Origin: Saccharothrix sp. ALI-22-I
Lineage (GTDB): Bacteria; Actinomycetota; Actinomycetes; Mycobacteriales; Pseudonocardiaceae
Assembly: GCF_001984175.1 (NCBI RefSeq)
Contig: NZ_MTQP01000065.1
Coordinates: forward strand, 124,001 to 188,000
Direction: 5' to 3'
Length of the DNA: 64,000 bases
Part shown: one piece after another, positions 1 to 64,000 of the stretch
Layout of the letters: each line of letters opens with the position of its first letter
Position numbering within the stretch: the stretch's first letter is position 1
Made by a program: the position numbers and the translations under genes
The notes under the pieces: model-generated
What the model was told of the DNA's origin: nothing
What the model saw: the letters and a program-made list of their open reading frames with translations, nothing else
The model's database searches: none

Positions 1-301
1 CGCCTCGGGCCGGCTGCGCCAGGCCTCCGAGCGCGGCGCCGACCTGACCGCCGACGAACGCGCCGAGACCGCCGCCGCCATCTCGTCGGCCAAGATCGTC
101 GCCACGAAGGTCGCCAACCAGACCACCAGCCGGGTGTTCGAGCTGTGCGGCGCCCGTGCCACCGCGGCCGGCTACGCGTTCGACCGGTTCTGGCGCAACG
201 CCCGCACGCTCACCCTCCACGACCCCGTGTCGTACAAGGCCCGCGAGGTCGGCGCGTACTTCCTCACCGGCGAGCACGCGCCGTTCACCGGGTACAGCTG
301 A
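1..301 (+). CDS. Acyl-CoA dehydrogenase-fold flavoprotein (DszC/SfnB-like), C-terminal end
   Basis: Only the last 99 codons are present (reading from base 2), so the gene enters from the left edge. The translation has the C-terminal helical bundle of the acyl-CoA dehydrogenase superfamily and ends with RFWRNARTLTLHDPVSYKAR. In family knowledge this pattern is typical of the DszC/SfnB group, flavin-dependent monooxygenases that act on sulfur compounds, rather than of fatty-acid dehydrogenases. The stop TGA overlaps the ATG of the next gene as TGATG, so it is probably translated together with the methionine salvage genes. A sulfur-related oxidation role is an inference from that coupling. Flavin-binding residues lie outside the window. 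Confidence 0.75.
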   Translation, partial: ASGRLRQASERGADLTADERAETAAAISSAKIVATKVANQTTSRVFELCGARATAAGYAFDRFWRNARTLTLHDPVSYKAREVGAYFLTGEHAPFTGYS

Positions 302-1326
302 TGGAGCCGCTGCTCGCGCGCAGCGTGCGCCTGGAAGACGACGGCGTGCACGTGCTGGACCGGCGGAACTTCCCGTTCGAGAAGGTGTGGGTGCGCTGCG
401 GCACGGTCGCCGAGGTCGCCAAGGCCATCGAGGACATGGTCACCCAGTCCTCCGGCCCGTACTTCGCCGCGCTGTGGGGCATGGTGCTCGCCGCCCGCGA
501 AGCCCGCGGCCTGCCAAGGGAAGACGCCCGCGCCTACCTCGACCAGGCCGGACAGCTGCTGATCGCCACCCGCCGCACCAACAACCACCTGCGCAAGGCC
601 GTCGCCGCCGTGCTGGCCGGCGTGGACGCCAACGACGACCTCGAAGCCGGAGCGCTGGAAGGCGCGAAGGCGGGGGACGAGCGCTACCGCGAACGCAGCC
701 GCAAGCTCGGCACGCACACCGCCGAGCTGTTGCCGGACGAAGGCGCCGTGCTCACGCACTGCTGGGCCGACCTCTACCTGACCGAGACCGTCACCGCAGC
801 TCAAGCCATGGGCAAACGCTTGCGGTTCGTGTGCACGGAGACCCGCCCGTACCTCCAGGGCGCCCGCCTCACCGCCGAGACCCTGGCCGAGATGGGCGTC
901 GACACGACCCTCATCACCGACGGCATGGGCGCGGCCGTCATGTCCACCGGCCAGGTGGACGTGCTGCTCACCGCCGCCGACCGGGTCACCATGGACGGGC
1001 ACGTGGTCAACAAGGTCGGCACGCTCGGCCTGGCCGTCGCCGCGCAAGCGTTCGACCTGCCGTTCCTGGCCATGGTGCAGGCGCCGGACCGGCTCGCGCC
1101 CGCCGCCGCCGACGTGCCGATCGAGTACCGGCCCGGTGACGACGTGCTGCACACGCTGGGCCGCCGCACGGCCACCGACCGGGCCCGCGGCCTGTACCCG
1201 GCGTTCGACGTGACACCGCCGCGGTTCGTGACCTCGGTGGTGACCGACCGCGGTGCGTACGCTCCGCACGAGCTGGCTGATTACTACGTTGAGGCCGATG
1301 GAGATGGTGGAGCGGTTCATGACTGA
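301..1326 (+). CDS. mtnA: MtnA-like S-methyl-5-thioribose-1-phosphate isomerase (divergent)
   Basis: 341 residues of the eIF-2B/MtnA isomerase family. MtnA converts methylthioribose-1-phosphate to methylthioribulose-1-phosphate in methionine salvage. The catalytic cysteine context VLTHC, the stretch TETRPYLQGARLTAETL, the ADR aspartate (TAADRVTMDG) and NKVGT are all present. The N-terminal substrate loop that usually reads RGAPAIG is instead QSSGPYF, so this is a divergent member. I chose the ATG at 301 because it overlaps the upstream stop and opens directly into the family's N-terminal strand; a longer in-frame start at 145 lies inside the upstream gene. mtnC follows with an 8-base overlap, which supports the salvage role. 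Confidence 0.78.
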   Translation: MEPLLARSVRLEDDGVHVLDRRNFPFEKVWVRCGTVAEVAKAIEDMVTQSSGPYFAALWGMVLAAREARGLPREDARAYLDQAGQLLIATRRTNNHLRKAVAAVLAGVDANDDLEAGALEGAKAGDERYRERSRKLGTHTAELLPDEGAVLTHCWADLYLTETVTAAQAMGKRLRFVCTETRPYLQGARLTAETLAEMGVDTTLITDGMGAAVMSTGQVDVLLTAADRVTMDGHVVNKVGTLGLAVAAQAFDLPFLAMVQAPDRLAPAAADVPIEYRPGDDVLHTLGRRTATDRARGLYPAFDVTPPRFVTSVVTDRGAYAPHELADYYVEADGDGGAVHD

Positions 1327-1984
1327 GTGGGTAGTGCTGGACATCGAGGGCACGCTCAGCGCCACCGACCAGGTTCTGGTCACGCTGTACGACTACGCCC
1401 GGCCGCGGCTCGGTCCGTGGATCGACGAGCACGCCGACGACCCGGCCGTGGTCGAGGCGGTCGCGCAGATCCGCGAGCTGTCCGGTGTGGACGGCGGCAC
1501 GGACGAGCTGGTCGCGGTGCTGCACGGGTGGATGGACTCCGACCGGAAGGTCACCCCGCTCAAGACGTTGCAGGGCCTGATCTGGCAGCGCGGTTACGCC
1601 GAGGGCGACCTGGTGGCCGAGTTCTTCCCCGACGTCGTGCCCGCCCTGCGCGAGTGGCATGAGCAAGGCGTCAAGCTGGCCGTGTTCTCATCCGGTTCGG
1701 TGGCCGGTCAGGTGGCGTTCTTCGCCCACACCACCGACGGCGACCTGACGTCGTTGTTCGAGTACCACTTCGACACGGTGAACGCGGGCCCGAAGCGCGA
1801 GGCCTCCTCGTACCTGAAGATCGCGTCCGTGCTCGGTTCGACCGACATCACGTTCTACTCCGACGTGCCCGCCGAACTGGATGCCGCCGTCGAAGCGGGC
1901 TGGCAGACGGTCGGCGTCGCGCGTCCCGGCGAGCCGTACGGCGACGCGGACTTCGGTCCACACCGGACGGTGGACGCGCTGTGA
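1319..1984 (+). CDS. mtnC: Acireductone synthase (enolase-phosphatase E1)
   Basis: 221 residues of the HAD superfamily, matching the bifunctional enolase-phosphatase MtnC. It enolises and dephosphorylates 2,3-diketo-5-methylthiopentyl-1-phosphate to the acireductone. The HAD aspartate motif is changed as expected for this group (VLDIEGT near residue 6). The stretches LKTLQGLIWQRGY and FSSGSVAGQ and the lysine of GPKREASSY are family hallmarks. The start at 1319 is chosen because GGAG lies about 8 bases upstream; an in-frame ATG at 1298 would overlap mtnA further. The GTG start of mtnB overlaps its stop (GTGA), indicating translational coupling. Confidence 0.93.
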   Translation: MTEWVVLDIEGTLSATDQVLVTLYDYARPRLGPWIDEHADDPAVVEAVAQIRELSGVDGGTDELVAVLHGWMDSDRKVTPLKTLQGLIWQRGYAEGDLVAEFFPDVVPALREWHEQGVKLAVFSSGSVAGQVAFFAHTTDGDLTSLFEYHFDTVNAGPKREASSYLKIASVLGSTDITFYSDVPAELDAAVEAGWQTVGVARPGEPYGDADFGPHRTVDAL

Positions 1985-2565
1985 CGCCCGGTGAGGCGCT
2001 GGCCGCCGAATGCGCCCGGTACACCGCGATGGGCTGGATGCGCGGCACGTCGGGCAACCTGTCGGTGGTCGTGGACCGCGACCCGTTGCGGCTCGCGGTG
2101 ACGATCAGCGGCAAGGACAAGGGCGAGCTGACGCCCGACGACGTCGTGCTGATCGACGCGGAGGGCCGCACCGACGACCCGGTGCGGGTGCCGAGCGCCG
2201 AAGCGGGCCTGCACGGGCGGATCGCGGCGGTGTCCGGGGCGGGCGCGGTAGTCCACGTGCACGCCCTCGCGCCCGTGGTCGCGGCCGAGCACTGGCCGGA
2301 CGGCGTCGAACTGCGCGACCTGGAGATGCTCAAGGGCTTCGGACGGCAGGCGCACGAGACCGTCCTCATCCCGGTCGTGCCGAACAGCCAGGACATGCGG
2401 GTGCTCGGCGACGCGTTCGAGGCCGGGTTCCGCAAGGACGTGCCGGCCTTGATCGTGGCCCGGCACGGCGTGTACGTGTGGGGCGACGACCTGCACCAGG
2501 CCCGGCACCGGCTGGAGTGCCTGGAGTGGCTGTTGCGCTTCAAACTGGAGACCCGCGAGAGCTGA
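1981..2565 (+). CDS. mtnB: Methylthioribulose-1-phosphate dehydratase
   Basis: 194 residues of the class II aldolase/adducin family. MtnB dehydrates methylthioribulose-1-phosphate, the step between MtnA and MtnC. The N-terminal signature GTSGNLSVVV, the zinc-ligand stretch VVHVHALAP and a later histidine in ARHGVYVWG fit a zinc-dependent class II aldolase fold. It starts with GTG inside the mtnC stop. mtnD begins 13 bases downstream behind a strong AGGAGG. The order isomerase, enolase-phosphatase, dehydratase, dioxygenase gives an almost complete salvage route from MTR-1-P. No methylthioribose kinase or MTA phosphorylase is visible here. Confidence 0.92.
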   Translation: MTPGEALAAECARYTAMGWMRGTSGNLSVVVDRDPLRLAVTISGKDKGELTPDDVVLIDAEGRTDDPVRVPSAEAGLHGRIAAVSGAGAVVHVHALAPVVAAEHWPDGVELRDLEMLKGFGRQAHETVLIPVVPNSQDMRVLGDAFEAGFRKDVPALIVARHGVYVWGDDLHQARHRLECLEWLLRFKLETRES

Positions 2566-2578
2566 GGAGGTAGACGCG

Positions 2579-3151
2579 ATGACGTTGCTGACCGTGTGGT
2601 CGGACACCGACCCGGAGACCGTGGTGCTGCGCACCGCCGACCCCGCCGAGATCGCCGTCGAGCTCAAGCAGTTGGGCGTGCGCTACGAGCAGTGGCCGGT
2701 CGTGCCCGGCGTGACCAGGGAGAACGCCCTGGAGGTGTACGCCGAGCAGGTCGCGCACGTCACCGAGACCGAGGGCTACATCCTGGTCGACGCGATGGAG
2801 ATGACCCCGTCGGACGACCCGGAGTGGCTGGAGTCGGCCGGTCAGGCGCGGCTGAAGTTCCTCGCCGAGCACACGCACGACGACGACGAGGACCGGTTCT
2901 TCGCCCGGGGCGCGGGGGTGTTCTACCTGCACGTCAAGGAGCGCGTGTACGGGGTGCTGTGCGAGGCGGGCGACCTGCTGAGCGTGCCGGAGAACACCAC
3001 GCACTGGTTCGACATGGGCACCCGGCCGGACTACGTGTCGATCCGGTTCTTCCACGACGACGACGGCTGGGTCGGCAACTTCACCGGCAGCGAGATCGCC
3101 CGGTCGTTCCCGACCTTCGACGTGCTCATGGCCGGTCACCGAGGTCGCTGA
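2579..3151 (+). CDS. mtnD: Acireductone dioxygenase
   Basis: 190-residue cupin of the ARD family. It oxidises the acireductone to the 2-keto acid precursor of methionine plus formate (Fe form). Metal ligands are visible in EHTHDDDEDRFF (H-x-H and the later acid) and in the distal histidine of ENTTHWFDMG. Length matches the family. A strong ribosome site (GAGGAGG) sits 6-8 bases before the ATG. The 3' end overlaps the convergent HD-hydrolase gene by 26 bases, so little room exists for a terminator between them. It is the last gene of the salvage operon. Confidence 0.94.
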   Translation: MTLLTVWSDTDPETVVLRTADPAEIAVELKQLGVRYEQWPVVPGVTRENALEVYAEQVAHVTETEGYILVDAMEMTPSDDPEWLESAGQARLKFLAEHTHDDDEDRFFARGAGVFYLHVKERVYGVLCEAGDLLSVPENTTHWFDMGTRPDYVSIRFFHDDDGWVGNFTGSEIARSFPTFDVLMAGHRGR

Positions 3152-3761
3152 GGCCACCGAGGTCGCCGAGCGAGCTGAGTTCGGCGGCGAGGTTGGCTTT
3201 GGCGCGCGCCTCCCACCGGTCGCGTGCCTGCGGCGTGACGTACAGCGGGTCGCGTTGCGCGAGGGTGCGCAGGACGTTCGCGCGGCCGATCCGCCAGGCG
3301 TCGTCCGGGACGTGCGCGTATTCGGTGCGCACGGCGGTCCGGTAGAGCTCGTAGGTGGCGGGGTCGGAGCCGAGGATGGCCAGGTCGGCGTCCAGGAGCA
3401 GGCACGTCAGCGGGTCGTCGGAGGTGTGGTTGACGGTGGCCAGCACGAGGTCGGCCACGTCGTCGGCCTCGGGGAGCCCGGCGAGCCGTTCGCGGACCCA
3501 CTCGGCGCTGCGGCGCTCGTCGTCGCCCGGCTTGCCGTCGTAGACGACGTCGTGCGCCAGGGCGGCGAGGGTGAGGACGGCTCGTTCGCGCGCGGTGCGG
3601 TGGTCGGCTTCGGCCAGCACGTTCACGTCCCGGACGACGGCGAGCACGTGGTCGGCGTTGTGGTAGCCGCGGTGCGGTTCGGCGTACCGTTCGGCCAGGT
3701 CACCGGGGTCGTGCGTGCCGCCCAGCTCGCGGACCGCGTCGTGCCATGACACTTCGAGCAT
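3126..3761 (-). CDS. HD-superfamily metal-dependent hydrolase
   Basis: 211 residues, similar to the predicted HD phosphohydrolases of the COG4339 type. It opens with EPHRGYHNADHV, carries the HD pair in LAALAHDVVYDG, has the histidine of VNHTSDD and a later aspartate in LLLDADLAILG; together these form a metal site. Substrate is unknown for this family; nucleotides are a guess. Its ATG lies inside the 3' end of the upstream histidine-kinase gene (62-base overlap in another frame), so it may be co-transcribed with the two-component system. I kept this start because the family begins about 20 residues before the EPHR..YH motif. Confidence 0.82.
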   Translation of the reverse strand: MLEVSWHDAVRELGGTHDPGDLAERYAEPHRGYHNADHVLAVVRDVNVLAEADHRTARERAVLTLAALAHDVVYDGKPGDDERRSAEWVRERLAGLPEADDVADLVLATVNHTSDDPLTCLLLDADLAILGSDPATYELYRTAVRTEYAHVPDDAWRIGRANVLRTLAQRDPLYVTPQARDRWEARAKANLAAELSSLGDLGGLSDLGDRP

Positions 3762-5052
3762 CGGGCAACCTCACCGTGAAAGCCGCGCCGCCCTCGGGCG
3801 CGGGACCGGCTTCGATCGTGCCACCGAGCCTGGTCACCAGGCCGTGCACCAGCGCCAACCCGACACCCGTGCCGACCGGCCGGGACCGCTCGTACTTCGC
3901 GTGCAGGGCGCCCTTGCGGAACGCCACCCGGTAGTCCTCTTCGGACAGCCCCGGGCCGCCGTCGCGCACTTGCAGCACGTCGTGCAGCGACAGCACCACC
4001 GGCCGGCCCGCGGGCGTGAGCCTCAGCGCGTTCTCCAACAGCCCGTCCAGCACCTGGCGCAGCCGGCGGGCGTCGGTGGTGCGGACGGTCGGGTGCGGGG
4101 GCAGTTCGAGCCGGAACTCGACGCCCTTCGCCGCGCACCGGGCCCGCCACACCTCGGCGGCGTGGGAGACGAGTTCGGTGAGGTCGACCGGGGCGAGGTC
4201 GACCCGGAAGTCGTCCGCACCCAGCCGGGCCAGGTCCAACAGGTCGGTGACCAGCCGGTCCAGCCGGTGCGCCTCCTGCTGGATGGTGCGGCCCACGCCT
4301 GCCACATCGGGCCCGGACACCACGCCGTCGGCCAGCGATTCGGCGAACCCGGTCACCGCGGTCAACGGTGTCCGCAGTTCGTGCGAGACGGACAGCAGGA
4401 ACTCCCGCTGCCGGGCTTCACTGCGGGCCAACGCGTCGGCCAGCGCGTTCACCGCGCCACCGACCTCCGCCACCTCGGCCGGCCCGTGCTCGGGTGCCCG
4501 CAGATCCCGCCGCCCACCGCTCATGGTGTGCGCGACGGCCGCCGTCTGCCGCAACGGTCGCGCGACCACCTTGCCGAGCAACAACCCCGCCACCGCCGCC
4601 ACCAGCAGCCCGATGCCCAACGCGAACGCGATGTTCCGCAACAGCCTGCGCCCCGGTCCGCCGCCCGTCGCCGCCTCCTGCACCAGCGCGACCCCGGCCC
4701 GAACCTCCACCAGACGCGTGCCGACCGTGCCGGACTTCGACCCCGCCTCCCGAACCGCGCGCACCGCCTGCGGATCACCGACCAGACCACCGTCCGGTCC
4801 GATGAGGACCACCGCGATGCCCTGCCCCCGCAGCACCTCGGCCACCCGCAACCGCCCCGGCCTGCCGACCTCGCCGAGCTGCTCGGCCACCACGTCCGCC
4901 TGATCCGCCAACGCCTCACGGGTGACCTCACGGGACGCGGTCATCACCAGCCGTGCCGACACCAGACCGGCCACGATCACCGCGACTCCGGCCACGGCCA
5001 GGCACAGCGCGGTGATCCGGAACGCGAGGCTCGTCCGCGCGCCGCTGTTCAC
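3700..5052 (-). CDS. Sensor histidine kinase (OmpR-type system)
   Basis: 450 residues. A transmembrane helix is near residues 12-35, followed by an extracytoplasmic sensor of about 110 residues and a second helix near 140-165. Then come HAMP, a HisKA domain with SVSHELRTPLTAVTGF (phospho-acceptor H) and a C-terminal HATPase with the G boxes DGGPGL and GTGVGLALVHGL. It autophosphorylates and passes phosphate to the response regulator encoded just upstream. The two genes overlap by 4 bases (ATGA). The last ~20 residues, rich in Arg, run past the usual end of the domain and overlap the HD-hydrolase gene. The signal sensed is unknown. Confidence 0.92.
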   Translation of the reverse strand: MNSGARTSLAFRITALCLAVAGVAVIVAGLVSARLVMTASREVTREALADQADVVAEQLGEVGRPGRLRVAEVLRGQGIAVVLIGPDGGLVGDPQAVRAVREAGSKSGTVGTRLVEVRAGVALVQEAATGGGPGRRLLRNIAFALGIGLLVAAVAGLLLGKVVARPLRQTAAVAHTMSGGRRDLRAPEHGPAEVAEVGGAVNALADALARSEARQREFLLSVSHELRTPLTAVTGFAESLADGVVSGPDVAGVGRTIQQEAHRLDRLVTDLLDLARLGADDFRVDLAPVDLTELVSHAAEVWRARCAAKGVEFRLELPPHPTVRTTDARRLRQVLDGLLENALRLTPAGRPVVLSLHDVLQVRDGGPGLSEEDYRVAFRKGALHAKYERSRPVGTGVGLALVHGLVTRLGGTIEAGPAPEGGAAFTVRLPDARSVMARRGPRAGRHARPR

Positions 5053-5717
5053 GGTGCCTCCGCCGAGTAGCCGACCCCGCGAACGGTCCGGATTGGACTG
5101 CGTTCGCCGAGCTTCGCCCGCAGCTGCGCGACGTGCACGTCCACCGTCCGAGTGCCCGCCGCCGCCGCGTAACCCCAGACCGCGCTCAGCAGCTGTTCCC
5201 GCGCGAACACCCGTCCCGGGTGGCGCATCAGGTGTGCCAGCAGCTCGAACTCGGTGGACGTCAACGCCACCTCGGCCTCACCGACCCACACCCGCCGCCG
5301 GTCGCCGTCCAGGCGTACGTCGCCGACCACGTGCACCGGGTTGACCTGCGGTGTTCCCCGGCGCAGCACGGTGCGGACCCGGGCCACCAGCTCACGCGGG
5401 CTGAACGGCTTGGTCACGTAGTCGTCCGCGCCCAGCTCCAGCCCGAGCACCCGGTCCACCTCGTCGTCCCGCGCGGTCACGAAGAGGACCGGGGTCCAGT
5501 CGCCCGCCGCGCGCATCGCCCGGCACACCTCGACCCCGTCCAGACCGGGCAGGCCGACGTCCAGCAGCACCGCCACCGGCCTGAGCCGCCGCACCGCGGC
5601 CAACGCGGCGTGCCCGTCCGACTCCACGTGCACCCCGAACCCGTCCCGCCGCAGGTAGAGGCTGATCAGGTCGGCGATGGCCCGTTCGTCCTCCACGACC
5701 AGCACGAGTCCCTGCAC
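5049..5717 (-). CDS. OmpR/PhoB-family response regulator
   Basis: 222 residues. A receiver domain covers about 1-118, with phospho-acceptor D in VLLDVGLPG, the switch threonine in LFVTAR and lysine in YVTKPFSP. A winged-helix DNA-binding domain follows (about 130-220), with LTSTEFELLAHL and RTVDVHVAQLRAKLG. It is the first gene of a regulator-kinase pair transcribed leftwards, and its stop overlaps the kinase start. The target genes are not visible. The divergent LANTG surface-protein genes about 480 bases away are possible targets by position only. Confidence 0.94.
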   Translation of the reverse strand: MQGLVLVVEDERAIADLISLYLRRDGFGVHVESDGHAALAAVRRLRPVAVLLDVGLPGLDGVEVCRAMRAAGDWTPVLFVTARDDEVDRVLGLELGADDYVTKPFSPRELVARVRTVLRRGTPQVNPVHVVGDVRLDGDRRRVWVGEAEVALTSTEFELLAHLMRHPGRVFAREQLLSAVWGYAAAAGTRTVDVHVAQLRAKLGERSPIRTVRGVGYSAEAP

Positions 5718-5748
5718 GCCGCGAATGGTGGCACGGGCGCGCCCCGGA

Positions 5749-6055
5749 TCAGGGCCGCGGCAGTGTTCGGGTTCGGTAAAGGTCGCGCACCCGCGTCCAG
5801 CACACGCCGAACAGCCCGCGCAGCTCCAGCCAGAACGCCAGGTCCGCCGCCGGGTACGGGATCGGCTCGTCGAACAGGCTGTTCGCGCACGCCACGTCCC
5901 ACCCGACCGGCCCGCGCCACGCGTCCTCGAAGTCGTTCCACACAGGACCGCCCGAGCAGGTTGTAACCGTCCTCCAGCACCTCCGGATCGTCGCCCGGCA
6001 ACCCGAGCCGACCGGCCGGCACCCCGACTTCACGCACCACCGCGGAGGTCTCCAC
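5749..6055 (-). pseudogene. Broken phosphotransferase-family remnant
   Basis: The reverse strand encodes VWNDFEDAWRGPVGWDVA, which is the DFED..GP..WD signature of the aminoglycoside phosphotransferase/choline-kinase-like fold. The remainder runs to a stop at 5749. Upstream sequence that should supply the preceding strand (an ..DGYNLLGR.. segment) lies in a different frame, so a frameshift is needed near 5943. No N-terminal ATP-binding lobe or catalytic HGD.H..N loop is found. I read it as a truncated, frameshifted remnant. An alternative is a small unrelated ORF, but the DFED motif makes that less likely. It abuts the start of the response-regulator gene. Confidence 0.5.
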
Positions 6056-6192
6056 CGGGTGAATTCTGGCAGGGCGCGCGAACAGGGGATAACAACTTGA
6101 TTACGGAGCGAATGTGCTGAACGGACTAAGGCGATAGAGCTACAAGGAGCAGTCTGATCCGCTGATCAGCTCATCGAGCCCGTGGAGCGTAG

Positions 6193-7116
6193 ATGCGTAA
6201 GACAACTCGCCTTCTGTTCGGAGCAGTTTCGCTGTTCACCGTGATCGCCACCGGGGTGATCACCTCGGTGGCGTCGGCCGCGCCGGACTCACCCGCCTCC
6301 GGTGACCCGCGCGCGACCGCCGTCACAGGCAACATCGACATCGGTCAACCCGGTGACGCCTGTGACAAAGTGGGCCTGGCCGGCAACGAGGCGACACTCC
6401 CGTCCGGCTCGTTCAGCAGCGACGGCACCTTCATCGACATCACGTCGACCCCCAAGGACGCGAGGATCACCGGTGTCGTGGTGAAGGGCGGCCCCGCCTA
6501 CAACGTCTACCGCGCCGAAGACGTCGGCGGGATTCCGTGGACGGACCTGCACGCGCCGTTGGCCGAGAGCGACAAACCGGCGGGGATCAGCCACTGGTTC
6601 GTCTGCGAGGACACCAAGACGCCTCCCACCACGACCACCACGACCGTGGGCGGAACCGGCACGACGAAGCCGAGCATCACGACGAAGCCGAGCACCACGA
6701 CGAAGCCGAGCACCACGACGAAGCCGAGCACCACGACGAAGCCGAGCATCACGACGAAGCCGAGCACCACGACGAAGCCGAGCACCACGACCAAGCCGAG
6801 CACCACGACCAAGCCGAGCACCACGACCAAGCCGACCACGACGACCACGACGACGACGGACGCGACGACCACCACCGTTCCGACCACCACGACGGTCCCG
6901 AGCACCACGGTCGTCCCGACGACCACCACCACGAAAGTGCCCGGCGTGATCCTCCCGACGACCACCCGCGCCCCGGTATTCGTCAGCCCCGACTCGGGCG
7001 ACACCCTCGCGAACACCGGTTTCAACGGCTGGTGGCTGGTCCTGCTGGGCCTCGCCCTGCTGACCGCGGGCGCCTTGCTCGTCTCGCCGAAGGTCCGCGC
7101 CCGACTGCGCCGCTGA
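6193..7116 (+). CDS. LANTG-anchored secreted surface protein with Thr/Lys/Pro repeat stalk
   Basis: 307 residues. It has a Sec signal peptide (about 1-29, ending VASAA), a unique domain (about 40-140) with two cysteines (GDACDKVG and HWFVCED) and GVVVKGGPAYNVY, then a Thr/Pro/Lys-rich low-complexity stalk (about 145-255). The C-terminus has LANTG, a hydrophobic helix and an Arg-rich tail. LAxTG is the motif used by class E sortases of high-GC Gram-positives, so the protein is probably linked covalently to the wall. The unique domain is shared with the gene at 7334, 218 bases downstream. I do not recognise its function. An ATG start and a basic n-region support the call. Confidence 0.85.
   Translation: MRKTTRLLFGAVSLFTVIATGVITSVASAAPDSPASGDPRATAVTGNIDIGQPGDACDKVGLAGNEATLPSGSFSSDGTFIDITSTPKDARITGVVVKGGPAYNVYRAEDVGGIPWTDLHAPLAESDKPAGISHWFVCEDTKTPPTTTTTTVGGTGTTKPSITTKPSTTTKPSTTTKPSTTTKPSITTKPSTTTKPSTTTKPSTTTKPSTTTKPTTTTTTTTDATTTTVPTTTTVPSTTVVPTTTTTKVPGVILPTTTRAPVFVSPDSGDTLANTGFNGWWLVLLGLALLTAGALLVSPKVRARLRR
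6661..6837 (+). repeat. 18-bp coding minisatellite (TTKPST units)
   Basis: Nine 18-base units plus a partial tenth encode TTKPS(T/I) hexapeptides inside the stalk of the LANTG protein. The first and fifth units end in Ile codons. Later units switch from acgacgaag to acgaccaag, which suggests stepwise duplication. Copy number is likely to vary between strains, which would change stalk length. Confidence 0.9.
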
Positions 7117-7333
7117 CCGCGTAACGAGCGACCTCCCGGCCGACATCACTGACCGTGCCGTGACGCTCACGTCACCCGGTGGTGGTCCTTTGTGGCCACC
7201 GCCGGGTTTCAACATCACCGTGTCATAACGAATAGACGGCAACCCGCTTCGCGCGAATGGCCTACCTCGATAGAGGGGTGTCCGGTGTAGTTCGATCCCC
7301 CGGTCGGCCCTCGAAACCTGCGGAGCAGCACCC

Positions 7334-8047
7334 ATGCGCATGACCACCCGCCGCCTTGCCAGAACCGCCGCCTTGCTCGCCCTGGCCGCCACCGGCCTGC
7401 TGAGCGGCATCGCCTCGGCCACCCCCGGTGAGACGCCCCCGCCTCCGTCGGGCGACGACCGCGCCGTGTCCCACAGCGGCAACCTGGAATGGAACTGGGA
7501 CGACGCGTGCGTGAAGGCGGGTCTGACGGGCGAGGCGTTCGACGGCGATGTCGACGGCGACACGCCGACGCTGGTCAACACCGCGACCTCCACCCACCTC
7601 ACCATCACCGGCGGTCTTGAGGGCTACACCGTCACCGGTGTCGTGGTGAAGGGCGCCAACGCCTACAACGTCTACTCGTCGGCCAACTTCGACGAGTTCC
7701 CGTGGGAGGACCTGCACTCCCCGGAGCACGACAACAAGGGTGCCGCCGAGATCCCCGCGATCAGCCACTGGTTCTTCTGCGCCGAAGAGGTCCCGGGGGA
7801 GTCCACGACGCCCACGACGCCCGAGACGCCGGTCGAGGAAACCGCCTCGTCCACCCCGGTGAGCACCACCACCGAAGCCGCCGCGGCGACCACGACCACC
7901 ACGGCCGCGGCTGCGGCCGGCGCCGAGAACGCGCTGGCCAACACCGGTTTCGACGGCACCTGGATGCTGGTCCTCGGCCTGGCCCTGGTGGCCGCCGGCG
8001 CCGCGTTCGTCGCCTCGCCGAAGCTCCGCGGCCTGCTGCGCCGCTGA
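7334..8047 (+). CDS. LANTG-anchored secreted surface protein, paralogue
   Basis: 237 residues with the same plan as the upstream gene: signal peptide (ending GIASA), a unique domain with DDACVKAGL, TGVVVKGANAYNVY, PWEDLHSPE and ISHWFFCAEE, a shorter Thr/Ala/Glu stalk, then LANTG, a hydrophobic helix and an Arg tail. The pair clearly arose by tandem duplication, but the stalks diverged (no TTKPST repeats here). One cysteine pair is conserved and could form a disulfide. The predicted location is the cell wall through a class E sortase; no sortase gene is in the window. The upstream gap of about 217 bases may hold its own promoter, and a strong terminator follows. Confidence 0.85.
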   Translation: MRMTTRRLARTAALLALAATGLLSGIASATPGETPPPPSGDDRAVSHSGNLEWNWDDACVKAGLTGEAFDGDVDGDTPTLVNTATSTHLTITGGLEGYTVTGVVVKGANAYNVYSSANFDEFPWEDLHSPEHDNKGAAEIPAISHWFFCAEEVPGESTTPTTPETPVEETASSTPVSTTTEAAAATTTTTAAAAAGAENALANTGFDGTWMLVLGLALVAAGAAFVASPKLRGLLRR

Positions 8048-8087
8048 CCCCCGGGTCGGACACCGCCGCCGACCCGCGTCGAACCAC

Positions 8088-8119
8088 AGGGCCGCTCCCG
8101 CACCGCCGGGAGCGGCCCT
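8088..8119 (+). terminator. Intrinsic-type hairpin after the LANTG gene pair
   Basis: A perfect 13-bp stem (AGGGCCGCTCCCG / CGGGAGCGGCCCT) with a 6-base loop lies 41 bases after the stop. No U-tract follows, as is common in high-GC actinomycetes. Confidence 0.75.
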
Positions 8120-8274
8120 CGACGCGTGCGACCCGCGACGGTTGTGACCTGCGCTACCTCACTTGATCCAGGGGGCGGCCCAGCCGACACCCCCGGAACC
8201 CACCCGTCTACGATCCGATGAGCCGGCGGCCCCGTCCACCGGCGAAGCCAGAACCAGACAGTGCAGGAGGCACC

Positions 8275-10062
8275 GTGACGGCCGTAGCCCCGCAGCCGAT
8301 CGCAACGCGGCCCTTCGGGACTCGCGAGGCGGTCAAGGGTTCGTTCCTGCTGCGGATGTTCCGCACCACGGACCACAAGCAGATCGGGATCATGTACCTG
8401 GTCACGTCGTTCGCCTTCTTCATGGTGGGCGGCGCGATGGCCATGCTGATGAGGACCGAGCTGGCACGCCCGGGTATGCAGTTCCTGTCCCAGGAGCAGT
8501 TCAACCAGCTGTTCACCATGCACGGCACGGTGATGCTGCTGCTGTACGCGACGCCCATCGTGTTCGGTTTCGCCAACTTCATCCTGCCGCTCCAGATCGG
8601 CTCGCCGGACGTGGCGTTCCCGCGGCTCAACGCCTTCTCGTACTGGCTGTACCTGTTCGGCGGCCTGATCGTGATGGGCGGTTTCCTCACGCCGGGTGGC
8701 GCGGCCGACTTCGGCTGGTTCGCCTACACCCCGCTGTCCAACGCCATCCACTCGCCCGGCGTCGGCGCCGACCTGTGGATCTCCGGCCTGATCGTCGGCG
8801 GTCTGGGCACCATCCTCGGCGCGGTCAACATGATCACCACCGTGGTCTGCCTGCGGGCGCCCGGCATGACCATGTTCCGGATGCCGATCTTCACCTGGAA
8901 CATCCTGGTCACCAGCGTCCTGGTGCTGCTGGCGTTCCCGATCCTGACCGCCGCGCTGTTCGGCCTGCTGGCCGACCGCCACCTCGGCGCCCACGTGTTC
9001 GACCCCGCCAACGGCGGCGTGATCCTGTGGCAGCACCTGTTCTGGTTCTTCGGTCACCCCGAGGTCTACATCGTCGCGCTGCCGTTCTTCGGCATCGTGT
9101 CCGAGATCTTCCCGGTGTTCAGCCGCAAGCCGATCTTCGGCTACAACGGCCTGGTCTACGCGACGCTCGGCATCGCGGCGCTGTCCGTGGCCGTGTGGGC
9201 GCACCACATGTACGCCACCGGTGCGGTGCTGCTGCCGTTCTTCGCGTTCATGACGTTCCTGATCGCGGTGCCGACCGGTATCAAGTTCTTCAACTGGATC
9301 GGCACGATGTGGAAGGGGCAGCTGACGTTCGAGACCCCGATGCTGTTCAGCATCGGCTTCATCGTCACGTTCCTCTTCGGTGGTCTGTCCGGCATCCTGC
9401 TGGCCGCGCCGGCGATCGACTTCCACGTGTCGGACACGTACTTCGTGGTCGCGCACTTCCACTACGTGCTGTACGGCACGATCGTGTTCGCCACCTTCGC
9501 GGGCATCTACTTCTGGTTCCCGAAGATCACCGGCCGGATGCTGGACGAGCCGCTGGGCAAGCTGCACTTCTGGACCACGTTCCTCGGCTTCCACGCCACG
9601 TTCCTGGTGCAGCACTGGCTGGGCAACGAGGGCATGCCGCGCCGGTACGCGGACTACCTGCCCAGCGACGGCTTCACCACGCTGAACACGATCTCCACGA
9701 TCGGCGCGTACATCCTGGGCGCGTCCACGCTGCCGTTCATCTGGAACATCTTCAAGAGCTACCGCTACGGCGAGACGGTCACCGTGGACGACCCGTGGGG
9801 CTTCGGCAACTCGCTGGAGTGGGCCACCTCCTGCCCGCCGCCGCGGCACAACTTCACCGAGCTGCCGCGCATCCGCTCGGCGCGTCCGGCGTTCGAGCTG
9901 CACTACCCGCACATGATCGAGCGGCTGCACAGCGAAGCGCACGTGACGTTCACCGGCAAGGCCATCGCGCACGAGGACGCCAAGCGCGCGCCGTCCGAAG
10001 TGGCCGCCGGCGCTGTGCAATCGGGCACAGCCTCGGAGAACACCGAGGGCGACCACAAGTAA
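8275..10062 (+). CDS. ctaD: Cytochrome c oxidase subunit I (aa3 type)
   Basis: 595 residues. This is the catalytic subunit of the terminal oxidase, carrying haem a and the haem a3-CuB centre in the membrane. It has about 12 hydrophobic helices. The haem/copper ligands appear in [24 protein letters not shown] (H-P-E-V-Y copper/Tyr cross-link motif), AHHMYATG and [10 protein letters not shown]. The start is the GTG at 8275 because a perfect AGGAGG ends 4 bases before it; an in-frame start at 8218 lacks such a site. Other oxidase subunits are not adjacent, which is usual for actinomycete ctaD. Confidence 0.97.
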
Positions 10063-10091
10063 CGCTTGTAACCTGAACCCAGGTTCAACGA

Positions 10092-10128
10092 CGAGCCCCG
10101 ACGACCTCCTCCTGGTCGTCGGGGCTCG
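10092..10128 (+). terminator. Strong hairpin terminator after ctaD
   Basis: A perfect 15-bp stem (CGAGCCCCGACGACC / GGTCGTCGGGGCTCG) with a 7-base loop lies 30 bases after the ctaD stop. It separates ctaD from serB. Confidence 0.85.
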
Positions 10129-10153
10129 CCTCTGTCTGGCATGTCTGGCATAG

Positions 10154-12087
<1,934 letters not shown>

Positions 12088-12212
12088 GCTGACCTACATC
12101 GGTCCTCACGGTTCGGAGTCGTCCGACTCCGCCGAGTTGGACCACGTCGCCGACTTCCGCTGACGTTCGGGCTGACGTTTGGTTTGCCGGTTTTGCGGTA
12201 ACCATCCCCGTC

Positions 12213-13631
12213 GTGGGCCTGTTGGACGTGCTGGACGCCCGGCTCGGTGACGGGCTGGAGAGCTTGTTGTGCTCGCACCACACCAGGCGGTTGCGCAAGC
12301 TGGGCTGGGGCTCGGTGTTCTCCTCCGACACGGGGTGGTGGACGCCTCGACGGCCCGTGCGGTCCGGCAACCGGATCGAGGTGCTGATCGACGGGCACGA
12401 GGTGCTGCCCGCCATCGCGTCGGCCGTGGCCTCGGCACGGCGATCCGTGCACATCGCCGGGTGGTGCGCCAGCCCGGACTTCCGCCTGACCCGAACCCCT
12501 GACTCACCGACGTTGCGCGAGTTGCTGGCGTCCGCCGCCGCTCGTGTGCCGGTGCGGGTGCTGCTGTGGGCGGGGCCGCCGGTGCCGCTGTTCGAGCCGA
12601 CCCGTGCGCGGGTGCTGGCGGCTCAACGGGAGTTCATGCGCGGTAGCGCGGTGTCGTGCGCGGTCGACTCGCGGGAGCGGACGCTGCACTGCCACCACGA
12701 GAAGATCGTGGTGGTGGACGATTCGGTGGCGTTCGTCGGCGGAATGGACCTGACCGCGTTGGACGGCGACCGGCACGACACGGCGTCCCACCCGCCCCGC
12801 GAACCACTGGGCTGGCACGACCTGAGCGCGCGCCTCGAAGGCCCGATCGTCGCCGACGTCGCCGAACACTTCAGACAGCGCTGGCAGGAGATCGCCCGCG
12901 AGTCCCTGCCACCTCCGCTATCCGTGCCGCCCTTGACCCCGGCAGGGTCGTCCTCAGCCCAACTGGTGCGAACAATCCCGGAGCGCACCTACGACTTCGC
13001 ACCACGCGGCGAATTCAGCCTGCTCGACTCGTACCTGAGAGCGTTGCGCTCCGCTTCTCGCCTGATCTACTTGGAGAACCAGTTCCTCTGGTCCCCCGAA
13101 GTGACCGAGATCCTCATCTCGAAGCTGCGCAACCCACCAGACCCGCGGTTCCGCATCGTCCTGGTCCTACCCCGCAAACCGACCAACGGCGCCGACACCA
13201 CCCGCGGCCAACTAGGACGCCTGCTGGACGCCGACGACGGCAACCACCGCCTGGTCGCCGCCACCCTGTCGTCACACGACGGCGAAACGTCCTCTTCGGT
13301 CTACGTCCACGCCAAGCTGGCCATCATCGACGACCGATGGCTGACCCTGGGCTCAGCGAACCTCAACGAACACTCCCTGTTCAACGACACCGAGGTCAAC
13401 GTAGTAACCGACGACCCCGAGATCGCCCTTCACACCCGCCTACGCCTCTGGTCCGAACACCTGCAACTCCCCGAACCAGACGTCTCCGGCCCCCCGGACC
13501 ACGTAATCGACACCCTCTGGCGCCCCACCCTGAACTCCCCCGGCAAACACCGAATAACCGCCCTACCAGGCGTCTCCCGCCGAGCCAGCCGCCTACAAGG
13601 CCCCCTACGCGGCCTCCTAGTAGACGGCTAA
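12213..13631 (+). CDS. Phospholipase D-like (two HKD motifs) protein
   Basis: 472 residues with two phospholipase D motifs: CHHEKIVVVDDSVAFVGGMD (near residue 160) and VHAKLAIIDDRWLTLGSANL (near 370). Both have the H-x-K-x4-D catalytic set. There is no obvious signal peptide or membrane helix, so it is probably cytoplasmic or peripheral and not a classical cardiolipin synthase. The family makes or breaks phosphodiester bonds of lipids or nucleic acids; the substrate is unknown. The GTG at 12213 is chosen although its ribosome site is weak. The last third uses more A-ending codons than the genes around it. A 22-bp repeat array starts 10 bases after the stop. Confidence 0.85.
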   Translation: MGLLDVLDARLGDGLESLLCSHHTRRLRKLGWGSVFSSDTGWWTPRRPVRSGNRIEVLIDGHEVLPAIASAVASARRSVHIAGWCASPDFRLTRTPDSPTLRELLASAAARVPVRVLLWAGPPVPLFEPTRARVLAAQREFMRGSAVSCAVDSRERTLHCHHEKIVVVDDSVAFVGGMDLTALDGDRHDTASHPPREPLGWHDLSARLEGPIVADVAEHFRQRWQEIARESLPPPLSVPPLTPAGSSSAQLVRTIPERTYDFAPRGEFSLLDSYLRALRSASRLIYLENQFLWSPEVTEILISKLRNPPDPRFRIVLVLPRKPTNGADTTRGQLGRLLDADDGNHRLVAATLSSHDGETSSSVYVHAKLAIIDDRWLTLGSANLNEHSLFNDTEVNVVTDDPEIALHTRLRLWSEHLQLPEPDVSGPPDHVIDTLWRPTLNSPGKHRITALPGVSRRASRLQGPLRGLLVDG

Positions 13632-13641
13632 CCCCCACCCC

Positions 13642-13767
13642 CGCGTGTCCAACGTCCAAAACGCGCGTGTCCAACGTTCAGAACGCGCGTGTCCAACGTT
13701 GGGAACGCGCGTGTCCAACGTTCAGAACAGGCGAGTTGAACGCTCAGAACACGCGACCTGCACGTTT
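13642..13767 (+). repeat. 22-bp intergenic repeat array R1 (6 units, forward)
   Basis: Direct units repeat at exactly 22 bp (GTGTCC at 13645, 13667, 13689, 13711; the variant GAGTTG at 13733), followed by a degenerate last unit. The core is CGTGTCCAACGTTC. The array fills the gap between convergent PLD and dinG genes. There are no unique spacers and no nearby cas genes, so it is not a CRISPR array. Confidence 0.92.
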
Positions 13768-13786
13768 GTGTGGTGATGGCGAAGGG

Positions 13787-15814
13787 TCAGGCACTCGCCG
13801 CGTCGAGGCGCTTGAGCGCCGCCCGCACGACCTCCGGGTCGTACGTCGTCCAGAACGGCGGCAGCGAGGCGCGCAGGAACCCGCCGTACCGTGCCGTGGC
13901 CAGGCGCGAATCCAGAACGGCCACGACACCCTTGTCGCTCATCGACCTCAGCAGCCGCCCCGCGCCCTGAGCCAGCAGCAGCGCCGCGTGGGTCGCCGCA
14001 ACGGTGAGGAAACCGTTGCCGCCCCTGGACTCCACCGCCTTCTGCCGCGCCGACGCCAACGGGTCGTCCGGCCGGGGGAACGGGATGCGGTCCATCACCA
14101 CGAGTTGCAGCGCAGGCCCCGGAACGTCCACGCCCTGCCACAGCGACAACGTGCCGAACAGGCACGTCTCCGCATCCTCGGCGAACCGCTTCACCAACTG
14201 CCCCGTGGCGTCGTCACCCTGGCACAGCACCGGGTAGTCGACCTTGCCCCGCAACGCCTCGGCTGCCGCCTTCGCCGCACGCATGGACGAGAACAACCCC
14301 AAAGTACGCCCACCCGCCGCGTTCACCAGACCCTCGATCTCGTCCACATAGGACGGAGGCAGCCCGTCACGCCCCGGCGGCGGCAAATGCCTCGCCACAT
14401 ACAGAATCCCACTGCTGCCGTGCTCGAACGGCGAGCCGACGTCCAGACCGCTCCACCGCGGCCCGCTCACGTCCGACGGCGGTTCCTTGTCGGTCGCCGT
14501 CCCCTCGGCCTTCTTCGCGTTGGAAGCCGCCGGCAGCCCCCACTGCCGGGCCAACGTGTCGAACGTGCCACCCAACGTGAGCGTCGCCGACGTCAGGATT
14601 GTGGTCCGCTTCGCGAACAGCCGCTCCCGCAGCAGCCCGCCGACCCCCAACGGCGCCACCCGCAGTGACGGCGCCTTGTTGCGATCCGCGAAGTCACCCG
14701 ACACCCACACCACGTCGTGGTCCTCGTCGAACGCCGTCAGAATCCGCGCCGCGCAGTCGTGCACGTCGTCCAACAGCGACAACGCCAGCTTGCGTGACGT
14801 CGCGCCGTCCACGTCCTCCTTGCGCTCCGGCCCCAACGACGTGATGCACGCGTGCGCCGCGTCCTTCGTCGCCCGCAACGCCCCGGCGAGCGCCTGAGGC
14901 AGGCTGTCGAGCCGGCCGACCGGCAACTCCTCCAGGATCATCGCCAGGCCGTCGCTCGCCTCGGCCATCCGGTCGGCCACGTTCTGGTCGATGAGCCGCC
15001 CGCAACGCCGTGCGGCCGTGGCCACCAGGGACGCGCTCAGCTCCTCCGTCGCCACCGACGTCACCCGGTCGACCAGGTCGTGCGCCTCATCGATCACGAC
15101 CACGTCGTGGTCCGGCAGGACCTGGTAGCCCTCCAGGGCGTCCACGGCGAGCATCGCGTGGTTGGTCACCACGACGTCCGCCTTGCCCGCCTCGGCACGT
15201 GCCTTCTCCGCGAAGCAGTCCACGCCGATCGGGCACTTGTTCACGCCGAGGCACTCGCGCGCCGTCACCGAGACCTGCCGCCACGCCTGGTCCGTGACGC
15301 CCGGCACGAGCTCGTCCCGGTCACCGGTCTCGGTGTCGGACGACCACTCGTGCAGGCGCTTGACCTCACGGCCCATCTTGGACACCGCGAACGGGTCGAA
15401 CAGGCCCGCTTCCTCCGGCTCGTCCGGCGCACCGGTGTGCAGGCGGTGCATGCACAGGTAGTTGCGGCGGCCCTTGAGGATGGCGAACCGCGGCTCGCGG
15501 CCCAGCTCCTTGCGCAACGCCTTGGCGAGCCTGGGCAGGTCGCGGTCCACGAGCTGGCGTTGCAGGGCGATGGTGGCGGTGGAGATGACGACCGTCGACT
15601 CCTCGGCCACCGCGTGCCGCAGCGACGGCACCAGGTACGCCAACGACTTGCCGGTGCCGGTGCCCGCCTGGACGGCCAGGTGCTCGCCCGTCCGGATCGA
15701 CCGCTCGACCGCTTCGGCCATGTCGACCTGGCCTTGGCGTTCGGCTCCGCCTACCGCTTCCACGGCGACGGCGAGCAACGTTCTGGTGTCGGGGATCGCG
15801 GTGGTGGCGGGCAC
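13787..15814 (-). CDS. dinG: DinG-family ATP-dependent DNA helicase (Fe-S, XPD-like)
   Basis: 675 residues of superfamily 2. Walker A AGTGTGKS (near residue 45), the DEAH box VVVIDEAHDL and a C-terminal motif QGAGRLLRS are present. The cysteines in NYLCMH, ARECLGVNKC and GVDCF fit the four-Cys iron-sulfur cluster. DinG helicases unwind DNA and R-loops in repair and replication. I place the start at the GTG at 15814 (MPATTAIPDTRTLL); the frame stays open further upstream only through the repeat array, which gives meaningless sequence. In M. tuberculosis the dinG gene is next to pncB1, which here lies about 5 kb away. Confidence 0.92.
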   Translation of the reverse strand: MPATTAIPDTRTLLAVAVEAVGGAERQGQVDMAEAVERSIRTGEHLAVQAGTGTGKSLAYLVPSLRHAVAEESTVVISTATIALQRQLVDRDLPRLAKALRKELGREPRFAILKGRRNYLCMHRLHTGAPDEPEEAGLFDPFAVSKMGREVKRLHEWSSDTETGDRDELVPGVTDQAWRQVSVTARECLGVNKCPIGVDCFAEKARAEAGKADVVVTNHAMLAVDALEGYQVLPDHDVVVIDEAHDLVDRVTSVATEELSASLVATAARRCGRLIDQNVADRMAEASDGLAMILEELPVGRLDSLPQALAGALRATKDAAHACITSLGPERKEDVDGATSRKLALSLLDDVHDCAARILTAFDEDHDVVWVSGDFADRNKAPSLRVAPLGVGGLLRERLFAKRTTILTSATLTLGGTFDTLARQWGLPAASNAKKAEGTATDKEPPSDVSGPRWSGLDVGSPFEHGSSGILYVARHLPPPGRDGLPPSYVDEIEGLVNAAGGRTLGLFSSMRAAKAAAEALRGKVDYPVLCQGDDATGQLVKRFAEDAETCLFGTLSLWQGVDVPGPALQLVVMDRIPFPRPDDPLASARQKAVESRGGNGFLTVAATHAALLLAQGAGRLLRSMSDKGVVAVLDSRLATARYGGFLRASLPPFWTTYDPEVVRAALKRLDAASA

Positions 15815-15868
15815 GGCGAAGACCGTACCCGCCCACCCCGTCACAGTCGGCCGGACCCGCGTTTCGTG

Positions 15869-15956
15869 TTCTGAGCGTTGAATTCGGGTGTTCCGAACGT
15901 TGGACACGCGCGACGCGAACGTTGGACACGCGCGTTCCGAACGTTGGACACGCGGG
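15869..15956 (-). repeat. 22-bp intergenic repeat array R2 (4 units)
   Basis: Four units at exact 22-bp spacing (15869, 15891, 15913, 15935) in reverse orientation. It lies 22 bases past the bioY stop and upstream of dinG, both of which are leftward genes. Confidence 0.92.
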
Positions 15957-15978
15957 TTGTGGAGGTGGGGCTCTGGGG

Positions 15979-16554
15979 TTACTTGCGGTTGAGGAGGGCC
16001 CAGGTGGTGGGGAGGAGGCCGGCGGCCAGGGCGATCTTGAGTGCGTCGCCCAGGAGGAACGGGGTTACGCCCAGTTGCAGGGCCTTGGTGAAGCCGACGC
16101 CGGCGGCGGCCATCAGCCACGGCACACCGCACGCGTAGATCGCCAGGTTGCCCAACGCCATCGTGCCGACGGTGCGCAACGGCGTCCGGTCACCGCCACG
16201 CGCGGCCAGGTGGCCGACGAGCGCGCCGGCGAACACGAACCCGACCACGTACCCGAGCGACGCGGGCGTGCCCGACGAACCGCCCTGGAACCACGGCACA
16301 CCGGCGACACCGGCGATCAGGTAGAGCACCATCGACGCGCCACCGCGCTGCCACCCGAGGGCGGCGCCCACCAGCAGGGCGGCGAACGTCTGGCCGGTGA
16401 TCGGCACCGGGCTGCCCGGCACGGGCAGCGCGACCTGGGCGGCCAGCCCGGTCAGCCCGGCGCCCGCGACGACCAGGGCGATGTCACGCGCGAGAGCGCC
16501 CGGGACCAAGTCGGCGAGCACCGCGCGACGGCCGGGAACGGCGAGGACGGACAC
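15979..16554 (-). CDS. bioY: Biotin transporter substrate-binding subunit BioY
   Basis: 191 residues with about six hydrophobic helices and the BioY signature region VPGSPVPITGQTFAALLVGAALG. BioY is the S component that captures biotin in ECF-type transport and sometimes works alone. No bioM or bioN gene is adjacent, so it either uses a shared energy module encoded elsewhere or acts alone. The start is a GTG with GGGAGG about 6 bases upstream. I see no biotin-operator palindrome in the upstream region. The gene lies inside the otherwise conserved dinG-pncB neighbourhood, as an insertion relative to mycobacteria. Confidence 0.92.
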   Translation of the reverse strand: MSVLAVPGRRAVLADLVPGALARDIALVVAGAGLTGLAAQVALPVPGSPVPITGQTFAALLVGAALGWQRGGASMVLYLIAGVAGVPWFQGGSSGTPASLGYVVGFVFAGALVGHLAARGGDRTPLRTVGTMALGNLAIYACGVPWLMAAAGVGFTKALQLGVTPFLLGDALKIALAAGLLPTTWALLNRK

Positions 16555-17024
16555 GAGGGACCTCCCAGAGGGATCGACTTCTCCCGCAGGCTAACCGGCG
16601 ATCACTCGTTCGGTCTTTGTCGAAGCTCTACAAAGTTGGCCACGTCACGCAGGAACGCGCGCCACGACGTGATGGGCACGGAGGCCGGCCGCAGCCGTCA
16701 CCAGGACGACGACGACCACCCGGTTGAGATGCGCTGAGGTGTTCGGTACGGAGCACAGCAAACGTCACTGAACGCTTCCGTTTCATCGATCGGGGATAGC
16801 CCGATAGGGCTGCTGATGGTCATCGGACATGCGTACGGCAAACATCACCCCCGGATCGAGTGACAAAGTGAAACCTTTTCGGTCTTGTTGACCCACTTTC
16901 GGTGGCAGCAGTTGGGCGATTCGAGTGGTGGTCGTCCCCCTTTACGGTCGGCAATCTCTAACTCAACCGGTTGAGCGTCGATTGGGGTGATTGTCTCGAT
17001 ACGAGGTTTCGAGAAAGGAGTTCG
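16555..17024. other. 470-bp intergenic region between divergent bioY and a secreted-protein gene
   Basis: I see no convincing gene. A small hairpin AGCCC-GATA-GGGCT is at about 16798-16811. The right half is noticeably less GC-rich than its surroundings. The last 15 bases hold AAAGGAG, the ribosome site for the gene at 17025. Promoters for both divergent genes should be here, but no clear -35/-10 pair stands out. Confidence 0.5.
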
Positions 17025-17828
17025 ATGCGTGTGCGAATGAGGCGCCGCGCCGCTGTGGCGGGACTGGTCGCCGTCGCGGCGGTGGTGGTCGGCGCCGCGC
17101 CTGCCTCGGCAGCACTCGGAGACGCCTCGGCCTACGGCGCGAAGCTCAACCTGTCGCTGCTGGGCGGCCACGCGGTGTCGGCCGACCCCTTCGCCGCCGA
17201 CCCCTTCGCCGCCGGCCCGTTCGCCGACGCTGACGCGAACGGCCCGACCTCCACCACGTTCGCGGGAGTGGACCTGCCGCACACCGTCAACACGGGCGTG
17301 ATCAACGCGTCCGCCTCCAGGGACGACAAGACCGGCGGCGTCCACTCCAGGGCCGGCGCCGCAGACGTGCGGCTGGACCTGCTCGAAACCGTCACCGGCG
17401 GTGTGTCCGCCGAACTGGTCGAAGCCGAGTGCGCGGCCACCCAGAAGGGCCTCACCGGCAAGTCGAAGCTCGCCGGGCTCAAGCTCGGCAGGTTGGGCGC
17501 GATCGACGCCGACCCCGCGCCCAACACCGCCGTCGACGTCGACCTCCTCGGCGTGGACATCGCGAAGTTCGTGTTCAACGAGCAGATCCACAATGCCGAC
17601 GGCAGCCTCACGGTCAACGCCCTCCGCCTCATCCTCATCGGGGGCGCGCTCGGCTCCATCGGCACCGGTGACCTGGTGCTGTCGTCCGCCACCTGCGGCC
17701 CGGCCGGTCTGCCCATCGCGATGGCCTCCGGTGAGGGCCTGTGGATCGGACTCGGCCTGCTCGCCCTGTTCGGTGCGCCCGTCGTCGCCGCGGCGATCCG
17801 CGGCCGGCACGAACTCGTGGCGGTCTGA
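17025..17828 (+). CDS. Secreted choice-of-anchor-P-like protein with C-terminal membrane helix
   Basis: 267 residues. A signal peptide (about 1-29, MRVRMRRRAAVAGLV... PASA) is followed by a region with SAYGAKLNLSLLGG, a degenerate DPFAADPFAAGPF repeat, and later VSAELVEAECAA, NTAVDVDLLG and NEQIHNADGSLTVNAL. This layout recalls the actinobacterial choice-of-anchor P family (recognition from memory). Two cysteines (EAECAAT, SATCGPA) could pair. The C-terminus has a hydrophobic helix and a short basic tail but no LPxTG/LAxTG motif. The start at 17025 has AAAGGAG 7 bases upstream. A tiny LAATG ORF begins 2 bases after the stop. Confidence 0.8.
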   Translation: MRVRMRRRAAVAGLVAVAAVVVGAAPASAALGDASAYGAKLNLSLLGGHAVSADPFAADPFAAGPFADADANGPTSTTFAGVDLPHTVNTGVINASASRDDKTGGVHSRAGAADVRLDLLETVTGGVSAELVEAECAATQKGLTGKSKLAGLKLGRLGAIDADPAPNTAVDVDLLGVDIAKFVFNEQIHNADGSLTVNALRLILIGGALGSIGTGDLVLSSATCGPAGLPIAMASGEGLWIGLGLLALFGAPVVAAAIRGRHELVAV

Positions 17829-17830
17829 GC

Positions 17831-17998
17831 GTGTACCGGTTCCCCGGCGGTGGCGTGGCCGTCGGCACGGGAATCGGCTCGTTGGCGGCTACCGGCGCCG
17901 GCGTCACGTGGTGGGTCGTGGCCGGTGCGGTGCTCCTCGTGACCGGCCTGTTCCCGACCCACGCGGTCCGCGGGCGACGAGCGACAGCCGACGAGTAG
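17831..17998 (+). CDS. 55-residue mini-protein consisting mainly of an LAATG sorting signal
   Basis: A GTG start 2 bases after the preceding stop opens a 55-codon ORF. The product has a Gly-rich lead (about 16 residues), then SLAATGAG, a hydrophobic helix (WWVVAGAVLLVTGLF) and a basic tail (RGRRATADE). That is the architecture of a class E sortase cell-wall sorting signal with almost nothing in front of it, and no separate signal peptide. Tight spacing suggests coupling to the secreted-protein gene upstream. It could be a tiny wall-linked peptide, a membrane mini-protein or a relic of a sorting domain separated from its parent. A hairpin terminator follows 7 bases later. Confidence 0.6.
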   Translation: MYRFPGGGVAVGTGIGSLAATGAGVTWWVVAGAVLLVTGLFPTHAVRGRRATADE

Positions 17999-18005
17999 CG
18001 CGCGT

Positions 18006-18047
18006 GTGCCCCGGAGCCGCCCACACCCCCAGGGCGCTCCGGGGCAC
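18006..18047 (+). terminator. Hairpin terminator
   Basis: A 12-bp perfect outer stem (GTGCCCCGGAGC / GCTCCGGGGCAC) encloses a smaller GCCC/GGGC stem. It follows the mini-protein ORF and precedes the epimerase gene, so it splits the two transcription units. Confidence 0.75.
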
Positions 18048-18114
18048 CGCACCCGCTCTGCACTACCTGCGCTTGGACTACTCGGCTTTGGACTATTTGA
18101 ACGTAGGGAGCAAG

Positions 18115-19278
18115 GTGAAGGAAGTAATGCTGTTGGTGGGCACCCGACCCGAAGCGGTGAAGATCGCACCGGTGGCCTTGGCGCTGGCCGACCACCCGGT
18201 GCTCCGGCCCGTGATCGTCCGCAGTGGACAACATCCCGGCATGGTGGAACCGGCGCTGCGCGCGTTCGACCTGCTCGTGGACATCGAGTTGGACGTGCCA
18301 CGGGCCACCGGCAGCCGGGCGGAACTGCTCGCGCGCCTGGTACTGGAGTTCGACCGGGTGCTGCGGACCCGCGACCCTGCCGTCGTCCTCGTGCAGGGCG
18401 ACACGACCACCGCACTGGCGGGCGCGCTCACGGCGTTCTGGCGGGGCATCCCGGTGGCGCACCTCGAAGCCGGCCTGCGCACCGGTGACCTCGCGAGACC
18501 GTTCCCCGAGGAGGGCAACCGGCAGATGATCGCCCGGATCGCCACCCTGCACCTCGCGCCGACCGACGACGCCGCCGCCGTGCTCGTCGGCGAGAACCTG
18601 CCGGGCCGCGAGATCGTCGTCACCGGCAACACCGTGGTCGACGCCGTGCAACGAGTCGCCGCCGCCGACCTGCCCGCCCGCGACCCGGACCTCGCGTTGC
18701 TGGAACGCGTGCTCGACGAGCGCTCCGAACGTCTGGTGCTGGTCACCGTGCACCGGCGTGAGTCGTGGGGTGAGCCGCTGGGACGCGTGCTGCACTCCGT
18801 TCGGACCATCGCCGACCGACACCCCGACGTGCGCGTGCTGCTGCCCGTGCACCCCGACCCGGCTGTGCGGGCGGCGGCACGTGACGTGCTCGGCGGGCAC
18901 GACCGGATCGTGGTGACGGAGCCGTTGGACTACTCGGACCTCGTGCGCGCGCTGCGCCGGGCCGCGCTGGTGCTCACCGATTCCGGCGGCATCCAGGAGG
19001 AGGCCCCGTCGTTCGGGGTGCCGGTGCTGGTGCTGCGCGAGACGACCGAGCGGATGTCCGCGGTGGAGGCGGGTTGCGCGTGGCTGGTCGGCACCGATCC
19101 GATCCGGATCGTCGCAGAGGCGGGGTGGGTGCTCGGCGCGCGACTGCGGCTGCCGCTGGGGCACAACCCGTTCGGCGACGGCTGCGCCGCGTCCCGGGTG
19201 CGCGGCGCGTTGGAGCGATTGATCGGTTTGCCGAGTGATTTTTCCAGTCTGCCCTTGCCTGTGCGGATTCCATCTTGA
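18115..19278 (+). CDS. wecB: UDP-N-acetylglucosamine 2-epimerase (non-hydrolysing)
   Basis: 387 residues with the GT-B-like epimerase fold. MLLVGTRPEAVKIAPV opens the chain, QGDTTTALAGALTAFW, VAHLEAGLRTGD, PFPEEGNRQMI, VTVHRRESWGEPL, LLPVHPDP and LTDSGGIQEEAPSFGVPVL follow, all classic WecB/MnaA signatures. It interconverts UDP-GlcNAc and UDP-ManNAc for wall or capsule polymers. The start is the GTG at 18115 with GGGAG about 5 bases upstream. No neighbouring ManNAc transferase or dehydrogenase is seen, so the polymer served is unknown. It is an insertion in the mycobacterial dinG-pncB order. Confidence 0.93.
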   Translation: MKEVMLLVGTRPEAVKIAPVALALADHPVLRPVIVRSGQHPGMVEPALRAFDLLVDIELDVPRATGSRAELLARLVLEFDRVLRTRDPAVVLVQGDTTTALAGALTAFWRGIPVAHLEAGLRTGDLARPFPEEGNRQMIARIATLHLAPTDDAAAVLVGENLPGREIVVTGNTVVDAVQRVAAADLPARDPDLALLERVLDERSERLVLVTVHRRESWGEPLGRVLHSVRTIADRHPDVRVLLPVHPDPAVRAAARDVLGGHDRIVVTEPLDYSDLVRALRRAALVLTDSGGIQEEAPSFGVPVLVLRETTERMSAVEAGCAWLVGTDPIRIVAEAGWVLGARLRLPLGHNPFGDGCAASRVRGALERLIGLPSDFSSLPLPVRIPS

Positions 19279-19410
19279 TCGCACCGGGTTATTAGTCACT
19301 CGACCGGGTATCGGTCTTTCCTCTTACGGGTGATGTGCGCGCGAGACCGTCAGCTCACCTGCCCCTGAGTTCGATAGTCCCTCTGGGATGGAAACCGAAA
19401 GGGCAACACC

Positions 19411-20070
19411 ATGAAGCAGATCAGAGCGCGCCGGGTCGGGGCTCTGACCGCGGCGCTCGTGCTCGGCCTGGTCGTCGCGCCGCCCGCGTGGGCGGCCAAC
19501 CCGGCGGGCGTCGCGTCGGTCGGCTCCGCCGAGTTCGGCAAGGCGGGCAAGCAGGTCAGCGTGCCGCCGCTGGCGCCGTGCGCGGTGGACGGGACGACGT
19601 CCAACAAAGCCGAGCCGGTGGTCCGCCCGGGCGTCCGGTTCGGCGCCGGGACGTCGTCGTGCACCACGACGGTCGTGGACCCGGCGAACAGCACCACGAC
19701 CACGACGTCCGAGGCGACCGGCACCGATTTCGAACTGTCCGCCCTGATCCCGGCGGGCGGCCCACGCCTGCGCGTGGCCAGGTGGAAGGTCACCTGCACC
19801 GCAACCGAGTCCGGCACCAACGCCGGCCTGTCGCTCGGCGGCATTCAAGGCTTCCCCGGCCTACCGGAGCAGCTCCCCGCCAACCACGTCCACGAGGTCA
19901 AAGACCCCCACGGCACCCTCCTGGCCACCGCCACCTTCGGCGAGACGACCCTCCCCACCCTTAACGACGGCAGCATCGCGATGAACCTCCTCCACCTCCG
20001 CTTCACCCCCGCCTCCACCCTCACCGGCGAAGTACTCCTAGGCACCACCGCCTGCTCACCCACCCCCTGA
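19411..20070 (+). CDS. Secreted protein of unknown function
   Basis: 219 residues with a clear Sec signal peptide (about 1-28, MKQIRARRVGALTAALVLGL... AWAA). The mature part has four cysteines (LAPCAVDG, TSSCTTTV, KVTCTAT, TTACSPTP), so two disulfides are possible. The composition suggests a beta-rich exported domain. I do not recognise the family, and there is no wall-sorting motif or C-terminal helix, so it is probably released. GGGATGGAAACCGAAAGGG upstream gives a weak ribosome site. A 22-bp repeat array begins 12 bases after the stop. Confidence 0.75.
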   Translation: MKQIRARRVGALTAALVLGLVVAPPAWAANPAGVASVGSAEFGKAGKQVSVPPLAPCAVDGTTSNKAEPVVRPGVRFGAGTSSCTTTVVDPANSTTTTTSEATGTDFELSALIPAGGPRLRVARWKVTCTATESGTNAGLSLGGIQGFPGLPEQLPANHVHEVKDPHGTLLATATFGETTLPTLNDGSIAMNLLHLRFTPASTLTGEVLLGTTACSPTP

Positions 20071-20081
20071 CCCCAACCCCC

Positions 20082-20320
20082 AACTCCCAAGAGTCGAACC
20101 CCCAGACCCCGAGAGTCGAACCTTCAGGCCCCGTGAGTTCAACGCTCAGGACACCCGTGCCCCGTCCTGAGCGTTGAACTCGCCCTACCTGAGCGTTCGA
20201 CTCTCGCGACGCGAACGTACGACTCACGCGCGTGTCCAACGTTGAGAACGCGCGTGTCCAACGTTCAGAACAGGCGTGTCCAACGTTCGGAACACCCGAG
20301 TTGAACGCTCAGAACGTGCG
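20082..20320. repeat. 22-bp intergenic repeat array R3, with internal inversions
   Basis: About ten units: three forward (GAGTCGAACC.., GAGTTCAACGCTCAGG), three reversed (GTCCTGAGCGTTGAACTC onward), then four forward (GTGTCCAACGTT.. three times, GAGTTGAACGCTCAG once). It fills the gap between convergent genes 19411-20070 and pncA. Confidence 0.9.
20135..20181. terminator. Perfect 18-bp inverted repeat formed by two opposed units of array R3
   Basis: GAGTTCAACGCTCAGGAC (20135-20152) and GTCCTGAGCGTTGAACTC (20164-20181) are exact reverse complements around an 11-base loop. Position between convergent genes suggests a bidirectional terminator, but this is inference. Confidence 0.65.
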
Positions 20321-20333
20321 GATCGCGGTTGGG

Positions 20334-20903
20334 TCAGCTGAGGCGGGGTGTTCCGGACAGCGTCACGCCGGCCTCGCCGAGCTGCGTCAACGCGTTGTCC
20401 ACCGTCGTGGACGCCACCCCGGCCGTCAGGTCCAGCAGCACGGTCGTCGAGAACCCGGCGGCAGCGGCGTCCAACGCGGTGGCCCGCACGCAGTGATCGG
20501 TGGCGATCCCCACCACGTCCACCTGTTCCACCCCACGCGCCCGCAACCAGTCCGCCAGCCGCTCACCCGCCCCCGACGCCCCCTCGAACCCCGAGTACGC
20601 CGCCGCGTAAGCCCCCTTGGAGAACACCGCCTCCACCGCCGTCACGTCCAACTCCGGGTGGAACGACGCCCCGGCCGTCCCCGCCACGCAGTGCACCGGC
20701 CACGAGTCCACGAAATCCGGCGTCTCGCTGAAGTGCGACCCCGGCTCCACGTGATAATCACGGGTCGCCACGACGTGGTCGTACGACGAGGACGCCACGT
20801 GCGCCGAGATCGCCGCCGCGACGGCCGCACCACCCGCCACCGCCAGGGAGCCGCCCTCGCAGAAGTCGTTCTGCACATCCACCACGATCAGCGCCTTGCT
20901 CAT
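20334..20903 (-). CDS. pncA: Nicotinamidase (isochorismatase-like hydrolase)
   Basis: 189 residues of the cysteine hydrolase superfamily. Catalytic Asp is in VVDVQNDF, the metal-site histidines in ATRDYHVEPGSHF, the catalytic Lys in VFSKGAYAAAYSGF, and the nucleophile Cys in GIATDHCVRATALDA. PncA converts nicotinamide to nicotinate for NAD salvage. The start is the ATG at 20903, overlapping the stop of pncB (TGATG). The product of one gene is the substrate of the next, so pncB-pncA form a Preiss-Handler salvage operon. In mycobacteria only pncB sits here. Confidence 0.93.
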   Translation of the reverse strand: MSKALIVVDVQNDFCEGGSLAVAGGAAVAAAISAHVASSSYDHVVATRDYHVEPGSHFSETPDFVDSWPVHCVAGTAGASFHPELDVTAVEAVFSKGAYAAAYSGFEGASGAGERLADWLRARGVEQVDVVGIATDHCVRATALDAAAAGFSTTVLLDLTAGVASTTVDNALTQLGEAGVTLSGTPRLS

Positions 20904-22186
20904 CACGCCCCCTGCAGGAAAGTCGTCGGAATCGCGGGCTCGCCGCGGGACAGCTTCAGCCCCTCCCACGGCACGGTCACCAGGGCGGCACGCAGCCGTT
21001 CCCGGCTCTCCCCCAGGGTGTCCACGCCGTCCACCCGTTGTCCAGCACGCATCAGCGGCACGGCGAGCAGCCGGTCGTGCGCCCCCAGCGACGGCTCCGC
21101 CGAGTGCGGGAACACGACCTCCTCCAATGCCGTCCCGGTCTCCTTGTGCCGCCGCAACGCGTTCTTCCGCCCACCGCGCGACTCCTTGTGCGAGCTGCGC
21201 TTCTCCACCGGTCGCCCCTCCACCTCGACCAGCTTGTAGACCATGCCCGCGGTCGGCGCGCCGGACCCCGTGACCAGCGAAGTGCCCACGCCGTAAGCGT
21301 CCACCGGCTCCGCCCGCAGCATCGCGATCGAGTACTCGTCCAGGTCGCCGGACACCACGATCCGGGTGTTCCGCGCCCCCAACGAATCCAGCTGGTCCCG
21401 CGCCTGCCGCGCCAGCACGCCGAGGTCACCGGAGTCGATCCGCACCGCCCCCAGCGACGGCCCCGCGACCTGCACGGCCGTCTTGATCCCGTTCGTGATG
21501 TCGTAGGTGTCCACCAGCAGCGTCGTCCCCACACCCAACGCCTCGACCTGCGACCGGAACGCCTCCTCCTCGCTGTCGTGCAACAGCGTGAACGCGTGCG
21601 CGCACGTCCCGGCGGTCGGGATGCCGTGCCGCCGCGCCGCCTCCAGGTTCGACGTCGCGGTGAACCCCGCCAGGTACGCGGCACGGGCCGCCGCCACCGC
21701 TGCCTCCTCGTGCGTGCGGCGCGACCCCATCTCGATCATCCGCCGGCCGTTGGCCGCACCGACCATCCGCGCCGCCGCCGACGCGATCGCGCTGTCGTGG
21801 TTGAGGATCGACAGCGCCAGCGTCTCCAGCACCACGCCCACCCCGAACGGCGCCCGCACGGACAGGATCGGCGAGCCCGGGAAGTACAGCTCACCCTCCG
21901 GGTAGCCGTCCACGTCCCCGGTGAACGAGTAGTCGGCGAGCCACGACAGGGTGGCCCGGTCGACCACGTTCGTCCGCTCCAGCAGCTCCAGATCACGCTC
22001 GGAGAAGGTGAAGTCGGCGATCGCGTCCAGCAGCCTGCCGGTGCCGGCGACCACGCCGTACCGCCTGCCTTCGGGCAATCGTCGGGCGAAGACCTCGAAG
22101 ACGCACGGCCGGTCGGCGGTGCCGTCGCGCAGCGCTGCGGCGAGCATCGTCAACTCGTAGTGGTCGGTGAACAGCGACGTCGACAT
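20903..22186 (-). CDS. pncB: Nicotinate phosphoribosyltransferase
   Basis: 427 residues. [16 protein letters not shown] opens the chain, and [27 protein letters not shown] (around residue 155-185), [14 protein letters not shown] and [11 protein letters not shown] are signatures of PncB. It makes nicotinate mononucleotide from nicotinate and PRPP. I chose the ATG at 22186; codons further upstream belong to no known domain. It is divergent from clpS with about 100 bases between starts. Its position next to clpS matches pncB1 in M. tuberculosis (known gene order). Confidence 0.95.
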
Positions 22187-22286
22187 GGGGACAGAGCCTA
22201 GGCCCGTGCGCGCAGAAGCCCAGGCCCGTGCACACACGTGGACCTGTGGGCTCCACCACCGACGAGAACATGACACCATTGGCGGT

Positions 22287-22586
22287 ATGACCACGCCCGT
22301 CGAGCATGAGCGGACGCAGGTTGACCCGGCCGGCGAGGAGGTCCGCACGGAGGACCGCCCGTGGCAGACCTTGGTCTGGAACGACCCGGTGAACCTGATG
22401 TCCTACGTGACGTACGTGTTCCAGAAGCTGTTCGGGTACAGCCGCGACCACGCGACGAAGTTGATGCTGGACGTGCACCACAAGGGCAGGGCGATCGTGT
22501 CGTCGGGGAGCAAGGACAAAGTGGAGGCCGACGTGGCCAAGCTGCACGCGGCCGGGCTCTGGGCGACCATGCAGCGTTCGTCGTGA
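22287..22586 (+). CDS. clpS: ATP-dependent Clp protease adaptor ClpS
   Basis: 99 residues. The core [33 protein letters not shown]-like stretch (residues about 30-62) is the ClpS fold that binds N-degron substrates and hands them to ClpC/ClpP. The following HHKGRAIV.. segment is also typical. The start is the ATG at 22287. The downstream DUF2017 gene overlaps by 4 bases (GTGA), as in other actinobacteria. Confidence 0.95.
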
Positions 22587-23140
22587 AGAAGTGGACACGC
22601 ACCGGCGATGTGGTGCTCGGCCGGTTCGACCGGCAGGAGGCCGCGGTGGTGCGCGGCCTGGTGAGCCAGATCCAGGACATGCTGCTGGCACGTGCCGAAG
22701 AGGCGCCGCAGGACGAGTTGGCGGAGCTGACCGGCATCCGCACCGGCCCGTCCACGCCGCCCGACGACCCGATCCTGGGCAGACTCCTGCCCGACTTCCA
22801 CCGGCTCGATCCGGACGCGCCCGACCCGGCCGAGGTCGATTCGGCCAACGCGCTGCGGTCGTTGCACGAGCCGGAGCTGCTGGACCTCAAGACCGGTGTC
22901 GCGGCGGTGGTGCTGGAGACGTGCCCGCCCGACGGCGGTGAGGTGCGGTTGGCGTTGGAGCAGGCCGAGGCTTGGCTGTCGGCGTTGAACGACGTGCGGC
23001 TGGCGCTCGGGACGGCGTTGGACGTGCAGGAGGACATGCCGGACGAGCTGCCACCGGACGACCCGCGGTCGCCGCACCTCGGCGTGTACCACTGGCTGAC
23101 GTGGGTGCAGGAGACGCTGGTCGAAGCGGTCATGAGCTGA
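22583..23140 (+). CDS. DUF2017 family protein
   Basis: 185 residues, helical and acidic, matching the actinobacterial DUF2017 family found directly after clpS. Features visible are an N-terminal [17 protein letters not shown] helix, [13 protein letters not shown], and a C-terminal [15 protein letters not shown]. Function is unknown; the fixed association with clpS suggests a role in Clp-mediated proteolysis or its regulation, which is inference. The GTG start overlaps clpS, and its stop overlaps the next gene (TGATG), so three genes are co-translated. Confidence 0.9.
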
Positions 23141-23709
23141 TGCTGGTCGGGCGCGCGCCAGGGGTGGCGGTGCTGTTGACGCCTGCCGGCGCGGTGGCCG
23201 GGGTGGACGTTCGCGGTGCGCCGGTAGGGACGCGTGAGCTGGACTTGCTGGACCCGTCGACGTTGGTGCAGCGGGTGCACGCGGTGGTGCTGGCCGGTGG
23301 TGGACTGGCGGCTGCCGACGGGGTCGTGCGGTGGTTGGCGGAGCGCGGGCACGGGTTCCCGGTGGGCGTGCGGCCGTTCGAGGTCGTGCCGATCGTGCCC
23401 GCGGCGGCGGCTTTGGGGCTCGCCTCGGGCGACGGGTACGCGGCCTGTGAAGCGGCGTCCGACGACGTGCCCACGGCCCTGGCCGTCGTCGGCGACACAG
23501 CGGTGGGCCTGGTCGTGGTGGATGCCGAAGTCGGTCCGGCCGAATGCCGAAGGGTCGCGATGTCGGCGCACGACGGGTTCGCACGAGCCGGCGTGACGGT
23601 GCCCGCCACCGTGTTCGCCGTGGCCACAGGCGCGCCAACCGGCACCCCGTTGAACGACCTCTGCACCACCGCCGCCGACGCCCTGGAACACGCAGCCCAA
23701 AACCCCTAA
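23140..23709 (+). CDS. Internally shortened P1 (DmpA-like) peptidase
   Basis: 189 residues. The first ~100 match P1 peptidases (VAVLLTPAGAVAGVDVRG, GTRELDLLDPS, VVLAGGGLAAADGVVRWLAERG, VPIVPAAAA) and the end matches too (AMSAHDGFARAG, TVFAVATGAPTG). Full-length relatives are over 300 residues. The central part, with the GAGTGA..GG segment and the self-cleavage nucleophile, is missing or unrecognisable, so classical aminopeptidase activity is unlikely. It is the syntenic counterpart of M. tuberculosis Rv1333. It may be decaying or may have a binding role. Array R4 begins 18 bases after the stop. Confidence 0.75.
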   Translation: MLVGRAPGVAVLLTPAGAVAGVDVRGAPVGTRELDLLDPSTLVQRVHAVVLAGGGLAAADGVVRWLAERGHGFPVGVRPFEVVPIVPAAAALGLASGDGYAACEAASDDVPTALAVVGDTAVGLVVVDAEVGPAECRRVAMSAHDGFARAGVTVPATVFAVATGAPTGTPLNDLCTTAADALEHAAQNP

Positions 23710-23726
23710 CCGCCCACCCACCCCAC

Positions 23727-23836
23727 ATTCCGAACGTTCAACTCACCCATTCCGAACGTTGGACACGCGCGTTCTGAGCGTTGGACACGCGCGTTCTGAG
23801 CGTTGAACTCATCGGTCCTGGGGGTTCGACTCTCGG
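23727..23836 (-). repeat. 22-bp intergenic repeat array R4 (5 units, reverse)
   Basis: Units start at 23727, 23749, 23771, 23793 and 23815, exactly 22 bp apart. Cores read GAACGTTCAACTC, GAACGTTGGACAC, GAGCGTTGGACAC, GAGCGTTGAACTC and GGGGTTCGACTC. It lies between two rightward genes. Confidence 0.93.
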
Positions 23837-23915
23837 GGGTGAGGGAGTGAGGGGTGGGATGGGCCTCGAAGGGGTGGAGGGGGTGTGGAGGGCTGGGGGT
23901 GGGTACCCGGAGGGC

Positions 23916-24470
23916 ATGTCGGGTGTGCAGAGGGTGTTCAGGTGGGTGCGGACTAGTCCGGCGGTGGACAAGGCGGCCGGGGCGTTGGCGGAGGTGGTGC
24001 CGGCGGCGTTGCGGCGGCGTGAGGTGACGGGGCTGCTGGGCAAGCGGGCTTGGGGGCGGCCGGTGCATCCGGCTGTGGTGGTGTTGCCGATCGGGTTGTA
24101 CGCGGCGTCGGCGGCGTTGGATTTGATGCCGGGTGGCAGCAGGGCGGCTCGGGTGGCGATCGGGGCCGGGTTGGCGGTGGCGCCGGCGTCGTTGGCGACG
24201 GAGCTGGCCGAGTACGGGACGTTGGACGAGAAGCAGCGGCGGGCGGCGTTCGTGCAGTTGGTCGCGAACGCGGCGGCGGACGTGTGCTACCTCACGTCGT
24301 TCCGGCTGCGCGGGCACGGGTTCGGCGTGGTGGCCAGGGGCGTCTCGGCGCTCGGGCTGGCGGCGCTCGGCGCGGGCGGTCTGCTGGGCGGGGGCGGTCT
24401 GCTGGGCGCCCGGCCGGGGTATTCGACGGCTTCCGCGAGCGTCCGCGAGCCGGTCCGCGAACCGGTGTAG
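23916..24470 (+). CDS. DUF2231 membrane protein
   Basis: 184 residues. GRPVHPAVVVLPIGLYAASAAL is the DUF2231 signature (xxHP...PIG), followed by further hydrophobic helices; about four span the membrane, and the C-terminus is Gly/Leu-rich then basic. The family is of unknown function, often found with redox proteins. The start at 23916 is chosen because upstream in-frame sequence runs into repeat array R4; GGAGGG lies 5-10 bases before it. A second DUF2231 gene sits at 33631. It is inserted between the P1 peptidase and mec genes, which are adjacent in mycobacteria. Confidence 0.8.
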   Translation: MSGVQRVFRWVRTSPAVDKAAGALAEVVPAALRRREVTGLLGKRAWGRPVHPAVVVLPIGLYAASAALDLMPGGSRAARVAIGAGLAVAPASLATELAEYGTLDEKQRRAAFVQLVANAAADVCYLTSFRLRGHGFGVVARGVSALGLAALGAGGLLGGGGLLGARPGYSTASASVREPVREPV

Positions 24471-24521
24471 TGCGGGTTCTCACACGGCGGGACACCTTCC
24501 CCCACCACGTAGGATGAAGGC

Positions 24522-24977
24522 GTGCTGGTGATTCGCCGTGACCTCGTGGACGCGATGGTGGCTCATGCCCGTCGTGACCACCCGGATGAGGCATGCGGGA
24601 TCATCGCGGGCCCCGAGGGCTCCGACCGCCCGGAGCGGTTCGTCGCGATGGACAACGCCGAGCGCTCGCCGACCTTCTACCGCTTCGACTCGATGGAACA
24701 GCTCCGGGTGCACCGCGAGATGGAACGCAACGACGAAGAGACGGTCGTCGTCTACCACTCGCACACCGCGACGGAGCCGTACCCGTCCCGCACGGACATC
24801 TCCTACGCCAGTGAGCCGAACGCGCACTACGTCCTGATCTCCACCCGGGACCCGGAGCAGCACGAGCTGCGCTCCTACCGGATCGTGGACGGCGTGGTGA
24901 CCGAAGAACCGGTCGAGGTCGTCGAGTCGTACATGTTCGCCCACACCGGCGCCGACGACACGCCCGACTGTCCCTGA
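24522..24977 (+). CDS. mec: JAMM/M67 metalloprotease (CysO-cysteine peptidase)
   Basis: 151 residues with the JAMM zinc site: an N-terminal Glu in HPDEACGIIAG and VVYHSHTATEPYPSRTD (H-x-H...S..D). Mec hydrolyses the CysO-cysteine adduct made by CysM, freeing cysteine and regenerating the carrier. It is followed by cysO and cysM in the same order as Rv1334-Rv1336 of M. tuberculosis. The GTG start has AGGATGAAGG just upstream. Confidence 0.94.
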   Translation: MLVIRRDLVDAMVAHARRDHPDEACGIIAGPEGSDRPERFVAMDNAERSPTFYRFDSMEQLRVHREMERNDEETVVVYHSHTATEPYPSRTDISYASEPNAHYVLISTRDPEQHELRSYRIVDGVVTEEPVEVVESYMFAHTGADDTPDCP

Positions 24978-25028
24978 GCTGCGTCTTCGCACCACCTTCA
25001 CCAAACCCGGCTCCTCGGAGGTTCCAGC

Positions 25029-25301
25029 ATGGCCGTCATCGTCTCCATCCCCACGATCCTGCGCACCCACACGGGCGGGAAGAAGTCGGTCGAGGCCGCG
25101 GGCGAGACGCTCGCCCAGGTCATCGACGACTTGGAGACCAACCACGGTGGCCTGAAGCAGCGCCTGGTCAAGGAAGGCGCGCTCCACCGGTTCGTCAACG
25201 TCTACGTCAACGACGAGGACGTGCGGTTCGCGGGCGGCCTCGAAGCCGCGGTCAAGGACGGCGACACCGTGACCATCCTCCCGGCCGTCGCCGGCGGCTG
25301 A
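25029..25301 (+). CDS. cysO: Sulfur-carrier protein CysO (ThiS/MoaD-like)
   Basis: 90 residues of ubiquitin-like fold ending in the required Gly-Gly (PAVAGG), which is converted to a thiocarboxylate to carry sulfur. FVNVYVNDEDVRF and DGDTVTILPAVAGG are hallmark segments. It donates sulfur to O-phosphoserine bound by CysM. CGGAGG lies about 10 bases before the ATG. It sits between mec and cysM, forming a complete oxidation-resistant cysteine pathway. Confidence 0.95.
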   Translation: MAVIVSIPTILRTHTGGKKSVEAAGETLAQVIDDLETNHGGLKQRLVKEGALHRFVNVYVNDEDVRFAGGLEAAVKDGDTVTILPAVAGG

Positions 25302-25331
25302 GCCAGGCCGATCCAGGCCGATCCGGCCTGA

Positions 25332-26303
<972 letters not shown>

Positions 26304-26365
26304 CGCCCCCGGGAGCGTCGGTAGGACCGGAAGCCTTTGTAGGACCGGAAAGCCTTGGTAGGACA

Positions 26366-26400
26366 GGAGAAGGGCCCCGCAGCGCGCGGGGCCCTTCTCC
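26366..26400 (+). terminator. Strong bidirectional hairpin after cysM
   Basis: A perfect 15-bp stem (GGAGAAGGGCCCCGC / GCGGGGCCCTTCTCC) with a 5-base loop lies between cysM and the convergent esterase pseudogene. Just before it, three imperfect copies of GTAGGACCGGAA occur (about 26321-26364). Confidence 0.88.
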
Positions 26401-26429
26401 TCGTTGCAGCCGGTATTCCAGCCGGTATT

Positions 26430-27191
26430 TCAGCGATCGCGCACGCGGCTCCGTTGAGCGTGAACGAGGTCGGCTTGCCGGTGTTGCCGCTGTGGGTGGC
26501 CTGGAACCCGATGTCGACCGACCCGCTCGGGTTGATGGTGCCGTTGTAGGACGCGTTGCGCGCCGTGATGGCACCGCTGGTCGGTGAGTACGTGGCGTTC
26601 CACCCGCTGGTGATGGTCTGCCCGCTGGGCAGGGTGAACGCGAGCTGCCAGCCGTTGATGGCGCTGGTGCCGGTGTTGGCGACGGTGACACTCGCGGTCA
26701 GACCCGTGTTCCAGGCGTTGACGCCGTAGGTGACCTTGCAGCCACCGGTCGGCGGGTTGCCCGTGGTGGTTGTCGTCGGCGTGGTGGTTGTGGTGCTAGT
26801 AACGGGTGCGGGTCCAGCCGGACTGCGGGCTGTCGGTGGCCGTCGGCGTGGTGGACAGGACGTTGGTCCACTGGTCGATCTCCTCGCCGAAGTTCGGGTA
26901 CCGCAGCATGTCGTCCGCCGTGTCGTGCCACAGCTGCACGCGCGGCCGTGCGCCGCTGTAGCCGGGGTAGGCGGAACGCGCGATGTCGCCCCACTCCTGC
27001 GGCGTCTTGAGCACCTGGCCGTACTGGTCGGCCAGCCGGGCGAAGTCCGTGCCCGAGTGGAACGCCGGGCCGGTGACTTCGGTGAGCGTGGCGGCCGACG
27101 CCTGCGGTGCGGCCACGAAGGCCAGCACGAAGGCCGCCGTGGCGACGACTGAGGTGGCGAGGGCGCTCAGGACCTTCGCGCGGGTTCTCAC
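26430..27191 (-). pseudogene. Decayed CE1 (PHB-type) acetylxylan esterase with C-terminal CBM2
   Basis: Reading leftwards: a GTG start, an intact signal peptide ([13 protein letters not shown]... [10 protein letters not shown]), then joined pieces of a PHB-type esterase ([18 protein letters not shown]; then [50 protein letters not shown]) and a stop. The segments that carry the catalytic serine (G-x-S-x-G) are absent. Beyond the stop, in another frame, lies a Thr-rich linker and a full cellulose-binding module family 2 (CKVTYGVNAWNTGLTASVTV ... FTLNGAACA). So at least three deletions have removed the catalytic core. It overlaps the upstream deacetylase stop by GTGA, showing that the two once formed an operon. 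Confidence 0.8.
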
Positions 27192-27880
27192 GGTGCCACC
27201 ACCTGTCCGGAGCTGTTGATGCGACCGGGGCACAGGTTCTTGGCCGCCAGGCCCTGCACGATCCGCGGCACGGCGTTGATCGTGCTCTGGTAGCCGTCGT
27301 GCATGAGCACGATCGCGCCGGCGTTCGCGCCGGTCGCCGTGCGGACGATGGCGTCGGTGGACGCGCCGTTCCAGTCCTGCGTGTCGACCGACCAGGTGAC
27401 CTGCCGCAGGCCGAGCTTGCTCGCCTCGTTCTGCACGGTGGCGTTCGTCGCGCCGTACGGCGGGCGGAACAGGGTCGGCGTCACGCCGGTGGCGTTGCGG
27501 ATCGCGTTCTGCGTGTCGCCCAACTCCTTGGCCACGGCCGCCGCGCTCAGGTTCGTCAGGTACGGGTGCGACCACGAGTGGTTGGCCAACCACATGCCGG
27601 CCGAGTTGGTCTCCCGCGCCAACTGCGGCTGCTGCTGCACGCGTGAGCCCATGTCGAAGAACGTGGCCCGAGCACCCGCCGCGCGCAGGGCGGCCAGCAG
27701 GGAGCGAGTGGTCTGCGGGTTCGGCCCGTCGTCGTAGGTCAGTGCGACGTACCCGTTGCACGCGAGGGCGGTGGGTCCGCCGGATACGGCGTTCGCGGCG
27801 CCGGCGACGCCGGCGGCGCTCGTGGAGAACAACGCAGCGGCGAGCATCAGCACCACGGCCAGAAGGCTTCTCAAGACCAT
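27188..27880 (-). CDS. Secreted polysaccharide deacetylase (CE4; acetylxylan esterase-like)
   Basis: 230 residues. Signal peptide about 1-28, then a NodB domain: [14 protein letters not shown] (metal Asp), NHSWSHPYL (H-x3-H metal site), RPPYGATN (catalytic R-P-P-Y-G) and [14 protein letters not shown]4 enzymes remove acetyl groups from chitin, peptidoglycan or xylan. The opening [15 protein letters not shown] and pairing with a CE1-CBM2 gene favour acetylxylan, as for Streptomyces AxeA. This copy lacks a binding module. The ATG has AAGGAGGAGG just upstream. The partner esterase gene is broken. Confidence 0.88.
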
Positions 27881-28504
27881 TTCCTCCTCCTTGAGGTCAC
27901 GTCGAGAGCTGTCGTCACTATGTGTTCACCGCGCCGCCGTCGACAACGAGTTTCGTGAAGTTGCGAGTCTCAAATGGTGTGCTGAGCTGCACGAACACAC
28001 AATGCACCCATTTGGTGGCGTGGTTTACACGGAGAAACTTTCGGGCGACCGGCGAGGTGTTGCCGACCGCGCGACCGCCGGCTCGCCCGATCGTGGGTCG
28101 AGCACCCGTGCCGCCTCGTGCCGTCTCACGCCGCCTGCTCCGGGGGAGGGGCGAGAGCTATCGCTCACCTGATTCGCGGACGTCCTTTGCGTGACCGCCA
28201 CGCGATTTCAAGAAGCCATTCGGGTGTCGGCCCGGGCTCGGGGGCGGGAAGTTCGCCACTGGACGCTTCCACGAATACCGCCGCCCGTTCAGTCCAACGC
28301 GATGTGGTCGTTGTGATAAGCCGCTCACCTGCGCATCCGTTGGTCGACATGCCGGGCTCTCGCCCGACTTCGGTAAGCCGCAGATAGTTCCGTCCTGCGC
28401 GGGTTGATGCATTCGAGTGAACTTATAGGGGATCTATGTTCGCGGCTCCGACCCATGGTCTTTCCCGCATTTTTGCCGTCCGTTGGGCTGCTATCGTTCC
28501 GCCC
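27881..28504. other. 624-bp intergenic region upstream of the deacetylase and MBL genes
   Basis: I see no convincing gene on either strand. It is the shared upstream region of two divergent genes and contains one possible xylan-type operator (listed separately). The segment near 28405-28445 is AT-richer and probably holds the MBL-gene promoter. Confidence 0.5.
28033..28043. promoter_or_regulatory. Possible xylanase-type box (AGAAACTTTCG)
   Basis: AGAAACTTTCG differs by one base from the palindrome CGAAACTTTCG that I recall upstream of Streptomyces xylanase and acetylxylan esterase genes. It lies about 150 bases before the CE4 start. A single imperfect site is weak evidence. Confidence 0.3.
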
Positions 28505-29275
28505 ATGCAATTGACGGTGCTCGGGTGCGCGGGCAGTGCCCCGGGACCTGATCTGCCCACCTCCGGGTACCTGGTGGAGGCGGGCGGCGTCCGGATCGTG
28601 GTGGAACTGGGCAGCGGGGTGTTCAGCGCGCTCATGCGGCACTGCGACCCGTTCGACATCGACGCCGTCCTGCTGTCGCACCTGCACCTCGACCACTGCG
28701 CCGACTTCAGCTCGCTCACCGTCTACCGGCGTGAGCACCCCGAGCCGCCCTACGACGTCACCGAACGCCGGCTGCCGGTGTTCGCGCCGGCGCACGCGCC
28801 GTCCCGCCTCGCCGCCGCGCACGCCGCCGGCCGCGCCGAGTTGGCGGCGACGGACTTGACCGACACGTTCGACTTCGTGCCGCTCGCACCGGGGAAGTAC
28901 GCGGTGGGGCCGGTGGACGTCGAGGTGGCCGCCATGCGGCACATCTGCGAGGCCTACGGGTTCCGCATCTCGTACGAGGGCGCGTCGCTGGTGTTCTCCG
29001 GCGACACGGTCCCGTGCCCGGAGTTGGTCCGGCTCGCCGAAGGCGCCGACCTCCTGCTGGCCGACTCGGCGTGGCGGGAACAGGCGGGCCGCGCCAACTA
29101 CCTGCACATGAGCGGCCGCGAAGCGGGCGAGGTGGCCACGTCCGCCGGCGCGCACCGCCTCGTCCTCACCCACGTGCTGCCCTGGTCCGACCGCGACGGC
29201 ATCCTCAAAGACGCCGAAAACGCCTTCCCCGGCCCCGTCACCCTCGCCACCCCCGGCGCCACCTACACCCTCTAA
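28505..29275 (+). CDS. MBL-fold metallo-hydrolase (paralogue of the gene at 31887)
   Basis: 256 residues of the metallo-beta-lactamase superfamily, RNase Z/PDE-like branch. Metal ligands are in LLSHLHLDHCADF (HxHxDH), AAMRHICEAYGFR, FSGDTVPC and VLTHVLPWSD. It shares much sequence with the protein encoded at 31887 (LTVLGC.GS.PGP, VELGSGV, AYGFRI), so the two are paralogues. The group includes cAMP phosphodiesterases. This copy is not part of the conserved mycobacterial block. The start at 28505 is used; a 5' extension in frame looks non-coding. Array R5 starts right after the stop. Confidence 0.88.
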   Translation: MQLTVLGCAGSAPGPDLPTSGYLVEAGGVRIVVELGSGVFSALMRHCDPFDIDAVLLSHLHLDHCADFSSLTVYRREHPEPPYDVTERRLPVFAPAHAPSRLAAAHAAGRAELAATDLTDTFDFVPLAPGKYAVGPVDVEVAAMRHICEAYGFRISYEGASLVFSGDTVPCPELVRLAEGADLLLADSAWREQAGRANYLHMSGREAGEVATSAGAHRLVLTHVLPWSDRDGILKDAENAFPGPVTLATPGATYTL

Positions 29276-29278
29276 CCC

Positions 29279-29410
29279 CCGAGAGTCGAACCCCAGACCC
29301 CGAGAGCCGAACGTTCAGAACGCGCGTGTCCTACGTTGGGAACGCGCGTGTCCAACGTTGGGAACGCGCGTGTCCTACGTTCGGGACGGCTGAGTTGAAC
29401 GTTCAGGAGT
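29279..29410 (+). repeat. 22-bp intergenic repeat array R5 (6 units, forward)
   Basis: GTGTCC units at 29326, 29348 and 29370 and GAGTTG at 29392 are 22 bp apart; two GAG(T/C)CGAAC variants precede them at 29283 and 29304. The array occupies the whole gap between convergent MBL and SMP-30 genes. Confidence 0.92.
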
Positions 29411-29412
29411 GG

Positions 29413-30258
29413 CTAGCCGGCGAAGGCGGTGGAGGGCAGGCCTTCGCCTGCGCCGGGGATCACCAGGACCGAACCGGCCAGCTCGCTCAACGCGTCCTCG
29501 CTCAGCCCGACGCGAGCGGTCGTCACGTAGAGGTCGGTGAAGTCGATGCCGCCGAAGCAGCACGCGGTCGGCTGGCCCACCGGGAGTTCGATCTCCACGT
29601 CCAGTCGCCCGTCCGGCGTGTACCGGTGCACCGCCGCCCCGCCCCACAACGCCACCCAGACCGCCCCGGACGAGTCCACGGTGAGCCCGTCCGGCAACCC
29701 CCGGTGCACGTCGGCCAGCGGACGGCGGTTCGTCGCCTCACCGGTGTCGCGGTCGAAGTCCAGCACGTCGATCCGCCGTTCCGCCGAGTCGACGTAGTAC
29801 ATGAGCTTGGCGTCGGGGCTCCAGCCGATGCCGTTGCTGACGCTCACCTTGTCCAGCACGACCTTCGCGTCACCGCTGGGCTGCACCCGCGCCAGCCAGC
29901 CGCCCGGCTCCTCGTCGTAGCGCATCGTGCCCGCCCACAGCCGCCCCGCCGGGTCGACCGCCGCGTCGTTGCCGCGCACGCCGTCCCGCGCCCAGTAGAC
30001 CAGCCACGTCTTGGCGCCGTCCCGGTCGATCAAGGCCACCCCGTCGCGCAGGTTCACCACCAGACCACCGCTGGACCGGGGCTTCGCCGCACCCACGTGC
30101 TGCGGCACTTCGAGGACCGCGTCGTCGTCACGCGACGGGCTGTAGCGGTGCACCTCGTTGCCGAGGACGTCCACCCAGAGCAACGTTCCGCTGGCGTGGT
30201 CCCACGTGGGGGCCTCACCCAGCGCCGCTTCGGCCCGCACCGCCACTTCGATCGACAC
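29413..30258 (-). CDS. SMP-30/gluconolactonase family protein
   Basis: 281 residues of the six-bladed beta-propeller lactonase family. The metal ligands are in ALGEAPTWD (Glu), [18 protein letters not shown] (Asn), SNGIGWSPD (Asn) and [11 protein letters not shown] (Asp). Members hydrolyse sugar lactones or related esters. The run [14 protein letters not shown] near the C-terminus is typical. It is transcribed alone, convergent to the MBL gene and divergent from rhomboid. The substrate cannot be told from the sequence. Confidence 0.9.
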
Positions 30259-30390
30259 CGGGACAGCCTACGGTCACCCGCGGGCCCTCAACCCCTATCC
30301 CGCGGCTCATCGGTTCCGGCACTGCGGGTCACCCCTCTGATCACCGCGAACTCACCGCTCAACGCCCTGATCGACGCGTAGCCTGGAGCT

Positions 30391-31074
30391 GTGGACCTCA
30401 CCGGCCCCTTCGCCTCACCGACACCCGAGCCGGTGGTCGGCGCGCCCAAGCTGCCGAAGCCGGCCAGGCCCGCCAAGCCGTTGGCCAAGCGCGTCGTGCC
30501 GCCCAGGCCCGTGCTGTCGGCCGTGGTCGTGCTCGGCTTCGTCGGAGTGCTCTACCTGATCGAGGGCATCGACACCGTCCTAGGTGGCCGGCTCGACGAC
30601 GACGGCGTGATCCCGCGCGACTTCTCCCAGTGGGACAACATCCTCTGGTTCCCGCTGCTGCACGGCGACTGGACCCACCTGACCGGCAACGCGGTGCCGC
30701 TGCTCGTGCTGGCCTACCTGGCCACGTCCGGCGGGGTCAAGCAGTTCCTCCAGATCACCGCCGTCATCTGGCTCACCAGCGGCCTCGGTGTGTGGATCTT
30801 CGGCTCGTACGGCAGCCACATCGGCGCGTCCGGCCTCGTCTTCGGTTTCCTGGTGTTCCTGCTGGTGCGCGGCATCTTCGCGCGCAGCGCGCTGCAGATC
30901 GTGCTGGCCGTCGTGGTGTTCGCGATGTACGGCGCGGCGTTGTGGGGCGTGCTGCCCGGCCAGCCCGGCATCTCGTGGGAAGGCCACCTGTTCGGCGCGC
31001 TCGGCGGTGTCCTCGCCGCCTGGGGCGTCGCCCGGGATGCCAGGAAGAGCGCCGGTACTACGCTCAACGCGTGA
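30391..31074 (+). CDS. Rhomboid-family intramembrane serine protease
   Basis: 227 residues with six to seven hydrophobic helices. Catalytic residues are visible: HLTGNAVPL (oxyanion Asn region), [10 protein letters not shown] (nucleophile Ser in G-A-S-G) and [11 protein letters not shown] (His). A 45-residue Pro/Lys-rich cytoplasmic lead precedes the first helix. It is the counterpart of M. tuberculosis Rv1337 and sits directly before murI, overlapping it by 4 bases. Rhomboids cleave membrane proteins within the bilayer; the substrate is unknown. Confidence 0.92.
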
Positions 31075-31868
31075 CCGTTACCGCCGATTCGCCCATCGGG
31101 ATCTTCGACTCCGGCGTCGGCGGGTTGACCGTCGCACGGGCGATCATGGACCAGCTGCCCGGCGAACGCATCCGGTACGTCGGCGACACGGCCAACTGCC
31201 CCTACGGTCCGCTGCCCATCGCCCAGGCGCGCAAGTTCGCCCTCGAAGTCACCGACCGGCTGGTCGCCGACGGCGCGAAGATGTTGGTCATCGCCTGCAA
31301 CACCGCCTCTGCGGCGTGCCTGCGCGACGCCCGCGAGCGCTACGACATCCCGGTGATCGAGGTCGTGCTGCCCGCCGTGCGCCGGGCCGTCGCGACCACG
31401 CGCACCGGCAAGGTCGGCGTCATCGGCACGCTGGGCACGGTCACGTCCGGCGCCTACCAGGACGCCTTCGCCGCCGCACGCGACATCGAGGTCACCGCGG
31501 TCCCGTGCCCGAGGTTCGTGGACTTCGTGGAACGCGGCATCACCTCGGGCCGCCAGGTCCTCGGCCTCGCCCAGGCCTACCTGGAACCGTTGCAGCGCGC
31601 CGAAGTCGACACCCTGGTCCTGGGCTGCACGCACTACCCGCTGCTGACCGGCGTGCTCCAGATCGTCATGGGCGATCGGGTGACGCTGGTCTCCAGCGCC
31701 GAGGAGACCGTCAAGGACGTGGTCCGGGTGCTGACCGAGCGTGACCTGTTCCGCACCGGCGACGCCGACCAGCGGTTCAGCTGCACCGGTCCAGTGGAAC
31801 CGTTCGCCCGGCTCGCCCGGCGATTCCTCCCCGGGTTGGAAAAAGCGTCCTTCCAAGCCCACGGCTGA
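31071..31868 (+). CDS. murI: Glutamate racemase
   Basis: 265 residues. The two catalytic cysteines lie in [10 protein letters not shown] and LGCTHYPLL, and [17 protein letters not shown] opens the chain. MurI supplies D-glutamate for peptidoglycan. The GTG start overlaps the rhomboid stop (GTGA), giving coupled translation. The neighbouring gatD-murT pair at 51-53 kb later amidates D-Glu in lipid II. Confidence 0.96.
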
Positions 31869-31886
31869 CCTGGCAGGCTGCCACGA

Positions 31887-32699
31887 GTGCTGTTGACCAT
31901 TCTCGGCTGCTCGGGCAGCCTGCCGGGACCGCACGGGCCCGCATCCGGCTACCTCGTCGAGGCGGACGGCTGCCGGCTCGTGATCGAACTGGGCAGCGGT
32001 GTGCTGGCCGAGCTCCAGACGCACCACGACCCGTTCTCGCTGGACGCGCTGCTGTTCTCCCACCTGCACCCGGACCACTGCGCAGACTTCACCACCCTGG
32101 CCGTCACACGCCGCTACCACACACACCCGCCGTACGACACGCGCGAACGCCGCCTGCCCGTGTACGGGCCGTCCGAGACCGCGGACCGGTTCGCCCGCGC
32201 CTACGCGGAGACCGACGAGGAACTGCTCACCACCGACCTGTCCGACGTGTTCGAGTTCCACACTCTGGACGAGAGCGCGGAGACCCGCATCGGGCCGTTC
32301 GGGATCACCGCCGTTCGGGTCGATCACCCGACCGAGGCGTACGGGTTCCGCATCGCCACCAAGGGCGCGACACTCGCGTACACCGGCGACACCGGGCCGT
32401 GCGAGGCGTTGCGGACGCTGGCGCAGGGCGTGGACGTGCTGCTGTCCGAGGCGACGTGGACGCACGCCGACGACCGGCCGACCGGCAAGCACCTGTCCGG
32501 CGTGCAGGCGGGGCGGGTGGCGGCGGAGGCCGGTGTCGGCCGGCTGCTGCTCACCCACATCGCGCCGTGGACCGACCGGGACACCGTGCTGGCCGAGGCG
32601 CGCGGCCAGTTCGCCGGGCCGGTGGAGGTGGTCAACCAGGGCGGCACGTACGCGGTTGGCGAGCCGGTGGTCCGGGTAATCGGCGGCCATGGCAACTGA
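31887..32699 (+). CDS. MBL-fold hydrolase, Rv1339-type (probable cyclic-nucleotide phosphodiesterase)
   Basis: 270 residues, metallo-beta-lactamase fold. Ligands: FSHLHPDHCADF (HxHxDH), VRVDHPTEAYGFR (His), AYTGDTGPC (Asp) and LLTHIAPWTD (His). The position after murI and before rph matches Rv1339 of M. tuberculosis, a protein reported to lower cAMP, so a cAMP phosphodiesterase role is likely by orthology. Its neighbour at 28505 is a paralogue. The GTG start lies 18 bases after the murI stop. The hemerythrin gene overlaps its 3' end by 11 bases. Confidence 0.9.
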   Translation: MLLTILGCSGSLPGPHGPASGYLVEADGCRLVIELGSGVLAELQTHHDPFSLDALLFSHLHPDHCADFTTLAVTRRYHTHPPYDTRERRLPVYGPSETADRFARAYAETDEELLTTDLSDVFEFHTLDESAETRIGPFGITAVRVDHPTEAYGFRIATKGATLAYTGDTGPCEALRTLAQGVDVLLSEATWTHADDRPTGKHLSGVQAGRVAAEAGVGRLLLTHIAPWTDRDTVLAEARGQFAGPVEVVNQGGTYAVGEPVVRVIGGHGN

Positions 32700-33192
32700 T
32701 GTCGTCGAGCTGATCCTGGCGGACCACCGGAGATTCGAGGAGCTGTTCCGCGGTCTGCGCGACCGGAACTCCGACCGGTCGACGTTGTTGGCGGAGCTGG
32801 CGGCGCTGCTCGTGGCGCACGCCGAGGCCGAGGAAGCCGAGGTGTACCCGGCGCTCAAGCGGTACCGGGAGGTCGACAACGCTGAGGTCGACCACGGTGC
32901 CGAGGAGCACGCCGAGGGGCACCAGGCGCTGCTGGCGTTGATGGAGGTCGGCGACACCCAGTCCGACGAGTGGGAGAGCAAGCTGGAGGAGCTGGTCCAG
33001 GCGCTCAACCACCACGTGGACGAGGAGGAGCGCACGATCCTCAACGACGCGCGGGAGCAGGTGTCCGAGGAGCGGCGCGACGAGTTGGGTCGGCTGTTCG
33101 TGGAGATCCGCCAGGACCGGTTGGGCGACGACTGCGGCGACATCACCTACGTGCGCAAGATCGCCGCCGCTACCGAGGACCGGATCGACTAA
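32689..33192 (+). CDS. Hemerythrin HHE-domain protein
   Basis: 167 residues, four-helix HHE fold. Putative di-iron ligands are in ILADHRRFEELF, LLVAHAEAEEAEVYPAL, EEHAEGHQALL and LNHHVDEEERTIL. Such proteins bind O2, NO or iron, or respond to oxidative stress. It overlaps the MBL gene by 11 bases and is followed 10 bases later by an OsmC gene, suggesting a small stress-related extension of the operon. Neither gene lies here in mycobacteria. Confidence 0.9.
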   Translation: MATDVVELILADHRRFEELFRGLRDRNSDRSTLLAELAALLVAHAEAEEAEVYPALKRYREVDNAEVDHGAEEHAEGHQALLALMEVGDTQSDEWESKLEELVQALNHHVDEEERTILNDAREQVSEERRDELGRLFVEIRQDRLGDDCGDITYVRKIAAATEDRID

Positions 33193-33202
33193 CGTCGATG
33201 GC

Positions 33203-33601
33203 GTGTCGAACGTCGAGGTGCGTCGGGTCGGTCAGCACGAGTTCGTGGCCACGAACGGCCGAGGCGCCTCGGTGCGCGTCGGCCGCAAGGGCGTCGAGGG
33301 CACGTTCACGCCCGTCGAGCTGCTGCTGGCAGCCGCCGCGGGCTGCGCGGTGGTCACCGCGGAAACCCTGATCACCCGCCGCGTGGACGGCGACGTGGTC
33401 GCACGTGCCGACGACGTGCGCCCCGCCGGCGCCCACGAGTTCGACGTCGTTCCCGTCACGCTCGACTACGACATCTCACAGCTGGACGACGAGCAGCGCG
33501 CCGCCCTGGAGACCGCGATCCGCCGCGCCATCGACCAACTCTGCACGGTGACGCGCACCCTCAAAAACGCCCCCACCACCCCCCTGTCCCTCCCCGACTG
33601 A
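33203..33601 (+). CDS. OsmC/Ohr-family protein
   Basis: 132 residues. FTPVELLLAAAAGCAVVTAETLI contains the first redox cysteine of the OsmC fold; the second is in IDQLCTVTRTLKNA. Two cysteines fit thiol-dependent reduction of organic hydroperoxides. The start is GTG (MSNVEVRRVGQH). The 3' end uses many C-rich Pro/Thr/Leu codons. Likely partner of the hemerythrin gene upstream in oxidative defence (inference). Confidence 0.88.
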   Translation: MSNVEVRRVGQHEFVATNGRGASVRVGRKGVEGTFTPVELLLAAAAGCAVVTAETLITRRVDGDVVARADDVRPAGAHEFDVVPVTLDYDISQLDDEQRAALETAIRRAIDQLCTVTRTLKNAPTTPLSLPD

Positions 33602-33630
33602 CCCTCGGGGGCTGGAGGTTCGACGCTCGG

Positions 33631-34149
33631 TCAGGTGGTGCCGACGCCGTCCCACACCGCCGTCGAGCCGCTGTGTCCGATTCGGACCGTCTGGACCGTG
33701 GTGGCGGCGCCGGCGGCGATGACCAGGACGGCCACCACCACGGCGATGCGCCGCCAGGTTTTCGGAACGGCGGTGTCGTCCGCTGCGGCGGCGCGTTCAC
33801 GGTCGGCCAGGCGGCCGGCTACCAGGAGCGCGACCACTGCTACGCCGAAGCCCAGGGCGAACGGCAGCAGGTCGTTGCCCAGCTCGGCGTGCCGTTGGAT
33901 CAGCGGGTTCTCCAGGCTGGCGAGCTTGGCGTTCAGCTGGTCGCCCGCCACCTGGGCCAACGGCACGGAGCCGACGCCCATCAGCGTGACGCCCAGCAGG
34001 GGCCACGCGTACCGCTGCCTCCAGCGCGGCACCACCGCCAACGCGGCGGCCGCCACCGCCGACAGCGGCAGCAACACCACCACCGCGTGGACCAGCAACG
34101 GGTGCGCCGGAAGACCGAAGATCGTCACCAGGTCGTCTGCGAGTGCCAT
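33631..34149 (-). CDS. DUF2231 membrane protein
   Basis: 172 residues with four hydrophobic helices. GLPAHPLLVHAVVVLLPLSAV is the DUF2231 signature (xxHPLLVH). The loop after helix 2 is charged (ASLENPLIQRHAELGND), and a basic segment (KTWRR) precedes the last helix. Function is unknown; neighbouring OsmC and hemerythrin genes suggest a redox setting. It runs opposite to the flanking operon and so interrupts the conserved Rv1339-rph order. A single degenerate unit of the 22-bp repeat (TTCGACGCTC) may lie at 33610-33630. Confidence 0.8.
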   Translation of the reverse strand: MALADDLVTIFGLPAHPLLVHAVVVLLPLSAVAAAALAVVPRWRQRYAWPLLGVTLMGVGSVPLAQVAGDQLNAKLASLENPLIQRHAELGNDLLPFALGFGVAVVALLVAGRLADRERAAAADDTAVPKTWRRIAVVVAVLVIAAGAATTVQTVRIGHSGSTAVWDGVGTT

Positions 34150-34203
34150 GCCTCTCCCTACGCCGGTGGGTTGCTCCCGGGTTCAGCGACATAGGGTAGT
34201 GCC

Positions 34204-34968
34204 GTGCTGAGGACCGATGGCAGGAACGACGACGTACTGCGCGATATTCGGATCACCCGTGGCTACCAGCAGTGGCCGGCCGGGTCGGTGCTGATCGAGT
34301 TCGGTAATACGCGGGTGTTGTGCGCGGCCAGCGTGACCGAGGGCGTGCCGCGCTGGCGCTCCGGTTCGGGCCTCGGCTGGGTCACCGCCGAATACGCGAT
34401 GCTGCCGTCGGCCACCCACACCCGCAGCGACCGCGAGTCGGTGAAAGGCCGGATCGGGGGACGCACGCACGAGATCAGCCGCCTGATCGGGCGATCTTTG
34501 CGCGCGTGCATCGACCTGGCCGCACTCGGCGAGAACACGATCGTGATCGACTGCGACGTGATCCAGGCCGACGGCGGCACCCGGACCGCGGCCATCACCG
34601 GCGCGTACGTGGCCCTGGCCGACGCCGTGACGTGGCTCGGCGCGGCCAACCGCCTCGCCGACCCCCAGCCGCTGTCGTGCGCCGTGTCGGCCGTCTCGGT
34701 GGGTGTCGTGGACGGTCGGGTGCGGCTCGACCTGCCGTACGAAGAGGACTCGCGCGCCGAGGTCGACATGAACGTGGTGGCGACGGACGCCGGCACGTTG
34801 ATCGAGGTGCAGGGCACCGGCGAGGGCGCCACGTTCGCGCGCTCGACGCTGGACAAGATGCTCGACGTGGCCCTGGAGGGCTGCGCCCAGCTCAACCAGA
34901 TCCAGGCCGAGGCACTGGCCCTGCCGTACCCCGGCGTGCTGCCCGAGCCGAGGGCGAAGAAGAAGTGA
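34204..34968 (+). CDS. rph: Ribonuclease PH
   Basis: 254 residues. The RNase PH core is clear: [50 protein letters not shown] and [20 protein letters not shown]. It trims the 3' ends of tRNA precursors phosphorolytically. rdgB follows 10 bases later, as in most actinobacteria (Rv1340-Rv1341). The start is a GTG. Confidence 0.96.
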
Positions 34969-34978
34969 AGGGCCTGCT

Positions 34979-35584
34979 GTGAAGCTGCTGCTCGCGTCGC
35001 GGAACAAGAAGAAGCTCGGCGAGTTGCGCCGGATCCTGCTGGCCGAGGGGCTGGCCGGCATCGAGGTGCTCGGCCTGGACGACGTGCCGCCGTTCCCGGA
35101 GGCCCCGGAGACCGACCCGACGTTCGAGGGCAACGCCCTGGCCAAGGCACGGGACGCGTTCGCCGCGACCGGCCTGCCGTCTGTCGCGGACGACTCGGGT
35201 ATCGCCATCGACGCCCTGAACGGCATGCCGGGTGTGCTGTCGGCCCGCTGGTCCGGCTCGCACGGCAACGACCAGGCCAACCTGGACTTGGTGCTCGGCC
35301 AACTGCGTGACGTGCCGGACGACCGCCGTGGCGCGGCCTTCGTCTGCACGGCCGCGTTCGTGGCCGGTCCGGGCACGGAGACCGTGGTGCGCGGCGAGTG
35401 GCGCGGCACGATCACCCGCGAGCCGAGCGGCGAGAACGGCTTCGGCTACGACCCGATCTTCCGCCCCGAGGGCCACGGCGTCACGTCCGCCGAGCTGTCG
35501 CCGGAGGAAAAGGACAAACTTTCACACCGAGGCCGCGCCCTACGCCTCCTCCTGCCCCACCTGCGAGAACTCGCTCAACCGTAG
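34979..35584 (+). CDS. rdgB: XTP/dITP diphosphatase (Ham1/RdgB)
   Basis: 201 residues. LLLASRNKKKLGELRRIL, PTFEGNALAKARDAFA, VADDSGIAIDALNG and GENGFGYDPIFRP are diagnostic. It hydrolyses non-canonical purine triphosphates such as dITP and XTP. It ends the conserved block and overlaps the convergent NACHT gene by 10 bases. Confidence 0.96.
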   Translation: MKLLLASRNKKKLGELRRILLAEGLAGIEVLGLDDVPPFPEAPETDPTFEGNALAKARDAFAATGLPSVADDSGIAIDALNGMPGVLSARWSGSHGNDQANLDLVLGQLRDVPDDRRGAAFVCTAAFVAGPGTETVVRGEWRGTITREPSGENGFGYDPIFRPEGHGVTSAELSPEEKDKLSHRGRALRLLLPHLRELAQP

Positions 35585-37839
35585 TAGCGGATCCGCACGC
35601 CGGGGCCGAGCACGTCCAAGCCGATGTGCTCGTCCTCCCGCGCGAGCCAGAGGTCGAGGCTTCTCCCACGGAGGGGGCGCAGATCGAGCGGTCCGGAGTC
35701 GCTGGCTCCCAGCCTCAGTAGGCGCAGGTGCTCCAGATCGGCCACGGTGGCGATGGCGTGGGCGGCTTTTCCGAACAGCGACAGCTCTGCAAGGTCCGGC
35801 AGCTGGCTCTGAATGCCGTAGACGACTTCCGGCGCGGTATCCCATTTCAGGCTGAGCATCCGCAGCGCGGGCAGGTGGCGCAAAGGCGCCAGGGTTGTTC
35901 CCGGGTCAGGGAGTTTGACAGAGAGGTAGTTGAGCCTTTCCAGTCGCTCCAACGCGTCGAGTTCGGTCAGGCTGCCCAGCTCCAGCAAGCGCAGCGCCGG
36001 TAATCGTTCGAGCGACCGCAGGCTGAGATACCTGTGCGAACCGTCGACGAGGAGCTGTTCGAGTCCAGGGTGCTCCAGCAGCGAGGAGAGGTCGACCTCA
36101 CCGGTGACGTCGTCCTGGATCAGCTGCTTCAGGTTGGGAACCCCGTGGAGGAGGGCGAACCGGTTCGGGAGCTTCCGGGACACGAACGACGTCGCCCGGT
36201 CCAGTGGCAGTTCGCTGCGACCGGCCTGGATCAGGCGCCAGGCCAGGTCGCGCAGCAGCACGGTCTTCTCGGTGCCGGTGAGCATCCCGGCGATCTGGCG
36301 TTCGGCGTCACGCAGGTCCAGCAGCATGGTCAACGCAGCCTGGTACAGCTCCATCCGGCTCTGCGGCAGCTCGGAGGTCCGCCCTAGGTTCAGGGCGCAG
36401 AGCATCGCGCACAGCAACGGACTCGCGGCCAGTGCGCGCAGGTGCGGCCGGTTGTCCAACTGCTGGAGCAGCCTGCGTTCGGCCACCGGCAGGTCCTCGG
36501 GCGCGCACGGCAGGGACTCGGCGTCGCGGGCGGCTTCGTGCCAGCGTTGCAGGAACACCCGCACGTCGGCCGGGCTCATCTGCTCCAGCAGCACCGAGCC
36601 GAAGCCCTCGTCGTGCAGCCACCGCTGGTCGGCCGCCGCCGGGCGGGACGTCACCACGACCCGTGCGGCCGGGAACGCGGTCACAAGCTCCCGCAGCCAC
36701 TCGCGCACCAGCCTCCGGCGGCCCGCAGGCACCTCGTCCACGCCGTCGACCAGGACCAACCCCTGCCCGGACCGCAGCACGCGGTGCACCCAGCCGGACG
36801 GCATCAGCCCGACCAGCCACCCGGCCGCGTGGTCGAGGAACTGCTCGGGCCGGGGCAGTGGCGAGTCCGCGTACCGGCGCAGCCGGACGACCAGCGGAAC
36901 CAGGCCGTTCCACGACGCCAGCCGGTCGGTGAACGCCTCCCGTGCCGCCGTGACGGTCAGCCAGTCCAGCAGGGTCGTCTTGCCGGACCCGGCCTCGCCG
37001 CGCACCAGCGTGCGGTCGGCGTTGCCGATCGCCGCCTCCACCCGCAGCGAGCCGTGCACGTGGTCCACGTCGGCGCCGAACCAGCGGTCGAACTCGAAGC
37101 GGGACCCGCGGTTGTCCTGGTCGGTGACGCTCAGGCTCAGGTAGGCGACGCTCAGCGCCAGCTTCGGCCGGTGGCGCATGGTCAGGCCGAGGAGTTCCAG
37201 GCGGTCCAGGCTGTTCGCCACGTGCCGCAGGTACTCGTCGCGGAACTCTTCGTCGGTGTCCGTGCCGGTCGGGGCGTGCAGGCTGGTGCGCGGCAGCCTC
37301 GACAGGACGTCTTCCAGCATCGCTGTCTGCTGAGAGGCGCGGTTGAGCACCTCCGCCAACGCACGCGGCTGGAACGCGGGCAGGTGGCGGATCACCTGGA
37401 TCAGGTAGCGGCACGCCTGGTCCAGCGCGATCTCGTACAGCCGGGTCGCCGGTTCCGAGAGGCCGGCGTCGCGGACGAGCGTGGCGCGCACCCGGCGGGC
37501 CAGCAGTTCGGGATCGGCGTCGGTGGCCAGCAGTGCCTCGTCGGACAGGTCCAGCTCGGCCAGGCCGTCGACCACGGCGTCCATCGCCGCCCCGATCTCG
37601 TGCTCCGGCGAGGACGCGAACTTGGCCGCGAGCAGAGGTTCGAGCTGGTCGCCGACCTGGTGGCCGATGCCCGTGATCAGGTGGTCGAGGCGCGCCCGTT
37701 GGCGGACCGACGACAGCTCCTCGGCGGCCAGCTCGGCCAACGAAGCCGTGCGGTCACGCGACTTGCGCCGCCGTTCCAGCCACGACTTCGTGGCGTGCTG
37801 AGCCACGGCTTGGCCGATCTTCGCCGCGGCCGCCTCCAA
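35575..37839 (-). CDS. NACHT-domain NTPase with C-terminal leucine-rich repeats (bacterial NLR-like)
   Basis: 754 residues from the TTG at 37839. Residues 1-270 are a helical N-terminal domain; the NACHT has P-loop GEAGSGKTTL (281-290) and Walker B GLVLVDGVDEVP (about 360-371), then VVVTSRPAA; the C-terminus (about 590-754) holds irregular leucine-rich repeats (ERLPALRLLELGSL, LERLERLNYLSVKL). Related bacterial NACHT proteins protect against phage. The region between NACHT and repeats is short, and I do not find the usual F.H..FQE(Y/F) segment. The best-placed start codon is ATC at 37848: it follows GGGAGG by 5 bases and continues as TGLEAAAAKIG, so the true initiation is uncertain. Confidence 0.8.
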   Translation of the reverse strand: MEAAAAKIGQAVAQHATKSWLERRRKSRDRTASLAELAAEELSSVRQRARLDHLITGIGHQVGDQLEPLLAAKFASSPEHEIGAAMDAVVDGLAELDLSDEALLATDADPELLARRVRATLVRDAGLSEPATRLYEIALDQACRYLIQVIRHLPAFQPRALAEVLNRASQQTAMLEDVLSRLPRTSLHAPTGTDTDEEFRDEYLRHVANSLDRLELLGLTMRHRPKLALSVAYLSLSVTDQDNRGSRFEFDRWFGADVDHVHGSLRVEAAIGNADRTLVRGEAGSGKTTLLDWLTVTAAREAFTDRLASWNGLVPLVVRLRRYADSPLPRPEQFLDHAAGWLVGLMPSGWVHRVLRSGQGLVLVDGVDEVPAGRRRLVREWLRELVTAFPAARVVVTSRPAAADQRWLHDEGFGSVLLEQMSPADVRVFLQRWHEAARDAESLPCAPEDLPVAERRLLQQLDNRPHLRALAASPLLCAMLCALNLGRTSELPQSRMELYQAALTMLLDLRDAERQIAGMLTGTEKTVLLRDLAWRLIQAGRSELPLDRATSFVSRKLPNRFALLHGVPNLKQLIQDDVTGEVDLSSLLEHPGLEQLLVDGSHRYLSLRSLERLPALRLLELGSLTELDALERLERLNYLSVKLPDPGTTLAPLRHLPALRMLSLKWDTAPEVVYGIQSQLPDLAELSLFGKAAHAIATVADLEHLRLLRLGASDSGPLDLRPLRGRSLDLWLAREDEHIGLDVLGPGVRIRYYG

Positions 37840-37864
37840 CCCCGTGATGGCGTCCTCCCGGTGA

Positions 37865-38338
37865 TCAGGCGGGCAGTTCGCGCAGCAGCTTGGCCACGTG
37901 GCCGGTCGCGCGGACGTTGTACATGGCCTTCTTGATCTTGCCCTCGGGGTCGACCAGGAACGTCGAGCGGATCACGCCCATGACGGTCCTGCCGTAGTTC
38001 TGCTTCTCCCCGAACGCGCCCCACTCGGCCAGCACCTTGCGGTCCACGTCGGACAGCAGCGGGAAGTTCAGGCCTTCCGCCGCGGCGAACTTGGCCAGCT
38101 TCTCCGGCTTGTCCGGCGAGATGCCGACGACCTCGTAGCCCGACGACTCCAGGTCGCCGATGCTGTCGCGGAAGTCGCACGCCTGCTTCGTGCAGCCCGG
38201 TGTGCCCGCGGCCGGGTAGAAGTAGACGACCACGGAACGGCCGACGTAGTCGGACAGCGAGACGGGCTTGCCCTTGCTGTCGGGCAGCGTGAACGCCGGG
38301 GCCTGGTCACCCGGTGACAGGCGCTTCTGCTCGGTCAT
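37865..38338 (-). CDS. bcp: Thioredoxin-dependent thiol peroxidase (Bcp/PrxQ)
   Basis: 157 residues, peroxiredoxin fold. AGTPGCTKQACDFRD carries the peroxidatic Cys and a second Cys five residues later, the arrangement of atypical 2-Cys PrxQ. VVGISPDKPEKLAKF and VIRSTFLVDPEGKI are typical. It reduces hydroperoxides using thioredoxin. The stop is 25 bases before the NACHT TTG start, so the NACHT gene may be read from the same leftward transcript. Confidence 0.95.
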   Translation of the reverse strand: MTEQKRLSPGDQAPAFTLPDSKGKPVSLSDYVGRSVVVYFYPAAGTPGCTKQACDFRDSIGDLESSGYEVVGISPDKPEKLAKFAAAEGLNFPLLSDVDRKVLAEWGAFGEKQNYGRTVMGVIRSTFLVDPEGKIKKAMYNVRATGHVAKLLRELPA

Positions 38339-38385
38339 GGCCCCAGACGCTACAACCCGGGACCGACAACCCCGACGTCACCGGG

Positions 38386-38916
38386 TCAGGCGATGCCCTC
38401 GAACCGCGCGCTCGGCTCCTGGTTGGCGCCGTTCGGTTCGACCACGAGTTGCAGCAGCACGGGGTCGGCGGGCACGGCGAACGCCATCGTCAGCACGGTC
38501 TCCGCACCGGGCTCCACCTCCGTCACGGCGGCGGCTATCCCGTTGAGGCCCTGCACCGAGTCGCGCACCTCGGCCACCGGCACGCCGGCGACGATCGCGC
38601 GCACGGCCAGTTGGCTGGTGCGGTAGGCGGTCTTGGAGCTGTTGACCAGGGTCAGCGTGAACACCGCGGTGCGCGGTGCCGGCGGGAACGATGTGTCACT
38701 CGGCTTGAGCGAGGTGGGCGGCGACACGGTGACCGCCATGCCGTTGGCCCACACCCGCTGCGCGCCGAACGCGGTGTACGCGGACCCGGAGGCCGTGTCG
38801 GCACCTTGTTCGGCCACCGCGGACGGGACCGTTGGCGTGGAAATGTCGGAAGGGTCCGCACATCCCGCCAAGGCCAGGCCCAGGCAGATGCCGGCGGCCA
38901 GACTGGCGAACTTCAC
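38386..38916 (-). CDS. Putative lipoprotein
   Basis: 176 residues. A lipoprotein signal (MKFASLAAGICLGLALAGC) ends in the lipobox LALAGC. The mature part has a disordered acidic linker, then a beta-rich domain (VSPPTSLKPSD, RTAVFTLTLVNSSKTAYRTSQL, AEVRDSVQGLNG, GAETVLTMAFAVPADPVLLQLVVEP) that resembles the immunoglobulin-like domains of actinobacterial DUF4352-type lipoproteins. The function is unknown. The start is the GTG at 38916 with GGGGAGG upstream. Predicted location is the outer face of the membrane. Confidence 0.8.
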   Translation of the reverse strand: MKFASLAAGICLGLALAGCADPSDISTPTVPSAVAEQGADTASGSAYTAFGAQRVWANGMAVTVSPPTSLKPSDTSFPPAPRTAVFTLTLVNSSKTAYRTSQLAVRAIVAGVPVAEVRDSVQGLNGIAAAVTEVEPGAETVLTMAFAVPADPVLLQLVVEPNGANQEPSARFEGIA

Positions 38917-39060
38917 GAACCTCCCCTTCCCGCCCGGCGGTGGGCTTGACTGCGACTGCCACCACCATGACGGTGTCGGAGGGTGCCCGGGGACCGAACC
39001 AGGGCCTTGATTCGCACCTGGTGCCTGCCTGTGGCCAAGCCGTGATGACACATGGCTTTC

Positions 39061-39096
39061 CGCGTGGGCGGCGCCACACCGGGCAGCGCCCACGCG
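39061..39096 (-). terminator. Hairpin between the LLM oxidoreductase and the lipoprotein gene
   Basis: A 10-bp stem (CGCGTGGGCG / CGCCCACGCG) with a 16-base loop lies about 105 bases past the LLM stop. The rest of the 284-base gap shows nothing else. Confidence 0.55.
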
Positions 39097-39200
39097 GCTC
39101 GGCGGCGGCCGAGCATCGGGCGTGATCCGCCCGGAAGTTGGGGAGCGCGTCGGGGGGCGTGCGCGCTCCACTCTGATCATCGTCAGCGGTGCGCCAACCG

Positions 39201-40244
39201 CTACACCTCTACTTCAGTCTTCACTCGTTCGGGTGAACGAACGGGAGTTGAACGCTGTGCGATCTCCGCGAGGAGTTCGTATGACCGGAGGCGGTCGGGC
39301 TGCTCGGCGACCATCGTGGTCACCATCAGCTCGTCGGCCTTCGTGTCCTCCAGCAGCCGTTCCAGCTCCGCCTCGACGGTCTTCGGCGATCCGATGATCT
39401 GCGACGCCATCCGGTCCTCGAAGATCAGCCGCTCGACATCGGTGTACGGGTAGTCGGCGGCCTCCTGGTCGGTGGCCAGCGGACCGGGCCGGCCGCTGCG
39501 CAGCCGGACGAACGCGAGTGCGCCGGGACCGGCGATCCAGCGGGCGTGCTCGTCGGTGTCCGCCACGATCACCGACGCGCAGACCAGCGCGTACGGCTGC
39601 TGGAGCCGTTCCGACGGCCGGAACCGTTCGCGGTACAGGGCCAGCGCGGGCAGCGTGTTCTCCGCGCTGAAGTGGTGGGCGAACGCGAACGGCAGTCCGA
39701 GCAGACCGGCGACCTGCGCGCTGTACCCGCTGGACCCGAGCAGGAACACGTCCGGCTTGTTGCCCTCGGCCGGCATCGCGTTCAGCTCCTCGGTGCCGTC
39801 GAAGTAGCCGGTCAGTTCGCTGAGCTGCTGCGGGAAGTCGTCCACCGACAGCGGGCCGGTGGTGCGGCGCAACGCCTGCGCGGTGCGCTGGTCGGTGCCG
39901 GGCGCGCGGCCGATGCCGAGGTCGATGCGGCCGGGGTGCAGGGCGGACAGCGTGCCGAACTGCTCGGCCACCACCAGCGGCGGGTGGTTGGGCAGCATCA
40001 CGCCGCCGGAGCCGACCCGCAGCGTGGTGGTGGCGTCGGCGACGTGGCCGATCAGGATCGCGGGGGAGGAGCTGGCGATACCGGGCATGTTGTGGTGCTC
40101 GGCCAGCCAGAACCGGGTGAAGCCGAGCCGTTCGACGTGTTGGGCCAGCTCACGCGTGTGCGCGAGGGCCGTGCGCGCGTCCGTCGCCGTGGTGACCGGG
40201 GCCAGGTCGAGTGCGGACAGCGGTACGTCACGAAGTCGGCTCAT
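39201..40244 (-). CDS. LLM-class (luciferase-like) flavin-dependent oxidoreductase
   Basis: 347 residues, bacterial luciferase-like TIM barrel. [10 protein letters not shown] opens it, followed by [42 protein letters not shown] and [13 protein letters not shown], which are the signatures of the alkanal-monooxygenase-like group. The cofactor is FMN or F420; the AEHH motif favours the FMN group. The substrate is unknown. I used the ATG at 40244 rather than one four codons upstream. It diverges from the FAD oxidoreductase gene at 40345, with 100 bases between. Confidence 0.9.
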
Positions 40245-40344
40245 GTTGTGATCCAACGCGGGCGCCCTCGGATGCCTTCCGGGGTGTGACCGTCGCGACG
40301 ATCACACCGGGAAGCGCGCGGCTTCGCCCGGCGTTGGTCGGGAT

Positions 40345-41385
40345 ATGGACGCGGTGGTTATCGGTGCAGGTCAGGCGGGGTTGTCCGCGGCCTACTTCCT
40401 CAAGCGCGCGAACCTCGACCACGTCGTGCTGGACGCAGGCGTCGGCCCCGGCGGCGCGTGGCGGCACCGCTGGCCGACGTTGCGGATGGCCACCGTGCAC
40501 GGCATCCACGACCTGCCGGGCATGCCGTTCACCGAGCCGGACCCGACCGCGCCCGCCAACGAGGTGCTGCCCGAGTACTTCGCCGACTTCGAGCGCCGCA
40601 ACGGCATCGCCGTAGAACGCCCGGTGCGCGTGCACGCCGTCCGCGACCACGACGGCCGGCTGCGCGTCGAGACCGATCGCGGCATCTGGGAGGCCGACGC
40701 GCTGGTCAACGCGACCGGCACGTGGACCCGCCCGTTCTGGCCCCGCTACCCCGGCCAGGAGCTGTTCACCGGCCGCCAACTGCACTCCTCGCGGTACCGG
40801 GGCCCGGAGGAGTTCGCCGGGCAGCACGTGGTCGTGGTCGGCGGCGGCACGTCCGCGGTCCAGCAGCTGCTGGAGATCGCCCAGCACGCGGCCGCCACCA
40901 CCTGGGTCACCCGCCGTGAGCCGGAGTTCTCCGACGAGCCGTTCACACCGGAACTGGGCCGTGCCGTGGTCGCGAAGGTGGAGGAGCGGGTCCGCCAGGG
41001 CCTGCCGCCCCAGAGCGTGGTCAGCGTGACCGGCTTGAGCCTCACCCCGGCCGTTCGTGAAGCCCTGAAGACAGGTGTGCTCGACCGTCGGCCGATGTTC
41101 GAGCGGATCACCGAGGACGGCGTGGTCTGGCCCGATGGCAGGCACGAGAAGGTCGACGCGATCGTGTGGGCGACAGGGTTCCGCGCCGCGCTCGACCACC
41201 TGGCCCCGCTGCACCTGCGCGCGCCCGGCGGCGGTATCCAGCTCGACGGCACCAGGGTCGTCGCCGATCCGCGCGTGCACTTGGTCGGCTACGGCCCGTC
41301 GGCCAGCACGGTCGGCGCTACGCGTGCGGGGCGTGCGGCGGCGAAGGAGATCAAGGAGTTGCTGTCCCGCCGACAGGCCGCTTGA
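40345..41385 (+). CDS. FAD/NAD(P)-binding oxidoreductase (flavin monooxygenase-like)
   Basis: 346 residues with two Rossmann motifs: VVIGAGQAGLSAAYFL (FAD, near residue 5) and VVVVGGGTSAVQQLL (NADPH, near 165), plus the linker NATGTWTRPFWP and a terminal VDAIVWATGFRAAL. This is the CzcO/FMO-like layout (TrkA-like flavoproteins). It may oxidise small organic or sulfur compounds; the substrate is unknown. The 3' end overlaps the convergent styrene-monooxygenase-like gene by 35 bases. Confidence 0.87.
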   Translation: MDAVVIGAGQAGLSAAYFLKRANLDHVVLDAGVGPGGAWRHRWPTLRMATVHGIHDLPGMPFTEPDPTAPANEVLPEYFADFERRNGIAVERPVRVHAVRDHDGRLRVETDRGIWEADALVNATGTWTRPFWPRYPGQELFTGRQLHSSRYRGPEEFAGQHVVVVGGGTSAVQQLLEIAQHAAATTWVTRREPEFSDEPFTPELGRAVVAKVEERVRQGLPPQSVVSVTGLSLTPAVREALKTGVLDRRPMFERITEDGVVWPDGRHEKVDAIVWATGFRAALDHLAPLHLRAPGGGIQLDGTRVVADPRVHLVGYGPSASTVGATRAGRAAAKEIKELLSRRQAA

Positions 41386-42673
41386 ACAGCTTTCCGGCCA
41401 GCAACCCCGCGCCGACACCCAGCTTGTACCGCAGCAGGTCGAGCTGACCGATCTTGCGCCGGGCCAGGAACTCCCGGGTGGCCGCCGCGTCGAAGAACCA
41501 CGGGAACAGCGACGACGGGTCGTTGAACCCCTCCCACAGCTGCTCGGCGATGTCCTCGCGGCGGGACGCGGCGATCATCACGTTCTTCTGCGCGCCGGTC
41601 AGCGGCGCGAGCAGCCCGTTGGAGAAGTCGTTGGTGTAGCGGCCGTGCTCCCACCACTGGTCGAACCGCCCGGTCAGCCACGACGGGGTGAACGGCCCGT
41701 CGTGCCCGGCCAGCTCGTCGGCGAAGAACCGGGCCATCCGGGTGGCGTTGTTCGCGCCCTGACCGGCCAGCGGGTCGTTGAGCACGACGGCGTCACCGAG
41801 GCCGAGCACGTGCCGGCCGGACGGCAGCACGGCCACCGGTTTGCGCACCACAGGCAGGATCTCGCCCTTGATCCACGTCACCGGGCTGGTCGGCCGCGCG
41901 GGCCGCAGGAACGCCGACTCGTGCGGCAGCAGGTCGTCCACCACGGCTTTGAGCACGTCCAGTCCCTCGTCGGCCGAGGTCACGTCGCCGAACCGGTCCG
42001 CCCGGCCGCCCGGCGCGGTCTCCACCACGATGCTGCGGGACTCGCCGACGTCCTTGTCGTGGAACGGGATCCAGAACATCTCCACGGTCCCCGGCAGGAA
42101 CGAGAACACCCCTTCCCGGTGCTGCGGCCGGGCCGCCATGTCGTAACCGTGGATGTTGATCATGAACAGCCTGCGCTGCGGCTCGGAGTGCACGCACCGG
42201 GTCGGGTCCCGCTCGAACAGGCCGGTCAGGGACTTGTGCCCGGACGTCACGACCACCAGGTCGTGCGTCGCGGCCAGCCGGTCCAGGTCCTCCGCCGACA
42301 CCGCGCCGATCACCACCGTCGCGCCGCGCGATTCGAGCTCGGTTAGGCCGAACGAGAACTTCAGCCGCTGGTCGACGGCCAGCGCGGCCTTGCGCAGCGG
42401 CGCGTCGATGGACAACGCCACCGCGCCGCCGTCGGTGAACAGGTCCAGGTGGATGCGTCGCATCCGGGACGCCTCGGGCCAGAAGTCGAGGCCCAGCTCA
42501 GCCTCGTACTCGACCTGGTCACCGAAGAGGCAAGCGGTCGGTCGGCCCCGATCGGCGAGGTAGTCCTCTGCCGTCCGGTCGGAGTAGATCGAGACCCGCC
42601 ACCCGGCGCGTAACAACGCCGCCGATAACACCAAACCCGCTTGACCGGCGCCGATGACGGCAATTGTGCCCAC
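41351..42673 (-). CDS. Styrene/indole monooxygenase-like FAD oxidoreductase (StyA family)
   Basis: 440 residues. The FAD site IAVIGAGQAGLVLSAALL is at the N-terminus and GLGDAVVLNDPLAGQGANNATRMARF near residue 290 is the second FAD motif. YDMAARPQHREGVFSFLPG is typical of the StyA-like family. These enzymes epoxidise aromatic alkenes with reduced FAD from a partner reductase; none is adjacent. I chose the GTG at 42673, with AAGGA 8 bases upstream; a TTG at 42709 would add 12 residues without a ribosome site. It diverges from the NarL-type kinase gene. Confidence 0.85.
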   Translation of the reverse strand: MGTIAVIGAGQAGLVLSAALLRAGWRVSIYSDRTAEDYLADRGRPTACLFGDQVEYEAELGLDFWPEASRMRRIHLDLFTDGGAVALSIDAPLRKAALAVDQRLKFSFGLTELESRGATVVIGAVSAEDLDRLAATHDLVVVTSGHKSLTGLFERDPTRCVHSEPQRRLFMINIHGYDMAARPQHREGVFSFLPGTVEMFWIPFHDKDVGESRSIVVETAPGGRADRFGDVTSADEGLDVLKAVVDDLLPHESAFLRPARPTSPVTWIKGEILPVVRKPVAVLPSGRHVLGLGDAVVLNDPLAGQGANNATRMARFFADELAGHDGPFTPSWLTGRFDQWWEHGRYTNDFSNGLLAPLTGAQKNVMIAASRREDIAEQLWEGFNDPSSLFPWFFDAAATREFLARRKIGQLDLLRYKLGVGAGLLAGKLFKRPVGGTATP

Positions 42674-42740
42674 GGACAAATCCTTGGCAGAGGTATGTGC
42701 ACTCGCCAATAGCGCAATCGGGTCTACTAGCCTCGACCAG

Positions 42741-43814
42741 GTGCACAGGGGGTTGCGCGTCGTTGCCGGTCTGTTTCTCGGCTTCTTGTCGGCGCTGGTA
42801 GATCTGCTCGTCGTGGTGTTCGCCCGAAAGGCGGCCGTCTCGGTAGCCGGGTGGGAACGACGGCGGCTGCGGTCGTTCCTCGGGGTGGACAGCGCCGAGC
42901 CGACGAAGGCGCAGGCGGTGCGCTACCTGGCCGTCCGCGCGCCGGTCGGGCTGTTCGGCGGGTTCGTGCTGGCCTGGCTGTTCTACGGGCTCGCCATGGC
43001 CGGGGTGATCGCGTTCCGGCTGTTCGGCGAGGGGATCGAGGACGGTCTGGACTGGGCCGCCGACTGGGTCGAGTTCGTGTGGACCGGCGCCGTCGGCGTG
43101 GTCCTGCTCTACATCGAGATCCAGGGCATCATCGGCGTGGTCGCGTTGGAGGGGAAGGTCGCCCGTCGGTGGCTCGGTCCGAGCGAAGCCGAACTGCTGC
43201 GCCTGCGCATCGACGAGTTGGCCACGAGCCGGGCGGGCATCGTGGCGGCCGTGGACGCCGAACGCCGCCGCATCGAACGGGACCTGCACGACGGCGTGCA
43301 GCAGCGGCTGGTCGCGTTGGGCATGCTGCTCGGCCGCGCCCGCCGCAACCCCGCCCACGCCGACGACCTGCTCGCCCAGGCGCACGAGGAGTCCCGGCAC
43401 GTGCTGGAGGACCTGCGCGAAGTCGCCTGGCGGGTCTACCCGGCGGCTTTGGACTCGTTGGGCCTGGTGGAGGCGCTGGAGGCGGTGGCGGACCGTTCCG
43501 CCATCCCGGTGCGGATCAGCTGTGCCGAGTTGCACGCCGCACCACAGGTCGAGACGGCCGTGTACTTCGTGGTGTGCGAGGCGGTGACGAACGCCGCCAA
43601 GCACTCGGGTGCGACCATGATCGGCGTGGACATCACCGAGGACGCGGGCGCGGTGCGCGTGCGGGTCGCCGACGACGGCGTCGGGGGAGCGGACCCGGCG
43701 GGCGGCGGGCTGGCCGGCCTGTCGCGGCGGGTGCTCGCGCTGGACGGCACGTTCGACGTGACCAGCCCGGCCGGCGGTCCCACGGTGATCACCGCGGAGG
43801 TCCCGTGCGGGTGA
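42741..43814 (+). CDS. NarL-type sensor histidine kinase
   Basis: 357 residues. Three or four hydrophobic segments lie in the first 150 residues (LVVAGLFLGFLSALVDLLVVVF is one region; another is around YGLAMAGVIAF). The HisKA_3 motif ERRRIERDLHDGVQQRLVALG has the phospho-acceptor H. The ATPase domain has EAVTNAAKHSGA and VRVADDGVGGAD. The GTG at 42741 is used; there is no ribosome site, and a TACTAG -10-like element about 15 bases upstream suggests a leaderless transcript. The response regulator overlaps its 3' end by 10 bases. Confidence 0.9.
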   Translation: MHRGLRVVAGLFLGFLSALVDLLVVVFARKAAVSVAGWERRRLRSFLGVDSAEPTKAQAVRYLAVRAPVGLFGGFVLAWLFYGLAMAGVIAFRLFGEGIEDGLDWAADWVEFVWTGAVGVVLLYIEIQGIIGVVALEGKVARRWLGPSEAELLRLRIDELATSRAGIVAAVDAERRRIERDLHDGVQQRLVALGMLLGRARRNPAHADDLLAQAHEESRHVLEDLREVAWRVYPAALDSLGLVEALEAVADRSAIPVRISCAELHAAPQVETAVYFVVCEAVTNAAKHSGATMIGVDITEDAGAVRVRVADDGVGGADPAGGGLAGLSRRVLALDGTFDVTSPAGGPTVITAEVPCG

Positions 43815-44443
43815 TCCTGGCCGAGGACTCGACGTTGCTGCGCGAGGGCCTGGTGCGGCTGCTGGTCGAGGAGGGGCACGACGTCGTGGCGGCCGTGGGC
43901 GACGCGGAAGCGCTGGTCAGCGCGGTGGCGGTGCACCGGCCGGACGTCGTGGTGACCGACGTGCGGATGCCGCCGACGAACTCCGACGAGGGCATGAAGG
44001 CCGCGTTGGAGATCCGCCGGCGATTCCCCGGCGTCGGCGTGCTGGTGCTGTCGCAGTACGTCGAGCAGCGCTACGCCGTCGACCTGCTCACCGAGCACGC
44101 CGACGGCGTCGGCTACCTGCTGAAGGACCGGGTGGTCCAGGTGGAGGAGTTCCTGGACGCGCTGCGCCGGGTCGGCGCCGGCGACGTGGCGTTCGACCCG
44201 GAGGTGGTGCGACGGCTGCTGGCCCGCACCAGCCACCCGTTGGACGTGCTCACCGAGCGGGAACGCCAGGTGCTGGCGCACATGGCGGAGGGGCACACGA
44301 ACAACGCCATCGCGTCCCGGCTGCACGTGTCGCGCAGCGCGGTGGAGAAGCACATCAACTCGATCTTCGACAAGCTCGGTCTGTCCGATGTGGACGGCTA
44401 CAGCCGGCGGGTGCTGGCGATCCTGCGCTACCTGCGCGCTTGA
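43805..44443 (+). CDS. NarL/FixJ-family response regulator
   Basis: 212 residues. Receiver domain with acidic pair AEDS, phospho-acceptor D in VVTDVRMPP and Lys in GYLLKDR; LuxR-type HTH with LTERERQVLAHMAEGHTNNAIASRLHVS-like sequence near 150-195. It is the partner of the overlapping kinase. The MPPTNSDEG loop after the phospho-Asp is typical of the DesR/LiaR-like group. Target genes are unknown; the divergent StyA-like gene is a candidate only by position. It overlaps convergent dedA by 16 bases. Confidence 0.94.
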   Translation: MRVILAEDSTLLREGLVRLLVEEGHDVVAAVGDAEALVSAVAVHRPDVVVTDVRMPPTNSDEGMKAALEIRRRFPGVGVLVLSQYVEQRYAVDLLTEHADGVGYLLKDRVVQVEEFLDALRRVGAGDVAFDPEVVRRLLARTSHPLDVLTERERQVLAHMAEGHTNNAIASRLHVSRSAVEKHINSIFDKLGLSDVDGYSRRVLAILRYLRA

Positions 44444-45066
44444 GCCTGTTCCACGTCCTCGTCCCCGGACTTCTTCCTGGTGATCCGTGACACCACGAAC
44501 CACCCCACGGCCAGCACCACCAGACCCAGCACGACCTTCGACACGACACCCATGTACTGCTCGACCAGGTGGTAGTTGGCGCCCAGGACGTACCCGGCGA
44601 GGATCAACGCGGTGTTCCAGATCAAGCTGCCCGCCGCCGTCAGCAGCACGAAACCGGGCAACGGCATGCGTTCCACGCCGGCCGGGATGGAGATGAGGCT
44701 GCGGAAGATCGGCACCATCCGGCCGAAGAACACGGTCGCCTTGCCGTGCCGGGCGAACCACTCCTCCGTGCGGTCCACATCGGACACCTTCACCAGCGGC
44801 ATCCGTTGTGCGATCGCCCTGATCCGGTCACGGCCCAACATCGCGCCGAGGTAGTACAGCGCGAGTGCGCCCGCGACCGACCCGGTGGTGGTCCACAGGA
44901 TCGCGGCGATCAGGCTCATCCCACCCTGACTCGCGGTGAACCCGGCCAGCGGCAGGAACAACTCGCTGGGCAGGGGCGGGAACAGGTTCTCCATCGCGAT
45001 CGCGATCCCGGCGCCGGGCGCGCCGAGCGTTTCCATCAGGTCGGTTACCCATGAGACGACATCCAT
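44428..45066 (-). CDS. DedA-family membrane protein
   Basis: 212 residues, about five to six hydrophobic helices. ENLFPPLPSELFLPLAGF and FARHGKATVFFGRMVPIFRSLISIPAGVERMP-like sequence (about residues 105-137) are DedA signatures, including the G-R-x-x-P-x-x-R motif. DedA proteins scramble or flip undecaprenyl phosphate and phospholipids. The C-terminus is basic then acidic. I chose the ATG at 45066. It stands alone. Confidence 0.92.
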   Translation of the reverse strand: MDVVSWVTDLMETLGAPGAGIAIAMENLFPPLPSELFLPLAGFTASQGGMSLIAAILWTTTGSVAGALALYYLGAMLGRDRIRAIAQRMPLVKVSDVDRTEEWFARHGKATVFFGRMVPIFRSLISIPAGVERMPLPGFVLLTAAGSLIWNTALILAGYVLGANYHLVEQYMGVVSKVVLGLVVLAVGWFVVSRITRKKSGDEDVEQAQARR

Positions 45067-45135
45067 GATCTTCACATTACGAACGCGCCGAGGCGACCAC
45101 CATGAAGCTGACCGCACACCGGGGTGTGGAAAACC

Positions 45136-45457
45136 TCAGTGCTGCTTGTTACCGGGTGCGGCCTTCTTGGCGGCGTACCCGGCCAAGCCTTTGGCGTATC
45201 GCGAGATTACGGCCTGGAGCACCAGCCGGTACAGCCAACCCGTCCCGCGCGTCTTCGGCTCGAACGACGAGTGCAGGCGGATCGCCGTGCCGTCGCCGTC
45301 CGGCGCGAGGTCGATGAACGCCTGGTAGTCGCGAATGGCGAGACCCGACAGCAGGACGTAACCCACCCGCCGGTTCGGCGTCAGTTCGACGATCTCCTCC
45401 CTCGTGAGCGCTGTGCGGCCTCGGTTGTGGATACCCGGACCTCGCCGACCCCATGCG
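45136..45457 (-). pseudogene. 5'-truncated SRPBCC (polyketide-cyclase-like) protein gene
   Basis: The reverse strand encodes the C-terminal ~95 residues of an SRPBCC-fold protein: REEIVELTPNRRVGYVLLSG, DLAPDGDGTAIRLHSSFEP, then a helical end (LAGYAAKKA). Homologues have about 60 more N-terminal residues. The frame hits a stop (TGA) near 45460 with no start codon before it, and the 22-bp repeat array R7 begins within a few bases. The only in-frame start is a GTG at 45366, which would give a 76-residue fragment lacking the first strands. I read it as truncated. Confidence 0.7.
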
Positions 45458-45469
45458 CATCACCTGCGC

Positions 45470-45626
45470 AGCGTTGAATTCGGGGTACCTGAGCGTTCGA
45501 CTCGCGACGCGAACGTTCGACTCACGCGCGTGTCCAACGTTCGGAACGCGCGTGTCCAACGTTCGGAACGCGCGTGTCCAACGTCGGGAACACCCGAGTT
45601 CAACGCCCAGAACATGCGACCTGCGG
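45470..45626. repeat. 22-bp intergenic repeat array R7, reverse then forward
   Basis: Two to three reversed units (GAGCGTTCGACTC, GAACGTTCGACTC) are followed by three GTGTCCAACGT units and one GAGTTCAACGC unit, ending with a GCGACCTGC tail like that of array R1. It lies between the truncated SRPBCC gene and the cobW start. Confidence 0.9.
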
Positions 45627-45647
45627 AAACCGCTAGGATCGGTCGAC

Positions 45648-46598
45648 GTGAAGCGGATCCCGGTGATCGTGGTCGCGGGGTTCCTCGGCTCCGGCAAGAC
45701 CACGCTGCTCAACCACCTGCTCAGCGGCAGTCGCGGTACTCGGATCGGCGTGGTGGTCAACGACTTCGGCGCCATCGGTATCGACGCGATGAGCGTGGCC
45801 GGACAGGTCGACTCCACGGTCTCCCTCAGCAACGGCTGCCTGTGCTGCGCGGTCGACGTCAGCGAACTCGACGAGATGCTGGCCAAGCTCGACTCGCTGG
45901 TCGACGTCATCGTGATCGAGGCCAGCGGCCTGGCCGAGCCCCAGGCCATGGCACGGATGGTCCTCGCGAGCGAGAACCCGCGCCTGACCTACGGCGGCCT
46001 GGTGCTGCTGGTGGACGCGGCGGAGTTCCCGGACGACCTGGCCAAACACCTGCGCGTGGCGGACCTGGTGGTGCTGAACAAGGTCGACCGCGTCGACGAC
46101 CCGTCGGCGTTGGCCGCCGAGATCGACCGGCTCAAGCCGGGCGTGCCCGTGCTGCTCTCGTCGTTCGGCCGCGTCGACCCGGCCCTGCTGTTCGACCCAC
46201 GCCCGCGCGAACGGATCGGCCAGCTGTCCTTCGAGGACCTGCTGGACGAAGAGCACGACCACGTGCGCTACGACAGCGTCGAGTTCACCGGTGAAGCGAT
46301 GAACCCGGTGCGGCTCATGGCGTTCCTCGACGCCCGCCCGAAGGGTCTGTACCGGATCAAGGGCTTCGTGCGGTTCGACGTGCCGGGGCACCGGCAGCGC
46401 TTCAGCCTGCACACCGTCGGCGCGTTCCTGCGGTTCGAACGCTCCGCCTGGCCGGGACCCCGGCGCACCGAACTGGTGCTGATCGGCACGGGCTTGGACG
46501 TCGCCGCGATCAAAGCCGAGCTGGCCGCCTGCGTCGAACCGAACCCGTCCGAGGTGGACCCGCAGTCGATGCTGGAAGTCCTGCGCTACACCGCATGA
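45648..46598 (+). CDS. CobW/COG0523-family GTPase (metallochaperone)
   Basis: 316 residues. Walker A GFLGSGKTTLLNHLL, the metal-binding motif GCLCC, Walker B-like IVIEASGLAEP and the specificity motif NKVD identify the G3E GTPase family; a CobW C-terminal domain ends the chain (RIKGFVRFDVPGHRQRFSLHTVG). Members deliver zinc or cobalt to target proteins. I see no Zur box in the short space between array R7 and the start. The start is the GTG at 45648. A bidirectional terminator overlaps the stop. Confidence 0.9.
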   Translation: MKRIPVIVVAGFLGSGKTTLLNHLLSGSRGTRIGVVVNDFGAIGIDAMSVAGQVDSTVSLSNGCLCCAVDVSELDEMLAKLDSLVDVIVIEASGLAEPQAMARMVLASENPRLTYGGLVLLVDAAEFPDDLAKHLRVADLVVLNKVDRVDDPSALAAEIDRLKPGVPVLLSSFGRVDPALLFDPRPRERIGQLSFEDLLDEEHDHVRYDSVEFTGEAMNPVRLMAFLDARPKGLYRIKGFVRFDVPGHRQRFSLHTVGAFLRFERSAWPGPRRTELVLIGTGLDVAAIKAELAACVEPNPSEVDPQSMLEVLRYTA

Positions 46599-46630
46599 GT
46601 GGCCCCCGGCGCGACAACGCCGAGGGCCAC
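46599..46630. terminator. Bidirectional hairpin between cobW and the tRNA
   Basis: A 13-bp stem with one mismatch (GTGGCCCCCGGCG / CGCCGAGGGCCAC) and a 6-base loop serves the rightward cobW-like gene and the leftward tRNA. Confidence 0.75.
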
Positions 46631-46639
46631 CGGTGACGG

Positions 46640-46713
46640 TGGGCTCGGAGAGACTCGAACTCTCACTGGCACGGACCTAAACCGTGTGCCTCTGCCAATT
46701 GGGCTACGAGCCC
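46640..46713 (-). tRNA. tRNA with UAG anticodon (Leu by codon) but a short variable loop
   Basis: The reverse strand folds as a 74-nt tRNA: acceptor GGGCTCG/CGAGCCC, D-arm with GG at the loop, anticodon stem CACGG/CCGTG around TTTAGGT (anticodon TAG), a 5-nt variable loop CCAGT, and T-arm GAGAG-TTCGAGT-CTCTC. The CCA end is not encoded (A then CCG). UAG decodes CUA leucine, but bacterial leucine tRNAs normally carry a long variable arm, which is absent here. The 5' end overlaps the stop codon region of the gene at 46704-47147, so it must be processed from that transcript or have its own promoter inside it. Confidence 0.85.
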
Positions 46714-47147
46714 GTCGTCACCAGCTTATCGGCAGGCTTCAGCAGGCCGATGCCGAGGGACACCACACCCGCCGCCAGGCTCAGTCCACCGAGGTAGAGC
46801 AGCACGATCAGGCCGTTGGCCTCGGTCACGCCCGTACCCAGCGCGGACAGGAAGAACCCGGCCGGCATGAAGATCGCGGCCACGGGCACGCCCAGCCGCG
46901 TGACCCACCCGAGCGTGCCGCGCACGTCCGCCACGTCGGCGTAGAGCAGGCACACCAGGCCCAGGATCAGCAGCACGCCGGCGTGCGCGTGACCAGCGCG
47001 GAAGAAGGACTGCTGGAACTCGGTCAGCTCCACCTCGCCCTGCACCACGGTGGTCATGAACCGACCGCCGAACTCGACGCCGACGATGCTCAGCAACAAC
47101 ACGCCCGCCAGCCGGCGGGAGGCGAGGGACAACCGGATGGCGGCCAT
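46704..47147 (-). CDS. Four-helix membrane protein of unknown function
   Basis: 147 residues with four hydrophobic helices (LAGVLLLSIVGVEFGG; HAGVLLILGLVCLLYADV; LGVPVAAIFMPAGFFLSAL; LIVLLYLGGLSLAAGVVSLG). A conserved-looking loop FFRAGHAHAG contains two histidines and recalls small actinobacterial membrane proteins with possible haem or metal sites, but I cannot name the family with confidence. ATG at 47147 has GGAGGAG upstream. Its stop codon TAG lies inside the 5' end of the downstream tRNA (10-base overlap). Confidence 0.75.
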   Translation of the reverse strand: MAAIRLSLASRRLAGVLLLSIVGVEFGGRFMTTVVQGEVELTEFQQSFFRAGHAHAGVLLILGLVCLLYADVADVRGTLGWVTRLGVPVAAIFMPAGFFLSALGTGVTEANGLIVLLYLGGLSLAAGVVSLGIGLLKPADKLVTTGS

Positions 47148-47262
47148 GACGCTCCTCCACTTGAATGGAAACATCGTTATGGAACCATCGACCGGCCGGT
47201 CCGGTCAACGGCGTTCCGGCGTCTGATCTACGGTTGTGCCCAGACCGCAGCTAGGAGGAGAT

Positions 47263-47484
47263 GTGGCCCGCGATCCCGACACCATCCAGCGCGAGATCGA
47301 GCAGGCTCGTGACGCGCTGGCCGCGACCCTGGACGAGCTGGGGACCAGGGCGAATCCCCAGCGCTTCGTCGAGTCCGGCAAGGAGAGCGTGCGCGCGAAG
47401 CTCGACGAACCCAAGATCCGGTACTCGCTGATCGCGGTGGCCGTGCTCGTCGGGTTCGCCTTGCTGCGCAAGCTCTTCCGGTGA
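47263..47484 (+). CDS. DUF3618 membrane-anchored small protein
   Basis: 73 residues. ARDPDTIQREIEQARDALAA is the DUF3618 signature (RDP..I...I...R..L), followed by TLDELGTRANPQRF and one C-terminal hydrophobic helix (LIAVAVLVGFALLRKLF). Function unknown; in actinobacteria the family sits next to DUF1469/phage-holin-like proteins, which is not the case here. The GTG start has GGAGGAG 3-4 bases upstream. Confidence 0.88.
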   Translation: MARDPDTIQREIEQARDALAATLDELGTRANPQRFVESGKESVRAKLDEPKIRYSLIAVAVLVGFALLRKLFR

Positions 47485-47485
47485 C

Positions 47486-48100
47486 CTAATGCCCCTTGGC
47501 GACGAGGGGCAGCAGCACCTGATCCACCACGCGGTCCACGAACGCGAGGTCCAATGGGTCACCGGTGAGCATCAACCGGTAGATCAGGGCCGCGCCCGCG
47601 ATTTCGACCGCCATGCCGCGCGGCGCGTCCTGGCGCAGTTCGCCACGTTCCTCGGCGCGCTCCAGGATGCGGCGCAGCACGTCGCGCTGCGCGATGAGGA
47701 ACGTGTCGCGGAACGCCGCCGCCAGCTCCGGCTCGTGCGGCAGCTCGCCGACCAGCGCCTGCGCCGCCTTGCCGATCGGGCCGGACAGGAACGCGGCGAA
47801 CGCGCTCAGGAACTCCCGCAGGTCGCCGCCGAGCGATCCGGTGTCCGGCTCGGCCAGGTTCTGCTGCGCCAGCTGTGTGCACGTGTCGATGACCAGGTCG
47901 AGCTTGGACTCCCACCGCCGGTAGATCGTCGCCTTGCCCGCACGGGCGCGTGCCGCGACGGCGTCCATCGTCAACGCCCGGTAGCCGACTTCGGCCATCA
48001 CTTCCAGCGCCGCCTGCCGCAGCGCGTCGTCCCGGCTGGCGTCCCTCGGTCTGCCTCGCTGTGGGGTCCGTGCCGGCCCGCTGTACACCGGTGTGGCCAT
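47486..48100 (-). CDS. TetR/AcrR-family transcriptional regulator
   Basis: 204 residues. The N-terminal HTH (about 25-70) reads ALEVMAEVGYRALTMDAVA and GKATIYRRWESKLDLV, typical of TetR regulators. The C-terminal ligand domain belongs to the TetR_C group with ALVGELPHEPELAAAFRD. The ATG at 48100 has AGGAG 8 bases upstream. It ends 1 base after the DUF3618 gene (convergent). No target gene is adjacent. Confidence 0.92.
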   Translation of the reverse strand: MATPVYSGPARTPQRGRPRDASRDDALRQAALEVMAEVGYRALTMDAVAARARAGKATIYRRWESKLDLVIDTCTQLAQQNLAEPDTGSLGGDLREFLSAFAAFLSGPIGKAAQALVGELPHEPELAAAFRDTFLIAQRDVLRRILERAEERGELRQDAPRGMAVEIAGAALIYRLMLTGDPLDLAFVDRVVDQVLLPLVAKGH

Positions 48101-48622
48101 TTTGCGCTCCTGTCGCCTTTGGCCGGACATCCTAGGCCGCGGCGCCCGGGGTTCAGACTTCGATCACCTGCTCATGAGCGGTACTCGCTTCGGTTTCACC
48201 CGTTGGGGTGGTGGCGGGAGGTCCGCGCGGGGGTGGGCAGGTAGGCCACCGAGAACACGAACGCGTCGCCGTTCAGCAGGTGTGCGACAGCCGGTCGGTG
48301 CACCCGACCGCGATCTCGCCCAATCGTCGCCATCGCGCCGGTAGTTCGCGGTGATGGTGAGTGTGGACATGCCTCGGCCTTTCGTCCGTCGTACTTACCC
48401 ATCTGACCGGCGTTCGGCGGCGAAATCGTGCTCTGTCCTTCCATCGAGTGAGGAGTGTTCCTTCGGAGGTGTGGTTTCGTGTCCGGTGCTCGGGTCCCCT
48501 GCGCGTGGCAATCCGAAGAGGTGGTCACGAAACGGATGTACTCGGAGTGCTTGATCGATAACGCGAGGTTGCGGACTTTCCGGCAGACCATATGGAGCAA
48601 ATCTTTGGTCCGGGAGGTCTTG
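48101..48622. other. 520-bp region without a convincing gene
   Basis: A possible 68-codon leftward ORF (48164-48370, starting MSTLTITANYRRDGDDW) has a plausible start but quickly loses any recognisable pattern, and a shifted frame (AHLLNGDAFVFSVAYLP) looks more protein-like, so this may be a frameshifted remnant. The stretch 48400-48620 is less GC-rich than the surroundings and probably contains the promoter of the small secreted-protein gene. Confidence 0.4.
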
Positions 48623-48804
48623 ATGAGTCGTCGTTCGACCGTTGCAGTGTGCCTGGCGTTCGGGGGTGCTGGCGGCGCCCGGTGTGGCGTCGGCCGAACC
48701 GTCGTGGGACCCCCCACGTGCCGCCCTACGTGCTCGACGTGGCTCGCGGGCAGGACATGCTCGCTGGCACGCTGATGGTCCTGCTCAGCCGCCGGCGCGC
48801 GTGA
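48623..48804 (+). pseudogene. Frameshifted small secreted protein
   Basis: ATG at 48623 with GGGAGG upstream begins a signal peptide (MSRRSTVAVCLAF). Removing one G from the G5 run at 48662-48666 continues it as GVLAAPGVASAEPSWD. Removing one C from the C6 run at 48710-48715 then continues as PHVPPYVLDVARGQDMLAG and MVLLSRRRA to a stop at 48804. Both breaks are +1 in homopolymers, so either a recent pseudogene or sequencing errors. The restored protein would be about 59 residues, secreted and of unknown function. Confidence 0.55.
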
Positions 48805-48806
48805 TC

Positions 48807-49415
48807 TCAGGCCGTGAGCCGGCTAGCCACGCCCTTCCACACGACGTCCATGATGTACCTGGTCGCGAGCGCCGGTCCCACCTCGGGCCTGCGCTCGCAC
48901 CACAGCGCCAGCCGTTCCGCCGAACCCACGATGACCTCGGCGAACGCCTCCGCCTCGACCGGGTCCACGTCGGAGGAGAAGCCCGTGATCACCGCCGCGA
49001 TCAGGTCGGTCTGCTGCCGCCGGATGCCCTCGACCTCCGTCACGGTCGACGGCACGGTGATCGCGGCCTCCTGTCGCAGCAACGCCCACGACTGCTTGTG
49101 CTCGCCGATGAACTCGAAGAACGCCATCAGGCCGTGCCGCATCGCCTCTTCCGGCCCTTCCGTGCCGGTGAAGGCCCGGTGCGTGCGGTCGAGCAGTTCC
49201 GCGCGCGCCCGGTGGATGCACGCGATGAGCAGGCCCTCCTTGGAGCCGAAGTACTCGTAGAGCATCGGCTTGGACACGCCGACCTGTTCGGCGATCTCGT
49301 CCATCGACGCCGCCTGGTACCCGCGTTCGGCGAAGACGCCCTCGGCGATGTCGAGCATCTGCGCCATGCGCTGGGCCTTCGGCATGCGCCGGCGGCTCGG
49401 CTCGGTGGAGGTCAC
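48807..49415 (-). CDS. TetR/AcrR-family transcriptional regulator
   Basis: 202 residues. HTH region MLDIAEGVFAERGYQAASMDEIAEQVGVSKPMLYEYFGSKEGL-like (about 20-63) is a standard TetR N-terminus. The C-terminal domain contains WALLRQEAAITVPS and a final helix WCERRPEVGP. It starts with GTG and diverges from the monooxygenase at 49502 with an 86-base gap containing a palindrome, so it most likely represses that gene and itself. Confidence 0.92.
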   Translation of the reverse strand: MTSTEPSRRRMPKAQRMAQMLDIAEGVFAERGYQAASMDEIAEQVGVSKPMLYEYFGSKEGLLIACIHRARAELLDRTHRAFTGTEGPEEAMRHGLMAFFEFIGEHKQSWALLRQEAAITVPSTVTEVEGIRRQQTDLIAAVITGFSSDVDPVEAEAFAEVIVGSAERLALWCERRPEVGPALATRYIMDVVWKGVASRLTA

Positions 49416-49464
49416 GAAGTCGAGACTACCGGAGACTACCGAAGGTAACTTACTTCCAGTAACC

Positions 49465-49476
49465 TACTCGCGAGTA
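49465..49476. promoter_or_regulatory. Palindrome TACTCGCGAGTA between tetR and the monooxygenase gene
   Basis: A perfect 12-bp palindrome lies 26 bases before the monooxygenase ATG and 50 bases from the regulator start. Close by are the tandem repeat GAGACTACCG (49422 and 49432) and an imperfect inverted pair GGTAAC...GTAACC (49444-49464). This arrangement fits a TetR operator over divergent promoters. Confidence 0.55.
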
Positions 49477-49501
49477 TGTAGCCGGACGTTGGAGGACGGG
49501 C

Positions 49502-50989
49502 ATGCACCGAGCGGTCAAAGTCCTGGTCGTCGGCACGGGCTTCGCGGGCCTGGGCATGGCGATCGAGCTCAAGCGCACCGGGGAACGCGACTTCGTCGTG
49601 CTGGAGAAGGCGAACGACCTCGGCGGCACCTGGCGGGACAACTCCTACCCCGGCTGCGCCTGTGACGTCCCGTCGCACATGTACTCGTTCTCGTTCGAGC
49701 TCAACCCGCGCTGGACGCGCATGTTCGCCCGGCAGCCGGAGATCTGGGACTACCTCAAGCGGGTGGCCGAGAAGTACGGGCTGCGCGAGTACATCCGGTT
49801 CAACAGCAAGGTGAACGGCGCCCGTTGGGACGAGGACGCGAAGGTCTGGCACGTCACCACCGCGAACGGCGACACGTACACCGCGAAGTCGGTGGTGGCG
49901 GGCGTCGGGGCGTTGCACATCCCGAACATCCCGACCCTGCCGGGCATCGACCGGTTCGAGGGCAAGACGTTTCACTCGGCCGAGTGGGACCACGGCTACG
50001 ACCTCAAGGGCAAGAAGGTCGCCGTGGTTGGCACGGGGGCGTCCGCGATCCAGTTCGTGCCGCAGATCGCGGACGACGTCGCGCGGCTGACGTTGTTCCA
50101 GCGCACGCCGCCGTGGATCATGCCCAAGGTCGACCGGGCCATCAACACGTGGGAGCAGAGGCTGTTCCGGGCCCTGCCGATCACGCAGCGGCTGTACCGG
50201 AACCTCGTGTACTGGACGCGGGAGTCGAGCGCGCTCGGCTTCGCGGTGAACCCGAAGATCATGGAGTTCGCGCAGGGCATCGCCAAGCGGCACATGCGCG
50301 GTCAGGTCGAGGACGAGGCGTTGCGGGCCAAGCTGACGCCCGACTACACCCTGGGCTGCAAGCGGGTGCTGCTCAGCAACGACTACTACCCGGCGTTGAA
50401 CAAGCCCAACGTGGACGTGGTGACCGACGGAATCGCCGAGGTGCGGGCGCACAGCGTGGTGGACCGGGCGGGCGTCGAGCACGAGGTCGACGTGATCATC
50501 TACGGCACCGGGTTCCACGTGGTCGACTCGTTCGACTACCTGGACGTCACCGGGAAGGGTGGCGTGGACCTGGCCGGGAAGTGGCGGGAGAAGGGCATCG
50601 AGACCTACTACGGGATCACGGTCTCGGGCTTCCCGAACCTGTTCTTCCTGCTCGGGCCGAACACCGGTCTGGGGCACAACTCGGTGGTGTTCATGATCGA
50701 GTCGCAGATCCGGTACGTCCGCCAGTGCCTGGAGCTGCTGGACCGGCACCAGGCCGACGAGCTGGACGTGCGCCCCGACGTGCAGGCCCGGTTCAACCGG
50801 CAGTTGCAGCGCAAGCTGACCAGGGGCGTGTGGACCGAGGGCGGTTGCAAGAGCTGGTACCTCGACGCGCAGGGCATCAACCGGACCGTGTGGCCCGGCT
50901 TCACCTGGCGTTACTGGATGCGCACCAAGACCGTGCGCGCCGAGGACTACACCCTCACCCGAGCCCGCCGCACCCGCGTCCCAGCCTGA
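49502..50989 (+). CDS. Flavin-binding monooxygenase, Baeyer-Villiger type
   Basis: 495 residues. The FAD motif VVGTGFAGLGMAIEL starts the chain, then LGGTWRDNSYPGCACD, the BVMO fingerprint FEGKTFHSAEWDH (F-x-G-x3-H-x3-W-D) near residue 158, and the NADPH motif AVVGTGASAIQFVP. It probably inserts oxygen next to a ketone or oxidises a related substrate using NADPH and O2. A divergent TetR gene suggests substrate-induced expression. The substrate is unknown. Array R8 follows directly after the stop. Confidence 0.92.
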   Translation: MHRAVKVLVVGTGFAGLGMAIELKRTGERDFVVLEKANDLGGTWRDNSYPGCACDVPSHMYSFSFELNPRWTRMFARQPEIWDYLKRVAEKYGLREYIRFNSKVNGARWDEDAKVWHVTTANGDTYTAKSVVAGVGALHIPNIPTLPGIDRFEGKTFHSAEWDHGYDLKGKKVAVVGTGASAIQFVPQIADDVARLTLFQRTPPWIMPKVDRAINTWEQRLFRALPITQRLYRNLVYWTRESSALGFAVNPKIMEFAQGIAKRHMRGQVEDEALRAKLTPDYTLGCKRVLLSNDYYPALNKPNVDVVTDGIAEVRAHSVVDRAGVEHEVDVIIYGTGFHVVDSFDYLDVTGKGGVDLAGKWREKGIETYYGITVSGFPNLFFLLGPNTGLGHNSVVFMIESQIRYVRQCLELLDRHQADELDVRPDVQARFNRQLQRKLTRGVWTEGGCKSWYLDAQGINRTVWPGFTWRYWMRTKTVRAEDYTLTRARRTRVPA

Positions 50990-50994
50990 CCTGA

Positions 50995-51145
50995 CCTGAA
51001 CGTAGAACTCACCGGTCCCGAACGTTCGACTCTCGCGTTCTGAACGTTCAACTCGGGTGTTCCGAACGTTGGACACGCGTGTTCTGGACGTTGGACACGC
51101 GGGTGTGTCCAACGTTGGTGTTCGGTGTGTCCTGCGTTCGGGGTG
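50995..51145. repeat. 22-bp intergenic repeat array R8, five reverse then two forward units
   Basis: Reversed units with cores GAACGTAGAACTC, GAACGTTCGACTC, GAACGTTCAACTC, GAACGTTGGACAC and GGACGTTGGACAC are followed by forward GTGTCCAACGTTG and GTGTCCTGCGTTC. It spans the gap between convergent monooxygenase and gatD genes. Confidence 0.92.
51088..51115. terminator. Hairpin at the orientation switch of array R8
   Basis: ACGTTGGACAC and GTGTCCAACGT form a perfect 11-bp stem with a 6-base loop GCGGGT, between two convergent genes. A bidirectional terminator role is inferred. Confidence 0.6.
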
Positions 51146-51150
51146 GGGGG

Positions 51151-51867
51151 TTAGAGGGGGACGCCGGCGGATTTGGCGCGTTCGGTGCGTAGGCGGGTTA
51201 CGGCGGGGAGGTCGAGGGGTGCGGGCTTGGTGCCGGTGGCCCATTCGATCAGGAGGTCGGCGATCTGGGGGTTGCGGGGCAGCACGGGGCCGTGCAGGTA
51301 GGTGCAGAGGATTCGGCCTTGGACGGCGCCCTCGACGGAGCCGTCGTTGCCGGTGCCCACCTTGACGTGCGCGAGGGGGCGGGCGGAGGGGCCTAGGACG
51401 GTGCGGCCCTGGTGGTTCTCGAAGCCGGTGAGCAGGCCCTCGAACAGGCCGCCGGCGGCGGTCGCGATGACCTCGCCGATGGCGCGGCTGCCGCCCGCGT
51501 GCGAGGTGGAGTCGATCAGCCCGAGACCGGGGTGGGTGACCTGGTCGGCCCGGGTGAACGACTCGCCGAAGATCTGGATGCCCGCACAGACACCGAGGAT
51601 CACGGCGCCACGAGCGGCGGCGTGCTGCATCCCCGGGTGGTCCCGCAGGTGCCGCACGGCCAACGTCTGCGCGGTGTCCTCACCGCCGCCGACGACGTAG
51701 ATGTCGCACGAATTCGGCACCGGCTCGCCGAACCGGATGTTGACGATCTCGGCGGGGATGCCCCGCCACGTCATCCGCTTCTCCAGCACGACCGCGTTGC
51801 CGAAGTCGCCGTACGTGCCCAGCAGGTCGGGCAGCACGAGAGCGATCTGAACCTTGTTGGTGCTCAC
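51151..51867 (-). CDS. gatD: Lipid II isoglutaminyl synthase, glutaminase subunit GatD
   Basis: 238 residues, class I glutamine amidotransferase. The nucleophile lies in LGVCAGIQIFGESF and the catalytic His in TYLHGPVLPRNPQIAD; YVVGGGEDTAQ is also typical of GatD. It releases ammonia from glutamine for MurT, which amidates the alpha-carboxyl of D-Glu in lipid II. The start overlaps the murT stop by 4 bases, and the two subunits form a complex. Confidence 0.95.
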   Translation of the reverse strand: MSTNKVQIALVLPDLLGTYGDFGNAVVLEKRMTWRGIPAEIVNIRFGEPVPNSCDIYVVGGGEDTAQTLAVRHLRDHPGMQHAAARGAVILGVCAGIQIFGESFTRADQVTHPGLGLIDSTSHAGGSRAIGEVIATAAGGLFEGLLTGFENHQGRTVLGPSARPLAHVKVGTGNDGSVEGAVQGRILCTYLHGPVLPRNPQIADLLIEWATGTKPAPLDLPAVTRLRTERAKSAGVPL

Positions 51868-53114
51868 TGGGCGGCCCTCGCGTTCAGGTCGCGGAATGCG
51901 GTGTAGTTGGCGATCACTTCCACCGGTCCGGGCGGCATGGCGTCGATGGCCAGCAACGGGTCCGGCACGATCGTGTGCTCGACCTCCGCGTAGGTCAACC
52001 GGACCGCCAGGTCCGTCGCCCGCTCACCGGACGCGATCACCTGCCGGCCGCGCAGCCGCTCGAACGGCACGTCCCACAGCCACGACAGGTCACGCCCGTC
52101 GGCCTCCTGCGCGTTGATCACGAGCACCGCCGGGTGGTCGGCCTCGCGGACCACGGTCAGCGTCTCGCTCCACCCGGCCGGGTTCTTCGACAGCAGCAAC
52201 CGCGCCCGGTGCCCGGACCGCTGGATCGTCCGGTAGCGACCGGCCACGTTGGACACCGCGCGCAACCGCTGCACGGCCTCCTCGATCGGCACGCCCAGCG
52301 CCGCCGCGGCGGCCGTGGCCATCACCGCGTTGGCCTGGTTGAACTTGCCCGGCAGCCGGAGCGACAGCTCGACCTTCTGGCTGTTCGGCGCGACCAGGTA
52401 CCCGTCGCCGGTCACCCAGTCGGGGCGCGGCCGGGCCAGGTCGCACCCGGTGCAGTGCCAGTGCTCGCCTTCCCAGCGGATCGGGTCGCCGCAGCGCGGG
52501 CACGAGGCGGCGTCGTTGTGCCAGCCCGTCCCGGTGGCGACCCACACCACCTTGGCCGAGTCACGGGCCGCCGACGTCACCATGATGTCGTCGCAGTTGG
52601 CCACCACGACCCCGGTCACCGACGTCAGCGCCGTGCGCAGCGACTTCTCGATGGTGCGCACCTCGCCGACCCGGTCGAGCTGGTCGCGGCTGAGGTTGAG
52701 CAGCACCGCCACGGCCGGTGACGCGGCCCGCACGACCTCGGGGAAATACCCCTCGTCGACCTCCAGCACCGCGTACGGCGCGTCGGGCTGCTTGGACAGC
52801 GCGGTCACGTGCCCGTCGGGCATGTTCGCGCCGCCGTGGTTCGTGGCGACCTCGCCCAGGAACGACATGGCGCGGCTGAGCATCATCGTGCTGGTGGTCT
52901 TGCCGTTGGTCCCGGTCACCAGGGCGACCTGGCGACCGGACGTCAAGTGCGCCAACGCCTGCGGGTCAAGCCGCAGCGCGACCCGGCCGCCGATCATGCC
53001 ACCGGCGCCCAGACCCATCTTCTGCGACAGCTTGGAACTCATGTTGCCCAGTCGCACGGCGGCCGCGGTGCGCAGCGGCAGGCGGGCTGGGTCTGCACCT
53101 GGAGTGTTCGGCAA
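51864..53114 (-). CDS. murT: Lipid II isoglutaminyl synthase, Mur-ligase subunit MurT
   Basis: 416 residues. Mur-ligase P-loop VTGTNGKTTSTMML, a four-Cys zinc ribbon (SCPRCGDPIRW..., HCTGCDLARP) inserted in the central domain as in other MurT proteins, LPGKFNQANAVMATAAA, and a C-terminal DUF1727 region (SKNPAGWSETL, VINAQEADGRDLSWLWD). It activates D-Glu of lipid II with ATP for amidation. The start used is a TTG at 53114 with GGAAG upstream; a later start would shorten the N-terminal segment. GatD is directly downstream. Confidence 0.94.
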   Translation of the reverse strand: MPNTPGADPARLPLRTAAAVRLGNMSSKLSQKMGLGAGGMIGGRVALRLDPQALAHLTSGRQVALVTGTNGKTTSTMMLSRAMSFLGEVATNHGGANMPDGHVTALSKQPDAPYAVLEVDEGYFPEVVRAASPAVAVLLNLSRDQLDRVGEVRTIEKSLRTALTSVTGVVVANCDDIMVTSAARDSAKVVWVATGTGWHNDAASCPRCGDPIRWEGEHWHCTGCDLARPRPDWVTGDGYLVAPNSQKVELSLRLPGKFNQANAVMATAAAAALGVPIEEAVQRLRAVSNVAGRYRTIQRSGHRARLLLSKNPAGWSETLTVVREADHPAVLVINAQEADGRDLSWLWDVPFERLRGRQVIASGERATDLAVRLTYAEVEHTIVPDPLLAIDAMPPGPVEVIANYTAFRDLNARAAQ

Positions 53115-53154
53115 GCGACTTCCTGCACGGTCAGGGGAGAGAGGTCCCCCGATG

Positions 53155-53637
53155 CTACCGGGGGCGGTGGTTGTCCAGCTCCCTCAGGGTCCTGATCAGG
53201 TCCACCGTGCTGAGCTGGCACAACTGCGCCATGTACTCCAGCGCGGGCAGGTCGAGGTGGACCTCGGCCGGTTGGCCGGGCACCAGGTTGGCCAGCCGGC
53301 CCTGCGCCCAGCGGCGCAGCGGCAGCAGTTGCGGTCGCGTGTCGGCGACGACCGTGGCCAGGTCGACCGCGAGATGCCCGGCCGGCGCGTCCCCGAAGAC
53401 GCGTTCGTGCACACGTGCCAGCACCTGGTGCGCGGGCACACCCAGCGCAACACAGATCTCCACCAACCGGACCACCGAGCACTGGCGGGTGCCCAGTTCG
53501 TACGTGGCCAGCGTTTGCAGCGAGATTTCGCTCTGCAGTCGGCGGTTGAGCTCCTTGCGGGTCCATCCGCGCTGCTTGCGCAGGCTGCGCAGCTCATCAC
53601 CGAGCACGCGTTGGTACGCAGCCGTGTCGATCCGCAC
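53155..53637 (-). CDS. XRE-family HTH regulator
   Basis: 160 residues from the GTG at 53637 (GGAGG 8 bases upstream; a TTG two codons earlier is too close to that site). The HTH (about 15-65) reads LRSLRKQRGWTRKELNRRL and SLQTLATYELGTRQCSVVRL. The C-terminal half (about 85-160) is a helical domain with PALEYMAQLCQLSTVDLIRTL. It resembles short BldD-like or developmental regulators of actinomycetes, but I cannot assign it. It lies 40 bases upstream of murT and may be co-transcribed with the envelope genes. Confidence 0.85.
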   Translation of the reverse strand: MRIDTAAYQRVLGDELRSLRKQRGWTRKELNRRLQSEISLQTLATYELGTRQCSVVRLVEICVALGVPAHQVLARVHERVFGDAPAGHLAVDLATVVADTRPQLLPLRRWAQGRLANLVPGQPAEVHLDLPALEYMAQLCQLSTVDLIRTLRELDNHRPR

Positions 53638-53769
53638 CGTCAAGTCCTCCAGTCCCCTGGGGCCCCGACAGACCCCACGCAGATGGAAGGCGCGACATGC
53701 CGATCGCTTACGCGAGATGTCCGAATTAACGCCCGATTGGGCTAATTGAGTGGTACCGAAAGTAGAGTC

Positions 53770-54438
53770 TCACCGCTCCAGGGCGCTGGTGACACCCGGT
53801 TCACGCGGTCCGAGGAAGAGCGGGTCCGGCTTGGCGACCAGTCCGTCCCACATGGCCTTGCCCGCCGCCAGGACCTCCCGGAAGTGCCCGTAGGCGGTGG
53901 GCGCCGGCCACTGCGCCGCCGTGTCGTGCCCCACACCGAACGCCTCGATGCCCGCCGATCGGCACAGCGCCACCGCGCGCGGCAGGTGGAACTCCTGGGT
54001 CACCACCGTCGCCCGTTCGACGCCGAAGATCCGCTTGGCCCGCGTGCACGAGTCCCAGGTGTCCAGGCCCGCGTAGTCGGCCACGACCACGTCCTCGGGC
54101 ACGCCCTGGTCGATCAGGTACGTCCGCATCGCGCTCGGCTCGTCGTACTCGGTGGTGCTGTTGTCGCCGCTGACCAGCACGACTTCGACCTTGCCCCGCT
54201 GGTACAGGTCGGCGGCCACGTCCAACCGGCCGGCCAGCAACGCCGTCGGCGTGCCCGACCTGGTCAGACCCGCGCCGAGGACCAGCGCCACCGGCGCCTC
54301 GGGCACGTCCGCCGCCGCGTGCCGGTAGGACGCGCTGCTGGTCTGCACCCACACCCACGGCGTGGCCACGAGCACGGCGAGCAGCCCGAGCGCGATCAGC
54401 ACCCGCTTCCAGCGCAACCGCTTGATGAAGTTCCCCAT
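53770..54438 (-). CDS. SanA/YdcF-family DUF218 membrane protein
   Basis: 222 residues. One N-terminal membrane helix (VLIALGLLAVLVATPWVWV), then a DUF218 domain: VALVLGAGL, LLAGRLDVAADLYQRGKVEVVLVSGDNSTTEYDEPSAM-like stretch, DYAGLDTWDSCTRA and VVTQEFHLPRAVALCRSAG. SanA-type proteins affect envelope integrity and vancomycin tolerance in E. coli. The ATG at 54438 has GGGGGAGCG just upstream. It follows the LCP gene by 25 bases, which suggests a two-gene envelope operon. Confidence 0.9.
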   Translation of the reverse strand: MGNFIKRLRWKRVLIALGLLAVLVATPWVWVQTSSASYRHAAADVPEAPVALVLGAGLTRSGTPTALLAGRLDVAADLYQRGKVEVVLVSGDNSTTEYDEPSAMRTYLIDQGVPEDVVVADYAGLDTWDSCTRAKRIFGVERATVVTQEFHLPRAVALCRSAGIEAFGVGHDTAAQWPAPTAYGHFREVLAAGKAMWDGLVAKPDPLFLGPREPGVTSALER

Positions 54439-54463
54439 TGAACGCTCCCCCGATCGATCACGG

Positions 54464-56494
54464 TCAGTTGACGCAGCGCACCCCGTCCGCGGTGATGGGC
54501 GGCTGGGTCTCGTCCGGCTGCTGCCGCCGTGCGCCGTCCAGGCCGACCAGCGGCGCGCCTGCGAGGCTCTGCGTGCCCGGACCGTCGTAGTCTTCGCCGA
54601 CGAACACCTGGACGTGCCCGGCCGGGACGTTGGCGTCCTCTTCCAACTCCAGCCCGCCGCCCAGGGCCTGCGAGACGGCCTCCGCGCCCGCCTCACCGCC
54701 CACGCCGTAACGGACCACCGACGTGTCCATCGGCGTGGCGTTGGCGGTGCCGCCGTCGAGGAACTTCAGCGCCACCAGCGACTGGAGCACCCGCGACGCG
54801 AGCCCCGAGATGCCGGAGGCGTTGCGGACCTCGACGGTCACCGTCGCGTTGTCGATGGCCGTCGCGGTGTTGCTCTGCGCGGTCGGGTCGGCGTTGAGGT
54901 TCTTGAAGAACTTCTTCACGTCGCGCTCGTTGACCTCGATCGCCTGGCCGTCTTCGGGCGTGTCCAGCTCCGGGTTGCCGGTCGGGATCGTCTCGAACTT
55001 GAGGTTCCCACCGGTCAGGTCCTTCATCTGGGTGGCGAACCGCAGCACGTCCCAGTCCTGGTCCAGCACGATCGACTTGGTGAGCGCGTCGATCAGGGCG
55101 CTGAGCTTGCCGGGGTCGGACAGCGTGCCGGCGGACAGGATCTGCTTGGCCAGGCCTGCCATGAACACCTGCTGGCGGACGATGCGGTCGAGGTCGCCGC
55201 GCAGCAGCCCGTGCCGCTGCCGGACGAACGCCAGCGCCTCGCGGCCCTGGATCTTCTGCGGTCCGGCGGCGAAGTTCGCGCCGGAGTAGCTGTCCTTGGT
55301 GGCCTGGTTGAGGCACACGTCCACGCCGCCGACGGCCTTGGTGATCTCGTAGAACCCGACCAGGTTGATCTCGGCGTAGTGGTCGATGGTGACGCCGGTG
55401 AGGTCCTCGATGGTGCCGATGAGGTTCTTCGCGCCGTCCTTGCGCGACTCGACCTCCAGCTGCCTCTCGTCGGTGACGCCCTTGGCCTTCAGCTCTTCGA
55501 TGGCGTCGCCCTTGCCGTACCCGTACGCCGAGTTGATCTTGTGTCGGCCGTAGCCGCCCGCGATCTGCACGTAGGCGTCACGCGGGAACGACACCGCGAC
55601 GGCCTTGCCGCCGTCGTTCGGCACGTGCATCAGGATCAGCGTGTCGGTGTTCAGCCCGCCGTCGTTCTCGTTGCCCGCGTGCAGCTCGTTCAGGATCTCC
55701 TGGGGCAGCGGGTTGCCCTGGGCGTCGGTGCGGCTGTCCATGCCGACCATCAGGATGTCCACCGAGCCGTCGGCGGGCTTCTCACCGCCGCCTTCCTCGC
55801 TGATCACGTCAGTGGTAGTGATGTTGCTGAGCAACGACTGGAAGTTGGCCCACGCGTAGCCGGTGCCCAGCAGCACGACGACCGAGAAGAACGCGATGAT
55901 CGTGCGGCCGACCAGCGCGCCGCCGCTCGTCCGGCGCGCCGGCGGGCGTCCGCGCGGCGGACCGGTGCGGCCGGCGGGCGGACGTGGCCGCTGACCTGCG
56001 GCGGGGCGCTGACCAGGGCGCTGGCCGGGGCGCTGACCAGAGGCGCCGGGACGGCGTTCGGCGGCCGGCCTCGGCCGGTCCACGCCCTCGCTGCCGGCGC
56101 TCGCGCGCTCGTTCGGCCTGGCCGCACGACCCGCGTCGCCAGCCCTCGCCGCACGCCCTGCGTCGCCAGACCTCGCCGGACGACCTGCGTCGCCAGACCT
56201 CGCCGGACGACCTGCGTCGCCAGACCTCGCCGGACGACCCTCGTCACCCGGTCGGGGACGCTCTGACCTCGGCGGGCTCACCCTTTCGGGGGAGGCTCGC
56301 TGTGGCCGTTCACCCGGCAGGGGGCCACGTTCGCCGGCCGGACGGCGCTGCGGCGGCTCCACCCGTTCCCGCGGCTCGGAGCGCCTCGGCGGCTCCTGGC
56401 CACGCGGCGGTTGACCTGCGGAAGGACTCCGAGGGGGAACAGGTCGCCTGCGGAACCCGTCGGGTTCGCCTGGCCTCGGCGGCCGGTTGTCCAC
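54464..56494 (-). CDS. LytR-CpsA-Psr (LCP) family protein with long disordered N-terminus
   Basis: 676 residues. The first ~195 residues are cytoplasmic and rich in Arg/Pro/Gly, including RSGDAGRPA-type repeats; a membrane helix follows (TIIAFFSVVVLLGTGYAW). The LCP domain has MVGMDSRT, LNTDTLILMHVPNDG, VSFPRDAYVQI and FVRQRHGL with the conserved Arg/Asp residues. A C-terminal LytR_C domain (VEVRNASGISGLA...) ends it. LCP enzymes attach undecaprenyl-linked polymers such as arabinogalactan-type or teichoic glycans to peptidoglycan. I chose the GTG at 56494 (GGAGG 7 bases upstream) over a TTG five codons earlier. Confidence 0.92.
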   Translation of the reverse strand: MDNRPPRPGEPDGFRRRPVPPRSPSAGQPPRGQEPPRRSEPRERVEPPQRRPAGERGPLPGERPQRASPERVSPPRSERPRPGDEGRPARSGDAGRPARSGDAGRPARSGDAGRAARAGDAGRAARPNERASAGSEGVDRPRPAAERRPGASGQRPGQRPGQRPAAGQRPRPPAGRTGPPRGRPPARRTSGGALVGRTIIAFFSVVVLLGTGYAWANFQSLLSNITTTDVISEEGGGEKPADGSVDILMVGMDSRTDAQGNPLPQEILNELHAGNENDGGLNTDTLILMHVPNDGGKAVAVSFPRDAYVQIAGGYGRHKINSAYGYGKGDAIEELKAKGVTDERQLEVESRKDGAKNLIGTIEDLTGVTIDHYAEINLVGFYEITKAVGGVDVCLNQATKDSYSGANFAAGPQKIQGREALAFVRQRHGLLRGDLDRIVRQQVFMAGLAKQILSAGTLSDPGKLSALIDALTKSIVLDQDWDVLRFATQMKDLTGGNLKFETIPTGNPELDTPEDGQAIEVNERDVKKFFKNLNADPTAQSNTATAIDNATVTVEVRNASGISGLASRVLQSLVALKFLDGGTANATPMDTSVVRYGVGGEAGAEAVSQALGGGLELEEDANVPAGHVQVFVGEDYDGPGTQSLAGAPLVGLDGARRQQPDETQPPITADGVRCVN
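56131..56238 (-). repeat. 27-bp coding tandem repeat in the LCP gene
   Basis: Four consecutive 27-base units (starts 56131, 56158, 56185, 56212; the last three almost identical) encode RPARSGDAG nonapeptides in the disordered N-terminal tail. Unit number may vary between strains. Confidence 0.88.
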
Positions 56495-56669
56495 TCCCAC
56501 TCCTCCCAAGTACCCGGGTTCGTCCCGATGGACGCACGACGAGTCGCCCGGGTTGCCAACAGCGTGGCACAGCGGTGTGCGTGTGATCGTGATACCGGGT
56601 GTCGACCGGGCTGACCAGGCCGGTTACCCGATTGTGAGGAGCGACTCGGTGCGTTCGTAGACTGCCACC

Positions 56670-59639
<2,970 letters not shown>

Positions 59640-59936
59640 GCCGCCCCGTGCACGACGGAATCCCCGTCCCCGGCTGAACCGGTGGGCGGGGGTCGCCGTA
59701 TACGGCTATATGTCGCGGTGGGCGTGACGAATCGGGTGCGGACCGTGACAGCAGACCCGGTGGTAACACCGCCACCTGCGGATTCGATGTTCCGGGAAGG
59801 TCAACTGGTCGAATGTCGGTATCCATTTGGCGCTGTCGGGTTGCTACATCTTGACGAACCCGCTCCCGGGAGGATGGAATCCCGCCACATTCTGTTTCCG
59901 CCGTCGACGATGATGTGCCGCGCAAGGGGTTGGCGA

Positions 59937-61046
59937 ATGCTTAGGCTACCCAGAGCTGTGTCCTGCGCTCTGTTCGTCCTGTTGGTCACTTCGTGCGGGA
60001 CGGCGGTCGATCCGCTCGCGCCGCCCACCGGCGCCCGGGCGGAGAAACCGGTCGTCGGTGTGATCCTGCCCGACCTGGCCTCGTCGGATCGGTGGGCGGA
60101 CCAGGACGCGCCGCTGCTCAAACAGGCGTTGGGCTTCGCGGGCATCGAGGGCCTGATCGAGAACGCCGAGGGTGACGAGAAGAAGTTCACCAGCATCGCC
60201 GACGAGATGATCGCCCGCAAGGTCAAGGTGTTGGTGACGACGCCGTTGACCCCCGAGGGCGGCGCGGCGGTCGAGCGCAAGGCGAAAGACGCGGGCATCC
60301 CGGTCATCAACTACGACCGGATCAGCCTGGGCGGCCTGGCCGAGTACTACGTCTCCTTCGACAACATCAATGTGGGCGAATTGCAGGCCGAAGGTCTGCT
60401 GCAGTGCCTGGGGGACAAGGATGCCGCGCGGATCATCGAACTCCAGGGCGCGCCGACGGACAACAACGCCACGCTGTTCTTCGACGGTCAGCGCCGCAAA
60501 CTGGGCCCGAAATACGACACCGGCGCGTTGCGTTTGGTCGACAGCAAGGCCATCGATCAATGGGACCCATTGATCGGTAAAGCCACGTTCGAGCAGATGC
60601 TGGCGCGCAGCGGCGGTGTGATCGACGGCGTGGTGGCGGCCAACGACGGGCTGGCGGGCGCGGCGATCGAGGTGCTGAAGGCCAAGGGCCTGGCCGGCAA
60701 GGTGCCGGTGACCGGTCAGGACGCCACGCTCGACGGCCTGCGCGCGATCCTGCGCGGCGAGCAGTGCATGACGGTCTACAAGCCGATCCGGGACGAGGCC
60801 GAGGCGGCGGCGCGGCTGGCCATCGCGGTGGCCCGCGGCGACCTGAGCGGCGCGGACGACCTGGCCACCGGCAACACCCGTGACCTGGTGGCGAAGCGGG
60901 ACGTGAAGTCGCTGCTGTTGGGCGCGGACCTGATCACCCGGGGCAACGTGCGGACGTTGGTGGCCGAAGGCGCGGTCAAGTCGGTGGACCTGTGCGCGGG
61001 CGACACCGCGGACGACTGCGCCGAGCTGGGCATCAAGGTCAACTAG
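59937..61046 (+). CDS. Sugar ABC-transporter substrate-binding lipoprotein (xylose-type)
   Basis: 369 residues. A short lipoprotein signal (MLRLPRAVSCALFVLLVTSC) precedes a periplasmic-binding-protein type 1 domain: VVGVILPDLASSDRW, KKFTSIADEMIARKVKVLV, AKDAGIPVINYDRI, YVSFDNINVGELQAEGLLQ, VAANDGLAGAAIEVLKAKG and VTGQDATLDGLRAIL. This pattern is closest to XylF/ChvE-like sugar binders. No permease or ATPase gene is adjacent, so it is an orphan in this window. The ATG at 59937 has AAGGGG upstream; the 297 bases before it contain only a small GGTG-GTAA-CACC palindrome near 59760. Confidence 0.88.
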   Translation: MLRLPRAVSCALFVLLVTSCGTAVDPLAPPTGARAEKPVVGVILPDLASSDRWADQDAPLLKQALGFAGIEGLIENAEGDEKKFTSIADEMIARKVKVLVTTPLTPEGGAAVERKAKDAGIPVINYDRISLGGLAEYYVSFDNINVGELQAEGLLQCLGDKDAARIIELQGAPTDNNATLFFDGQRRKLGPKYDTGALRLVDSKAIDQWDPLIGKATFEQMLARSGGVIDGVVAANDGLAGAAIEVLKAKGLAGKVPVTGQDATLDGLRAILRGEQCMTVYKPIRDEAEAAARLAIAVARGDLSGADDLATGNTRDLVAKRDVKSLLLGADLITRGNVRTLVAEGAVKSVDLCAGDTADDCAELGIKVN

Positions 61047-61509
61047 ACGGCACCGGGACGTCGGCACCGGGGCCCGGCAGCACGTCGATGTCGGCGGGCC
61101 CCATCGGCTCGCCGCACTCCGAGCAGTGCAGCTCGACGTGCGCGATCCGGCCGCACGCGTGGTGGCGGTAGAGCACGGGCGGGCCGGCCTCACCCGCCGT
61201 CCAGCGATCGCCCCAGCGGACCATCACCATCAGCAGCTCGACCAGCTCGGTGCCCTTCGGGGTGAGCGCGTACTCGTGGCGCGGCGGTTTCGTCGAGTAC
61301 TCGCGGCGTTCCAGCACGCCCTGCTCCACCAGCCACTTCAGCCGTTCGGCGAGCACCTTGCGGGAGATGCCGAGGTCCTCTTGGAGCTGGTCGAAGCGCG
61401 CGATGCCCACGTAGACGTCCCGCAGGATCAGTGGCGACCACGGCTCGCCGATGACGTCCATGGTGCGCGCGATCGAGCAGGCCATCTCGCCGAACCGGGT
61501 CCGCTGCAC
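61039..61509 (-). CDS. HxlR-family transcriptional regulator
   Basis: 156 residues. The winged HTH contains CSIARTMDVIGEPWSPLILRDV (with the conserved Cys and W-x-x-L-I-L), GISRKVLAERLKWLVEQGVLERR and the wing YALTPKGTELV. A C-terminal extension with four possible zinc ligands (HACGRIAHVELHCSECGEP) is present in a subset of HxlR proteins. Some family members sense aldehydes or redox through cysteine. It diverges from the DUF899 gene, and two identical-type palindromes lie between them. It starts with GTG at 61509 and overlaps the sugar-binding gene's end by 8 bases. Confidence 0.92.
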   Translation of the reverse strand: MQRTRFGEMACSIARTMDVIGEPWSPLILRDVYVGIARFDQLQEDLGISRKVLAERLKWLVEQGVLERREYSTKPPRHEYALTPKGTELVELLMVMVRWGDRWTAGEAGPPVLYRHHACGRIAHVELHCSECGEPMGPADIDVLPGPGADVPVPSS

Positions 61510-61530
61510 GGCGCCAGTCTAGCCCAATGG

Positions 61531-61578
61531 GTTCCCTTAGGGAACGGAAGCCTGCTAGGCTTAGTTCCCTAAGGGAAC
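61531..61578. promoter_or_regulatory. Two palindromic operators GTTCCCTWAGGGAAC
   Basis: GTTCCCTTAGGGAAC (61531-61545) and GTTCCCTAAGGGAAC (61564-61578) are perfect 7+1+7 palindromes, 33 bp apart centre to centre. They fill the gap between divergent hxlR-type and DUF899 genes. Position and symmetry fit binding sites of the HxlR regulator controlling both genes. Confidence 0.8.
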
Positions 61579-61591
61579 CTGGAGGTGTGTG

Positions 61592-62248
61592 ATGGCCCGA
61601 CCGACCGTCGTCTCCCCGTGGGAGTGGCAGGCCGCGCGTGACGAACTGCTGGTCAAGGAGAAGGAACTCACCCATGCGCTGGACGCTTTGGCCGCCGAAC
61701 GCCGCAGACTGCCGATGGTCCGGCTGAGCGCCGACCACGCGTTCACCGCGCCGGACGGTTCCGTCGTCGGCCTGACGGACCTGTTCGCCGGTCGTCGGCA
61801 ACTGGTCGTCTACCACCACATGCTCGCGCCGGGGCAGGACTGGCTGTGCTCGGGCTGCTGCTCGTTCACCGACAACCTCGCCGACCAGACCCACCTCAAC
61901 GCCCGCGACACCACGTTGATCCTGATGTCCCGCGCGCCGCGGGACGAGATCGCCGCCGTCCGCGATCGGATGGGCTGGACCGTGCCGTGGTACTCGGCGG
62001 GTCAGGCGTTCTACGACGAACTGGGCCTGGGCGACGGCTTCGGGCTGAGCGTGTTCCTGCGCGACGGCGACGAGGTCTTCCGCAGCTACTTCACCACCGC
62101 GCGCGGTGTCGACCGGCTGCGACTGGACTTCAACCTGCTCGACCTGACGCCGTACGGCCGTCAGGAGCAGTGGGAGGACTCCCCGGACGGTTGGCCGCAG
62201 ACGCCGACCATGGCGTGGCTGCGCCTGCGTGACGAGTACGAGGTCTGA
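61592..62248 (+). CDS. DUF899 (thioredoxin-like) protein
   Basis: 218 residues of the DUF899 family. RRQLVVYHHMLAPGQDWLCSGCCSFTDNL contains a C-x-x-C-C motif (about residue 85), and LSVFLRDGDEVFRSYFTT and FNLLDLTPYGRQEQWEDSP are family hallmarks. The fold is thioredoxin-like; function is poorly known but redox chemistry is likely. The ATG at 61592 has GGAGG 6 bases upstream; a GTG one codon earlier is less well placed. It is probably controlled by the divergent HxlR protein. A 77-residue flavin-fold remnant follows 5 bases later. Confidence 0.9.
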   Translation: MARPTVVSPWEWQAARDELLVKEKELTHALDALAAERRRLPMVRLSADHAFTAPDGSVVGLTDLFAGRRQLVVYHHMLAPGQDWLCSGCCSFTDNLADQTHLNARDTTLILMSRAPRDEIAAVRDRMGWTVPWYSAGQAFYDELGLGDGFGLSVFLRDGDEVFRSYFTTARGVDRLRLDFNLLDLTPYGRQEQWEDSPDGWPQTPTMAWLRLRDEYEV

Positions 62249-62253
62249 TCGCC

Positions 62254-62487
62254 ATGACCCGCACCATGACCGAGGACGAACGCGACGAGTTCTTCGCACT
62301 GCCGCACGTGGCCGTGCTCAGCGTCGCCGCCGACGACGTGTACGCCGTGGTGAGCCGGTACGTGCCCGAGGCGGACGCCCGGGCGTTCGCGGAGGCCGAG
62401 ACCACCGACCCGTCCGGCACGTTCGTCTTGTTCACCGGCCGTCCGGTGCGGTGGTTGACCAACGACTTCGGCGAGGCGGACGACTGA
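62254..62487 (+). CDS. 77-residue protein, probable internally deleted PNPOx-family remnant
   Basis: The first ~28 residues (MTEDERDEFFALPHVAVLSVAADD) match the N-terminus of pyridoxamine-5'-phosphate-oxidase-like flavin proteins, and the last ~45 (VVSRYVPEADARAFAEAE, VRWLTNDFGEADD) match their C-terminus. The ~70 residues that should lie between, including the flavin-binding strands, are missing without loss of frame. It may be a non-functional remnant still in frame after the DUF899 gene, or a short derived protein. The ATG is 5 bases after the DUF899 stop. Confidence 0.6.
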   Translation: MTRTMTEDERDEFFALPHVAVLSVAADDVYAVVSRYVPEADARAFAEAETTDPSGTFVLFTGRPVRWLTNDFGEADD

Positions 62488-62490
62488 GGT

Positions 62491-63216
62491 CTAACCCTCT
62501 TCGTCGTGCCGCCCGGAGATGAACTCCTGCACGCGGATCTTCACCTGGATGAGTGGTTGTCGGATGCGGGCCTCCCGGCGGTACGCGCGGCGCAGCTTGC
62601 GGGAGCCTTCGGTGTACCGCCACCGGGCCCACGGCGAGCCGGGTCTGGCCAGGCGCAGCGCGCCGATCTCCGGCAGCACGGGCACCAGCAGCCCGAGCAG
62701 CCCGGTCCACACCTTGCCCTTCAGCAGAGCCACTATGGCGAATGCCATGTTGACCAGGATGATCAGCACGCGCAAGGCCACACCCTCGCCGTAGAACTCG
62801 TCGTAGCCCAGCGGTCGGGCGCCGAGCAGGAGCAGGCCGGTCATCCCGATGGCCAGGAACACCGCGTCGACCGACAGTCGACCGTCCTTGGTCCAGTACA
62901 CGTCCCGCAGGTGCAGGATCAGCGCGAACTCGTCGAGCACCAGGGCCGCGCCCACGCCGAGCAACGCGGCTGCGGCAACCCGCACCCCGTGCTGGTCGTC
63001 CGGCACGGCCAACCCGATCACGCCGCCGAGGAGCATGAAGACGGCTCCGAACACGACGTGGTGGATGTGCGTCCCACCAGGGGTGATGTTGCCGGGCCAC
63101 CAGCGCACCTTGGCCCGGATGAGCCGGACGCTGATGCGGATGAAGACGAAGGTGACCACGAGGCCGAGGAAGAAGAACAGCAACCGGGACTGGGGGAGGT
63201 CGAGCGAGGTCACCAC
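62491..63216 (-). CDS. Integral membrane protein of unknown function
   Basis: 241 residues with about six hydrophobic helices. PGGTHIHHVVFGAVFMLLGGV contains a conserved-looking HIHH motif, and VLDEFALILHLRDVYW follows. The C-terminal 60 residues are basic and cytoplasmic (RRAYRREARIRQPLIQ). The protein resembles conserved actinobacterial integral membrane proteins without known function. A GTG start at 63216 is used. It converges with the flavin-fold remnant, with a 3-base gap. Confidence 0.8.
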   Translation of the reverse strand: MVTSLDLPQSRLLFFFLGLVVTFVFIRISVRLIRAKVRWWPGNITPGGTHIHHVVFGAVFMLLGGVIGLAVPDDQHGVRVAAAALLGVGAALVLDEFALILHLRDVYWTKDGRLSVDAVFLAIGMTGLLLLGARPLGYDEFYGEGVALRVLIILVNMAFAIVALLKGKVWTGLLGLLVPVLPEIGALRLARPGSPWARWRYTEGSRKLRRAYRREARIRQPLIQVKIRVQEFISGRHDEEG

Positions 63217-63550
63217 CCCATCTTCGCCCCAGGGGGTTACTTCATGTTGACCCTGCCCTGGACGTGACCTGTGGGGCGCGTGGCGCGCCGTATCGGTTCA
63301 GGCCTGGAAGACCCGCCGTGATGGCCGTCTCGCTCACCGCAGCTGTGCGACTCGCCGCATTCTTCTGCTCGACTGCCGGCGGGATCTCATGGTTGACTGT
63401 CTGCGGTCGTACCTTTCTGTGTTCGTGTTCCACCACGCTCGCGGAACGGAGTTGCGGGCGCCGAACTTTCCTCGCCAGGAGGGGCCGGGGCCCTAGCTGA
63501 CCCGGTGGTCGCAAGCGCGATCCGGCACCTGTTAGAGGAGAAGTAGCAAG
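63217..63550. other. 334-bp region holding the cold-shock gene promoter and leader
   Basis: No convincing gene. It carries the upstream region of the cold-shock gene and probably a long 5' leader, as in many csp genes. A GAGGAGAAG ribosome site lies at about 63536-63544. Promoter elements are not clear enough to place. Confidence 0.5.
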
Positions 63551-63760
63551 ATGGCAGTGACTCAGGGCACCGTGAAGTGGTTCAATGCGGAGAAGGGCTT
63601 CGGCTTCATCTCCCCGGACAACGGTGGCGCCGACGTGTTCGTGCACTACTCGGAGATCCAGAGCAACGGCTACCGCACCCTGGAAGAGAACCAGCGGGTG
63701 GAGTTCGAGATCGGCCAGGGCCAGAAGGGCCCGCAAGCGCAGACGGTTCGGCCGCTCTGA
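63551..63760 (+). CDS. Cold-shock-domain protein
   Basis: 69 residues, one cold-shock domain. [18 protein letters not shown] contains RNP1 (KGFGFI) and DVFVHYSEI contains RNP2. CSPs bind single-stranded RNA/DNA and melt RNA structures. The length is typical for CspA-type proteins of actinobacteria. A strong terminator follows about 35 bases after the stop. Confidence 0.97.
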
Positions 63761-63795
63761 CCTAATCCGGGTCACCACCAGGACCTGGATCTTTT

Positions 63796-63832
63796 CGGGC
63801 CGCCAACCCCTCCACCGGGGGTTGGCGGCCCG
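63796..63832. terminator. Strong hairpin after the cold-shock gene
   Basis: A 15-bp perfect stem (CGGGCCGCCAACCCC / GGGGTTGGCGGCCCG) with a 7-base loop, preceded by CTTTT on the upper strand, lies between the csp gene and a convergent gene. Confidence 0.88.
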
Positions 63833-63842
63833 AATCGTCTCC

Positions 63843-64000
63843 TCAGGTGGTCAACACGGGGGCCGGACCGACCTGTTCGCCGTAGACGCGCTTGCCCACC
63901 AGACGCGCGTTGTCGAACACGAAGAACGCCGTCGTCCGCACCCGGAACGCCCGCCCGGTGGGCTCCTCGCCGCGGAGACTGCCCAGGTGGGTGCCCTGCA
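63843..64000 (-). CDS. SnoaL-like/NTF2-family protein, C-terminal end
   Basis: The last 52 codons of a leftward gene that continues past the right edge. The translation QGTHLGSLRGEEPTGRAFRV, then TAFFVFDNARLVGKRVYGEQ is typical of SnoaL-like ester cyclases (G-T-H..., P-T-G-R, and the final strand). Such NTF2-fold proteins cyclise polyketides or have unknown roles in general metabolism. It converges on the cold-shock gene across a shared hairpin. Substrate and length cannot be judged from the fragment. Confidence 0.7.
   Translation of the reverse strand, partial: QGTHLGSLRGEEPTGRAFRVRTTAFFVFDNARLVGKRVYGEQVGPAPVLTT

Follow-up and report, generated by a model that had tools for sequence, protein, structure and literature searches.

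Which task could a short sequence perform that recurs, in phased arrays with a period of 22 bp, at seven places in a 64,000-nucleotide stretch (the window) of the genome of Saccharothrix sp. ALI-22-I? The best explanation we can offer, which we hold to be about evenly poised between right and wrong, is that the arrays are compound, bidirectional 3′-end or terminator elements, the body units of which are homogenised within each genome.

Seven Phased Arrays and Their Grammar

The seven arrays, their shared unit and the 22-bp period, initially proposed from the bare sequence, were all verified in the window (Table 1). We counted 39 units (GWGTNNNACGYTC, at most one mismatch) where about 40 had been estimated. 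A scan of the window for the core CGTGTCCAACGTTC, allowing three mismatches, gave 43 matches against 10.4 expected (standard deviation 3.2; maximum of 100 shuffles, 20), and the arrays belong to a genome-wide family: the exact 14-mer core occurs 214 times in the 10.3 Mb of the own genome, in which the reversed pattern is absent (0). According to the gene calls made in the present analysis, four arrays (1, 3, 5 and 7) are located between convergent genes, two (2 and 4) in co-directional gaps and one (6) between genes called divergent, of which the gene on the minus strand is a weak call without a Pfam match. The description "all intergenic" holds for these seven arrays, but their placement is non-random with respect to gene orientation.

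Table 1. Arrays and one predicted hairpin in the window; > and < give the orientation of successive units.
Feature	Position	Strand	Units	Details	Flanking genes
Array 1	13642..13767	+	>>>>>	4 body units GTGTCC.. then cap GAGTTGAACGCTC	convergent: 12213-13631(+) / 13787-15844(-)
Array 2	15869..15956	-	<<<<	3 body units and GAATTC cap; 27 bp off stop of upstream gene	co-directional; upstream gene 15979-16554(-)
Array 3	20082..20320	.	>><<<>>>>	flip spacings 34 and 19	convergent: 19411-20070(+) / 20334-20903(-)
Hairpin in array 3	20135..20181	.		perfect 18-bp stem, 11-nt loop; two facing cap units (>< flip)	
Array 4	23727..23836	-	<<<<	22 bp off stop of upstream gene	co-directional; upstream gene 23170-23709(+)
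Array 5	29279..29410	+	>>>>>		convergent: 28505-29275(+) / 29413-30258(-)
Array 6	45470..45626	.	<<>>>	flip spacing 19	called divergent: 45136-45366(-) / 45648-46598(+), CobW-like
Array 7	50995..51145	.	<<<<<>>	flip spacing 19	convergent: 49502-50989(+), FMO-like / 51151-51867(-), GatD-like

The units conform to GWGT-NNN-ACGYTC, and 263 of 265 neighbours in the same orientation are spaced by exact multiples of 22 bp. A run consists of one or more body units (GWGT-C[CG][AT]-ACGYTC followed by a 9-nt linker), and in 95 out of 104 runs a cap unit (GAGTT[CG]A or GAATTCA) stands at the end. The variants of the unit, such as GAGTTGAACGCTC, that had been listed alongside the core are indeed present, but they are mostly this cap, fixed in position at the 3′ end of the run. 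Likewise, the 22-bp period stands but the arrays are not plain tandems at one spacing, as three of the seven (arrays 3, 6 and 7) contain orientation flips. Head-to-head flips (<>) have a spacing of 19 bp in 19 of 24 instances, while tail-to-tail flips (><) are usually spaced by 33–35 or 54–55 bp (33–35 bp in 15 of 23); two runs joined at a flip make up a long inverted repeat. This grammar of phased runs, caps and flip spacings was absent from the sequence-only reading, which had pointed out that the AACGTT centre is self-complementary. We reject AACGTT as the functional centre: it is not conserved between species, and TACGTT is found at that place in others.

Arrays Lie behind Stop Codons

We surveyed 1.765 Mb from four Saccharothrix-type genomes for arrays of at least three units (reversed-pattern control, 0). 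Six C61 stretches from the own genome, ten from G013 and six from G018 outside the contiguous C3 tile were left out of the counts, because they had been picked for their arrays or were not contiguous. Amongst the 63 arrays found, 40 reside in convergent gaps (18% of the intergenic bases; binomial p 2e-15), 21 in co-directional gaps, and only one in a divergent gap, a class that accounts for 27% of the intergenic bases (p 5e-8); one more lies inside a called gene. The latter two arrays count against the terminator reading. In the own-genome sample, 26 arrays were found among 145 convergent gaps. The median distance from the array to the nearer stop in convergent gaps is 8 bp, the upstream stop is the nearer one for 19 of the 21 co-directional arrays, and at 10 of the 101 flanking gene ends a unit shares the final two bases of the stop codon.

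Flipped Arrays Are Predicted to Fold on Both Strands

Flipped arrays are predicted to fold far more stably than their shuffled versions: z is below −2 on each of the two strands (20 shuffles) for 24 of 26 in convergent gaps and for six of six in co-directional gaps, as against two of 29 divergent gaps without an array (divergent and co-directional gaps were sampled at 12%). Unflipped arrays, 12 of the 38 convergent ones folded, fold weakly (five of 12) and do not surpass convergent gaps that lack an array (51 of 93). A stable hairpin right behind the stop, a trait of terminators, is predicted for most flipped convergent arrays but not for most unflipped ones. Further results weigh against the terminator reading. 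Ordinary hairpins outside the array were not significantly rarer beside flipped (six of 27) than beside unflipped arrays (four of 12; p 0.69). Body units in mirrored positions are no more alike than at shuffled positions (702 observed versus 703.6 by permutation), which gives no register-specific hint that pairing has been selected for; the mirror-likeness that appears with all units included is due to the caps.

In the mechanism that we propose, a flipped array would be situated directly behind stop codons, mostly those of convergent genes, and a polymerase coming from either side would read it into a long GC-rich hairpin for which a U-tract would not be needed (I-shaped type). As the hairpin would be met from either side, both messages would be ended or trimmed at the array and convergent transcription units would be kept apart. 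That transcripts end at the arrays is inferred from positions, grammar, spacings, predicted folds and the ordinary hairpins at the equivalent place in some congeners. Of the three roles suggested earlier, the transcription-end element is the best supported, given the location at 3′ gene ends, the avoidance of divergent gaps and the two-sided hairpins of flipped arrays; however, the unflipped arrays fold weakly, and termination is therefore a putative role.

Strict phase and weakly folding unflipped arrays go beyond what hairpins alone account for, and they suit the second suggested role, a protein-binding platform, in which a protein would bind the conserved GWGT...ACGYTC every 22 bp, always on the same side of the helix, as a two-sided roadblock, an insulator, or a topoisomerase or nucleoid site between convergent genes. 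The near-invariant phase of same-orientation neighbours, the outer unit bases kept across genera while the triplet drifts, the retention of the same units in unflipped arrays and a run direction in co-directional gaps that, judged by eye, appears unrelated to that of the gene would all be consistent with such a platform. Nevertheless, unit-by-unit duplication would preserve the phase as well, the hairpins that result from the favoured flip spacings and the caps would be superfluous for a platform, and no candidate protein was identified in a search confined to Y1_Tnp; we consider this explanation unlikely.

A Species Dialect in Arrays Present at Some Orthologous Sites

The central triplet of the unit constitutes a species dialect, while the outer bases are conserved across genera. 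Orthologous arrays of different species resemble each other no more than unrelated arrays do. The best reading of this pattern is a putative homogenisation of the body units within each genome. It is conceivable, if somewhat doubtful, that the arrays represent a new class of genome-wide repeat, a dispersed terminator-like element in species dialect, whose copies at many loci would be altered together by a putative machinery dedicated to their recognition or conversion (molecular drive on gene ends).

The gap next to gatD, the locus of array 7, carries an array of at least three units in 14 of 25 congeners; arrays orthologous to array 7 are present in 13 of 24 congeners. A compact hairpin is predicted in all 14, and an ordinary compact hairpin occupies the gap in six of the 11 congeners without an array. 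At its central <> flip, positions 6 and 7 vary by species and match on both arms in nine and 11 of 12 rows, respectively (one row, G021, has a doubtful junction); these paired changes could stem from genome-wide homogenisation alone. At other loci, the orthologous gap is empty: array 1 has no counterpart in G015, nor has array 5 in G020, where the two genes overlap by 4 bp (CTAG), and in some orthologous pairs the stops overlap, leaving no space for a terminator (this reading covers the rows obtained for C62 and six selected loci).

Such presence and absence at orthologous pairs, with empty sites down to overlapping stops, would also be expected of a selfish dispersed repeat, the third role suggested, which would spread within and between genomes and survive where it is least harmful (behind stops and off promoters), the hairpins being a by-product. 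It also agrees with the species-wide turnover of the unit and with a scattered distribution across the family, in which 20 of 297 genomes and five of 46 genera have the arrays. On the other hand, deletion could explain absence in a species too, phase and cap grammar are strict, and positions common to many species, as at gatD, imply that the arrays are old and kept. Nor was a mobilising gene found: Y1_Tnp, the REP transposase, occurs in five of 25 congeners and is missing from 10 of the 13 array-rich ones, and the two own copies, in 3.4-kb loci, have no adjoining array, only one and two isolated one-mismatch matches in place of flanking inverted copies. We thus rejected RAYT-driven REPs, as well as recent spread by viruses (no array-pattern match in the viral contig collection) or plasmids (no match for array 6, the one queried, in the plasmid collection). 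All in all, a selfish repeat strikes us as rather unlikely.

Comparison with Known Repeat Systems

The earlier statement that no named family fits is borne out, since no array matched in Rfam 15 at the gathering threshold (the only match in the window is a tRNA at 46640-46713) and the open-access papers searched contain no such family. In 200 kb of genome G004, no family of inverted repeats with a 22-bp period turned up. CRISPR was rejected because the 9-nt linkers are themselves repeated rather than being unique spacers (AGAACGCGC, for instance, occurs 40 times in the own-genome sample). The BOX elements of Streptococcus pneumoniae (boxA-boxBn-boxC) are similarly modular, with a repeated middle module and distinct end modules, but their modules are longer than the array units.

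Comparable, too, are the REP/BIME elements (GTAG and CGTC families), which two papers describe as short extragenic repeats in alternating orientation at regular spacing, mainly in convergent or unidirectional gaps, and as proposed terminators or mRNA stabilisers (PMC3733652, PMC2817692). The arrays share these traits: they are extragenic, of high copy, and between convergent or unidirectional genes in 61 of 63 cases. They differ in their 22-bp period, in their capped runs and in having no unit-flanked RAYT-type gene; moreover, the 13-bp core plus linker is not a GTAG/CGTC-tagged palindrome of 20–40 bp, and no fixed position carries such a tag.

A core that stays the same while its dialect differs between species, with inverted pairs at gene ends, recalls the DNA uptake sequences (DUS) of Neisseriaceae, whose species-specific spelling and terminator-associated inverted pairs are reported in PMC3630211. 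By analogy, the unit could be a species-recognition sequence that serves competence or recombination, its inverted pairs acting as terminators second-hand. The same source has DUS often intragenic and in thousands (PMC3630211), far more copies than the Saccharothrix arrays, of which 62 of 63 lie outside called genes. We regard this possibility as very improbable. To our knowledge, DUS do not occur in tandem phased arrays.

The preferred reading, that of two-sided 3′-end elements, has a counterpart in the I-shaped (U-less) terminators of GC-rich bacteria: in Streptomyces clavuligerus, according to PMC8269248, hairpin 3′ ends often have no U-rich tract (353 of 535 structured ends), the GC-rich hairpin lying behind the stop and being able to serve both strands. 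Those are unrelated single hairpins, whereas in Saccharothrix one repeat family supplies the hairpins.

If true, a large share of the convergent gene pairs of this GC-rich genus would owe their two-sided transcription ends to a single repeat family, which would be an unusual route to evolving terminators. The concerted change of the triplet at orthologous positions constitutes a clean natural experiment on the homogenisation of dispersed bacterial repeats.

A 22-bp repeat family in directional runs

Re-examination of the sequence confirmed that the seven intergenic arrays of a 22-bp unit reported by the sequence-only reading are real, with 39 units in all (GWGTNNNACGYTC, at most one mismatch) where it had counted about 40. 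With up to three mismatches allowed, its 14-mer core has 43 hits in the window, above the 10.4 expected by chance. The exact 14-mer has 214 copies in the 10.3-Mb genome and its reversed pattern none; 40 arrays in a sample of 1.125 Mb extrapolate to roughly 370 genome-wide.

Coordinates of arrays and other features (strand where called)
Feature	Location	Remarks
Array 1	window 13642-13767	trailer at 13755-13767
Array 2	window 15869-15956	
Array 3	window 20082-20320	
Array 4	window 23727-23836	
Array 5	window 29279-29410	
Array 6	window 45470-45626	trailer at 45609-45624
Array 7	window 50995-51145	between FMO-like 49502-50989(+) and GatD-like 51151-51867(-)
Short gene call	window 45136-45366(-)	no Pfam match; beside array 6
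18-bp tandem repeat	window 6660-6930	10 copies, 96% match; low-complexity His/Asp/Glu-type tail of called ORF 6241-7116
27-bp repeat	window 56117-56239	4.6 copies, 93% match; between genes 54464-55876(-) and 56670-59639(+)
Y1_Tnp (IS200/IS605-type) gene	G000:C52:16101-16466	own genome (L041)
Y1_Tnp (IS200/IS605-type) gene	G000:C51:107701-108051	own genome (L042)

The unit reads GWGT-NNN-ACGYTC plus a 9-nt linker. Of 265 pairs of same-orientation neighbours, 263 are spaced by exactly 22 bp or a multiple of it, while changes of orientation have distances of their own: 19 bp in 19 of 24 <> flips (the rest 17, 2 and 30) and, among 23 >< flips, 33-35 bp in 15 and 54-55 bp in five (the rest 66, 12 and 14). 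Units with T at position 5 (GAGTT.., GAATT..), scored as caps in runs of at least two units, stand last in 95 of 104 runs, first in one of 104 and in the middle in 6 of 161; being mostly confined to the run end, they make the run a directional module in which a cap closes a series of body units. Beyond the cap, arrays 1 and 6 carry a trailer resembling AGAACAYGCGACCTGC, and the array-1 orthologues in two congeners (G018 and G020) have a similar one; it is possibly the defined right end of the element.

Position and predicted folding

Gene coordinates and orientations were taken from our own gene-calling script. Four array-bearing genomes, sampled over 1.765 Mb in all, yielded 63 arrays with three or more units: 40 lie between convergent and 21 between co-directional genes, one in a divergent gap and one within a called gene (congener G015); 200 kb of the comparison genome G004 held none, and the reversed control gave zero in all five. 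Convergent gaps make up 18.1% of intergenic bases yet hold 40/63 arrays (p 2e-15), and divergent gaps 27.2% yet 1/63 (p 5e-8). Convergent arrays lie a median of 8 bp from the nearer stop; co-directional ones have a median of 20 bp to the upstream stop and 74 bp to the next start, with 19 of the 21 lying closer to the stop. Were the short call beside array 6 no gene, this array would lie upstream of the CobW-like 45648-46598, the next gene being 44428-45075(-), and the orientation would still be divergent.

Whole gaps of 40-330 bp were folded against 20 dinucleotide shuffles. With z < -2 required on both strands, flipped arrays (those containing an orientation change) qualified in 24/26 convergent and 6/6 co-directional gaps, unflipped ones in 5/12 and 2/8. 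Array-free gaps qualified in 51/93 convergent, and, in a 12% sample of each, 2/29 divergent and 12/57 co-directional cases; convergent gaps of G004 did so in 10/14. A simpler hairpin count gave 23/27 flipped, 8/12 unflipped and 63/120 array-free convergent gaps, 10/17 in G004 and 2/40 after shuffling. Hairpins lying outside the array showed no difference between flipped (6/27) and unflipped (4/12) arrays.

Distribution and divergence

The exact 14-mer is nearly private to this genome: among 59 others, two congeners have three and one copies, the rest none. Of 21 genus genomes, 10 are rich in the relaxed unit GAGTYSAACGYTC, with 113 to 231 copies each, and the remaining ones have 0 to 10. A pattern of two units at the 22-bp period is present in 20 of 297 family genomes, including 15 of 25 of the genus and five of four other genera (82, 43, 10, 6 and 1 matches), its reversed control giving zero among the matches listed. 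Across the order this pattern matched 2 of 298 genomes, both of the genus, with no match in the 244 from other families. Titles and abstract openings in the open-access literature yielded no paper describing this repeat from Saccharothrix or its family.

The central triplet NNN is uniform within species and different between them: CCA leads in our genome and CCT in G020 and G015, with a mixture in G018; among the matches listed, obtained with a pattern allowing YNW only, it is CGT in G078, CCA in G190, mostly CTT in G232 and mostly TGA in G275. Orthologous arrays were compared by their body units over six loci and 20 species pairs. They agree at 10.70 of 13 positions, equal to any two arrays of the two species (10.70, p 0.90) and below different arrays within a single species (11.21, p 0.024). 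Judged from these sequences, a small sample, body units appear to change in concert.

An array lies 3′ of the FMO-like gene in 7 of 11 examined loci titled Saccharothrix, from a set of 27 read out of 80 retrieved. The gap between this gene and the GatD-like one carries at least three units in 14 of 25 congeners, all 14 with a compact hairpin; of the other 11, six have a compact hairpin, their gaps measuring 36-142 bp. One further gap is 5 bp, and the last four are long and fall outside the hairpin scoring. In G019 (locus L064) this gap holds repeats in 22-bp phase whose spelling has clearly diverged, which suggests that the family may extend beyond the reach of our search patterns. At L078 and L131, from species without the 22-bp family, the gap 3′ of the FMO-like gene is filled by short tandem repeats of other kinds (GGGCTGTCGCTGCC-like; GGCTCCT-like).

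Array 1 is present in our genome, G020 and G018; G015 has the two genes overlapping at their ends by CTAG, and the G004 gap is 17 bp. Array 5 is shared with G015, the site being CTAG in G020, 5 bp in G018 and, in G004, a 40-bp gap in which a GC-rich inverted repeat was seen by eye. Such presence and absence would look the same from gain or loss. At the array 3 locus, also by eye, an unflipped run is accompanied by an ordinary hairpin in G020 and G015; our genome and G018 have inverted units there. A tolerated selfish repeat is a less likely but plausible explanation; neither Y1_Tnp gene of our genome is flanked by arrays.

A candidate 3′-end element

Transcript termination would account for the position of the arrays, their avoidance of divergent gaps, the flips, and the hairpins that array-free congeners have at the corresponding site. 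It leaves the unflipped arrays and the strict 22-bp phase unexplained, and a mirrored-unit test added no support. That the arrays serve as a protein-binding platform, a role the sequence-only reading had entertained, is likewise less likely but plausible. The best single account, to which we give about an even chance, is that the arrays are a compound, two-sided 3′-end element whose flipped form would act as a terminator hairpin for both flanking genes.
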